Assembly (NCBI GenBank): GCA_002205965.3
Contig: NADL03000151.1
Coordinates: forward strand, 1 to 64,000
Origin: Kappaphycus alvarezii
Lineage: Eukaryota; Rhodophyta; Florideophyceae; Gigartinales; Solieriaceae
DNA: 64,000 bases
Reading direction: 5' to 3'
A program made the translations under genes and the position numbers. Shown here one piece after another: positions 1 through 64,000 of the stretch (positions within the stretch are counted from its first letter, which is position 1; each line of letters begins with the position of its first letter). The notes under the pieces are model-generated. The model did no database searches. It was not told the DNA's origin and was given only the letters and a program-made list of their open reading frames with translations.

Positions 1-2070
1 TATTAATATTTATCAGATTGGTGTCGCGTGTATCACACTGAAATTTATTTTCCTTAGACATAGCATACTTTGTGCTGTAACAATCTGTTCTTGCAGTTCA
101 GATATACCAAGAGAAGTTATTAGTGTAGATATAGTAAGGATGAGTATAGAATTTTATAAGGCTGTCTTAGTTTTACTATATGGCGAACAGTATGATATGC
201 TGAGGGTAAAATAAGATAAGCGGAGATAGCTAACCAAGAAGACTTTTAATGTTGATATATTTCGTTGCGAATGAACCAAATATTTTCTTACATAGAATAT
301 TTTAATCTGTGCCTCCAGTAGACATCTTGTGATTAATTTATCCAAGAATTGCAGTAATTCATTTCGTTTTGAGCCCTTTGTCATCCAGAAGTACAAGCAT
401 TTTCTTTCTGTACAGCAAAGCTTTTCACGTTTTCAGTATAATAGCAGAAATTTTCGTTTTGAATTTAACATCGAGTTCTTGGATATTAATGCATTTAAAC
501 AATATAAAATACTGAAAACATTTAAGGACCTATCCCAATTTTGGCTAAAAAAGGACTTTTCCGTATGAACAATCTCAAGAAGTTAAAAGTTCCCCATAGC
601 TTTCTTTTTAAGGGCAATAAAGAAAAGGCAGTTCAATTTTCCCACAAAAACATTTCGTGGCTTTAGACTTTTAAAAATTCAGGCTTCACCCAGATCAATC
701 AGCAATTTCCAAATTTTGAAACATATTTCGTCTCACTAACTTGTCTCATATTATTAAATGAGCTATGAATATTGAACATATTCGCACAAAATTTTACTTA
801 GTCTCCTTAACAGTAAATATTAGTTTACAATTCGGAAAATGGATCTAACAAGTCAATTGAATGACTTAATTAATATGCAATTTCATCATCGTTGATCTGT
901 TTCATAAGTGTAAACACAATTGAAGAAGTTTTGGAGGATCCTCAATTGCGATCAAGAATCTCATGAAATAGTTGTCTTCTGGGTCATTCCGGTTACAGTC
1001 ATTGTACTGAACACATTTCAGCTACCATTGACAGTTGTTGCGAATATATTTAATGATTTTCCGTGTAAATTATTTGTAATCTCGCTATGGGGTTTTCAAT
1101 GTTAAATTTTCCATTTTTTTGGTTCCACCAATTTGAAATATTGTCAACGCTATTTTCCACATATGCAAAAATTATCATTTAAATAGCCTAGAACCATCAT
1201 TTTAACACCGAAATAACATTTCAAATTTCGTTCTACAAAATAAGGCATTGTAGCTATTTTTCATGCGTGAACCTCTATCACACCAAAGAAAATGCCATTG
1301 GGAAACCAAATAATATTGAAAATCAGCCACAGGTAGGTATATTGCATTTAATTTACCGTATGCTAAGGAGTTAATCTTATTCTTTGACAGACCTGATATA
1401 AACTAATGTAAAAGGGGAGTAAACTTTAATTCAGAATGATACCTGGAGTCAATTTTTTTCCTAAAGTCTCTAATCGAAGGGTTTTGACAGGTTTCAGCTT
1501 CATGAAAAAGCTTTTTGTTAACAGTTTTCATTGCAAACATAAGAAGAAGGCTTTAAAATATACGTTGCGATCATTGCAACAAACAATATTGATTTTAGTA
1601 GGCTTGTCTATTTACTGTTTGGTTGAGCTTATTATGTAAATCTCTCCCTGGAAGTGGCAAAAATTTTAAAAGAGAAGATTCGACCGGAATTGCGACTCAA
1701 TTGTCCTGTAATATCTATTCTCAGACATTGAATCGGCTTCATTTTTCGCTTTCATGCTTTAACTCTGAGAATTTTTGAAAATATATAAGTAAAGTACCTA
1801 TGTCATTTCCCACTAATTAATAAATCAAATAAAGACGATAGATTTTTCAATTAATATTCCCTGAAAATTTTTCCATCGATGAAAAGAGCAATTTATTGAC
1901 GAATAAAAGGGCTTTTTATGAGTACTCGCAAGAAACCTAGTAAAAAGGAGAGTTTGTACCTTCTCAGAAATGCTTAAAAATTCCCAGATCAAAATATTCC
2001 AAAAATATTGATAATAAATCATTTGAAATCAAAAGAGATACACATATACATGATATCAGTACTTAATTCT

Positions 2071-2096
2071 CTCTTGTTCCTGTAAAGGAACAAGAG
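2071..2096. repeat. perfect 10-bp hairpin (copy 1)
   Basis: The arms CTCTTGTTCC and GGAACAAGAG are exact reverse complements around the 6-nt loop TGTAAA. The same hairpin is present unchanged at 17963-17988, 33853-33878 and 49723-49748. No open frame or T-run makes it an obvious terminator. Its role is unknown. Confidence 0.85.
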
Positions 2097-2284
2097 TAAT
2101 CCAAATATGTAATTCCGGTAAATGTTTCATCCTCACCCCTCAATGAGGCTGAAAAAAATGAAAACTTTAAATACCATAAAATTGTAGAGGAAACAATTTA
2201 CGGGATTTTACTAACCATCCACTAGACTCAATATATATTTTGAAACTTAGAAATATAGCATATAATGTCTCAAGGATAGGTTAG

Positions 2285-2377
2285 ATGGCGGTAAACAATA
2301 GTTAGTTTGGATTCAAATATCATCGTAATCTCGTAAATTCAAACCTGTATCGAAATTGGGAAAATATTTACCGCCAT
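2285..2377. repeat. 93-bp segment bounded by 11-bp inverted repeats
   Basis: ATGGCGGTAAA at 2285-2295 is inverted exactly as TTTACCGCCAT at 2367-2377. The GC-rich arms stand out from the AT-rich surroundings. The spacing suits a small foldback or MITE-like remnant, or a pair of protein binding sites. No target-site duplication is evident. Every unit carries it. Confidence 0.55.
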
Positions 2378-3640
2378 TTTATCATCGGAAAAATTCAGTA
2401 ATCCAATAATTCATTACTTATACATAAAATGAATGAAACTGATTGATTTGGGCTAATTAAAGTTATAGTGGAGAATTAAACCTCAAAGCCTATCGTCAAG
2501 ACCAAAGAGCAACCTTTAAGTTTCTAGCTATTCATGCAACTAGGATCGAATTAAATGCGTTGCAGAAGTAAAGTTCGAAATAAAACTTTTGCATTTACAT
2601 TTTTCATGTCTAATTCGGGACATCTGGGCCTGAGAAATATAATAACCACAATAATACCTTACGTGAATTCAAAAATGTTAGATTTGATGTAGTTAGGTAT
2701 GATTGCCTTTTGAACCGCATGAAATTAAAGATAGCAGCCAGAATCCTGCAGATCAATCAAATACTCCAAACCACGAAAACATAGTGGTTTTATGTAACCG
2801 TATTTTTAATTAAACAACTGCAAACTTTTCGGGACAAGTTAAGAATGTCAAGTTTAAAAGAGGAGTTTTTTTCAAAATTGATCAGACCAATCCGGCGAAA
2901 CCAAACATTCATGCTTTTACAGAAGCTCTGGTGTCTAAGAATCAGGTTCATAGAATCTAAATAACCAATTGGTTAACATTTATTACCAAGATCAAATTTC
3001 TTTGAGTTAGTTTTTTAGATACCATTTTGGTCTCCTAGTTACAAAGGCACGCCCCTCTTCCGCATACTCCCCACAAAACTGATGAATATCAGTCATGATG
3101 AACAACTGGATTTGTTAAATGATAAAATAACTCATCATCTTTGACAAATCAGATCGGAATATCTTCATTTTAAACTCTGCGAAGGGTCTAATTTGCTCTG
3201 CGAATGACATAAATATCATTTCTCAGGTATTTTAAAACTACAGATTTCAGACAATAATAAATTATTGTAAATTACTGCATCCTATAATTAGGAAGTTTCC
3301 CGAAACATGATGAAAGTATTGGAAAAATCTCAAGAGCAAATAATTATGACCATTGAACTCAAGTCAAAATTCAAAACCAAAAATAAAGTCTTCTTCCAAG
3401 GTATTTCACAAATTTTGGCCATTCACAAAGAGAATCCCTTCTAAAGATGCGGATGGATTACTAAAACTTACCTAATTATTTTTCCTTTTATTTTAATCTC
3501 TCTGATACTTCATAAGATTGAATTTGTATCAATAGCAATTCAAAGTCATCACAGCCAATAAAATAAAGTGTTATAGGTACTTCTCCAGCTAATTAGTCTT
3601 TTCCTCATCCAAAGGCTTACTCTCCAATTAAACAGATGAA

Positions 3641-3766
3641 ATGGAACTCCGGATTCGACGAATATATTTGCAGTGTGATGAAAAAGCCGCCCGACGCGCC
3701 TTCTTAGATGACTATGACATTGAGAGAGATGAAAAGGAATCGTTAGGCAAGCTTTTGAATGATTAA
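3641..3766 (+). CDS. unrecognised 41-aa coding-looking ORF, copy 1
   Basis: An ATG-to-TAA frame of 41 codons with a charged, soluble composition beginning MELRIRRIYLQCDEKAARR and ending in an acidic stretch and GKLLND. The composition is much less I/F/K/N-skewed than chance ORFs in the AT-rich arm. The frame opens at 3632 after a TAA. A pyrimidine-rich stretch ending in CAG at about 3633-3635 could be a 3' splice site, so this may be a terminal exon rather than a whole gene. I do not recognise the family. All copies are near-identical, so conservation across copies is no proof of selection. Confidence 0.3.
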   Translation: MELRIRRIYLQCDEKAARRAFLDDYDIERDEKESLGKLLND

Positions 3767-3881
3767 TAGCTTCGCTATCTATGAAGGCACGTAAGGCACC
3801 ATCTTTCCTCGCACTCCAAATCTTTTTTCTCGTAGGTGTAGCATCCCTTCATCTGCGGAGCGTTTAGTTCAGTATTTTTGA

Positions 3882-4450
3882 TTGCTCAATACTAAAGCTG
3901 ATATTGGAGACCATTCTTGTGTGTCGGGCGGCCTTAGGTTTGCGATGGATTTCTCACGAAAGATATTCGCGAATTGTATTCCGGGGGAGGAAAATAGAGA
4001 GATTTTTGTGGATTATGGTTGTATACTGAATATCCAAGGTCTGAATATCTATTCCTATTTATGCCATTTGAAGCCCCAATATCCAAACCATAAGAATCAG
4101 AGCATGATTATTCCCTGTATGTAAGTTTCACTTACTATAAAAGCGGAAATGAAGGAACAATTACCATCTGGAATAAAGGAATTCGGATAAATCAATGATA
4201 AAACGACTACATTTTAATGGATTCAAAACTGTACATATGGTAGCTCACAATGTGTAAAGCAGCCGAAATATCAACACGTTTGCGATCTAAAATACTGTTT
4301 AGCGGAATCTATTCGAGCCTCGAGCAATATCGATTAGCAGGACCTAAGAATATAGACCATCGTAGTCCAGATAAATTTAAAATGGAGAAAATTAAGCTCG
4401 TTAGAATTGACGGCTTCGCAAGAAGCCATTCGGAAGATCTATACATCTAA
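3882..4450 (+). other. two short unrecognised frames, possible degenerate coding cluster
   Basis: Copies 2-4 share a 73-codon frame (19797-20018, 35686-35907, 51556-51777) whose first half reads like protein, including SGGLRFAMDFSRKIFANC. In copy 1 a missing G near 3912 changes its first residues. About 130 bp downstream an ATG-started 66-codon frame (4250-4450; also 20144-20344, 36033-36233, 51903-52103) ends in a basic, charged segment. Near its end lies a 6-bp hairpin with a GCAA loop (4412-4427). Together with the 41-aa frame upstream these may be exons or decayed pieces of one gene. Nothing is recognisable, and chance is a real alternative. Confidence 0.2.
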
Positions 4451-4980
4451 CAGCCTCCAAACATAAGTTAGGAGAGCCTTATTGTATCTAAAATATTCAG
4501 TGAGTCATACTGTCAACGTAAAGAATAAGTTAATCCTGCACACGCCATTGCACCAGGCTCGGATGTGACTAATATTGAATCGCTATGTACACTACGAGAG
4601 CCTAATATGTACGATTCCTCTTTTACAATTACCATGGCTCTCTAGGGAAGGAGGTCTAGAACTTGTGTTATATTATAGTCTTCTATTTATCCGATAGGGG
4701 TCTATGTACCTCAAGTAAATGAAACTGAACGAGAAATCATATGGTAGAGGCGCCTTGAAGACAAAATGTCCAGTTTCTGAGCAGGCTTCTGTCCAGTATG
4801 TTCAACAGTGAAAAATTTGCCGCCCTCTGACTCAGTGTCAAAACTCACTGCATAAATTATCAGAAATGTCGCTAGTACCAGTACGTGGTAGCCAAGGGGA
4901 AAAAACCAGCATGAAGCACATATCTTTTTGCCTTTAAAGTCTTAAGATCAGTCAAAAACTGCTGTTAGTACGAAACTGGT

Positions 4981-5900
4981 TCTCCTAAAACTTCCTGTTT
5001 CCTTCATCCCGGGAGCCATTGTTCACCTCTTCTTCTTCACTCTAATCATCCTACTTTTTCCTTCAAACGAAATTCTAAATTCCATTTTACATTACGAATT
5101 CAAGCTCATTTCGCGACTCCATTTTTTATTTTATGTCTGAATATTTGATCCTCCTTTTTCGAAAATAAACCCTTCAACTCTTGATCCAATTCGCCCTCCG
5201 AAGTCAATTCCTATATTTTATCAGACAGACTTTTTTGCCCCCAAATTCATGCAAATGAAAAGCACTGGAATCGTCCCGCATATCTTTTAGGCCAAATCGT
5301 TGAAAATTACCAAAACATTACCCCTAATAAAATTACTATAGCAACGGGGTTGAAGAAACACTCCTACCATCACTCAATTCATCAGCTCACCCGCGCTCTC
5401 CCTTTATTTTTGATCAACATGATCCATTTCCGTCCTTCCCTCAAAATCAAGAAATAAACAAAAGCCCGGCGTCGCATTAACGGCCTGGCTCTGATGGCTA
5501 ATGAGATAAAGGAACTTAATAATTACATGAAGAGGATGGAATGGTAACTCGTTCGGGAGTGTGCTCGTCGTAAATTTGTGGAGGGAGTGGACGGGGAGAG
5601 GGAGGCTGAAAATGATGTGGGAAGATCAGAAGATGAGAGATTCTGGATAGACTAGTGGGATCCATTGCTGTACAACTGTGTGATATTTGCTGTGGTAGAC
5701 GAAAAGGCGAGTGAGGGTGTGATCATAATCTAGGGCTCTTTTTTTTGGGAATAGAGCGGACTTCGAGGGTCTTTTGGAGAGATTAGAGGGCTCTGATATG
5801 TCCAAGGAGGCTATGTATCCTTTTGGGCCGTTACACAGGATTATTAGGGACTGAATTTGGGCACGGATATTTTGGCGGAGTTTTTTGGCTCTGGCCGTGA
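4981..5900. promoter_or_regulatory. strand-composition switch: pyrimidine-rich then G/A-rich
   Basis: From about 4981 to 5460 the plus strand is strongly C/T-rich, with many CTTC, TCCT and CCCTT runs. From about 5510 to 5900 it is G/A-rich, with GGAGGG, GGGGAGAGGG and GAAGATGAGAGA. The switch falls at 5460-5500. In fungi and some algae C/T-rich tracts lie upstream of transcription starts, and an ATG-started frame begins at 5419. A transcription-coupled or replication-coupled skew switch is another explanation. The zone recurs in every unit. Confidence 0.4.
5419..5655 (+). pseudogene. coding-like frame interrupted by two TAA codons
   Basis: A single frame from the ATG at 5419 to the TAG at 5653-5655 reads like protein across two in-frame TAA codons, at 5455-5457 and 5545-5547. 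Its middle part is basic, around KARRRINGLALMANEIKEL. Its end is acidic and charged, closing DERFWID. Each TAA would be CAA (Gln) after one C-to-T change. This could be a decayed gene, a non-standard code, or coincidence. Other remnants in the window end at TAA and TAG normally, which argues against a recoded code. I do not recognise the family. The same frame is present in copy 2 and appears in the other units. Confidence 0.3.
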
Positions 5901-6265
5901 GGACTAGGTCGAGATATTTGTTCTGATACTCTCTACTATTAGTATTTCTCGTCTACAAGATTCTTTGAATGTATTTGAAGGTATTTAGTATGTTTTTGCG
6001 AGTTTAGGGTTAGCTGAAAGTTCTATATGAGCAGAGTAAGCTGGTACCTCTAGGAGAGGTTAAGTAAGTTACCAGAAAACCTCAATCGCAGGTCCAAGTA
6101 GTCGCAAAGTTGATAGACTCCGTAGAACCTAAAAAGCACTTCGATTGCGTTAGTCACTGAGCATTGGTGGTAGGACTTGCTCCTTGTATACCCATATATT
6201 GCCCGTTAGCCCCCGTTCTTACCAAAATAGAATTCTCCCACAACTATATTTGGGTAGCACTTTTG

Positions 6266-6667
6266 TCATTTTGAACACATCCGTTCCGAGAGAGTTTGTT
6301 CTGAGAGTCTCACCCTCGCTGATTTATTTTTATCAGCTATACAGGAAACTACCCATTCATGGAACAATTCAAGACGATGTAGGGATCGATACGCGAGAAA
6401 AGTTATCTTAGCGGGTTGGTGTGTCTTGTTGAGACATCTATATATTCGCGAACAATAGAAGCACGGTAGCAGGTACCCAGATACAGACTTATACGGCACA
6501 GAGTTAGTTTTGAGGCGGAAAATGTATTTACACACGTCGACAAAGTGGCGAACAGCGTAATGCCAGCGTTGTTGAACCAGATTTGCCTCCAAGAGAACTG
6601 CCCTTGAGAGAACTCTGACGACAATGTATACTCCATTTAAATGGCGACTGTCTTTTCTTTCGATCAA
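6266..6667 (-). other. unrecognised minus-strand frame, variable between copies
   Basis: In copy 1 a 133-codon minus frame is open. In copies 2 and 3 it is cut to 87 codons (22298-22561, 38188-38451), and in copy 4 a TG insertion shifts it again (54062-54322). The differences all fall in one GGTGTG run near 6415. No motif is recognisable. The copy-to-copy disruption argues against a maintained protein. Confidence 0.15.
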
Positions 6668-6814
6668 GTGTGGTAGTCGTTATTCGTTATCTCTAACGGA
6701 GTTTCCATAGGCGCAGCCTTCGGGGATATTTCTTATCGACTCTTCGCGGCTCTTCAATAGATTTCTTCGACGTTGGTGCATCGCCCCCTGATCTAATGGG
6801 AACCCGTTCTGATT

Positions 6815-7090
6815 TCAGAACTTGGACTGAGTTGTTGACCTCGCGACCAACTCTTCAACCACAGCTGTAATGGCGGTAATATTACTGTGCGAGATCAATT
6901 CCTTTGCAACGGCACGTTGCAATAATGGTCTCCTCTAATGCGTCCAGTTTGTTGAATGGCCACCATACATCTTTCTAAATATAGGGAAGACGTCTGCTAT
7001 CTCCTTTGTTACACAACTCCTTCCGAGCTCTCCACGTAAACACACACCCTGTTCCTCCAGATTACAGTATTCAGTGTAGGACGGTTCACA
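6815..7090 (-). pseudogene. degenerate coding-like segment with one in-frame TAG
   Basis: Read on the minus strand, one frame stays coherent from about 7090 to a TGA at 6817-6815, broken only by a TAG at 6936-6934. The first half (about 51 residues) is rich in charged residues and contains ELGRSCVTKEIADVF. The second half (about 38 residues) contains RAVAKELISHSNITAITAVV. The composition is protein-like, but the family is not recognised. It lies downstream of the minus-strand retrotransposon end A and could be part of another decayed element. Repeated in all units. Confidence 0.3.
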
Positions 7091-7449
7091 AGCCGACCTT
7101 GGGCCAGGTTTCAACCATCAAATACTGATTTGATCAGGTACTCGGTAGTCCAAGTTCTATCCTCGATAAATCTTCGTCCAGATACTTGAACCCGTCATAA
7201 AGTCTATTTGTTTAGCGAAAAACATACAAGTGTAATGTCATTATGTATAGATATTGTTTCGCGACTCTAATAATACTGGTTACAAGAACTCTCCAAACTC
7301 CGTTTAGATTCCCCCGGTAGCTAGCGCATTAAAAGCGACAGTAGTAAATAGACTTTAAACGCGAGAAAACAAAAAACACGAGGATATGTATTTTTGATAC
7401 ATTTACTCATTAATTTTCTTCAATACTTGAAAAGGGCCACTAAAGTAGA

Positions 7450-8310
7450 CTAGCTTTGGAGCGGGAGGCAAACTTCTGCATGTTGCGGGGTACGATCAAT
7501 CGCTGAAGCTGCACACGTGGACCAAATTGCATAGCTGACCTTTTGATAAAGCCGAGAGGATACCTTCGCCCTAGAGCTTCTGATACGGGACGCGATTGCA
7601 GCCGCATATTCGTCGACCATCTTGGATATGGTCTCCGATGGGCATCCCAGCGAATCAAAGGCTGGCGGGACAAACTGCCAGCCGAGAAGCGGGCGTCCCG
7701 GTGAAGTATGGCCAGGAATGGCGGCGATTTTGGTTGCAAAGTCTCTCAGTTTCCGTCGTTCTGCCGCATTGGCGGCGGCGCTCGCTTCCCGGGCTCCGTT
7801 GGATAGGAAGCACTGTTGGAAAGGTGAGGAGACTGTGATGTCATACGCAACCGGGAGAGAGAGCGTATGATTTTCCGGAGAAGTAGTCGAGTGGACGAGT
7901 ATGTCAGCAGGTCGGGCGTCCAGTCCGGGAAGTAAATACGGGACTTCATAGTGGACGCCAGCTCCAGCGGCTTTGAACAGGTCTTTGCCGAGCAATTTTG
8001 CCACAGCTTCGTGGCGGTTCTTCCAACCGAGACCTTTGTTACACAGGTCAGCGGCATGGTCGCCGAGGTGGTCCATGGGCGCCTTGCATTCCACGCAAAG
8101 GAGCGGGACCGTTTCGTCGAAGACGGGGACTCCTAAGTGGCGCCGCAGCATCATTGACCACACATCATCGTATATGTGGGTGACCACAGACGGATGGACA
8201 GTGAGGAATGCCGTAGCAGGTGTATGCAAAAAAGCGTTACGGCGGATGCGTTGACGAATGTCGGGTTCAGAGTGTGACGAGGGGCAGGATATGTAACTAC
8301 ATGTTCCACG
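7450..8310 (-). pseudogene. non-LTR retrotransposon C-terminal region A, copy 1
   Basis: The minus frame is open from just inside a TGA at 8313-8311 to a TAG at 7452-7450, about 286 codons. It shows LRRHLGVPVF, then a zinc-knuckle-like C-x2-C-x9-H-x4-C (CVEC...GDH...C), a conserved-looking RHEAV, then RPADILV and YDITV about 35 residues apart, and a long Ala/Arg-rich helical tail. This order matches the C-terminal end of non-LTR retrotransposon polyproteins with a restriction-like endonuclease, where RPxD and DxTV supply acidic active-site residues. No reverse transcriptase domain lies upstream, so the element is 5'-truncated. Copy 1 is the only unit with this frame uninterrupted. Confidence 0.7.
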
Positions 8311-8600
8311 TCAAACAAAAGGTATTAAAATATTAAAACATTCAGCAGAATCGCGTCTTATCTCGCAGACCGTTCCTCGAGACCAAAGCTGACCTTGAGA
8401 TTAGGCAAGTGGCGTTCTAGCTACTGCGTAACTGTTTCGCTGTCTGTAAAATATGGTATTTGTTGTGCGTGGTGCCCTCGCCTCGCACAGGAGAAGGCAC
8501 AGAAGAGTTCGACCGGAAGATGAAGGTCTACGTTCGAACATTGGCAGGGAGATTACTGTGCTCTGAAGAGTTCCGAGAATTCCAGTTGCCAGACAAACCC

Positions 8601-9480
8601 AAGGACGCGAAAACCCATCTATTTGGATCGGGCTCATCGCCGCGAACAACATCGCGGCCGCGGCAGTCTGGGCTTCTTATTCATCCTCTAACAAGCTTTG
8701 CAAGACCTTGCTCCCAGTTCCTATTAATTAAGGAGCTGGGAACATATGAAACAGTTGAAAATGCTCATCGGAGGTGGTCGACCTCTTGCCTGCCGTCCAG
8801 GATTATCCCGTTCAGTGTAATTTGCGCAATAAAAACACCATCGAAAAGACCTTGACGGACTCAATCCATGAGGCAGTACAAGAAGGATTCCGCTTGAGGA
8901 CTCCAGGATGCAGGCGTTTCGCACGTCTATGGCCCTCACGGATGCTAAAGAATGAGTGTACTGCCCCCATATCACGGACTCCAGACAACCATTGAACCTC
9001 GAGAGTTCTCGGTGTGGCTTCAATACTACTGTCAGTCACACTTTTTCACCCTGACACGCCATGCCAGAGAAGGAATTGCCCGGTAAAACTCGATATACGC
9101 GGCGATCATCTCATACACTGCTTTCTTGGAGCCCATAGAATCAACCGACATGATCGCCAAGTCAGCTTTCTCGCAAAAGAACTCTCAAGAGCTGCTCGTC
9201 ATTCTGTCGTGGAGCCACGCCATGATCTATACCGCTCAAGACCGGAAATCCGAGCAATGGGAAACAGCGGGGGGCGACTTTCTTGATGTCACTTTCGTGA
9301 ATCCCCTCGCTCCCTCCAACAGGAGAGTGAGGGCCTTCAATCCGATGTCCTATCTGAATGCGGCGCGAAATGCATAGCAGAGAAGGTATCAATTTTGTAT
9401 CGCGACCTCCACCAGAGGTAGGCTCGTGCCTGTGCCAATCTCCACTCTTCGACGTAGGCAACCGGATGCATGCGCGGTGC
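8601..9480 (+). pseudogene. non-LTR retrotransposon C-terminal region B, copy 1
   Basis: A plus-strand, multiply frameshifted remnant. In order it shows GLIAANNIAAAAVWASY (like the GLGLR...A-AA-ASY segment after the reverse transcriptase), then C-x4-C-x9-H-x3-C with LDIRGDH (zinc knuckle), RHDRQVSF, RPEIRAMG, and finally DFLDVTFVNPLAPSNRR in another frame. The last frame change falls at the GGGGGG run near 9270. This order is established for non-LTR retrotransposon polyproteins, the last block being the endonuclease-like region. It lies head-to-head with region A and belongs to a clearly different family. Confidence 0.7.
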
Positions 9481-9485
9481 TAAAC

Positions 9486-9596
9486 GGGGGGAAGTTTGGG
9501 TGCTTTTGCTCTAGGAAGATATATTCGATTTATCCGAAAGTTTTCCAGACAACCACAATCGACTCAAAAAGCTGTGCCGACACAGTAATGGGGATG
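9486..9596 (+). repeat. dispersed repeat E (GTTTGGGTG element), in units
   Basis: A ~110-bp block starting with a G-run then GAAGTTTGGGTGCTTTT and continuing through GGAAGATATATTCGAT and TTTTCCAGACAACCA. It recurs at 25377-25487, 41264-41374 and 57141-57251 as part of the units. It also occurs in the flank, inverted at 58071-58175 and direct at 58908-59000, with a weaker match at 10424-10450. It probably marks the tail or an internal part of a transposon family. Confidence 0.6.
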
Positions 9597-9652
9597 GAAC
9601 TTCGCTCCCAAAATTCCCGCTACTGCAAGGAAGTTGGGATCGTCGCCCTCGT

Positions 9653-10166
9653 CTAGCATCCCCTCCTCTACTAGGTTCCCAACTTATCTGGGCATTCGGA
9701 GTCCCCCGTGGTACGAATGGACATTTACATACCCGCTGCATACGGGCTTCACAGTACCGATATCGCCGTCGACGTTACTGTTGCCCACCCCTCCGCACGC
9801 CGCCACATTTCGCCAAGTACGGTTACTGCCGCGCCGCCGCGACACTCGCAGAGCGCGAGAAACATCGTCATTACGGCACTTACTGCAACCGAAACGATAT
9901 CCTCCTCTCCCCCGTCGGGATTGATATCTATGGCGCCTTGGGCGACGACGGTAACGCTTTACCGCCGCCTTGCTTCCTTCGCTGCTTCCCGTCGCGGTTC
10001 CTCCCCTCAAGTGGAGCTCCGCGACTTCGTTACCCGTTTTGCATTTAGCCTCCAAATAATGCAGGCGCGACAAGTTTCTACCCGCCGCCCGCATCCGTAG
10101 TTAATTTATGAATACCCTCCGCACGCCTCTGTGCGACATTGTACGACAAATAAAGATCTACCACCA
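9653..10166 (+). pseudogene. non-LTR retrotransposon 3' end C with tail, copy 1
   Basis: Plus-strand frames contain DIAVDVTVAHPSA, then LAEREKHRHYGTYC and SPVGIDIYGALG, matching the last part of non-LTR polyproteins (DVTV-x-HP, Ala-rich helix, FxPxGxDIYG). Frame changes lie at about 9830 and later. A 3' UTR-like tail follows, with AATAAA at 10149-10154 and ending in TCTACCACCA at 10166. Similar tails occur in the flank, so this marks the true 3' end of the family. Confidence 0.65.
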
Positions 10167-10464
10167 GCTCCGAAGGTGGAGAGGTGCTGGAGGGAGCGAA
10201 AAGCTAGGTGGCGATGGGGGCGTGCTGATGGATCCGATCGCCGTCACAATCTGCTCCGCGATCGTCTTTTTCCTCAACTCACTACTTTCGCCATCGCTCT
10301 CCGCCCCGTATGGGAAAGATGAAATTTCTCAGGATGTCTTTCTCTCTTCTTCCCTTTGTCGTCGCCTCGATCTCTTCTTCGGCGACCCTCAGTTCGCTCC
10401 TCGCCCACATGGACATGATGGGGGGAAATGTTTGAGTGCTTTAATTTTTGAAAGATGTGGTCGG

Positions 10465-10686
10465 TTAGGATATGATGTGACTGCGATCAGACCCCATTCC
10501 GTACCCTGCAGTCGTTCCGCAGTCGCCGATGTCACCGCTATTCATTCTCAATCTGAATCTGTCAAGAACGGCAGGTATCGCACCATTTGTGATGATCTTG
10601 ATATGGATTTCTACCCGATTGGTTTAGATATCTACGGCTCTATTGGCCCTGGGACAGATGCTGGGCTGCATCGCATTTCCGAGTAA
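10465..10686 (+). pseudogene. non-LTR retrotransposon C-terminal region D, copy 1
   Basis: The frame ends VKNGRYRTICDDLDMDFYP then IGLDIYGSIG and a TAA at 10684-10686. This parallels the C region's EKHRHYGTYC...GIDIYGALG, and upstream GYDVTAIRPHS parallels DVTVAHPS. It is therefore a second, diverged copy of the same polyprotein end, inserted or duplicated directly after the C tail. The G-run and GTTTGAGTGC block at 10424-10450 just upstream resembles repeat E. Confidence 0.6.
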
Positions 10687-13600
10687 ATCGCCTCCCGGAA
10701 AGGGACTACTCGGGTTGCCGAACGTCAACGCCTTTTCATCGTTCTCGGACCCTTGGGCCAACAGCGTTCTTCGATTACTACCAATCGCAGGAAACTACAC
10801 CGCCTTGATCCGTAATTCTGTGGTCCTGATATGTTCATGCGTCAGCAAAAGTCTCTCTCTCTGTTGTGAACCATAGATTCTGAAATAGAGGAAATTTTTG
10901 TTGTACATACCTCTTTTCCGTATCCTATTTTGAGAAAGAGTGTGGTCTTCTAACCTTGTGATACTATTTGGGGCGCCTGCGATTACAAACACAGCATAAA
11001 ATCCAAATTGTTTTCTTTATGCGTTTATTATGTGACGACTGCACCATCGAAGTTGTAGAACCAAACAAAACCACAATCCAAAATCTGGAGTATTTCTTGT
11101 CAATGTTTTCTGATCTGACATTTTCCACCCTATAGGATTTACTGGTCCACAACCTACCATATGTTTCGAATATTAAATCTCCCCCACATTTCCCCTCTCC
11201 ATTGAAATAGTATTTTTGAATGGAAATCTCGTGGGATTATATTAGTTAGGGAAATAAGAAGAAGTATCATTACTTCTTAGTACTGAGGTTTTTAATGTAA
11301 CTTCAATTCATAATAAGTATGGAAACACAGTGAATTTTGCTTTTAATTCTCCTTTTTTTCTTGAATCACTTGTAATTTTAAACAAAGAACCCTGATTTTC
11401 GTGATCCAAGTGATAGAGAAGGACTTGTTGACTGAATTTGTTTTATATTAGGATGATGTAAATAAATTTCTGAATTGGAACATGTACTTGGTATGAGCAT
11501 TGTTGGTGTACTAAATCTATTAGTAATCATGTGAAATCTTAGCAAGCGTTTTTTCCTTTTCAGCATCCTCTTTGTTTCTTCGTAATTCTAAGTTATGTTG
11601 AAAGCGCCGTAAGAAATGGAAATATTGTTAACAATTTTTCCGCGTGTACTTTTCGCGAAAATGAATAATAGCTCACTGGAGGCAACAAATGCTTTCCCGG
11701 AGGAGTGTTGAAATTTCTTATCGGGGTTTCTGTTATGACCAGTGAAAATATGACATGTTCCTTTGTCAATACTAACTGAAACCCATCTAAAAAATTGTCT
11801 TGTGCAATCCATAAACCGACAAAAATTCTATAAATTTTGATTCATACCCTAGACCGACTACAATTATTTGTATTAAGAGGGCATGAATTGCTGAGAAAAG
11901 GCTTCATTTGCTCATTAAACAAATAACGTTAATTCGTTACTACTTTTTCTCCTAGAATTAGTTCTATTTCAAAATTTCAGTCCTGATTTATATGTCTCTC
12001 CTAATAGATTTTTCTCAAGAGAAAATGATATTTTCTGTACCTGTGGATCAATTTTCTGTACGATAATTACATTCTTAGTATATCTTCTAGATACACAGAA
12101 ATTTATAATTTTCCATGATAAATCCCACAAAATATAGTTGTCTCTACAAACATTCAACTGATGTTCATATCGTGATTCCCTTCAGAAGTCATTTTAGAAT
12201 CAAAATGAAATCTTTTAGTATTTTCAAGTAGTTTCTTCTCAAATCCTGGGCATCAGTAGAGGATTAACTATGGTTTTCATCAATTAAAGAGTTTTTTATT
12301 GGGTATAATTTGGATAGAAGGGCCACCGATTTCCTTAATGTTATTTCTTGCTACTATTGAACTTCTTTTAAGACTCTCCTTCTTATTCTAAATGCAATTA
12401 CAAAGAAGTAACACCGCTTGTTTGTACTACCACGGTAGACCCTACCTTTCGTTATTTCTAAATCCACACATACAGTATGACCGTTTATTTCTTTTTTATA
12501 GAATGCCATGGCCACAATTATGACTATACGAAGGTGAAGAGCTACAAAAATGACTATGGAAGTCACTTCCATTAAATAACTATTTTTATCACTTCGTATA
12601 TTATAATTATATTTTTAATAGTTTCGTTTCTTGTTGAGTTAACATTCAAATAAAGCCTTTTACAATTTCAATTTTTCGAATTCATTTCTTTTCTCTACGG
12701 GAAATATCATGTTCAATCAATTCCATTGAGTGGAATACTCTGAACTTTTTATTTTTATTCATTCAATTCAGATATTTCGGGATCATTAAAGAAATCATCT
12801 TGATTTGACAAGATCGTTTCATTCTTTATAACTACCAATGGTTAATTTGCTTTCTTTCGATTGTTTCCTCGATATCGTATTCATGTATAAATCGGCCAAG
12901 CTCATAGATTCATTGAATAAGTATTTTTCGTTGTATATGACAGGACTTTAGGGCAAAAAGGTAGATTCTGGGCACATAACTGTAGTCACCTTTTTCAAAA
13001 GCACCATACTCGACGATATTACGTCCTTATATTCCTATTCGAAAGTTATCCCTAATTTTAGAGCTCTGTGATAAATTGATGCGTTCAAATATTGACAGCT
13101 CTTTACCGTATATTAATAATCAAGGTACCGGTGAAATTAAGGATGCTTTACTTTGAACAGGAGCAGATGAAAGTGCCACTAAATACAGTATGTGCCTGTC
13201 TTAATTATTCTCAGACAGTATTCTTAGAGGCTCTTATCGCACTTAAATTCGCATTAAATAAGGATATTCTTTTTTCTTATATTGCTGCAAACTAGACATA
13301 ATATTTAATAAGGTACAGAGAGCTCATGTTGATAACGAAAATCTCTTCGAAATGACCTGTATTTATGTCGAAAAGGCCCAAGCTGATTTTATTGGCCTGC
13401 TATGTTAACTTCGTCGTACAAACTCTTTATTTGGATCTTGAACTGCTTTTAGGAGCCGATACTTAAATTACTGTACAGAAGTCATAAAATTAAGCCAGTT
13501 AAATACCCGAAGTTGATGTGAAAGTCCATGATTTCATCTTTAATATAAAGGACGACATCATGATGTTTTTACTCAACTTATACCAGAGCAGCAACCAATC

Positions 13601-16600
13601 TTGTCCTCAAACCATACTAAGAGGTATATGTCATATTAGAAGCACTTCTTCCCTTACTTTGTTCTTTCAAACTTTTGTTTCTCGCAAACTTATGTAATAC
13701 AGACAACTCAGGTTTGATGAAGTTGGGTAATCAGTGGGATTTTCGTCTAACTGAGCACGTTAATATTATATATCACTGTGCCACGAATAAAATGAATTAT
13801 GGAACTTCTGCAATCCTTTTAGATTTCGTGAAAAATATTTTAAATATCAATGCATAAAAAAGAATGAAATGACTGCAAACTGTGAGCCATTTTGGCGAAG
13901 ATAGTTATTACTAACCGGAAATCCCGGTTTACAAAGGATCTTTTCAAGCACTGCAGTGTATAGCTGAAAACAATACAGCAAAAATGTTTTGGACTCATTC
14001 CAGCTGGGACATTTAAATGTATACTGTCACTCTACACAGCGAGGCGAAAATTAAATGTGTTTTTGAGCGAAACATTACCCGAGCGAAGCAGAAAAATGAA
14101 GTATCAGGAAAAAATCATAACTTAGAAATAAACGAGGGCTCCATCATTTTACCAACATTTGTCAACTGATGGGTACAAAGAAAAGAAGAAATATAACAAG
14201 CTCTCCCCTTTAGTCATTTTCCCTCTTGATTTCAATTAAAAGGTGGTAGCTGGGAGTATTTATAATTTTTTTAAAGGAAAGGAAAGTATGCGAGTTAATT
14301 TCTCCCTAGTAACCATTGATAATGACCTATAGATGATCTCAGGGGCAGTAAATGAGCAAAAGTCAAAGTTTTTATTCTCAATCTTGCGTGCTTAAATTTT
14401 CGAACTCACTATATCGAAGCAATTATTCCTTTAAATGAAACCACGCAATATAAACGGCAATGGTGTAGTCATCAATCTTCTTTCAATTTCCAAAGTACTT
14501 CGTCTAGCCTGTTCTACGTACCTAGTTCTCCTTTTGCTTCATGTTATCATATTACAAGCGTAAGGAGAAGAAATTGCGTATGCTAGTTTCCCTTGAAAAA
14601 ATTTACGTTGTTGTCATAATTTGAAACATTCTATTCCGCAATTATGTTTTTTTATCCTGCATTGCAATATTAACTGTAGATAATTATCGGATTTGTATTA
14701 CGAAACTGAGGACATAATGTATCTTTTAAGGTCATCCGTATACCTGATATTTGACTCACTGTGGCAGAAAATGAAGGGATATACAAATTGAAAGATCCTT
14801 GCACCTTCAATTCAATGACACTACTGTACATATGCACTACAAGTATTCTACTATATAGACCTGCGTTATTTAAAAATACCTAGTAGTTATTTAGGTTTTT
14901 TTTCTGGGTAATACATAAAAATTAGCGCTAGAAACAACTCAACAGAGGCATCTTTCTCTATAATGCCCGGAAAATACGGGTCTGATTTAGTGATACGCAT
15001 TTGAACAAACTATTCAATTTTTTTTGAAATTTCTGTTTCAGGAATAGTGCGCACTCAAAGTTTAAAATATATGTATTGTTATAGCATGTCGTCAAAGGCA
15101 GGTAGTTATACCAGCTAAGAGTATTCTCAAATTTCTAGAAAATGTTGCTTCATACGATAATTTAACCTAACTTTCTTTTAAAAGAATTCAGAGAAAGACG
15201 AAGTTGTTTGATTCTTAATTATCCAGGATTATTTTCATTTAGCATAGTTTAATCCGATTTCGAACGTTTGCTATCATTTTTCAAATATATGCCCGAAGGA
15301 AGGAAGATTATTGTATTGAACAATGTAGCTGACTCACCGCAACAAATGTAAAGATAGTCGGAACATAGAGTTTACATAAAGAAAGTGGCGAAGGATTCCC
15401 GGAAATATACATTATTTCCGCAACCCACAATCATTCCTGTTTCATGTTCGAAAGTCCAATTTTACCGTAGTACCTGTAGATTTTTCCCATATCAAGGAAG
15501 CGCTACAATATTTTGACCATTTTTATTGCAAATTCTTTACATGGGAAAGAAAGAATAATATATTTGATGGAGCAACAAGGTAAATTTGGAACATTGTGAA
15601 ACTAAAAGTTTTGGAAGGAAACAAAATAGCTAATAAATTGTTCCAAAGAGTGAAAATCTCTCAAAATTTCGGTGTTACAATACAGCATGTTAGAAAAGTG
15701 ATTCAAATACAAATTTATTGTCTTGTTATAAAACTGAGTAGCAGCAACCAGTTCCAATTTGAATTCAAAATAATTACTATTTTAATTTTCAGAAATACGT
15801 GGGTGCTATATTTTGATATGAAAAACAATGCTAAAAATTCCGTAGAGACAACAGCAGATGCATTAATTGCAGCAACACAGACCGCTTTTTCTGTTCTATT
15901 AATATTTATCAGATTGGTGTCGCGTGTATCACACTGAAATTTATTTTCCTTAGACATAGCATACTTTGTGCTGTAACAATCTGTTCTTGCAGTTCAGATA
16001 TACCAAGAGAAGTTATTAGTGTAGATATAGTAAGGATGAGTATAGAATTTTATAAGGCTGTCTTAGTTTTACTATATGGCGAACAGTATGATATGCTGAG
16101 GGTAAAATAAGATAAGCGGAGATAGCTAACCAAGAAGACTTTTAATGTTGATATATTTCGTTGCGAATGAACCAAATATTTTCTTACATAGAATATTTTA
16201 ATCTGTGCCTCCAGTAGACATTGTGATTAATTTATCCAAGAATTGCAGTAATTCATTTCGTTTTGAGCCCTTTGTCATCCAGAAGTACAAGCATTTTCTT
16301 TCTGTACAGCAAAGCTTTTCACGTTTTCAGTATAATAGCAGAAATTTTCGTTTTGAATTTAACATCGAGTTCTTGGATATTAATGCATTTAAACAATATA
16401 AAATACTGAAAACATTTAAGGACCTATCCCAATTTTGGCTAAAAAAGGACTTTTCCGTATGAACAATCTCAAGAAGTTAAAAGTTCCCCATAGCTTTCTT
16501 TTTAAGGGCAATAAAGAAAAGGCAGTTCAATTTTCCCACAAAAACATTTCGTGGCTTTAGACTTTTAAAAATTCAGGCTTCACCCAGATCAATCAGCAAT

Positions 16601-19533
16601 TTCCAAATTTTGAAACATATTTCGTCTCACTAACTTGTCTCATATTATTAAATGAGCTATGAATATTGAACATATTCGCACAAAATTTTACTTAGTCTCC
16701 TTAACAGTAAATATTAGTTTACAATTCGGAAAATGGATCTAACAAGTCAATTGAATGACTTAATTAATATGCAATTTCATCATCGTTGATCTGTTTCATA
16801 AGTGTAAACACAATTGAAGAAGTTTTGGAGGATCCTCAATTGCGATCAAGAATCTCATGAAATAGTTGTCTTCTGGGTCATTCCGGTTACAGTCATTGTA
16901 CTGAACACATTTCAGCTACCATTGACAGTTGTTGCGAATATATTTAATGATTTTCCGTGTAAATTATTTGTAATCTCGCTATGGGGTTTTCAATGTTAAA
17001 TTTTCCATTTTTTTGGTTCCACCAATTTGAAATATTGTCAACGCTATTTTCCACATATGCAAAAATTATCATTTAAATAGCCTAGAACCATCATTTTAAC
17101 ACCGAAATAACATTTCAAATTTCGTTCTACAAAATAAGGCATTGTAGCTATTTTTCATGCGTGAACCTCTATCACACCAAAGAAAATGCCATTGGGAAAC
17201 CAAATAATATTGAAAATCAGCCACAGGTAGGTATATTGCATTTAATTTACCGTATGCTAAGGAGTTAATCTTATTCTTTGACAGACCTGATATAAACTAA
17301 TGTAAAAGGGGAGTAAACTTTAATTCAGAATGATACCTGGAGTCAATTTTTTTCCTAAAGTCTCTAATCGAAGGGTTTTGACAGGTTTCAGCTTCATGAA
17401 AAAGCTTTTTGTTAACAGTTTTCATTGCAAACATAAGAAGAAGGCTTTAAAATATACGTTGCGATCATTGCAACAAACAATATTGATTTTAGTAGGCTTG
17501 TCTATTTACTGTTTGGTTGAGCTTATTATGTAAATCTCTCCCTGGAAGTGGCAAAAATTTTAAAAGAGAAGATTCGACCGGAATTGCGACTCAATTGTCC
17601 TGTAATATCTATTCTCAGACATTGAATCGGCTTCATTTTTCGCTTTCATGCTTTAACTCTGAGAATTTTGAAAATATATAAGTAAAGTACCTATGTCATT
17701 TCCCACTAATTAATAAATCAAATAAAGACGATAGATTTTTCAATTAATTTCCCTGAAAATTTTTCCATCGATGAAAAGAGCAATTTATTGACGAATAAAA
17801 GGGCTTTTTATGAGTACTCGCAAGAAACCTAGTAAAAAGGAGAGTTTGTACCTTCTCAGAAATGCTTAAAAATTCCCAGATCAAAATATTCCAAAAATAT
17901 TGATAATAAATCATTTGAAATCAAAAGAGATACACATATACATGATATCAGTACTTAATTCTCTCTTGTTCCTGTAAAGGAACAAGAGTAATCCAAATAT
18001 GTAATTCCGGTAAATGTTTCATCCTCACCCCTCAATGAGGCTGAGAAAAAATGAAAACTTTAAATACCATAAAATTGTAGAGGAAACAATTTACGGGATT
18101 TTACTAACCATCCACTAGACTCAATATATATTTTGAAACTTAGAAATATAGCATATAATGTCTCAAGGATAGGTTAGATGGCGGTAAACAATAGTTAGTT
18201 TGGATTCAAATATCATCGTAATCTCGTAAATTCAAACCTGTATCGAAATTGGGAAAATATTTACCGCCATTTTATCATCGGAAAAATTCAGTAATCCAAT
18301 AATTCATTACTTATACATAAAATGAATGAAACTGATTGATTTGGGCTAATTAAAGTTATAGTGGAGAATTAAACCTCAAAGCCTATCGTCAAGACCAAAG
18401 AGCAACCTTTAAGTTTCTAGCTATTCATGCAACTAGGATCGAATTAAATGCGTTGCAGAAGTAAAGTTCGAAATAAAACTTTTGCATTTACATTTTTCAT
18501 GTCTAATTCGGGACATCTGGGCCTGAGAAATATAATAACCACAATAATACCTTACGTGAATTCAAAAATGTTAGATTTGATGTAGTTAGGTATGATTGCC
18601 TTTTGAACCGCATGAAATTAAAGATAGCAGCCAGAATCCTGCAGATCAATCAAATACTCCAAACCACGAAAACATAGTGGTTTTATGTAACCGTATTTTT
18701 AATTAAACAACTGCAAACTTTTCGGGACAAGTTAAGAATGTCAAGTTTAAAAGAGGAGTTTTTTCAAAATTGATCAGACCAATCCGGCGAAACCAAACAT
18801 TCATGCTTTTACAGAAGCTCTGGTGTCTAAGAATCAGGTTCATAGAATCTAAATAACCAATTGGTTAACATTTATTACCAAGATCAAATTTCTTTGAGTT
18901 AGTTTTTTAGATACCATTTTGGTCTCCTAGTTACAAAGGCACGCCCCTCTTCCGCATACTCCCCACAAAACTGATGGAATATCAGTCATGATGAACAACT
19001 GGATTTGTTAAATGATAAAATAACTCATCATCTTTGACAAATCAGATCGGAATATCTTCATTTTAAACTCTGCGAAGGGTCTAATTTGCTCTGCGAATGA
19101 CATAAATATCATTTCTCAGGTATTTTAAAACTACAGATTTCAGACAATAATAAATTATTGTAAATTACTGCATCCTATAATTAGGAAGTTTCCCGAAACA
19201 TGATGAAAGTATTGGAAAAATCTCAAGAGCAAATAATTATGACCATTGAACTCAAGTCAAAATTCAAAACCAAAAATAAAGTCTTCTTCCAAGGTATTTC
19301 ACAAATTTTGGCCATTCACAAAGAGAATCCCTTCTAAAGATGCGGATGGATTACTAAAACTTACCTAATTATTTTTCCTTTTATTTTAATCTCTCTGATA
19401 CTTCATAAGATTGAATTTGTATCAATAGCAATTCAAAGTCATCACAGCCAATAAAATAAAGTGTTATAGGTACTTCTCCAGCTAATTAGTCTTTTCCTCA
19501 TCCAAAGGCTTACTCTCCAATTAAACAGATGAA
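10687..19533. other. AT-rich arm across the copy 1/copy 2 border
   Basis: About 8.8 kb of AT-rich sequence joining the right arm of copy 1 to the left arm of copy 2. It holds many short frames of at most 113 codons, rich in I, F, K, N and S and with no family I recognise. Features seen are the hairpin at 17963-17988 and the inverted-repeat segment near 18177. A possible splice acceptor (TTTTAATTTTCAG, ending near 15792) precedes a short coding-looking run containing NSVETTADALIAATQTAF. No RNA gene or long microsatellite was found. Confidence 0.7.
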
Positions 19534-19659
19534 ATGGAACTCCGGATTCGACGAATATATTTGCAGTGTGATGAAAAAGCCGCCCGACGCGCCTTCTTAG
19601 ATGACTATGACATTGAGAGAGATGAAAAGGAATCGTTAGGCAAGCTTTTGAATGATTAA
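19534..19659 (+). CDS. unrecognised 41-aa coding-looking ORF, copy 2
   Basis: Same 41-codon frame as at 3641-3766, with the same possible splice acceptor just upstream and the same stop. Function unknown. Confidence 0.3.
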   Translation: MELRIRRIYLQCDEKAARRAFLDDYDIERDEKESLGKLLND

Positions 19660-22600
19660 TAGCTTCGCTATCTATGAAGGCACGTAAGGCACCATCTTTC
19701 CTCGCACTCCAAATCTTTTTTCTCGTAGGTGTAGCATCCCTTCATCTGCGGAGCGTTTAGTTCAGTATTTTTGATTGCTCAATACTAAAGCTGATATTGG
19801 AGACCATTCTTGGTGTGTCGGGCGGCCTTAGGTTTGCGATGGATTTCTCACGAAAGATATTCGCGAATTGTATTCCGGGGGAGGAAAATAGAGAGATTTT
19901 TGTGGATTATGGTTGTATACTGAATATCCAAGGTCTGAATATCTATTCCTATTTATGCCATTTGAAGCCCCAATATCCAAACCATAAGAATCAGAGCATG
20001 ATTATTCCCTGTATGTAAGTTTCACTTACTATAAAAGCGGAAATGAAGGAACAATTACCATCTGGAATAAAGGAATTCGGATAAATCAATGATAAAACGA
20101 CTACATTTTAATGGATTCAAAACTGTACATATGGTAGCTCACAATGTGTAAAGCAGCCGAAATATCAACACGTTTGCGATCTAAAATACTGTTTAGCGGA
20201 ATCTATTCGAGCCTCGAGCAATATCGATTAGCAGGACCTAAGAATATAGACCATCGTAGTCCAGATAAATTTAAAATGGAGAAAATTAAGCTCGTTAGAA
20301 TTGACGGCTTCGCAAGAAGCCATTCGGAAGATCTATACATCTAACAGCCTCCAAACATAAGTTAGGAGAGCCTTATTGTATCTAAAATATTCAGTGAGTC
20401 ATACTGTCAACGTAAAGAATAAGTTAATCCTGCACACGCCATTGCACCAGGCTCGGATGTGACTAATATTGAATCGCTATGTACACTACGAGAGCCTAAT
20501 ATGTACGATTCCTCTTTTACAATTACCATGGCTCTCTAGGGAAGGAGGTCTAGAACTTGTGTTATATTATAGTCTTCTATTTATCCGATAGGGGTCTATG
20601 TACCTCAAGTAAATGAAACTGAACGAGAAATCATATGGTAGAGGCGCCTTGAAGACAAAATGTCCAGTTTCTGAGCAGGCTTCTGTCCAGTATGTTCAAC
20701 AGTGAAAAATTTGCCGCCCTCTGACTCAGTGTCAAAACTCACTGCATAAATTATCAGAAATGTCGCTAGTACCAGTACGTGGTAGCCAAGGGGAAAAAAC
20801 CAGCATGAAGCACATATCTTTTTGCCTTTAAAGTCTTAAGATCAGTCAAAAACTGCTGTTAGTACGAAACTGGTTCTCCTAAAACTTCCTGTTTCCTTCA
20901 TCCCGGGAGCCATTGTTCACCTCTTCTTCTTCACTCTAATCATCCTACTTTTTCCTTCAAACGAAATTCTAAATTCCATTTTACATTACGAATTCAAGCT
21001 CATTTCGCGACTCCATTTTTTATTTTATGTCTGAATATTTGATCCTCCTTTTTCGAAAATAAACCCTTCAACTCTTGATCCAATTCGCCCTCCGAAGTCA
21101 ATTCCTATATTTTATCAGACAGACTTTTTTGCCCCCAAATTCATGCAAATGAAAAGCACTGGAATCGTCCCGCATATCTTTTAGGCCAAATCGTTGAAAA
21201 TTACCAAAACATTACCCCTAATAAAATTACTATAGCAACGGGGTTGAAGAAACACTCCTACCATCACTCAATTCATCAGCTCACCCGCGCTCTCCCTTTA
21301 TTTTTGATCAACATGATCCATTTCCGTCCTTCCCTCAAAATCAAGAAATAAACAAAAGCCCGGCGTCGCATTAACGGCCTGGCTCTGATGGCTAATGAGA
21401 TAAAGGAACTTAATAATTACATGAAGAGGATGGAATGGTAACTCGTTCGGGAGTGTGCTCGTCGTAAATTTGTGGAGGGAGTGGACGGGGAGAGGGAGGC
21501 TGAAAATGATGTGGGAAGATCAGAAGATGAGAGATTCTGGATAGACTAGTGGGATCCATTGCTGTACAACTGTGTGATATTTGCTGTGGTAGACGAAAAG
21601 GCGAGTGAGGGTGTGATCATAATCTAGGGCTCTTTTTTTTGGGAATAGAGCGGACTTCGAGGGTCTTTTGGAGAGATTAGAGGGCTCTGATATGTCCAAG
21701 GAGGCTATGTATCCTTTTGGGCCGTTACACAGGATTATTAGGGACTGAATTTGGGGCACGGATATTTTGGCGGAGTTTTTTGGCTCTGGCCGTGAGGACT
21801 AGGTCGAGATATTTGTTCTGATACTCTCTACTATTAGTATTTCTCGTCTACAAGATTCTTTGAATGTATTTGAAGGTATTTAGTATGTTTTTGCGAGTTT
21901 AGGGTTAGCTGAAAGTTCTATATGAGCAGAGTAAGCTGGTACCTCTAGGAGAGGTTAAGTAAGTTACCAGAAAACCTCAATCGCAGGTCCAAGTAGTCGC
22001 AAAGTTGATAGACTCCGTAGAACCTAAAAAGCACTTCGATTGCGTTAGTCACTGAGCATTGGTGGTAGGACTTGCTCCTTGTATACCCATATATTGCCCG
22101 TTAGCCCCCGTTCTTACCAAAATAGAATTCTCCCACAACTATATTTGGGTAGCACTTTTGTCATTTTGAACACATCCGTTCCGAGAGAGTTTGTTCTGAG
22201 AGTCTCACCCTCGCTGATTTATTTTTATCAGCTATACAGGAAACTACCCATTCATGGAACAATTCAAGACGATGTAGGGATCGATACGCGAGAAAAGTTA
22301 TCTTAGCGGGTGGTGTGTCTTGTTGAGACATCTATATATTCGCGAACAATAGAAGCACGGTAGCAGGTACCCAGATACAGACTTATACGGCACAGAGTTA
22401 GTTTTGAGGCGGAAAATGTATTTACACACGTCGACAAAGTGGCGAACAGCGTAATGCCAGCGTTGTTGAACCAGATTTGCCTCCAAGAGAACTGCCCTTG
22501 AGAGAACTCTGACGACAATGTATACTCCATTTAAATGGCGACTGTCTTTTCTTTCGATCAAGTGTGGTAGTCGTTATTCGTTATCTCTAACGGAGTTTCC

Positions 22601-23343
22601 ATAGGCGCAGCCTTCGGGGATATTTCTTATCGACTCTTCGCGGCTCTTCAATAGATTTCTTCGACGTTGGTGCATCGCCCCCTGATCTAATGGGAACCCG
22701 TTCTGATTTCAGAACTTGGACTGAGTTGTTGACCTCGCGACCAACTCTTCAACCACAGCTGTAATGGCGGTAATATTACTGTGCGAGATCAATTCCTTTG
22801 CAACGGCACGTTGCAATAATGGTCTCCTCTAATGCGTCCAGTTTGTTGAATGGCCACCATACATCTTTCTAAATATAGGGAAGACGTCTGCTATCTCCTT
22901 TGTTACACAACTCCTTCCGAGCTCTCCACGTAAACACACACCCTGTTCCTCCATATTACAGTATTCAGTGTAGGACGGTTCACAAGCCGACCTTGGGCCA
23001 GGTTTCAACCATCAAATACTGATTTGATCAGGTACTCGGTAGTCCAAGTTCTATCCTCGATAAATCTTCGTCCAGATACTTGAACCCGTCATAAAGTCTA
23101 TTTGTTTAGCGAAAAACATACAAGTGTAATGTCATTATGTATAGATATTGTTTCGCGACTCTAATAATACTGGTTACAAGAACTCTCCAAACTCCGTTTA
23201 GATTCCCCCGGTAGCTAGCGCATTAAAAGCGACAGTAGTAAATAGACTTTAAACGCGAGAAAACAAAAAACACGAGGATATGTATTTTTGATACATTTAC
23301 TCATTAATTTTCTTCAATACTTGAAAAGGGCCACTAAAGTAGA

Positions 23344-24202
23344 CTAGCTTTGGAGCGGGAGGCAAACTTCTGCATGTTGCGGGGTACGATCAATCGCTGA
23401 AGCTGCACACGTGGACCAAATTGCATAGCTGACCTTTTGATAAAGCCGAGAGGATACCTTCGCCCAGAGCTTCTGATACGGGACGCGATTGCAGCCGCAT
23501 ATTCGTCGACCATCTTGGATATGGTCTCCGATGGGCATCCCAGCGAATCAAAGGCTGGCGGGACAAACTGCCAGCCGAGAAGCGGGCGTCCCGGTGAAGT
23601 ATGGCCAGGAATGGCGGCGATTTTGGTTGCAAAGTCTCTCAGTTTCCGTCGTTCTGCCGCATTGGCGGCGGCGCTCGCTTCCCGGGCTCCGTTGGATAGG
23701 AAGCACTGTTGGAAAGGTGAGGAGACTGTGATGTCATACGCAACCGGGAGAGAGAGCGTATGATTTTCCGGAGAAGTAGTCGAGTGGACGAGTATGTCAG
23801 CAGGTCGGGCGTCCAGTCCGGAAGTAAATACGGGACTTCATAGTGGACGCCAGCTCCAGCGGCTTTGAACAGGTCTTTGCCGAGCAATTTTGCCACAGCT
23901 TCGTGGCGGTTCTTCCAACCGAGACCTTTGTTACACAGGTCAGCGGCATGGTCGCCGAGGTGGTCCATGGGCGCCTTGCATTCCACGCAAAGGAGCGGGA
24001 CCGTTTCGTCGAAGACGGGGACTCCTAAGTGGCGCCGCAGCATCATTGACCACACATCATCGTATATGTGGGTGACCACAGACGGATGGACAGTGAGGAA
24101 TGCCGTAGCAGGTGTATGCAAAAAAGCGTTACGGCGGATGCGTTGACGAATGTCGGGTTCAGAGTGTGACGAGGGGCAGGATATGTAACTACATGTTCCA
24201 CG
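23344..24202 (-). pseudogene. non-LTR retrotransposon C-terminal region A, copy 2
   Basis: Equivalent to region A at 7450-8310. Single-base losses near 23466 and near 23820 break the frame into at least two pieces (23639-24121 and 23344-23538). The zinc-knuckle region is intact in the upstream piece. Confidence 0.68.
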
Positions 24203-24492
24203 TCAAACAAAAGGTATTAAAATATTAAAACATTCAGCAGAATCGCGTCTTATCTCGCAGACCGTTCCTCGAGACCAAAGCTGACCTTGAGATTAGGCAA
24301 GTGGCGTTCTAGCTACTGCGTAACTGTTTCGCTGTCTGTAAAATATGGTATTTGTTGTGCGTGGTGCCCTCGCCTCGCACAGGAGAAGGCACAGAAGAGT
24401 TCGACCGGAAGATGAAGGTCTACGTTCGAACATTGGCAGGGAGATTACTGTGCTCTGAAGAGTTCCGAGAATTCCAGTTGCCAGACAAACCC

Positions 24493-25371
24493 AAGGACGC
24501 GAAAACCCATCTATTTGGATCGGGCTCATCGCCGCGAACAACATCGCGGCCGCGGCAGTCTGGGCTTCTTATTCATCCTCTAACAAGCTTTGCAAGACCT
24601 TGCTCCCAGTTCCTATTAATTAAGGAGCTGGGAACATATGAAACAGTTGAAAATGCTCATCGGAGGTGGTCGACTCTTGCCTGCCGTCCAGGATTATCCC
24701 GTTCAGTGTAATTTGCGCAATAAAAACACCATCGAAAAGACCTTGACGGACTCAATCCATGAGGCAGTACAAGAAGGATTCCGCTTGAGGACTCCAGGAT
24801 GCAGGCGTTTCGCACGTCTATGGCCCTCACGGATGCTAAAGAATGAGTGTACTGCCCCCATATCACGGACTCCAGACAACCATTGAACCTCGAGAGTTCT
24901 CGGTGTGGCTTCAATACTACTGTCAGTCACACTTTTTCACCCTGACACGCCATGCCAGAGAAGGAATTGCCCGGTAAAACTCGATATACGCGGCGATCAT
25001 CTCATACACTGCTTTCTTGGAGCCCATAGAATCAACCGACATGATCGCCAAGTCAGCTTTCTCGCAAAAGAACTCTCAAGAGCTGCTCGTCATTCTGTCG
25101 TGGAGCCACGCCATGATCTATACCGCTCAAGACCGGAAATCCGAGCAATGGGAAACAGCGGGGGGCGACTTTCTTGATGTCACTTTCGTGAATCCCCTCG
25201 CTCCCTCCAACAGGAGAGTGAGGGCCTTCAATCCGATGTCCTATCTGAATGCGGCGCGAAATGCATAGCAGAGAAGGTATCAATTTTGTATCGCGACCTC
25301 CACCAGAGGTAGGCTCGTGCCTGTGCCAATCTCCACTCTTCGACGTAGGCAACCGGATGCATGCGCGGTGC
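24493..25371 (+). pseudogene. non-LTR retrotransposon C-terminal region B, copy 2
   Basis: Same remnant as at 8601-9480. A missing C near 24674 changes the frame before the zinc-knuckle block. The LDIRGDH and DFLDVTFVNPLAP blocks are unchanged. Confidence 0.68.
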
Positions 25372-25542
25372 TAAACGGGGGGAAGTTTGGGTGCTTTTGC
25401 TCTAGGAAGATATATTCGATTTATCCGAAAGTTTTCCAGACAACCACAATCGACTCAAAAAGCTGTGCCGACACAGTAATGGGGATGGAACTTCGCTCCC
25501 AAAATTCCCGCTACTGCAAGGAAGTTGGGATCGTCGCCCTCG

Positions 25543-26057
25543 TCTAGCATCCCCTCCTCTACTAGGTTCCCAACTTATCTGGGCATTCGGAGTCCCCCGT
25601 GGTACGAATGGACATTTACATACCCGCTGCATACGGGCTTCACAGTACCGATATCGCCGTCGACGTTACTGTTGCCCACCCCTCCGCACGCCGCCACATT
25701 TCGCCAAGTACGGTTACTGCCGGCGCCGCCGCGACACTCGCAGAGCGCGAGAAACATCGTCATTACGGCACTTACTGCAACCGAAACGATATCCTCCTCT
25801 CCCCCGTCGGGATTGATATCTATGGCGCCTTGGGCGACGACGGTAACGCTTTACCGCCGCCTTGCTTCCTTCGCTGCTTCCCGTCGCGGTTCCTCCCTCA
25901 AGTGGAGCTCCGCGACTTCGTTACCCGTTTTGCATTTAGCCTCCAAATAATGCAGGCGCGACAAGTTTCTACCCGCCGCCCGCATCCGTAGTTAATTTAT
26001 GAATACCCTCCGCACGCCTCTGTGCGACATTGTACGACAAATAAAGATCTACCACCA
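25543..26057 (+). pseudogene. non-LTR retrotransposon 3' end C with tail, copy 2
   Basis: Same 3' end as at 9653-10166. An extra base at the CCGGCGCCGCC run near 25721 and a missing C near 25897 rearrange the frames, so that DVTVAHPSA and GIDIYGALG fall in one frame (25599-25991). Confidence 0.65.
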
Positions 26058-26353
26058 GCTCCGAAGGTGGAGAGGTGCTGGAGGGAGCGAAAAGCTAGGT
26101 GGCGATGGGGGCGTGCTGATGGATCCGATCGCCGTCACAATCTGCTCCGCGATCGTCTTTTTCCTCAACTCACTACTTTCGCCATCGCTCTCCGCCCGTA
26201 TGGGAAAGATGAAATTTCTCAGGATGTCTTTCTCTCTTCTTCCCTTTGTCGTCGCCTCGATCTCTTCTTCGGCGACCCTCAGTTCGCTCCTCGCCACATG
26301 GACATGATGGGGGGAAATGTTTGAGTGCTTTAATTTTTGAAAGATGTGGTCGG

Positions 26354-26575
26354 TTAGGATATGATGTGACTGCGATCAGACCCCATTCCGTACCCTGCAG
26401 TCGTTCCGCAGTCGCCGATGTCACCGCTATTCATTCTCAATCTGAATCTGTCAAGAACGGCAGGTATCGCACCATTTGTGATGATCTTGATATGGATTTC
26501 TACCCGATTGGTTTAGATATCTACGGCTCTATTGGCCCTGGGACAGATGCTGGGCTGCATCGCATTTCCGAGTAA
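26354..26575 (+). pseudogene. non-LTR retrotransposon C-terminal region D, copy 2
   Basis: Same as region D at 10465-10686. The frame runs uninterrupted to the TAA at 26573-26575. Confidence 0.6.
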
Positions 26576-29500
26576 ATCGCCTCCCGGAAAGGGACTACTC
26601 GGGTTGCCGAACGTCAACGCCTTTTCATCGTTCTCGGACCCTTGGGCCAACAGCGTTCTTCGATTACTACCAATCGCAGGAAACTACACCGCCTTGATCC
26701 GTAATTCTGTGGTCCTGATATGTTCATGCGTCAGCAAAAGTCTCTCTCTCTGTTGTGAACCATAGATTCTGAAATAGAGGAAATTTTTGTTGTACATACC
26801 TCTTTTCCGTATCCTATTTTGAGAAAGAGTGTGGTCTTCTAACCTTGTGATACTATTTGGGGCGCCTGCGATTACAAACACAGCATAAAATCCAAATTGT
26901 TTTCTTTATGCGTTTATTATGTGACGACTGCACCATCGAAGTTGTAGAACCAAACAAAACCACAATCCAAAATCTGGAGTATTTCTTGTCAATGTTTTCT
27001 GATCTGACATTTTCCACCCTATAGGATTTACTGGTCCACAACCTACCATATGTTTCGAATATTAAATCTCCCCCACATTTCCCCTCTCCATTGAAAGTAT
27101 TTTTGAATGGAAATCTCGTGGATTATATTAGTTAGGGAAATAAGAAGAAGTATCATTACTTCTTAGTACTGAGGTTTTTAATGTAACTTCAATTCATAAT
27201 AAGTATGGAAACACAGTGAATTTTGCTTTTAATTCTCCTTTTTTTCTTGAATCACTTGTAATTTTAAACAAAGAACCCTGATTTTCGTGATCCAAGTGAT
27301 AGAGAAGGACTTGTTGACTGAATTTGTTTTATATTAGGATGATGTAAATAAATTTCTGAATTGGAACATGTACTTGGTATGAGCATTGTTGGTGTACTAA
27401 ATCTATTAGTAATCATGTGAAATCTTAGCAAGCGTTATTTTTTCCTTTTCAGCATCCTCTTTGTTTCTTCGTAATTCTAAGTTATGTTGAAAGCGCCGTA
27501 AGAAATGGAAATATTGTTAACAATTTTTCCGCGTGTACTTTTCGCGAAAATGAATAATAGCTCACTGGAGGCAACAAATGCTTTCCCGGAGGAGTGTTGA
27601 AATTTCTTATCGGGGTTTCTGTTATGACCAGTGAAAATATGACATGTTCCTTTGTCAATACTAACTGAAACCCATCTAAAAAATTGTCTTGTGCAATCCA
27701 TAAACCGACAAAAATTCTATAAATTTTGATTCATACCCTAGACCGACTACAATTATTTGTATTAAGAGGGCATGAATTGCTGAGAAAAGGCTTCATTTGC
27801 TCATTAAACAAATAACGTTAATTCGTTACTACTTTTTCTCCTAGAATTAGTTCTATTTCAAAATTTCAGTCCTGATTTATATGTCTCTCCTAATAGATTT
27901 TTCTCAAGAGAAAATGATATTTTCTGTACCTGTGGATCAATTTTCTGTACGATAATTACATTCTTAGTATATCTTCTAGATACACAGAAATTTATAATTT
28001 TCCATGATAAATCCCACAAAATATAGTTGTCTCTACAAACATTCAACTGATGTTCATATCGTGATTCCCTTCAGAAGTCATTTTAGAATCAAAATGAAAT
28101 CTTTTAGTATTTTCAAGTAGTTTCTTCTCAAATCCTGGGCATCAGTAGAGGATTAACTATGGTTTTCATCAATTAAAGAGTTTTTTATTGGGTATAATTT
28201 GGATAGAAGGGCCACCGATTTCCTTAATGTTATTTCTTGCTACTATTGAACTTCTTTTAAGACTCTCCTTCTTATTCTAAATGCAATTACAAAGAAGTAA
28301 CACCGCTTGTTTGTACTACCACGGTAGACCCTACCTTTCGTTATTTCTAAATCCACACATACAGTATGACCGTTTATTTCTTTTTTATAGAATGCCATGG
28401 CCACAATTATGACTATACGAAGGTGAAGAGCTACAAAAATGACTATGGAAGTCACTTCCATTAAATAACTATTTTTATCACTTCGTATATTATAATTATA
28501 TTTTTAATAGTTTCGTTTCTTGTTGAGTTAACATTCAAATAAAGCCTTTTACAATTTCAATTTTTCGAATTCATTTCTTTTCTCTACGGGAAATATCATG
28601 TTCAATCAATTCCATTGAGTGGAATACTCTGAACTTTTTATTTTTTCATTCAATTCAGATATTTCGGGATCATTAAAGAAATCATCTTGATTTGACAAGA
28701 TCGTTTCATTCTTTATAACTACCAATGGTTAATTTGCTTTCTTTCGATTGTTTCCTCGATATCGTATTCATGTATAAATCGGCCAAGCTCATAGATTCAT
28801 TGAATAAGTATTTTTCGTTGTATATGACAGGACTTTAGGGCAAAAAGGTAGATTCTGGGCACATAACTGTAGTCACCTTTTTCAAAAGCACCATACTCGA
28901 CGATATTACGTCCTTATATTCCTATTCGAAAGTTATCCCTAATTTTAGAGCTCTGTGATAAATTGATGCGTTCAAATATTGACAGCTCTTTACCGTATAT
29001 TAATAATCAAGGTACCGGTGAAATTAAGGATGCTTTACTTTGAACAGGAGCAGATGAAAGTGCCACTAAATACAGTATGTGCCTGTCTTAATTATTCTCA
29101 GACAGTATTCTTAGAGGCTCTTATCGCACTTAAATTCGCATTAAATAAGGATATTCTTTTTCTTATATTGCTGCAAACTAGACATAATATTTAATAAGGT
29201 ACAGAGAGCTCATGTTGATAACGAAAATCTCTTCGAAATGACCTGTATTTATGTCGAAAAGGCCCAAGCTGATTTTATTGGCCTGCTATGTTAACTTCGT
29301 CGTACAAACTCTTTATTTGGATCTTGAACTGCTTTTAGGAGCCGATACTTAAATTACTGTACAGAAGTCATAAAATTAAGCCAGTTAAATACCCGAAGTT
29401 GATGTGAAAGTCCATGATTTCATCTTTAATATAAAGGACGACATCATGATGTTTTTACTCAACTTATACCAGAGCAGCAACCAATCTTGTCCTCAAACCA

Positions 29501-32500
29501 TACTAAGAGGTATATGTCATATTAGAAGCACTTCTTCCCTTACTTTGTTCTTTCAAACTTTTGTTTCTCGCAAACTTATGTAATACAGACAACTCAGGTT
29601 TGATGAAGTTGGGTAATCAGTGGGATTTTCGTCTAACTGAGCACGTTAATATTATATATCACTGTGCCACGAATAAAATGAATTATGGAACTTCTGCAAT
29701 CCTTTTAGATTTCGTGAAAAATATTTTAAATATCAATGCATAAAAAAGAATGAAATGACTGCAAACTGTGAGCCATTTTGGCGAAGATAGTTATTACTAA
29801 CCGGAAATCCCGGTTTACAAAGGATCTTTTCAAGCACTGCAGTGTATAGCTGAAAACAATACAGCAAAAATGTTTTGGACTCATTCCAGCTGGGACATTT
29901 AAATGTATACTGTCACTCTACACAGCGAGGCGAAAATTAAATGTGTTTTTGAGCGAAACATTACCCGAGCGAAGCAGAAAAATGAAGTATCAGGAAAAAA
30001 TCATAACTTAGAAATAAACGAGGGCTCCATCATTTTACCAACATTTGTCAACTGATGGGTACAAAGAAAAGAAGAAATATAACAAGCTCTCCCCTTTAGT
30101 CATTTTCCCTCTTGATTTCAATTAAAAGGTGGTAGCTGGGAGTATTTATAATTTTTTTAAAGGAAAGGAAAGTATGCGAGTTAATTTCTCCCTAGTAACC
30201 ATTGATAATGACCTATAGATGATCTCAGGGGCAGTAAATGAGCAAAAGTCAAAGTTTTTATTCTCAATCTTGCGTGCTTAAATTTTCGAACTCACTATAT
30301 CGAAGCAATTATTCCTTTAAATGAAACCACGCAATATAAACGGCAATGGTGTAGTCATCAATCTTCTTTCAATTTCCAAAGTACTTCGTCTAGCCTGTTC
30401 TACGTACCTAGTTCTCCTTTTGCTTCATGTTATCATATTACAAGCGTAAGGAGAAGAAATTGCGTATGCTAGTTTCCCTTGAAAAAATTTACGTTGTTGT
30501 CATAATTTGAAACATTCTATTCCGCAATTATGTTTTTTTATCCTGCATTGCAATATTAACTGTAGATAATTATCGGATTTGTATTACGAAACTGAGGACA
30601 TAATGTATCTTTTAAGGTCATCCGTATACCTGATATTTGACTCACTGTGGCAGAAAATGAAGGGATATACAAATTGAAAGATCCTTGCACCTTCAATTCA
30701 ATGACACTACTGTACATATGCACTACAAGTATTCTACTATATAGACCTGCGTTATTTAAAAATACCTAGTAGTTATTTAGGTTTTTTTTCTGGGTAATAC
30801 ATAAAAATTAGCGCTAGAAACAACTCAACAGAGGCATCTTTCTCTATAATGCCCGGAAAATACGGGTCTGATTTAGTGATACGCATTTGAACAAACTATT
30901 CAATTTTTTTTGAAATTTCTGTTTCAGGAATAGTGCGCACTCAAAGTTTAAAATATATGTATTGTTATAGCATGTCGTCAAAGGCAGGTAGTTATACCAG
31001 CTAAGAGTATTCTCAAATTTCTAGAAAATGTTGCTTCATACGATAATTTAACCTAACTTTCTTTTAAAAGAATTCAGAGAAAGACGAAGTTGTTTGATTC
31101 TTAATTATCCAGGATTATTTTCATTTAGCATAGTTTAATCCGATTTCGAACGTTTGCTATCATTTTTCAAATATATGCCCGAAGGAAGGAAGATTATTGT
31201 ATTGAACAATGTAGCTGACTCACCGCAACAAATGTAAAGATAGTCGGAACATAGAGTTTACATAAAGAAAGTGGCGAAGGATTCCCGGAAATATACATTA
31301 TTTCCGCAACCCACAATCATTCCTGTTTCATGTTCGAAAGTCCAATTTTACCGTAGTACCTGTAGATTTTTCCCATATCAAGGAAGCGCTACAATATTTT
31401 GACCATTTTTATTGCAAATTCTTTACATGGGAAAGAAAGAATAATATATTTGATGGAGCAACAAGGTAAATTTGGAACATTGTGAAACTAAAAGTTTTGG
31501 AAGGAAACAAAATAGCTAATAAATTGTTCCAAAGAGTGAAAATCTCTCAAAATTTCGGTGTTACAATACAGCATGTTAGAAAAGTGATTCAAATACAAAT
31601 TTATTGTCTTGTTATAAAACTGAGTAGCAGCAACCAGTTCCAATTTGAATTCAAAATAATTACTATTTTAATTTTCAGAAATACGTGGGTGCTATATTTT
31701 GATATGAAAAACAATGCTAAAAATTCCGTAGAGACAACAGCAGATGCATTAATTGCAGCAACACAGACCGCTTTTTCTGTTCTATTAATATTTATCAGAT
31801 TGGTGTCGCGTGTATCACACTGAAATTTATTTTCCTTAGACATAGCATACTTTGTGCTGTAACAATCTGTTCTTGCAGTTCAGATATACCAAGAGAAGTT
31901 ATTAGTGTAGATATAGTAAGGATGAGTATAGAATTTTATAAGGCTGTCTTAGTTTTACTATATGGCGAACAGTATGATATGCTGAGGGTAAAATAAGATA
32001 AGCGGAGATAGCTAACCAAGAAGACTTTTAATGTTGATATATTTCGTTGCGAATGAACCAAATATTTTCTTACATAGAATATTTTAATCTGTGCCTCCAG
32101 TAGACATCTTGTGATTAATTTATCCAAGAATTGCAGTAATTCATTTCGTTTTGAGCCCTTTGTCATCCAGAAGTACAAGCATTTTCTTTCTGTACAGCAA
32201 AGCTTTTCACGTTTTCAGTATAATAGCAGAAATTTTCGTTTTGAATTTAACATCGAGTTCTTGGATATTAATGCATTTAAACAATATAAAATACTGAAAA
32301 CATTTAAGGACCTATCCCAATTTTGGCTAAAAAAGGACTTTTCCGTATGAACAATCTCAAGAAGTTAAAAGTTCCCCATAGCTTTCTTTTTAAGGGCAAT
32401 AAAGAAAAGGCAGTTCAATTTTCCCACAAAAACATTTCGTGGCTTTAGACTTTTAAAAATTCAGGCTTCACCCAGATCAATCAGCAATTTCCAAATTTTG

Positions 32501-35422
32501 AAACATATTTCGTCTCACTAACTTGTCTCATATTATTAAATGAGCTATGAATATTGAACATATTCGCACAAAATTTTACTTAGTCTCCTTAACAGTAAAT
32601 ATTAGTTTACAATTCGGAAAATGGATCTAACAAGTCAATTGAATGACTTAATTAATATGCAATTTCATCATCGTTGATCTGTTTCATAAGTGTAAACACA
32701 ATTGAAGAAGTTTTGGAGGATCCTCAATTGCGATCAAGAATCTCATGAAATAGTTGTCTTCTGGGTCATTCCGGTTACAGTCATTGTACTGAACACATTT
32801 CAGCTACCATTGACAGTTGTTGCGAATATATTTAATGATTTTCCGTGTAAATTATTTGTAATCTCGCTATGGGGTTTTCAATGTTAAATTTTCCATTTTT
32901 TTTGGTTCCACCAATTTGAAATATTGTCAACGCTATTTTCCACATATGCAAAAATTATCATTTAAATAGCCTAGAACCATCATTTTAACACCGAAATAAC
33001 ATTTCAAATTTCGTTCTACAAAATAAGGCATTGTAGCTATTTTTCATGCGTGAACCTCTATCACACCAAAGAAAATGCCATTGGAAACCAAATAATATTG
33101 AAAATCAGCCACAGGTAGGTATATTGCATTTAATTTACCGTATGCTAAGGAGTTAATCTTATTCTTTGACAGACCTGATATAAACTAATGTAAAAGGGGA
33201 GTAAACTTTAATTCAGAATGATACCTGGAGTCAATTTTTTTCCTAAAGTCTCTAATCGAAGGGTTTTGACAGGTTTCAGCTTCATGAAAAAGCTTTTTGT
33301 TAACAGTTTTCATTGCAAACATAAGAAGAAGGCTTTAAAATATACGTTGCGATCATTGCAACAAACAATATTGATTTTAGTAGGCTTGTCTATTTACTGT
33401 TTGGTTGAGCTTATTATGTAAATCTCTCCCTGGAAGTGGCAAAAATTTTAAAAGAGAAGATTCGACCGGAATTGCGACTCAATTGTCCTGTAATATCTAT
33501 TCTCAGACATTGAATCGGCTTCATTTTTCGCTTTCATGCTTTAACTCTGAGAATTTTTGAAAATATATAAGTAAAGTACCTATGTCATTTCCCACTAATT
33601 AATAAATCAAATAAAGACGATAGATTTTTCAATTAATATTCCCTGAAAATTTTTCCATCGATGAAAAGAGCAATTTATTGACGAATAAAAGGGCTTTTTA
33701 TGAGTACTCGCAAGAAACCTAGTAAAAAGGAGAGTTTGTACCTTCTCAGAAATGCTTAAAAATTCCCAGATCAAAATATTCCAAAAATATTGATAATAAA
33801 TCATTTGAAATCAAAAGAGATACACATATACATGATATCAGTACTTAATTCTCTCTTGTTCCTGTAAAGGAACAAGAGTAATCCAAATATGTAATTCCGG
33901 TAAATGTTTCATCCTCACCCCTCAATGAGGCTGAGAAAAAATGAAAACTTTAAATACCATAAAATTGTAGAGGAAACAATTTACGGGATTTTACTAACCA
34001 TCCACTAGACTCAATATATATTTTGAAACTTAGAAATATAGCATATAATGTCTCAAGGATAGGTTAGATGGCGGTAAACAATAGTTAGTTTGGATTCAAA
34101 TATCATCGTAATCTCGTAAATTCAAACCTGTATCGAAATTGGGAAAATATTTACCGCCATTTTATCATCGGAAAAATTCAGTAATCCAATAATTCATTAC
34201 TTATACATAAAATGAATGAAACTGATTGATTTGGGCTAATTAAAGTTATAGTGGAGAATTAAACCTCAAAGCCTATCGTCAAGACCAAAGAGCAACCTTT
34301 AAGTTTCTAGCTATTCATGCAACTAGGATCGATTAAATGCGTTGCAGAAGTAAAGTTCGAAATAAAACTTTTGCATTTACATTTTTCATGTCTAATTCGG
34401 GACATCTGGGCCTGAGAAATATAATAACCACAATAATACCTTACGTGAATTCAAAAATGTTAGATTTGATGTAGTTAGGTATGATTGCCTTTTGAACCGC
34501 ATGAAATTAAAGATAGCAGCCAGAATCCTGCAGATCAATCAAATACTCCAAACCACGAAAACATAGTGGTTTTATGTAACCGTATTTTTAATTAAACAAC
34601 TGCAAACTTTTCGGGACAAGTTAAGAATGTCAAGTTTAAAAGAGGAGTTTTTTCAAAATTGATCAGACCAATCCGGCGAAACCAAACATTCATGCTTTTA
34701 CAGAAGCTCTGGTGTCTAAGAATCAGGTTCATAGAATCTAAATAACCAATTGGTTAACATTTATTACCAAGATCAAATTTCTTTGAGTTAGTTTTTTAGA
34801 TACCATTTTGGTCTCCTAGTTACAAAGGCACGCCCCTCTTCCGCATACTCCCCACAAAACTGATGGAATATCAGTCATGATGAACAACTGGATTTGTTAA
34901 ATGATAAAATAACTCATCATCTTTGACAAATCAGATCGGAATATCTTCATTTTAAACTCTGCGAAGGGTCTAATTTGCTCTGCGAATGACATAAATATCA
35001 TTTCTCAGGTATTTTAAAACTACAGATTTCAGACAATAATAAATTATTGTAAATTACTGCATCCTATAATTAGGAAGTTTCCCGAAACATGATGAAAGTA
35101 TTGGAAAAATCTCAAGAGCAAATAATTATGACCATTGAACTCAAGTCAAAATTCAAAACCAAAAATAAAGTCTTCTTCCAAGGTATTTCACAAATTTTGG
35201 CCATTCACAAAGAGAATCCCTTCTAAAGATGCGGATGGATTACTAAAACTTACCTAATTATTTTTCCTTTTATTTTAATCTCTCTGATACTTCATAAGAT
35301 TGAATTTGTATCAATAGCAATTCAAAGTCATCACAGCCAATAAAATAAAGTGTTATAGGTACTTCTCCAGCTAATTAGTCTTTTCCTCATCCAAAGGCTT
35401 ACTCTCCAATTAAACAGATGAA
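26576..35422. other. AT-rich arm across the copy 2/copy 3 border
   Basis: Same content as 10687-19533, including the hairpin at 33853-33878. No supportable gene is seen. Confidence 0.7.
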
Positions 35423-35548
35423 ATGGAACTCCGGATTCGACGAATATATTTGCAGTGTGATGAAAAAGCCGCCCGACGCGCCTTCTTAGATGACTATGAC
35501 ATTGAGAGAGATGAAAAGGAATCGTTAGGCAAGCTTTTGAATGATTAA
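35423..35548 (+). CDS. unrecognised 41-aa coding-looking ORF, copy 3
   Basis: Same 41-codon frame as at 3641-3766, unchanged. Function unknown. Confidence 0.3.
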   Translation: MELRIRRIYLQCDEKAARRAFLDDYDIERDEKESLGKLLND

Positions 35549-38500
35549 TAGCTTCGCTATCTATGAAGGCACGTAAGGCACCATCTTTCCTCGCACTCCA
35601 AATCTTTTTTCTCGTAGGTGTAGCATCCCTTCATCTGCGGAGCGTTTAGTTCAGTATTTTTGATTGCTCAATACTAAAGCTGATATTGGAGACCATTCTT
35701 GGTGTGTCGGGCGGCCTTAGGTTTGCGATGGATTTCTCACGAAAGATATTCGCGAATTGTATTCCGGGGGAGGAAAATAGAGAGATTTTTGTGGATTATG
35801 GTTGTATACTGAATATCCAAGGTCTGAATATCTATTCCTATTTATGCCATTTGAAGCCCCAATATCCAAACCATAAGAATCAGAGCATGATTATTCCCTG
35901 TATGTAAGTTTCACTTACTATAAAAGCGGAAATGAAGGAACAATTACCATCTGGAATAAAGGAATTCGGATAAATCAATGATAAAACGACTACATTTTAA
36001 TGGATTCAAAACTGTACATATGGTAGCTCACAATGTGTAAAGCAGCCGAAATATCAACACGTTTGCGATCTAAAATACTGTTTAGCGGAATCTATTCGAG
36101 CCTCGAGCAATATCGATTAGCAGGACCTAAGAATATAGACCATCGTAGTCCAGATAAATTTAAAATGGAGAAAATTAAGCTCGTTAGAATTGACGGCTTC
36201 GCAAGAAGCCATTCGGAAGATCTATACATCTAACAGCCTCCAAACATAAGTTAGGAGAGCCTTATTGTATCTAAAATATTCAGTGAGTCATACTGTCAAC
36301 GTAAAGAATAAGTTAATCCTGCACACGCCATTGCACCAGGCTCGGATGTGACTAATATTGAATCGCTATGTACACTACGAGAGCCTAATATGTACGATTC
36401 CTCTTTTACAATTACCATGGCTCTCTAGGGAAGGAGGTCTAGAACTTGTGTTATATTATAGTCTTCTATTTATCCGATAGGGGTCTATGTACCTCAAGTA
36501 AATGAAACTGAACGAGAAATCATATGGTAGAGGCGCCTTGAAGACAAAATGTCCAGTTTCTGAGCAGGCTTCTGTCCAGTATGTTCAACAGTGAAAAATT
36601 TGCCGCCCTCTGACTCAGTGTCAAAACTCACTGCATAAATTATCAGAAATGTCGCTAGTACCAGTACGTGGTAGCCAAGGGGAAAAAACCAGCATGAAGC
36701 ACATATCTTTTTGCCTTTAAAGTCTTAAGATCAGTCAAAAACTGCTGTTAGTACGAAACTGGTTCTCCTAAAACTTCCTGTTTCCTTCATCCCGGGAGCC
36801 ATTGTTCACCTCTTCTTCTTCACTCTAATCATCCTACTTTTTCCTTCAAACGAAATTCTAAATTCCATTTTACATTACGAATTCAAGCTCATTTCGCGAC
36901 TCCATTTTTTATTTTATGTCTGAATATTTGATCCTCCTTTTTCGAAAATAAACCCTTCAACTCTTGATCCAATTCGCCCTCCGAAGTCAATTCCTATATT
37001 TTATCAGACAGACTTTTTTGCCCCCAAATTCATGCAAATGAAAAGCACTGGAATCGTCCCGCATATCTTTTAGGCCAAATCGTTGAAAATTACCAAAACA
37101 TTACCCCTAATAAAATTACTATAGCAACGGGGTTGAAGAAACACTCCTACCATCACTCAATTCATCAGCTCACCCGCGCTCTCCCTTTATTTTTGATCAA
37201 CATGATCCATTTCCGTCCTTCCCTCAAAATCAAGAAATAAACAAAAGCCCGGCGTCGCATTAACGGCCTGGCTCTGATGGCTAATGAGATAAAGGAACTT
37301 AATAATTACATGAAGAGGATGGAATGGTAACTCGTTCGGGAGTGTGCTCGTCGTAAATTTGTGGAGGGAGTGGACGGGGAGAGGGAGGCTGAAAATGATG
37401 TGGGAAGATCAGAAGATGAGAGATTCTGGATAGACTAGTGGGATCCATTGCTGTACAACTGTGTGATATTTGCTGTGGTAGACGAAAAGGCGAGTGAGGG
37501 TGTGATCATAATCTAGGGCTCTTTTTTTTTGGGAATAGAGCGGACTTCGAGGGTCTTTTGGAGAGATTAGAGGGCTCTGATATGTCCAAGGAGGCTATGT
37601 ATCCTTTTGGGCCGTTACACAGGATTATTAGGGACTGAATTTGGGGCACGGATATTTTGGCGGAGTTTTTTGGCTCTGGCCGTGAGGACTAGGTCGAGAT
37701 ATTTGTTCTGATACTCTCTACTATTAGTATTTCTCGTCTACAAGATTCTTTGAATGTATTTGAAGGTATTTAGTATGTTTTTGCGAGTTTAGGGTTAGCT
37801 GAAAGTTCTATATGAGCAGAGTAAGCTGGTACCTCTAGGAGAGGTTAAGTAAGTTACCAGAAAACCTCAATCGCAGGTCCAAGTAGTCGCAAAGTTGATA
37901 GACTCCGTAGAACCTAAAAAGCACTTCGATTGCGTTAGTCACTGAGCATTGGTGGTAGGACTTGCTCCTTGTATACCCATATATTGCCCGTTAGCCCCCG
38001 TTCTTACCAAAATAGAATTCTCCCACAACTATATTTGGGTAGCACTTTTGTCATTTTGAACACATCCGTTCCGAGAGAGTTTGTTCTGAGAGTCTCACCC
38101 TCGCTGATTTATTTTTATCAGCTATACAGGAAACTACCCATTCATGGAACAATTCAAGACGATGTAGGGATCGATACGCGAGAAAAGTTATCTTAGCGGG
38201 TGGTGTGTCTTGTTGAGACATCTATATATTCGCGAACAATAGAAGCACGGTAGCAGGTACCCAGATACAGACTTATACGGCACAGAGTTAGTTTTGAGGC
38301 GGAAAATGTATTTACACACGTCGACAAAGTGGCGAACAGCGTAATGCCAGCGTTGTTGAACCAGATTTGCCTCCAAGAGAACTGCCCTTGAGAGAACTCT
38401 GACGACAATGTATACTCCATTTAAATGGCGACTGTCTTTTCTTTCGATCAAGTGTGGTAGTCGTTATTCGTTATCTCTAACGGAGTTTCCATAGGCGCAG

Positions 38501-39233
38501 CCTTCGGGGATATTTCTTATCGACTCTTCGCGGCTCTTCAATAGATTTCTTCGACGTTGGTGCATCGCCCCCTGATCTAATGGGAACCCGTTCTGATTTC
38601 AGAACTTGGACTGAGTTGTTGACCTCGCGACCAACTCTTCAACCACAGCTGTAATGGCGGTAATATTACTGTGCGAGATCAATTCCTTTGCAACGGCACG
38701 TTGCAATAATGGTCTCCTCTAATGCGTCCAGTTTGTTGAATGGCCACCATACATCTTTCTAAATATAGGGAAGACGTCTGCTATCTCCTTTGTTACACAA
38801 CTCCTTCCGAGCTCTCCACGTAAACACACACCCTGTTCCTCCAGATTACAGTATTCAGTGTAGGACGGTTCACAAGCCGACCTTGGGCCAGGTTTCAACC
38901 ATCAAATACTGATTTGATCAGGTACTCGGTAGTCCAAGTTCTATCCTCGATAAATCTTCGTCCAGATACTTGAACCCGTCATAAAGTCTATTTGTTTAGC
39001 GAAAAACATACAAGTGTAATGTCATTATGTATAGATATTGTTTCGCGACTCTAATAATACTGGTTACAAGAACTCTCCAAACTCCGTTTAGATTCCCCGG
39101 TAGCTAGCGCATTAAAAGCGACAGTAGTAAATAGACTTTAAACGCGAGAAAACAAAAAACACGAGGATATGTATTTTTGATACATTTACTCATTAATTTT
39201 CTTCAATACTTGAAAAGGGCCACTAAAGTAGAC

Positions 39234-40092
39234 TAGCTTTGGAGCGGGAGGCAAACTTCTGCATGTTGCGGGGTACGATCAATCGCTGAAGCTGCACACG
39301 TGGACCAAATTGCATAGCTGACCTTTTGATAAAGCCGAGAGGATACCTTCGCCCTAGAGCTTCTGATACGGGACGCGATTGCAGCCGCATATTCGTCGAC
39401 CATCTTGGATATGGTCTCCGATGGGCATCCCAGCGAATCAAAGGCTGGCGGGACAAACTGCCAGCCGAGAAGCGGGCGTCCCGGTGAAGTATGGCCAGGA
39501 ATGGCGGCGATTTTGGTTGCAAAGTCTCTCAGTTTCCGTCGTTCTGCCGCATTGGCGGCGGCGCTCGCTTCCCGGGCTCCGTTGGATAGGAAGCACTGTT
39601 GGAAAGGTGAGGAGACTGTGATGTCATACGCAACCGGAGAGAGAGCGTATGATTTTCCGGAGAAGTAGTCGAGTGGACGAGTATGTCAGCAGGTCGGGCG
39701 TCCAGTCCGGGAAGTAAATACGGGACTTCATAGTGGACGCCAGCTCCAGCGGCTTTGAACAGGTCTTTGCCGAGCAATTTTGCCACAGCTTCGTGGCGGT
39801 TCTTCCAACCGAGACCTTTGTTACACAGGTCAGCGGCATGGTCGCCGAGGTGGTCCATGGGCGCCTTGCATTCCACGCAAAGGAGCGGGACCGTTTCGTC
39901 GAAGACGGGGACTCCTAAGTGGCGCCGCAGCATCATTGACCACACATCATCGTATATGTGGGTGACCACAGACGGATGGACAGTGAGGAATGCCGTAGCA
40001 GGTGTATGCAAAAAAGCGTTACGGCGGATGCGTTGACGAATGTCGGGTTCAGAGTGTGACGAGGGGCAGGATATGTAACTACATGTTCCACG
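39234..40092 (-). pseudogene. non-LTR retrotransposon C-terminal region A, copy 3
   Basis: Equivalent to region A at 7450-8310. One G is missing from a G-run near 39636, after the RPAD motif, so the frame changes before the DITV motif. The remaining sequence matches the other copies. Confidence 0.68.
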
Positions 40093-40382
40093 TCAAACAA
40101 AAGGTATTAAAATATTAAAACATTCAGCAGAATCGCGTCTTATCTCGCAGACCGTTCCTCGAGACCAAAGCTGACCTTGAGATTAGGCAAGTGGCGTTCT
40201 AGCTACTGCGTAACTGTTTCGCTGTCTGTAAAATATGGTATTTGTTGTGCGTGGTGCCCTCGCCTCGCACAGGAGAAGGCACAGAAGAGTTCGACCGGAA
40301 GATGAAGGTCTACGTTCGAACATTGGCAGGGAGATTACTGTGCTCTGAAGAGTTCCGAGAATTCCAGTTGCCAGACAAACCC

Positions 40383-41258
40383 AAGGACGCGAAAACCCAT
40401 CTATTTGGATCGGGCTCATCGCCGCGAACAACATCGCGGCCGCGGCAGTCTGGGCTTCTTATTCATCCTCTAACAAGCTTTGCAAGACCTTGCTCCCAGT
40501 TCCTATTAATTAAGGAGCTGGGAACATATGAAACAGTTGAAAATGCTCATCGGAGGTGGTCGACCTCTTGCCTGCCGTCCAGGATTATCCCGTTCAGTGT
40601 AATTTGCGCAATAAAAACATCGAAAAGACCTTGACGGACTCAATCCATGAGGCAGTACAAGAAGGATTCCGCTTGAGGACTCCAGGATGCAGGCGTTTCG
40701 CACGTCTATGGCCCTCACGGATGCTAAAGAATGAGTGTACTGCCCCCATATCACGGACTCCAGACAACCATTGAACCTCGAGAGTTCTCGGTGTGCTTCA
40801 ATACTACTGTCAGTCACACTTTTTCACCCTGACACGCCATGCCAGAGAAGGAATTGCCCGGTAAAACTCGATATACGCGGCGATCATCTCATACACTGCT
40901 TTCTTGGAGCCCATAGAATCAACCGACATGATCGCCAAGTCAGCTTTCTCGCAAAAGAACTCTCAAGAGCTGCTCGTCATTCTGTCGTGGAGCCACGCCA
41001 TGATCTATACCGCTCAAGACCGGAAATCCGAGCAATGGGAAACAGCGGGGGGCGACTTTCTTGATGTCACTTTCGTGAATCCCCTCGCTCCCTCCAACAG
41101 GAGAGTGAGGGCCTTCAATCCGATGTCCTATCTGAATGCGGCGCGAAATGCATAGCAGAGAAGGTATCAATTTTGTATCGCGACCTCCACCAGAGGTAGG
41201 CTCGTGCCTGTGCCAATCTCCACTCTTCGACGTAGGCAACCGGATGCATGCGCGGTGC
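40383..41258 (+). pseudogene. non-LTR retrotransposon C-terminal region B, copy 3
   Basis: Same remnant as at 8601-9480, with 3 bases missing near 40618 and a missing G near 40795. The second loss fuses the upstream frame to the zinc-knuckle frame (40735-41064). The DFLDVTF block follows in its own frame. Confidence 0.68.
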
Positions 41259-41430
41259 TAAACGGGGGGAAGTTTGGGTGCTTTTGCTCTAGGAAGATAT
41301 ATTCGATTTATCCGAAAGTTTTCCAGACAACCACAATCGACTCAAAAAGCTGTGCCGACACAGTAATGGGGATGGAACTTCGCTCCCAAAATTCCCGCTA
41401 CTGCAAGGAAGTTGGGATCGTCGCCCTCGT

Positions 41431-41933
41431 CTAGCATCCCTCCTCTACTAGGTTCCCAACTTATCTGGGCATTCGGAGTCCCCCGTGGTACGAATGGACA
41501 TTTACATACCGCTGCATACGGGCTTCACAGTACCGATATCGCCGTCGACGTTACTGTTGCCCACCCTCCGCACGCCGCCACATTTCGCCAAGTACGGTTA
41601 CTGCGGCGCCGCCGCGACACTCGCAGAGCGCGAGAAACATCGTCATTACGGCACTTACTGCAACCGAAACGATATCCTCCTCTCCCGTCGGGATTGATAT
41701 CTATGGCGCCTTGGGCGACGACGGTAACGCTTTACCGCCGCCTTGCTTCCTTCGCTGCTTCCCGTCGCGGTTCCTCCCCTCAAGTGGAGCTCCGCGACTT
41801 CGTTACGTTTTGCATTTAGCCTCCAAATAATGCAGGGCGACAAGTTTCTACCCGCCGCCCGCATCCGTAGTTAATTTATGAATACCCTCCGCACGCCTCT
41901 GTGCGACATTGTACGACAAATAAATCTACACCA
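41431..41933 (+). pseudogene. non-LTR retrotransposon 3' end C, heavily indel-bearing, copy 3
   Basis: Same 3' end as at 9653-10166, but with many single-base losses, mostly in GC-rich short runs (41442, 41511, 41566, 41686, 41807 and others). The AATAAA tail is altered (TAAATCTACACCA). The frames are fragmented. The losses look like poor consensus rather than biological decay, since flanking sequence is unaffected. Confidence 0.6.
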
Positions 41934-42220
41934 GCTCCGAAGGTGGAGAGGTGCTGGAGGGAGCGAAAGCTAGGTGGCGATGGGGGCGTGCTGATGGATC
42001 CGATCGCGTCACAATCTGCTCCGATCGTCTTTTTCCTCAACTCACTACTTTCGCCATCGCTCTCCGCCCGTATGGGAAGATGAAATTTCTCAGGATGTCT
42101 TTCTCTCTTCTTCCTTTGTCGTGCCTCGATCTCTTCTTCGGCGACCTCAGTTCGCTCCTCGCCACATGGACATGATGGGGGAAATGTTTGAGTGCTTTAA
42201 TTTTTGAAAGATGTGGTCGG

Positions 42221-42441
42221 TTAGGATATGATGTGACTGCGATCAGACCCCATTCCGTACCTGCAGTCGTTCCGCAGTCGCGATGTCACCGCTATTCATT
42301 TCTCAATCTGAATCTGTCAAGAACGGCAGGTATCGCACCATTTGTGATGATCTTGATATGGATTTCTACCCGATTGGTTTAGATATCTACGGCTCTATTG
42401 GCCCTGGGACAGATGCTGGGCTGCATCGCATTTCCGAGTAA
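42221..42441 (+). pseudogene. non-LTR retrotransposon C-terminal region D, copy 3
   Basis: Same as region D at 10465-10686, but single-base losses near 42261 and 42282 and a gain near 42301 move it out of frame between GYDVTAIRPHS and the DIYG motif. Confidence 0.55.
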
Positions 42442-45400
42442 ATCGCCTCCCGGAAAGGGACTACTCGGGTTGCCGAACGTCAACGCCTTTTCATCGTTCT
42501 CGGACCCTTGGGCCAACAGCGTTCTTCGATTACTACCAATCGCAGGAAACTACACCGCCTTGATCCGTAATTCTGTGGTCCTGATATGTTCATGCGTCAG
42601 CAAAAGTCTCTCTCTCTGTTGTGAACCATAGATTCTGAAATAGAGGAAATTTTTGTTGTACATACCTCTTTTCCGTATCCTATTTTGAGAAAGAGTGTGG
42701 TCTTCTAACCTTGTGATACTATTTGGGGCGCCTGCGATTACAAACACAGCATAAAATCCAAATTGTTTTCTTTATGCGTTTATTATGTGACGACTGCACC
42801 ATCGAAGTTGTAGAACCAAACAAAACCACAATCCAAAATCTGGAGTATTTCTTGTCAATGTTTTCTGATCTGACATTTTCCACCCTATAGGATTTACTGG
42901 TCCACAACCTACCATATGTTTCGAATATTAAATCTCCCCCACATTTCCCCTCTCCATTGAAATAGTATTTTTGAATGGAAATCTCGTGGGATTATATTAG
43001 TTAGGGAAATAAGAAGAAGTATCATTACTTCTTAGTACTGAGGTTTTTAATGTAACTTCAATTCATAATAAGTATGGAAACACAGTGAATTTTGCTTTTA
43101 ATTCTCCTTTTTTTCTTGAATCACTTGTAATTTTAAACAAAGAACCCTGATTTTCGTGATCCAAGTGATAGAGAAGGACTTGTTGACTGAATTTGTTTTA
43201 TATTAGGATGATGTAAATAAATTTCTGAATTGGAACATGTACTTGGTATGAGCATTGTTGGTGTACTAAATCTATTAGTAATCATGTGAAATCTTAGCAA
43301 GCGTTATTTTTTCCTTTTCAGCATCCTCTTTGTTTCTTCGTAATTCTAAGTTATGTTGAAAGCGCCGTAAGAAATGGAAATATTGTTAACAATTTTTCCG
43401 CGTGTACTTTTCGCGAAAATGAATAATAGCTCACTGGAGGCAACAAATGCTTTCCCGGAGGAGTGTTGAAATTTCTTATCGGGGTTTCTGTTATGACCAG
43501 TGAAAATATGACATGTTCCTTTGTCAATACTAACTGAAACCCATCTAAAAAATTGTCTTGTGCAATCCATAAACCGACAAAAATTCTATAAATTTTGATT
43601 CATACCCTAGACCGACTACAATTATTTGTATTAAGAGGGCATGAATTGCTGAGAAAAGGCTTCATTTGCTCATTAAACAAATAACGTTAATTCGTTACTA
43701 CTTTTTCTCCTAGAATTAGTTCTATTTCAAAATTTCAGTCCTGATTTATATGTCTCTCCTAATAGATTTTTCTCAAGAGAAAATGATATTTTCTGTACCT
43801 GTGGATCAATTTTCTGTACGATAATTACATTCTTAGTATATCTTCTAGATACACAGAAATTTATAATTTTCCATGATAAATCCCACAAAATATAGTTGTC
43901 TCTACAAACATTCAACTGATGTTCATATCGTGATTCCCTTCAGAAGTCATTTTAGAATCAAAATGAAATCTTTTAGTATTTTCAAGTAGTTTCTTCTCAA
44001 ATCCTGGGCATCAGTAGAGGATTAACTATGGTTTTCATCAATTAAAGAGTTTTTTATTGGGTATAATTTGGATAGAAGGGCCACCGATTTCCTTAATGTT
44101 ATTTCTTGCTACTATTGAACTTCTTTTAAGACTCTCCTTCTTATTCTAAATGCAATTACAAAGAAGTAACACCGCTTGTTTGTACTACCACGGTAGACCC
44201 TACCTTTCGTTATTTCTAAATCCACACATACAGTATGACCGTTTATTTCTTTTTTATAGAATGCCATGGCCACAATTATGACTATACGAAGGTGAAGAGC
44301 TACAAAAATGACTATGGAAGTCACTTCCATTAAATAACTATTTTTATCACTTCGTATATTATAATTATATTTTTAATAGTTTCGTTTCTTGTTGAGTTAA
44401 CATTCAAATAAAGCCTTTTACAATTTCAATTTTTCGAATTCATTTCTTTTCTCTACGGGAAATATCATGTTCAATCAATTCCATTGAGTGGAATACTCTG
44501 AACTTTTTATTTTTATTCATTCAATTCAGATATTTCGGGATCATTAAAGAAATCATCTTGATTTGACAAGATCGTTTCATTCTTTATAACTACCAATGGT
44601 TAATTTGCTTTCTTTCGATTGTTTCCTCGATATCGTATTCATGTATAAATCGGCCAAGCTCATAGATTCATTGAATAAGTATTTTTCGTTGTATATGACA
44701 GGACTTTAGGGCAAAAAGGTAGATTCTGGGCACATAACTGTAGTCACCTTTTTCAAAAGCACCATACTCGACGATATTACGTCCTTATATTCCTATTCGA
44801 AAGTTATCCCTAATTTTAGAGCTCTGTGATAAATTGATGCGTTCAAATATTGACAGCTCTTTACCGTATATTAATAATCAAGGTACCGGTGAAATTAAGG
44901 ATGCTTTACTTTGAACAGGAGCAGATGAAAGTGCCACTAAATACAGTATGTGCCTGTCTTAATTATTCTCAGACAGTATTCTTAGAGGCTCTTATCGCAC
45001 TTAAATTCGCATTAAATAAGGATATTCTTTTTTCTTATATTGCTGCAAACTAGACATAATATTTAATAAGGTACAGAGAGCTCATGTTGATAACGAAAAT
45101 CTCTTCGAAATGACCTGTATTTATGTCGAAAAGGCCCAAGCTGATTTTATTGGCCTGCTATGTTAACTTCGTCGTACAAACTCTTTATTTGGATCTTGAA
45201 CTGCTTTTAGGAGCCGATACTTAAATTACTGTACAGAAGTCATAAAATTAAGCCAGTTAAATACCCGAAGTTGATGTGAAAGTCCATGATTTCATCTTTA
45301 ATATAAAGGACGACATCATGATGTTTTTACTCAACTTATACCAGAGCAGCAACCAATCTTGTCCTCAAACCATACTAAGAGGTATATGTCATATTAGAAG

Positions 45401-48400
45401 CACTTCTTCCCTTACTTTGTTCTTTCAAACTTTTGTTTCTCGCAAACTTATGTAATACAGACAACTCAGGTTTGATGAAGTTGGGTAATCAGTGGGATTT
45501 TCGTCTAACTGAGCACGTTAATATTATATATCACTGTGCCACGAATAAAATGAATTATGGAACTTCTGCAATCCTTTTAGATTTCGTGAAAAATATTTTA
45601 AATATCAATGCATAAAAAAGAATGAAATGACTGCAAACTGTGAGCCATTTTGGCGAAGATAGTTATTACTAACCGGAAATCCCGGTTTACAAAGGATCTT
45701 TTCAAGCACTGCAGTGTATAGCTGAAAACAATACAGCAAAAATGTTTTGGACTCATTCCAGCTGGGACATTTAAATGTATACTGTCACTCTACACAGCGA
45801 GGCGAAAATTAAATGTTTTTGAGCGAAACATTACCCGAGCGAAGCAGAAAAATGAAGTATCAGGAAAAAATCATAACTTAGAAATAAACGAGGGCTCCAT
45901 CATTTTACCAACATTTGTCAACTGATGGGTACAAAGAAAAGAAGAAATATAACAAGCTCTCCCCTTTAGTCATTTTCCCTCTTGATTTCAATTAAAAGGT
46001 GGTAGCTGGGAGTATTTATAATTTTTTTAAAGGAAAGGAAAGTATGCGAGTTAATTTCTCCCTAGTAACCATTGATAATGACCTATAGATGATCTCAGGG
46101 GCAGTAAATGAGCAAAAGTCAAAGTTTTTATTCTCAATCTTGCGTGCTTAAATTTTCGAACTCACTATATCGAAGCAATTATTCCTTTAAATGAAACCAC
46201 GCAATATAAACGGCAATGGTGTAGTCATCAATCTTCTTTCAATTTCCAAAGTACTTCGTCTAGCCTGTTCTACGTACCTAGTTCTCCTTTTGCTTCATGT
46301 TATCATATTACAAGCGTAAGGAGAAGAAATTGCGTATGCTAGTTTCCCTTGAAAAAATTTACGTTGTTGTCATAATTTGAAACATTCTATTCCGCAATTA
46401 TGTTTTTTTATCCTGCATTGCAATATTAACTGTAGATAATTATCGGATTTGTATTACGAAACTGAGGACATAATGTATCTTTTAAGGTCATCCGTATACC
46501 TGATATTTGACTCACTGTGGCAGAAAATGAAGGGATATACAAATTGAAAGATCCTTGCACCTTCAATTCAATGACACTACTGTACATATGCACTACAAGT
46601 ATTCTACTATATAGACCTGCGTTATTTAAAAATACCTAGTAGTTATTTAGGTTTTTTTTCTGGGTAATACATAAAAATTAGCGCTAGAAACAACTCAACA
46701 GAGGCATCTTTCTCTATAATGCCCGGAAAATACGGGTCTGATTTAGTGATACGCATTTGAACAAACTATTCAATTTTTTTTGAAATTTCTGTTTCAGGAA
46801 TAGTGCGCACTCAAAGTTTAAAATATATGTATTGTTATAGCATGTCGTCAAAGGCAGGTAGTTATACCAGCTAAGAGTATTCTCAAATTTCTAGAAAATG
46901 TTGCTTCATACGATAATTTAACCTAACTTTCTTTTAAAAGAATTCAGAGAAAGACGAAGTTGTTTGATTCTTAATTATCCAGGATTATTTTCATTTAGCA
47001 TAGTTTAATCCGATTTCGAACGTTTGCTATCATTTTTCAAATATATGCCCGAAGGAAGGAAGATTATTGTATTGAACAATGTAGCTGACTCACCGCAACA
47101 AATGTAAAGATAGTCGGAACATAGAGTTTACATAAAGAAAGTGGCGAAGGATTCCCGGAAATATACATTATTTCCGCAACCCACAATCATTCCTGTTTCA
47201 TGTTCGAAAGTCCAATTTTACCGTAGTACCTGTAGATTTTTCCCATATCAAGGAAGCGCTACAATATTTTGACCATTTTTATTGCAAATTCTTTACATGG
47301 GAAAGAAAGAATAATATATTTGATGGAGCAACAAGGTAAATTTGGAACATTGTGAAACTAAAAGTTTTGGAAGGAAACAAAATAGCTAATAAATTGTTCC
47401 AAAGAGTGAAAATCTCTCAAAATTTCGGTGTTACAATACAGCATGTTAGAAAAGTGATTCAAATACAAATTTATTGTCTTGTTATAAAACTGAGTAGCAG
47501 CAACCAGTTCCAATTTGAATTCAAAATAATTACTATTTTAATTTTCAGAAATACGTGGGTGCTATATTTTGATATGAAAAACAATGCTAAAAATTCCGTA
47601 GAGACAACAGCAGATGCATTAATTGCAGCAACACAGACCGCTTTTTCTGTTCTATTAATATTTATCAGATTGGTGTCGCGTGTATCACACTGAAATTTAT
47701 TTTCCTTAGACATAGCATACTTTGTGCTGTAACAATCTGTTCTTGCAGTTCAGATATACCAAGAGAAGTTATTAGTGTAGATATAGTAAGGATGAGTATA
47801 GAATTTTATAAGGCTGTCTTAGTTTTACTATATGGCGAACAGTATGATATGCTGAGGGTAAAATAAGATAAGCGGAGATAGCTAACCAAGAAGACTTTTA
47901 ATGTTGATATATTTCGTTGCGAATGAACCAAATATTTTCTTACATAGAATATTTTAATCTGTGCCTCCAGTAGACATCTTGTGATTAATTTATCCAAGAA
48001 TTGCAGTAATTCATTTCGTTTTGAGCCCTTTGTCATCCAGAAGTACAAGCATTTTCTTTCTGTACAGCAAAGCTTTTCACGTTTTCAGTATAATAGCAGA
48101 AATTTTCGTTTTGAATTTAACATCGAGTTCTTGGATATTAATGCATTTAAACAATATAAAATACTGAAAACATTTAAGGACCTATCCCAATTTTGGCTAA
48201 AAAAGGACTTTTCCGTATGAACAATCTCAAGAAGTTAAAAGTTCCCCATAGCTTTCTTTTTAAGGGCAATAAAGAAAAGGCAGTTCAATTTTCCCACAAA
48301 AACATTTCGTGGCTTTAGACTTTTAAAAATTCAGGCTTCACCCAGATCAATCAGCAATTTCCAAATTTTGAAACATATTTCGTCTCACTAACTTGTCTCA

Positions 48401-51293
48401 TATTATTAAATGAGCTATGAATATTGAACATATTCGCACAAAATTTTACTTAGTCTCCTTAACAGTAAATATTAGTTTACAATTCGGAAAATGGATCTAA
48501 CAAGTCAATTGAATGACTTAATTAATATGCAATTTCATCATCGTTGATCTGTTTCATAAGTGTAAACACAATTGAAGAAGTTTTGGAGGATCCTCAATTG
48601 CGATCAAGAATCTCATGAAATAGTTGTCTTCTGGGTCATTCCGGTTACAGTCATTGTACTGAACACATTTCAGCTACCATTGACAGTTGTTGCGAATATA
48701 TTTAATGATTTTCCGTGTAAATTATTTGTAATCTCGCTATGGGGTTTTCAATGTTAAATTTTCCATTTTTTTGGTTCCACCAATTTGAAATATTGTCAAC
48801 GCTATTTTCCACATATGCAAAAATTATCATTTAAATAGCCTAGAACCATCATTTTAACACCGAAATAACATTTCAAATTTCGTTCTACAAAATAAGGCAT
48901 TGTAGCTATTTTTCATGCGTGAACCTCTATCACACCAAAGAAAATGCCATTGGGAAACCAAATAATATTGAAAATCAGCCACAGGTAGGTATATTGCATT
49001 TAATTTACCGTATGCTAAGGAGTTAATCTTATTCTTTGACAGACCTGATATAAACTAATGTAAAAGGGGAGTAAACTTTAATTCAGAATGATACCTGGAG
49101 TCAATTTTTTTCCTAAAGTCTCTAATCGAAGGGTTTTGACAGGTTTCAGCTTCATGAAAAAGCTTTTTGTTAACAGTTTTCATTGCAAACATAAGAAGAA
49201 GGCTTTAAAATATACGTTGCGATCATTGCAACAAACAATATTGATTTTAGTAGGCTTGTCTATTTACTGTTTGGTTGAGCTTATTATGTAAATCTCTCCC
49301 TGGAAGTGGCAAAAATTTTAAAAGAGAAGATTCGACCGGAATTGCGACTCAATTGTCCTGTAATATCTATTCTCAGACATTGAATCGGCTTCATTTTTCG
49401 CTTTCATGCTTTAACTCTGAGAATTTTTGAAAATATATAAGTAAAGTACCTATGTCATTTCCCACTAATTAATAAATCAAATAAAGACGATAGATTTTTC
49501 AATTAATATTCCCTGAAAATTTTTCCATCGATGAAAAGAGCAATTTATTGACGAATAAAAGGGCTTTTTATGAGTACTCGCAAGAAACCTAGTAAAAAGG
49601 AGAGTTTGTACCTTCTCAGAAATGCTTAAAAATTCCCAGATCAAAATATTCCAAAAATATTGATAATAAATCATTTGAAATCAAAAGAGATACACATATA
49701 CATGATATCAGTACTTAATTCTCTCTTGTTCCTGTAAAGGAACAAGAGTAATCCAAATATGTAATTCCGGTAAATGTTTCATCCTCACCCCTCAATGAGG
49801 CTGAGAAAAAATGAAAACTTTAAATACCATAAAATTGTAGAGGAAACAATTTACGGGATTTTACTAACCATCCACTAGACTCAATATATATTTTGAAACT
49901 TAGAAATATAGCATATAATGTCTCAAGGATAGGTTAGATGGCGGTAAACAATAGTTAGTTTGGATTCAAATATCATCGTAATCTCGTAAATTCAAACCTG
50001 TATCGAAATTGGGAAAATATTTACCGCCATTTTATCATCGGAAAAATTCAGTAATCCAATAATTCATTACTTATACATAAAATGAATGAAACTGATTGAT
50101 TTGGGCTAATTAAAGTTATAGTGGAGAATTAAACCTCAAAGCCTATCGTCAAGACCAAAGAGCAACCTTTAAGTTTCTAGCTATTCATGCAACTAGGATC
50201 GAATTAAATGCGTTGCAGAAGTAAAGTTCGAAATAAAACTTTTGCATTTACATTTTTCATGTCTAATTCGGGACATCTGGGCCTGAGAAATATAATAACC
50301 ACAATAATACCTTACGTGAATTCAAAAATGTTAGATTTGATGTAGTTAGGTATGATTGCCTTTTGAACCGCATGAAATTAAAGATAGCAGCCAGAATCCT
50401 GCAGATCAATCAAATACTCCAAACCACGAAAACATAGTGGTTTTATGTAACCGTATTTTTAATTAAACAACTGCAAACTTTTCGGGACAAGTTAAGAATG
50501 TCAAGTTTAAAAGAGGAGTTTTTTCAAAATTGATCAGACCAATCCGGCGAAACCAAACATTCATGCTTTTACAGAAGCTCTGGTGTCTAAGAATCAGGTT
50601 CATAGAATCTAAATAACCAATTGGTTAACATTTATTACCAAGATCAAATTTCTTTGAGTTAGTTTTTTAGATACCATTTTGGTCTCCTAGTTACAAAGGC
50701 ACGCCCCTCTTCCGCATACTCCCCACAAAACTGATGGAATATCAGTCATGATGAACAACTGGATTTGTTAAATGATAAAATAACTCATCATCTTTGACAA
50801 ATCAGATCGGAATATCTTCATTTTAAACTCTGCGAAGGGTCTAATTTGCTCTGCGAATGACATAAATATCATTTCTCAGGTATTTTAAAACTACAGATTT
50901 CAGACAATAATAAATTATTGTAAATTACTGCATCCTATAATTAGGAAGTTTCCCGAAACATGATGAAAGTATTGGAAAAATCTCAAGAGCAAATAATTAT
51001 GACCATTGAACTCAAGTCAAAATTCAAAACCAAAAATAAAGTCTTCTTCCAAGGTATTTCACAAATTTTGGCCATTCACAAAGAGAATCCCTTCTAAAGA
51101 TGCGGATGGATTACTAAAACTTACCTAATTATTTTTCCTTTTATTTTAATCTCTCTGATACTTCATAAGATTGAATTTGTATCAATAGCAATTCAAAGTC
51201 ATCACAGCCAATAAAATAAAGTGTTATAGGTACTTCTCCAGCTAATTAGTCTTTTCCTCATCCAAAGGCTTACTCTCCAATTAAACAGATGAA
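42442..51293. other. AT-rich arm across the copy 3/copy 4 border
   Basis: Same content as 10687-19533, including the hairpin at 49723-49748. No supportable gene is seen. Confidence 0.7.
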
Positions 51294-51446
51294 ATGGAAC
51301 TCCGGATTCGACGAATATATTTGCAGTGTGATGAAAAAGCCGCCCGACGCGCCTTCTTAGATGACTATGACATTGAGAGAGATGAAAAGGAATCGTTAGG
51401 CAAGCTTTTGATGATTAATAGCTTCGCTATCTATGAAGGCACGTAA
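51294..51446 (+). CDS. unrecognised ORF, copy 4, altered C-terminus
   Basis: Same frame as at 3641-3766, but one A is missing near 51411. The reading frame therefore changes after residue 39 and runs 11 codons further to a TAA at 51444-51446, giving 50 residues. Three of four copies have the shorter form. The change is as likely a consensus error as a real variant. Confidence 0.28.
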   Translation: MELRIRRIYLQCDEKAARRAFLDDYDIERDEKESLGKLLMINSFAIYEGT

Positions 51447-54400
51447 GGCACCATCTTTCCTCGCACTCCAAATCTTTTTTCTCGTAGGTGTAGCATCCCT
51501 TCATCTGCGGAGCGTTTAGTTCAGTATTTTTGATTGCTCAATACTAAAGCTGATATTGGAGACCATTCTTGGTGTGTCGGGCGGCCTTAGGTTTGCGATG
51601 GATTTCTCACGAAAGATATTCGCGAATTGTATTCCGGGGGAGGAAAATAGAGAGATTTTTGTGGATTATGGTTGTATACTGAATATCCAAGGTCTGAATA
51701 TCTATTCCTATTTATGCCATTTGAAGCCCCAATATCCAAACCATAAGAATCAGAGCATGATTATTCCCTGTATGTAAGTTTCACTTACTATAAAAGCGGA
51801 AATGAAGGAACAATTACCATCTGGAATAAAGGAATTCGGATAAATCAATGATAAAACGACTACATTTTAATGGATTCAAAACTGTACATATGGTAGCTCA
51901 CAATGTGTAAAGCAGCCGAAATATCAACACGTTTGCGATCTAAAATACTGTTTAGCGGAATCTATTCGAGCCTCGAGCAATATCGATTAGCAGGACCTAA
52001 GAATATAGACCATCGTAGTCCAGATAAATTTAAAATGGAGAAAATTAAGCTCGTTAGAATTGACGGCTTCGCAAGAAGCCATTCGGAAGATCTATACATC
52101 TAACAGCCTCCAAACATAAGTTAGGAGAGCCTTATTGTATCTAAAATATTCAGTGAGTCATACTGTCAACGTAAAGAATAAGTTAATCCTGCACACGCCA
52201 TTGCACCAGGCTCGGATGTGACTAATATTGAATCGCTATGTACACTACGAGAGCCTAATATGTACGATTCCTCTTTTACAATTACCATGGCTCTCTAGGG
52301 AAGGAGGTCTAGAACTTGTGTTATATTATAGTCTTCTATTTATCCGATAGGGGTCTATGTACCTCAAGTAAATGAAACTGAACGAGAAATCATATGGTAG
52401 AGGCGCCTTGAAGACAAAATGTCCAGTTTCTGAGCAGGCTTCTGTCCAGTATGTTCAACAGTGAAAAATTTGCCGCCCTCTGACTCAGTGTCAAAACTCA
52501 CTGCATAAATTATCAGAAATGTCGCTAGTACCAGTACGTGGTAGCCAAGGGGAAAAAACCAGCATGAAGCACATATCTTTTTGCCTTTAAAGTCTTAAGA
52601 TCAGTCAAAAACTGCTGTTAGTACGAAACTGGTTCTCCTAAAACTTCCTGTTTCCTTCATCCCGGGAGCCATTGTTCACCTCTTCTTCTTCACTCTAATC
52701 ATCCTACTTTTTCCTTCAAACGAAATTCTAAATTCCATTTTACATTACGAATTCAAGCTCATTTCGCGACTCCATTTTTTATTTTATGTCTGAATATTTG
52801 ATCCTCCTTTTTCGAAAATAAACCCTTCAACTCTTGATCCAATTCGCCCTCCGAAGTCAATTCCTATATTTTATCAGACAGACTTTTTTGCCCCCAAATT
52901 CATGCAAATGAAAAGCACTGGAATCGTCCCGCATATCTTTTAGGCCAAATCGTTGAAAATTACCAAAACATTACCCCTAATAAAATTACTATAGCAACGG
53001 GGTTGAAGAAACACTCCTACCATCACTCAATTCATCAGCTCACCCGCGCTCTCCCTTTATTTTTGATCAACATGATCCATTTCCGTCCTTCCCTCAAAAT
53101 CAAGAAATAAACAAAAGCCCGGCGTCGCATTAACGGCCTGGCTCTGATGGCTAATGAGATAAAGGAACTTAATAATTACATGAAGAGGATGGAATGGTAA
53201 CTCGTTCGGGAGTGTGCTCGTCGTAAATTTGTGGAGGGAGTGGACGGGGAGAGGGAGGCTGAAAATGATGTGGGAAGATCAGAAGATGAGAGATTCTGGA
53301 TAGACTAGTGGGATCCATTGCTGTACAACTGTGTGATATTTGCTGTGGTAGACGAAAAGGCGAGTGAGGGTGTGATCATAATCTAGGGCTCTTTTTTTTG
53401 GGAATAGAGCGGACTTCGAGGGTCTTTTGGAGAGATTAGAGGGCTCTGATATGTCCAAGGAGGCTATGTATCCTTTTGGGCCGTTACACAGGATTATTAG
53501 GGACTGAATTTGGGGCACGGATATTTTGGCGGAGTTTTTTGGCTCTGGCCGTGAGGACTAGGTCGAGATATTTGTTCTGATACTCTCTACTATTAGTATT
53601 TCTCGTCTACAAGATTCTTTGAATGTATTTGAAGGTATTTAGTATGTTTTTGCGAGTTTAGGGTTAGCTGAAAGTTCTATATGAGCAGAGTAAGCTGGTA
53701 CCTCTAGGAGAGGTTAAGTAAGTTACCAGAAAACCTCAATCGCAGGTCCAAGTAGTCGCAAAGTTGATAGACTCCGTAGAACCTAAAAAGCACTTCGATT
53801 GCGTTAGTCACTGAGCATTGGTGGTAGGACTTGCTCCTTGTATACCCATATATTGCCCGTTAGCCCCCGTTCTTACCAAAATAGAATTCTCCCACAACTA
53901 TATTTGGGTAGCACTTTTGTCATTTTGAACACATCCGTTCCGAGAGAGTTTGTTCTGAGAGTCTCACCCTCGCTGATTTATTTTTATCAGCTATACAGGA
54001 AACTACCCATTCATGGAACAATTCAAGACGATGTAGGGATCGATACGCGAGAAAAGTTATCTTAGCGGGTGGTGTGTGTCTTGTTGAGACATCTATATAT
54101 TCGCGAACAATAGAAGCACGGTAGCAGGTACCCAGATACAGACTTATACGGCACAGAGTTAGTTTTGAGGCGGAAAATGTATTTACACACGTCGACAAAG
54201 TGGCGAACAGCGTAATGCCAGCGTTGTTGAACCAGATTTGCCTCCAAGAGAACTGCCCTTGAGAGAACTCTGACGACAATGTATACTCCATTTAAATGGC
54301 GACTGTCTTTTCTTTCGATCAAGTGTGGTAGTCGTTATTCGTTATCTCTAACGGAGTTTCCATAGGCGCAGCCTTCGGGGATATTTCTTATCGACTCTTC

Positions 54401-55094
54401 GCGGCTCTTCAATAGATTTCTTCGACGTTGGTGCATCGCCCCCTGATCTAATGGGAACCCGTTCTGATTTCAGAACTTGGACTGAGTTGTTGACCTCGCG
54501 ACCAACTCTTCAACCACAGCTGTAATGGCGGTAATATTACTGTGCGAGATCAATTCCTTTGCAACGGCACGTTGCAATAATGGTCTCCTCTAATGCGTCC
54601 AGTTTGTTGAATGGCCACCATACATCTTTCTAAATATAGGGAAGACGTCTGCTATCTCCTTTGTTACACAACTCCTTCCGAGCTCTCCACGTAAACACAC
54701 ACCCTGTTCCTCCAGATTACAGTATTCAGTGTAGGACGGTTCACAAGCCGACCTTGGGCCAGGTTTCAACCATCAAATACTGATTTGATCAGGTACTCGG
54801 TAGTCCAAGTTCTATCCTCGATAAATCTTCGTCCAGATACTTGAACCCGTCATAAAGTCTATTTGTTTAGCGAAAAACATACAAGTGTAATGTCATTATG
54901 TATAGATATTGTTTCGCGACTCTAATAATACTGGTTACAAGAACTCTCCAAACTCCGTTTAGATTCCCCCGGTAGCTAGCGCATTAAAAGCGACAGTAGT
55001 AAATAGACTTTAAACGCGAGAAAACAAAAAACACGAGGATATGTATTTTTGATACATTTACTCATTAATTTTCTTCAATACTTGAAAAGGGCCA

Positions 55095-55965
55095 CTAAAG
55101 TAGACTAGCTTTGGAGCGGAGGCAAACTTCTGCATGTTGCGGGGTACGATCAATCGCTGAAGCTGCACACGTGGACCAAATTGCATAGCTGACCTTTTGA
55201 TAAAGCCGAGAGGATACCTTCGCCCTAGAGCTTCTGATACGGGACGCGATTGCAGCCGCATATTCGTCGACCATCTTGGATATGGTCTCCGATGGGCATC
55301 CCAGCGAATCAAAGGCTGGCGGGACAAACTGCCAGCCGAGAAGCGGGCGTCCCGGTGAAGTATGGCCAGGAATGGCGGCGATTTTGGTTGCAAAGTCTCT
55401 CAGTTTCCGTCGTTCTGCCGCATTGGCGGCGGCGCTCGCTTCCCGGGCTCCGTTGGATAGGAAGCACTGTTGGAAAGGTGAGGAGACTGTGATGTCATAC
55501 GCAACCGGGAGAGAGAGCGTATGATTTTCCGGAGAAGTAGTCGAGTGGACGAGTATGTCAGCAGGTCGGGCGTCCAGTCCGGGAAGTAAATACGGGACTT
55601 CATAGTGGACGCCAGCTCCAGCGGCTTTGAACAGGTCTTTGCCGAGCAATTTTGCCACAGCTTCGTGGCGGTTCTTCCAACCGAGACCTTTGTTACACAG
55701 GTCAGCGGCATGGTCGCCGAGGTGGTCCATGGGCGCCTTGCATTCCACGCAAAGGAGCGGGACCGTTTCGTCGAAGACGGGGACTCCTAAGTGCGCGCCG
55801 CAGCATCATTGACCACACATCATCGTATATGTGGGTGACCACAGACGGATGGACAGTGAGGAATGCCGTAGCAGGTGTATGCAAAAAAGCGTTACGGCGG
55901 ATGCGTTGACGAATGTCGGGTTCAGAGTGTGACGAGGGGCAGGATATGTAACTACATGTTCCACG
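55095..55965 (-). pseudogene. non-LTR retrotransposon C-terminal region A, copy 4
   Basis: Equivalent to region A at 7450-8310. A one-base gain near 55793 changes the frame just upstream of the zinc knuckle, and a lost G near 55118 alters the last residues. Between these the 217-codon frame 55095-55748 is intact and carries the RPAD and DITV motifs. Confidence 0.68.
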
Positions 55966-56255
55966 TCAAACAAAAGGTATTAAAATATTAAAACATTCAG
56001 CAGAATCGCGTCTTATCTCGCAGACCGTTCCTCGAGACCAAAGCTGACCTTGAGATTAGGCAAGTGGCGTTCTAGCTACTGCGTAACTGTTTCGCTGTCT
56101 GTAAAATATGGTATTTGTTGTGCGTGGTGCCCTCGCCTCGCACAGGAGAAGGCACAGAAGAGTTCGACCGGAAGATGAAGGTCTACGTTCGAACATTGGC
56201 AGGGAGATTACTGTGCTCTGAAGAGTTCCGAGAATTCCAGTTGCCAGACAAACCC

Positions 56256-57134
56256 AAGGACGCGAAAACCCATCTATTTGGATCGGGCTCATCGCCGCGA
56301 ACAACATCGCGGCCGCGGCAGTCTGGGCTTCTTATTCATCCTCTAACAAGCTTTGCAAGACCTTGCTCCCAGTTCCTATTAATTAAGGAGCTGGGAACAT
56401 ATGAAACAGTTGAAAATGCTCATCGGAGGTGGTCGACCTCTTGCCTGCCGTCCAGGATTATCCCGTTCAGTGTAATTTGCGCAATAAAAACACCATCGAA
56501 AAGACCTTGACGGACTCAATCCATGAGGCAGTACAAGAAGGATTCCGCTTGAGGACTCCAGGATGCAGGCGTTTCGCACGTCTATGGCCCTCACGGATGC
56601 TAAAGAATGAGTGTACTGCCCCCATATCACGGACTCCAGACAACCATTGAACCTCGAGAGTTCTCGGTGTGGCTTCAATACTACTGTCAGTCACACTTTT
56701 TCACCCTGACACGCCATGCCAGAGAAGGAATTGCCCGGTAAAACTCGATATACGCGGCGATCATCTCATACACTGCTTTCTTGGAGCCCATAGAATCAAC
56801 CGACATGATCGCCAAGTCAGCTTTCTCGCAAAAGAACTCTCAAGAGCTGCTCGTCATTCTGTCGTGGAGCCACGCCATGATCTATACCGCTCAAGACCGG
56901 AAATCCGAGCAATGGGAAACAGCGGGGGGCGACTTTCTTGATGTCACTTTCGTGAATCCCCTCGCTCCCTCCAACAGGAGAGTGAGGGCCTTCAATCCGA
57001 TGTCCTATCTGAATGCGGCGCGAAATGCATAGCAGAGAAGGTATCAATTTTGTATCGCGACCTCCACCAGAGGTAGGCTCGTGCCTGTGCCAATCTCCAC
57101 TCTTCGACGTAGGCAACCGGATGCATGCGCGGTG
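56256..57134 (+). pseudogene. non-LTR retrotransposon C-terminal region B, copy 4
   Basis: Same remnant as at 8601-9480 and, by the reading frames, essentially identical to copy 1, including the frame change at the G-run before DFLDVTF. Confidence 0.68.
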
Positions 57135-57306
57135 CTAAACGGGGGGAAGTTTGGGTGCTTTTGCTCTAGGAAGATATATTCGATTTATCCGAAAGTTTTC
57201 CAGACAACCACAATCGACTCAAAAAGCTGTGCCGACACAGTAATGGGGATGGAACTTCGCTCCCAAAATTCCCGCTACTGCAAGGAAGTTGGGATCGTCG
57301 CCCTCG

Positions 57307-57823
57307 TCTAGCATCCCCTCCTCTACTAGGTTCCCAACTTATCTGGGCATTCGGAGTCCCCCGTGGTACGAATGGACATTTACATACCCGCTGCATACGG
57401 GCTTCACAGTACCGATATCGCCGTCAACGTTACTGTTGCCCACCCCTCCGCACGCCGCCACATTCGCCAAGTACGGTTACCGCAGGCGCTTCCGCGACAC
57501 TCGCAGAGCGCGAGAAACATCGTCATTACGGCACTTACCGCAACCAAAACGATATCCTCCTCTCCTCCGTCGGGATTGATATCTATGGCGCCTTGGGCGA
57601 CGACGGCAAGGGTTTTTTCCGCCGTCTTGCTTCCTTCGCTGCTTCCCGTCGCGGCTCCTCCCCTCAACAGGAGCTCCCCTACTTCGTTACCCGTTTTGCT
57701 TTTAGTCTCTAAATAATGCAGGCGCGACAGGTTTCTACCCGCCGCCCGCATCCGTAGTTAATTTATGAATACCCTCCGCACGCCTCTGTGCGACATTGTA
57801 CGACAAATAAAGATCTACCACCA
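57307..57823 (+). pseudogene. non-LTR retrotransposon 3' end C, chimeric, at array edge
   Basis: Up to about 57425 this equals the unit version. Beyond it the sequence is a related but distinct copy with roughly 20 differences in 400 bp, for example GACGGCAAGGG for GACGGTAACGC and CAACAGGAG for CAAGTGGAG. This version keeps a frame from SSVGIDIYGALGDDG through RRLASFAASRR to a TAA near 57711, followed by the AATAAA tail. It is therefore less decayed than the unit version. Confidence 0.65.
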
Positions 57824-57880
57824 CAAATTTACTGGATACCAACCCACATATCTACCACAGTAAATTAACCCCCCATTACA
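57823..57880 (+). repeat. 58-bp direct repeat, left copy
   Basis: The block from ACAAATTTACTGGATACC to CAGTAAATTAACCCCC is repeated almost exactly at 62570-62627, 4.7 kb away and in the same orientation. Here it sits directly between two LINE tails. The right copy lies in the leader region before the copia-like gag, so the repeat may be a fragment of that element's LTR or leader. Confidence 0.7.
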
Positions 57881-57993
57881 TTTATGAATACCCTCTGCAC
57901 GCTTCTGTGCAACATTGTACAACCATAAAGATTTACCACCACCCTAAATACGCTTCTGTGCCACACTGTACAACTCGTAAAAGATTTACCCCC
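57881..57993 (+). repeat. two further LINE tail copies in tandem
   Basis: 57881-57944 repeats the tail of 3' end C (TTTATGAATACCCTCTGCACG ... TAAAGATTTACCACCACC) and 57945-57993 repeats its last ~50 bases. With the tail ending at 57823 this gives three tail copies, interrupted once by the 58-bp repeat. Their divergence from one another suggests separate insertion or slippage events. Confidence 0.65.
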
Positions 57994-58070
57994 TAAGCAG
58001 CCGTCGTGTCCAATGCGGCCTGCTTGATGGCTGGCATTTCGGTAGCAATTTGGGGAGTATAGTCCCTGCC

Positions 58071-58175
58071 CAATTACTATGTCGGCATAACTTTTTGAGG
58101 CGATTATGGTTGTCTGGAAAACTTTAGGATAGATCGAATATATCTTCCGAGAGTAAAAACACCCAAACCTTTGAC
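58071..58175 (-). repeat. dispersed repeat E, inverted flank copy
   Basis: The reverse complement matches 9486-9596 closely through GGTTTGGGTGTTTTTACTC, GGAAGATATATTCGAT and TTTTCCAGACAACCA. The next segment, 57995-58050, read on the minus strand, encodes EMPAIKQAALDTTAA. That resembles DEMPASRQAALEVTANAE in the frame 58452-58907, so both belong to related repeats. Confidence 0.6.
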
Positions 58176-58212
58176 CTTCAGCAGAAGATGCCGGATTGTC
58201 ACAAACTTTTAC

Positions 58213-58430
58213 GGGAAATCTTTACGAGTTGGAAACAAAGCACTCAGACGTGCAGAAGTCATTGAGAAATACTACTCAAGCAGACGACGGGTGCTCACCT
58301 GGCGGCTTGCATAGCTTGAAGACAGAATGAAAAACGAGTAACGAAATCACGCAACTCAAGCGTGAGGGAGAAAGCGCGACGGCTGGCAACGAAAGATGCA
58401 AGGAGGCGGAAAAATTTAAGCGGATAAAGA
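58213..58430 (-). repeat. diverged LINE 3' end, inverted
   Basis: On the minus strand this aligns with 3' end C and its tail, but with many more substitutions than the copy at 61677-61888. The alignment runs from the tail (plus-strand AAATCTTTACGAG) through GCATAGCTTGAAGACA to GCAAGGAGGCGG. It is an old, 5'-truncated insertion. Confidence 0.55.
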
Positions 58431-58451
58431 GGAGCATGATTCCCTCTTATA

Positions 58452-58907
58452 TTAAGGTGCAATGAAAAACCAGATTAATCGAAGCGTTCTAGTATGTATT
58501 TCACAGTATTGTATCGGAAAAGCGGCGAAAGCACCAAGGCTTTCTTGCCGAATTACCGGAGAGAAGATGTTAGTTTCTGTTCCAACCTCTCCTCTTTGCG
58601 GATGGCATTTAGAGGCGTTTTCAGTGGTCACGGAGCTTGCAAGAACCGTCCCTAGCCGCGCAATGGAACGGTTTTCGAATGTTCGAGGAATTCTTCTACA
58701 ACGACTTTCGGCGTTGGCAGTAACTTCTAACGCTGCTTGTCTGCTGGCTGGCATCTCATCGACGTTCTGGTAGAGTGCTTCTGGTGCTAGCATTCGACAG
58801 CAATGATTTGTACATTGCTTCGACCATCGGCACATGTATTTAATATGACATTCAGATTTACAACTCCGAATGGGTTCCAGCCAATCCATACATCTCAGTA
58901 AAGACAC
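58452..58907 (-). CDS. unrecognised 151-codon minus-strand frame
   Basis: A moderately long open frame of balanced composition. It includes MPASRQAALEVTANAE, which is echoed by a second degenerate locus at 57995-58050, so at least this part is repeat-derived. No domain is recognised and no start context is persuasive. It may be a transposon-derived frame or chance. Confidence 0.25.
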   Translation of the reverse strand: MSLLRCMDWLEPIRSCKSECHIKYMCRWSKQCTNHCCRMLAPEALYQNVDEMPASRQAALEVTANAESRCRRIPRTFENRSIARLGTVLASSVTTENASKCHPQRGEVGTETNIFSPVIRQESLGAFAAFPIQYCEIHTRTLRLIWFFIAP

Positions 58908-59000
58908 CCCCCCTTTTCCCCTTCTATGGGGGAAAGGTTTGGGTGTTTTACTTTTCGAGATATATCCGATCTATCCATTGTTTTCGACTGTTTCCGTATT
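58908..59000 (+). repeat. dispersed repeat E, direct flank copy
   Basis: Starts with runs of C, T and G, then GGGGGAAAGGTTTGGGTG, TTTTACTTTTCGAGATATAT and CCGATCTATCC. It matches the first half of 9486-9596, with divergence beginning in the TTTTC-GAC part. Confidence 0.55.
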
Positions 59001-59092
59001 GTATTGCAACATAGATTTTTATCTGTACATAACACAACGGTATGTCTACCCGCTTTGTTACACTAGGGCTTTAAATCACCGTCAGACTTATT

Positions 59093-59299
59093 TTAAAGTT
59101 TCGGCCTTACTTCGTTGACTAAATACGGAAGTCGTGCTGCCTTGATCCCGTTTATTCTCTGAAGTAGATCCATTTCCTTCTCCAGAGATTCAACGGGTTT
59201 CTGCAAAGCCGGACTAAACTCCCCTAAAAGGATTGTGCAAGACCAGACAGTGTGGGCGTAAATCTTTTGTCCGCATTTATACGACCAGACACTAGGCAT
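59093..59299 (-). CDS. unrecognised 68-aa frame, helical C-terminus
   Basis: ATG-to-TAA minus-strand frame of 68 codons. The last ~35 residues (around PVESLEKEMDLLQRINGIKAA) have a heptad-like charged pattern consistent with a short coiled coil. It lies just downstream of the broken gene at 59358-60362 on the same strand and could be a further piece of it. Family not recognised. Confidence 0.25.
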   Translation of the reverse strand: MPSVWSYKCGQKIYAHTVWSCTILLGEFSPALQKPVESLEKEMDLLQRINGIKAARLPYLVNEVRPKL

Positions 59300-59357
59300 G
59301 CTGCGTCAGAGGTGACAGCTGCCAGGATGCCTCTGCATTAGGACAGATGTCACTCGT

Positions 59358-60362
59358 CTAAGGGTCTCTATGGCTCAGAGACCTCGACTTCCACCTCTCT
59401 GTGCTTATAATTTGTGTGAGATCAGTCCAAATAACGCGTCCATCCGGCGCCTCAGTACGAATCATGAGCGCCTCCAACAACCTCAAGTATTCATTTTCAA
59501 CCGCCCTCAACGCCACTACCCTCTCTGGCCGATGTCCAGATATCAAGCCACGATCCAAATCCCACGCCATCACTATAATCGAAACCATCCGCCACCATCC
59601 CGGTTGCGTCTCGCAACCAGCACTCAATTCTACTGCGTTGATCATCACTGACCAGAATATGCCACTTGGCCTCCGAATATGCCTCCAACTTCTCTACCTC
59701 TTCATTTACGATGCACCGCAATCGGCGTAAATCTCGCTCCTCCTCGTCCACCACAGTCTTCATCACGGCTTCTTCGTCTATTCCAGTCCCCTTCTTCGGC
59801 TCCCCAGCACCCGAGACCAACACATTCTCCCCGTTAGCCAAACAAATTTCTCCCGAGCCTCCAAGCTCTCCGCATCCGTCGCATCAACCAGCGCCTGCAA
59901 CGGGAGATGATGCAACCACGCCTGACTCACCGGGTCAGCCACACCACAAACGGATTTCTGCTGATCCAAACCCCGACCGGTTCGAGCACGACGCGGCCCT
60001 CCAGGCTCTCCAGGCTCAACATCGTGGACATCGTCATAACCTTTTCCGGCGGCCTTCGCGAGCTTATTTGCCTTTTCTACGCGTTGGCGCAACTGGTTGA
60101 CCACGGCCAAGTTTGCCGGAGAGGGCGGAAAGCGGAGGATAAGGAGAGGTGTTGCCATCGGCAGGAATGCCCAGATGGCGTGTGAGGGAAGAGACGGGAG
60201 GCAGGGTGAGGGGTATGGGATTATGCGACCGTCAGCGTCGGTGGTGAGGAGACGCGGGTAACGACGATGGCGCTTGGGATTGCTCGGAGCAGGGGAAACA
60301 GGGCGTTTCTTGAGGGGGCAGAATGGGGCGGGAGTTTCGAGGGAATCGGAGTGCGGGGGCAT
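59358..60362 (-). pseudogene. unidentified ~330-aa protein gene broken by two frame changes
   Basis: The minus strand reads as one protein through three frames. The first runs from the ATG at 60362-60360 (MPPHSDSLETPAPFC), a Pro/Arg-rich N-terminus, through a hydrophobic stretch (AIWAFLPMATPLLILRF) to a helical region (QRVEKANKLAKAAGKGYDD). The frame changes near 59840, and the second part contains ENVLVSGAGEPKKG and an acidic/basic helix. It changes again near 59610 and ends about 85 residues later at a TAG (59358-59360). A C/A-rich leader ending CTCACACC precedes the ATG, typical of fungal or algal genes. Family not recognised. Introns, consensus indels or decay could each explain the frame changes. 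Confidence 0.5.
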
Positions 60363-60955
60363 GGTGTGAGTGTGGTTCGGCGGTTGGGGATGGCTTCGTT
60401 GGCGAGAAGAGCGGTGCGGGAGAGAAAGGGCTGGTTGACGGGTACGTTTTTTGAAGGCTAGGCTGTTGTGAAACGAAATAGATTGAAAGTGGAAAATCGC
60501 ACTCGATATGTGTATAGCTGGCGTGAGCATGAAAGGTATTCAGCGGCTCGATTGAGGTAAATATTTTTGGAAATTTTGAATTATTTTCTGTTTGTCCGAA
60601 AATTTTCCATTTTTAATTTTGAAATTGGGGAAGCCTGTTGCGTTTTACCGTGCGAAAAACAAGGTCAGTTTCCCGAAAACTTTGGTATTATCTTATGTTT
60701 TATCACTCGTGTACGAATGTGCAACGCTGCATTTATTCTCGGTACAAGCTTGAAAACTTCAGCAGCAAGATACTCTGGTGAACGTAGTCATCTTCATTGT
60801 TTCGAAAGGTGACTCTTGAGTTTTGAAATTTTGATGTATATCCATTATTAAGACTGGGTTTGTGTTACCCAGGGCAGGGGCAAAATGGGCGTGTGTTTTC
60901 TGCGAGATTTTGGAGGGTTAAGGACCTAGGACCCTGGGAGTCTTGGACACATACG
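60363..60955. other. upstream region of the unidentified gene, no other gene seen
   Basis: The first ~110 bases, read on the minus strand, are C-rich leader for the gene ending at 59358. Beyond about 60470 the sequence becomes AT-rich. It has an 81-codon plus frame (60567-60812) of unremarkable composition that I do not regard as supported. Confidence 0.4.
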
Positions 60956-61003
60956 GTACTGTGCTGTACAGTACAGTACAGTACAGGACAGTACAATACA
61001 GTA
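60956..61003. repeat. ACAGT pentanucleotide microsatellite, imperfect
   Basis: About 45 bp of GTACA/ACAGT repeats with interruptions (GGACAGTACAATACAGTAT). Three more tracts of the same unit follow in the next 1.2 kb. Confidence 0.85.
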
Positions 61004-61090
61004 TATTGATACTTAATGCAATCAAATTTGAACGTATTTACTGTTAATTGTGCCTAGCGAATGAAAATATCACCGTTAAGTTGCTTTTTT

Positions 61091-61151
61091 GTTTTCACTT
61101 TTAGTACTGTAGATTGCGATATTTTCACTTCTTAGTACTGTAGATTGCGAT
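61091..61151 (+). repeat. 31-bp tandem duplication
   Basis: TTTTCACTT(C)TTAGTACTG followed by TAGATTGCGAT occurs twice back to back, with one base inserted in the second copy. No coding frame is associated. Confidence 0.8.
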
Positions 61152-61676
61152 ATCCAATTGGTCAGAAAAGGAAAAAGTGTGGGGTGGGTTGATTTTGAAA
61201 GGGGGTAAAATATTTGGTGCTTTCATTTAGAGGCAGTGGCGGTTATTACCCGAAACGGGCATACGTTTTGAAAGATATCGTGGCTGTTATCACATTGGTC
61301 TGAAATGCTTTGCGCTCCACGTAAATGTAATTGGTTCGAAAGTCGATGTTCCGTATAATTTCTGCTGGCATGGCCCAACCACACCTTATCCGCGATGGGC
61401 CAGCCATTTAAATTTTTGTAATAATGGCTCAGCCATAGGGCTGGGAATCTTTTGATGTGTTCAAAACTCTGAACCATACAGCTCAGTCATTGCATGTTTC
61501 AAATCATCATCTTTTTTGTCCCGAAATGCTATTGGCTAGCATTGCATTACAGATGGTTGCCATGTCACGCAGAATCACAAGTCGGGTCGACATGTCCCTG
61601 TAATGACTAGAGCTACGTATCAGGGGCTTTCAAATTTCAGGCAAGTGCTATAGATCCCATATAGAAATCTTGGTTG
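61152..61676. other. no supportable gene
   Basis: Mixed-composition sequence. An 84-codon minus frame (61223-61477) is open but shows no recognisable motif. It ends next to an inverted LINE 3' end. Confidence 0.5.
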
Positions 61677-61888
61677 GTGGTGGTAAATCTTTGGGGTTGT
61701 ACAACGTCGCACAGAGGCGTGCGGAGGGTATCCATAAATTAACTACGGATGCGGGCGGCGGAGAAACCTGTCGCGCCTGCATTACTTGGAGACTAAAAGC
61801 AAAACGGGTAATGAAGTCGCGGAGTTCCTGTTGAGGGGAGGAACACGCGACGGGAAGCAGCGAAGGAAGCAAGGCGGCGGAAAACCCC
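61677..61888 (-). mobile_element. 5'-truncated LINE 3' end, inverted
   Basis: The reverse complement carries the end of 3' end C and its full tail: CTTCCCGTCGCG, CAACAGGAACTCC, a stop region, then GCAGGCGCGACAGG and the CCACCACCAACC terminus. It shares CAACAGGA and GCTTTTAGTCTC with the array-edge copy rather than with the unit version. It stops abruptly at about 61888, as 5'-truncated LINE insertions do. Confidence 0.7.
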
Positions 61889-61900
61889 ATATTCTTAGTT

Positions 61901-61926
61901 ACAGTACAGTACAGTACAGTACAGTA
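61901..61926. repeat. ACAGT microsatellite (5 units)
   Basis: Five perfect ACAGT units immediately after the truncated LINE end. Confidence 0.9.
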
Positions 61927-62040
61927 TTACTGATAAGCACTGTACTTATTCCAAACCTTGGCACTTGCAAAACTGTAATCCGGGCACATCTTCACTACCC
62001 TTGTGTTTACAGTATTTGTAACCACGCAGGTGTGCTTGTA

Positions 62041-62070
62041 TTGTACTGTACAGTACATACGTACAGTAAT
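62041..62070. repeat. GTACAGTAC-rich palindromic tract
   Basis: Overlapping GTACAGTAC/TACTGTAC words with dyad symmetry; related to the ACAGT tracts on either side. Confidence 0.7.
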
Positions 62071-62162
62071 ACTGTCGTGAGCTTTTGAAAAATTCACTAA
62101 ACTCCCCCGACTCTCAGCGTTTCGAACTTTCGCAGTAAACACAGCCCCTACATACGAGGATC

Positions 62163-62184
62163 TACAGTACAGTACAGTACAGTA
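62163..62184. repeat. ACAGT microsatellite (4 units)
   Basis: Four perfect ACAGT units flanked by unique sequence. Confidence 0.9.
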
Positions 62185-62908
62185 GGTTGCCCATGGTTTG
62201 TACTGTGAAAATTGACCAAATATTTTAATCTCTATCCCGGTGTCCTACAGTGATGCTGAATTGTGGAACATTTTTTTTAATTGAGGTCCGCAATTTATAT
62301 TTATTGTGAATCATCAAGGAATAATTTTATCTATATACAATGGCGCTGTTTTATGCTGAATTCAGAGTGAAATAATTTTTATGTCCTACAGTTGGGTTTT
62401 TATATTATACAGGCTATAATTACTGCATTCATGCTACCAACAAATTATTATCTGGATGATTGCTTACCTGGAAAATACTGCAATAATTATTGATGCTTAA
62501 TCCACAGCTTTCGACGCATCGTACGGTTTCGCAATTGGCTTGACAATGATACGATATCTACGCTTTGGTACAAATTTACTGGATACCAACCCACATATCC
62601 ACCACAGTAAATTAACCCCCATTTACACATTATTGATGAGCCTGAATTATGTCTACCAAAATTATTGAACGGCTCACCTGATTTTTGTAGCAGGTTCACC
62701 CTGGTGTAGAGTATAAGTAGTCTAGGTTGTTAGAAATATTTTTACATCCTCGGGCTATCGAAATATTCCCCTCGATCAGATATTATTAAATTTGGTTTTT
62801 ATTCATTATTCATTATTCATTCTAAGTCCATTGTGGCATTTATTTATTTATTCAAGTTGGAACTATTTATTATTATTTGGATCTACCTATCCCAATTATT
62901 TTGCAGTT
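62185..62908. other. AT-rich leader of a copia-like element, LTR not delimited
   Basis: AT-rich, without a long frame. It precedes the gag-like start at 62909 and contains the right copy of the 58-bp repeat and a TATTCATTATTCATT run near 62800. A 5' LTR and primer-binding site are expected here, but I cannot fix TG...CA borders without the 3' LTR, which lies beyond the window. Confidence 0.4.
62570..62627 (+). repeat. 58-bp direct repeat, right copy
   Basis: Matches 57823-57880 with about two differences (CATATCCACC for CATATCTACC, and one C fewer in the C-run). It lies within the leader region upstream of the copia-like gag. Confidence 0.7.
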
Positions 62909-63747
62909 ATGGGCCCAGATCGCCCCGAAATTCCTTCAAGGCCGAAATTTTCATGGGATCTTCGCACGGCTCCTTGGACGGATGGTAAAGGACCTCAAGA
63001 AAAATATTTTGATGCTGTTCAAAATGGAAATCTGTCATGATTTATTACCAGCATCAAATTCTAATAAGGTTCCTAAGGCAGTACAAGGTCTTGTCTTACA
63101 ATCACAATTATTTGGACGAGCTCTTGATATTTGTAAGAAAATTCCAGACACAGAAATTCAGTCTGAAAATGGTGCATTAGCGATTGCTAACGCTATTCAT
63201 AAGGTGGATCCTCTATCATCTATATCAGATACATTTCAAAAATTCTTAGATCTATTACACTACTCGTGGTGATAATGAGTCTTTCAAAAATTTTGAATCA
63301 CGGTTTGATGCTCAAATTGCCCGATTTCATTCATCTACTGGTACTTCGAAATTACCTGAAGCACTGGTATCATTTTTGCTCCTGGCTAATTCCAAAATTG
63401 ATTCAAACCAGCGAGTATCTATTTTGGCTGCTGCTTCTCCGAAGCATGAAGAAGCCGATTTGGAAAAAGGAAAAATCCTAGAATTAATCAAATATTCAGA
63501 AATATCATCTATTGTGCATGTGATAAACCAAAAAATACAAATCAAATATATGGAAATGCTCAAAAATATATCTCTTCAAAATCAATATTTCATACGGAGA
63601 AAAGAAAAATTTCAAGAAAAAAATAAGCAAAGATTATCTCCTGAAGACTTTGCTGCCTCAAGGCAAAATCAACTTGTGACCGATGTGGAGAAATTGGCCA
63701 TTGGGCCTATGAAAAAGATAAATGCAAGAGTGAAAAAATTATCATAA
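62909..63747 (+). pseudogene. Ty1/copia-like gag region, frameshifted
   Basis: A gag-like polyprotein start read in three frames: ATG at 62909 (MGPDRPEIPSRPKFSWDL), a change near 63025 into a frame with HDLLPASNSNKVPKAVQG and GALAIANAIHKVDPL, and a change near 63263 into a frame with RGDNESFKNFESRF and SFLLLANSKIDSNQRVSIL, ending at the TAA 63745-63747. The order (short N-terminus, AL/LLxG helices, RG-x-ESF-x-FExRF, LLLANS) matches UBN2-type gag of copia retrotransposons. The product would form the virus-like particle. Homopolymer-associated frame changes could be consensus errors or decay. Confidence 0.65.
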
Positions 63748-63763
63748 AGGTTCATCATCTAGA

Positions 63764-64000
63764 ATGGGAAATGCAGAAAATATCAAAGACAAAAATGATT
63801 CTGGTTCTGTAACATTTCATATGGTAAAAACGGTGCTTGATTCTCCGTCAAATACGTTATACCCAGGTCCGTTACTTGATGATGGAGCACCGTATAGTGG
63901 AATGGGTATTGTTGAATTACGAGCACTTTCGAAATTTATTTTACGGAATGGAATTCTTGATGAACTTCCTGAATGTATCAAGGACACGCCCTTCTGGCAA
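63764..64000 (+). CDS. copia-like pol start with protease-like motif, open at window end
   Basis: The frame runs from the ATG at 63764 to the window end (79 codons). At about residue 39 it has LLDDGAPYSGMGIVELR (63872 onward), which fits the aspartic-protease active site D-x-G-A of retrotransposon polyproteins, with Asp in the usual Ser/Thr position. The ATG lies 17 bases after the gag-like stop in a different frame, so pol would need a frameshift, or separate initiation if the element is intact. The reverse transcriptase and integrase would lie beyond the window. Confidence 0.6.
   Translation, partial: MGNAENIKDKNDSGSVTFHMVKTVLDSPSNTLYPGPLLDDGAPYSGMGIVELRALSKFILRNGILDELPECIKDTPFWQ

Follow-up and report, generated by a model that had tools for sequence, protein, structure and literature searches.

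A tandem array of a 15.9-kb unit in Kappaphycus alvarezii appears to be a recent segmental duplication bordered by a retroelement tail

The window analyzed here is the first 64,000 nucleotides (1-64000) of contig C150, which is 204,546 bp long and belongs to a Kappaphycus alvarezii assembly of 336.0 Mb and 884 contigs. Self-BLAST of the window returned direct repeats of one family at a match level far above chance: 1-41933 matched 15897-57823 at 99.695% (22 mismatches, 84 gap openings), 1-26057 matched 31783-57823, and 1-10166 matched 47653-57823. The array has a period of ~15.89 kb, comprises 3.64 head-to-tail copies with a right edge at 57823, and is thus a tandem duplication in the sense of two or more near-identical head-to-tail copies. 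This confirmed an original prediction, made from the letters alone, of at least 3.6 tandem copies of a 15.9-kb unit. The array reaches base 1, the end of C150, and 3.64 copies is a minimum; a leftward continuation, as predicted, can fairly be inferred from this contact, although no sequence is assembled there. Recent amplification or homogenisation, also predicted, is supported by the 99.7% match between copies. The features of the window are as follows.

1..10166, + strand: U0, the leftmost unit, truncated by the contig end (self-BLAST, contig start)
10167..26057, + strand: U1, the duplicated segment A..B (self-BLAST, copy alignment)
26058..41933, + strand: U2 (self-BLAST, copy alignment)
41934..57823, + strand: U3, the terminal copy, ending at the right edge of the array (self-BLAST, copy alignment)
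5044..6335, no strand assigned: old repeat, 65-74% to many contigs (contig search)
7450..8310, - strand: open frame of 286 aa (ORF, no Pfam match)
10222..10862, + strand: older dispersed element, ~75-88% to many contigs, in blocks 10222-10420 and 10468-10862 (contig search)
10900..20900, no strand assigned: AT-rich patch of ~10 kb, ~30-38% GC, present in every unit (GC profile, contig search)
9616..10166, + strand: junction element copy, 551 bp, 3' end ...AATAAAGATCTACCACCA, without poly-A; the next unit starts directly after it
25507..26057, + strand: junction element copy at the end of U1 (pairwise comparison)
41394..41933, + strand: junction element copy at the end of U2 (pairwise comparison)
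57271..57823, + strand: terminal element copy at the right end of the array (copy alignment, pairwise comparison)
57942..64000, no strand assigned: right flank, in pieces collinear with contig C73 next to its unit copy (C73 comparison)

The GC content of each unit climbs from about 31% to 54% and then drops back; 1-kb windows from 11001 to 21000 lie at 30.5-38.2%. Repeats (5044-6335, 10222-10862, and 9616-10166) sit in the GC-rich part. Contig searches scored 40 candidates each. Among the matches listed, 10167-15900 had three in C150 and one on contig C73, and 1-7000 had four in C150 and one on C73. The AT-rich part had no long match beyond these two contigs among the matches listed, and the same matches included no other carrier of 10167-15900 or 1-5000.

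Six-frame Pfam searches of 10167-20128 and 21060-26057 (20129-21059 was left out) at E<=0.5 found no family above its cut-off; the sole row, Antimicrobial25 (E 0.28, 11.7 bits against a cut-off of 27), fell far below. No Rfam family reached the gathering score, and ARAGORN found no tRNA. The 286-aa frame, which by motif we take to resemble the C-terminal portion of proteins of non-LTR retroelements, had no match in Pfam. The gene search relied on Pfam only, so that genes belonging to no Pfam family would escape it; within this scope, the unit is apparently gene-free. The predicted content of the unit was supported: retroelement ends and AT-rich arms and, in the regions scanned, no recognisable host gene. 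An array of rDNA, tRNA, or another known RNA was ruled out by the lack of Rfam and ARAGORN matches. An inserted mitochondrial genome, suggested by unit size alone, was likewise rejected, neither rRNA nor tRNA having been found.

The element at 9616-10166 has at least 41 full-length matches outside C150 at 95-97% (40 candidates scored), whose 3' ends fall within 8 bases of one point. The outside copies that were read (L006-L008 and pieces on C73) end in ...AATAAAGATCTACCACC(A) or a close variant and lack poly-A. L006 (= L011), L007, and L008 have in common 50 bp upstream of the position equivalent to 9616 that are missing from the array copy, and hence the array copy is 5'-truncated. The border element is probably the tail of a high-copy non-LTR retroelement. 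The last base of the array, 57823, is the 3' end of this element, and the right border therefore lies inside a dispersed repeat. Further partial copies of the tail occur near the right edge, at 57880-57941 and, inverted, at 61674-61884. Elsewhere in the assembly, six copies of the tail, five of them direct and at ~925-bp spacing, lie within 5.6 kb (C121:162682-168247), possibly another tandem array.

When U0-U3 were aligned, 27 columns showed substitutions, and there were 54 indel runs, each 1-3 bases long. Four of the substitution columns, at the end of U2, are an alignment artefact beside a 3-base gap. Twenty-three are real: two of these (22954 and 54071) fall outside the element, and the other 21 lie at 57426-57730 in the terminal element. 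Many of the indels (uncounted) are beside short homopolymers and resemble consensus noise, and the frame breaks in polymerase genes described below point the same way. Upon pairwise comparison, the terminal element was identical to the U0 junction element at 528 of 550 sites, and all 22 differing sites fell at element positions 156-458 of 551; up to position 155 the two agree in substitutions. The U1 and U2 junction elements scored 0.998 and 0.991 against that of U0. Given that differing sites begin at 156, the 3' parts of the junction and terminal elements would be of different origin, with a switch at or before 156. We also noted that U3-specific substitutions are absent from the final 93 bp of the element in the U0-U3 alignment. 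Identity to L006-L008 is 0.971-0.975 for the junction element and 0.951-0.957 for the terminal one. However, two copies on C73, L032 and L035, are marginally closer to the terminal element (0.942 and 0.840) than to the junction element (0.938 and 0.835), and so nearness to the family separates the two poorly.

C73 (429,747 bp) carries 10167-23213 once, in one minus-strand block (199461-186381) at 87.4% over 13,190 columns. Unit pieces from 24180 to 25505 come after this block at 91-95%, and next comes the sequence of the window from 57942 on, its order and orientation unchanged; each contig also has stretches of its own. Collinearity extends to C150:84000 = C73:160431 at 84-90%. The passage from unit to flank on C73, at 176119-176126, contains neither the element nor the equivalent of window 57824-57941. 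On the sequence comparison, the right element came in on the C150 side, unless it was cleanly lost from C73. Next to A on C73 the sequence is, from 37 bp on, a different dispersed repeat. The right flank thus adjoins the unit in this relative too, where the unit occurs once; this indicates that the unit and this flank are old neighbours, that C73 keeps one copy, and that the array is an expansion in place of a single-copy segment. A chimeric right border was ruled out, as C73 has the same flank beside its single unit. An element-tail piece at C73:174425-174625 separates two pieces of the flank that are adjacent in C150 (window 59031/59035), and the family has therefore inserted on the C73 side too. 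The right flank in C150 also contains GTACA/TACAG pentanucleotide runs (60966-61003 and 61900-61926). The AT-rich stretch 62726-64000 has frames that resemble the gag region of Copia-type LTR retrotransposons; Pfam searches of that stretch gave only rows below the cut-offs.

Between the unit and C73, 1435 of 12,943 aligned positions are mismatched. Identity along the 13 kb is mostly even (0.81-0.96 per 250 bp), the most conserved windows being 22417-22916 (0.95-0.96), 10417-10666 (0.944), and 11417-11666 (0.94). Mismatch autocorrelation was small at all 12 lags; it was highest at lag 6 (0.029) and lag 3 (0.021), and stood at 0.003 at lag 9 and 0.009 at lag 12. Of 250 mod-3 windows, the best had an uncorrected p of 0.009. 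This comparison gives no clear sign of coding, while falling short of proving that there is none. A host gene in the arms was rejected on the lack of a Pfam family in the regions scanned, the mostly even divergence, and the lack of clear codon periodicity.

The state of the assembly was gauged from RNA polymerase largest-subunit genes, which matched on seven contigs. Six of these (L049-L053 and L055) form three pairs, at 97.6%, 99.4%, and 99.8%; by best solved structure one pair is Pol III and one Pol I, and by elimination the third is Pol II. The assembly therefore keeps two versions apart for these three genes. Conserved sequence is broken in frame in four of the six eukaryotic fragments, pointing to a noisy assembly or consensus. 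We take the seventh match, L054 (C556:81260-81685), to be a fragment of a bacterial-type rpoC, and its 301-kb contig would belong to a symbiont, a contaminant, or an organelle. Upstream of the polymerase genes, the paired contigs differ at 8 of 3004 columns at one locus and at 75 of 1666 at a second, with further pieces at 21/478 and 18/138. Judged against these two loci, C73 may represent either a haplotype that has diverged strongly or an old segmental duplicate.

Collectively, these comparisons suggest that the array is a recent tandem segmental duplication of a known, ordinary kind, and that the most likely route was unequal crossover between direct copies of the retroelement tail. A 15.9-kb single-copy segment would have undergone recent tandem amplification at its own site on one of two diverged chromosome copies. 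On each side, the original segment would have had a direct copy of the high-copy 3' tail, of which we see the right one; the left border lies outside the assembly, and C73 has a different repeat beside A. Unequal crossing-over of the left copy with the right one would produce a tandem duplication with a hybrid element at the junction, made of the 5' part of the right copy and the 3' part of the left copy, and would leave an untouched right copy at the end of the array. The difference between junction and terminal elements, together with the near-identity of the units elsewhere, fits such a crossover. Later unequal exchange between the long identical repeats would have raised the number to at least 3.64 copies, if the assembled copies are real, and kept the units alike. 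Against this account stands the final 93 bp without U3-specific substitutions, a feature that one exchange would not by itself lead us to expect; gene conversion could instead have altered the terminal element. Taken as a whole, amplification in place by unequal crossover between flanking element copies, followed by further exchange, is in our view the probable history of the array.

The crossover account, an assembly artefact, and duplication by another route are mutually exclusive readings. The assembler might have looped a single genuine copy, with an element copy on either side, into false repeats: the array abuts a contig end, the assembly is noisy, with paired versions of three polymerase genes and frame breaks, the units differ mainly by short indel runs as consensus noise would have it, and a false join at the element would yield the identical hybrid pattern. 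Yet an element of 551 bp, with versions 96% alike, would seem a short basis for a misjoin of long reads, each copy has small differences of its own and so the copies were not simply pasted, and the true neighbour of the unit on C73 shows that the right edge is no chimera. We consider such an artefact unlikely, though a contribution from assembly looping is the chief doubt about the array. Rather less likely is a duplication that arose through a replication-based process, through end-joining, or when an excised circle inserted; the element would then lie at the border by chance, and gene conversion would have changed the terminal copy later. A left element missing from the assembly and a last 93 bp free of U3-specific substitutions would fit this course of events, which sits poorly with a right edge that coincides exactly with a high-copy element's 3' end and with 21 of 23 real substitution columns inside the border element.

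A functional reading is compatible with the duplication mechanism. A non-coding RNA, a small-RNA cluster, a structural role, or an undetected gene, its dosage held up by selection, would be in keeping with the near-identical units, with a 13-kb part still collinear in C150 and C73 with few indels, with the better conserved windows, and with autocorrelation peaks at lags 6 and 3 (lags 9 and 12 show none). The otherwise even divergence from C73, the uncorrected p of the best mod-3 window, the lack of a Pfam or Rfam family, and the one copy on C73 all weigh against a functional array, which we regard as very improbable. Less probable still is the specific case of a gene-free AT-rich segment selected as an amplified non-coding array on one of the two diverged chromosome copies, for instance as a source of non-coding or small RNA or as a structural element of the chromosome.

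The unusual class of array proposed in the original prediction was not supported by our results. The right edge and the only substitution cluster both lie inside one dispersed retroelement tail, and C73 has a single-copy relative whose right flank is the same, which together point to a plain tandem segmental duplication. Tandem segmental duplication via dispersed repeats is a well-known kind of event. Macrosatellites such as D4Z4 and DXZ4 consist of multi-kilobase tandem units in tens of copies, polymorphic in number; the array resembles them in its multi-kilobase tandem units and differs in the few copies seen here, the single copy on C73, and the lack of a known unit family. Like duplications arising by non-allelic homologous recombination, the array has long, direct, near-identical units, a border in a high-copy element, junction and end elements that differ, and a single-copy relative elsewhere; it differs in that the left element is unassembled, there are at least 3.64 copies, and no gene was detected in the unit. 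One study describes non-allelic crossover between homologous stretches as leading to gain and loss of copies, and names the 17.1-kb GL7 duplication (PMC6904753). Gene-bearing tandem copy-number variants such as this one have a similar unit size and tandem order, whereas in the array no gene was found and we propose no dosage effect.

By itself, the array alters no view of genome biology. It would serve as a compact example of a dispersed retroelement tail seeding a tandem duplication, in which the junction and end elements can still be told apart. If reads confirm the array, it would also provide an apparently gene-free locus at which to measure copy-number change and homogenisation.
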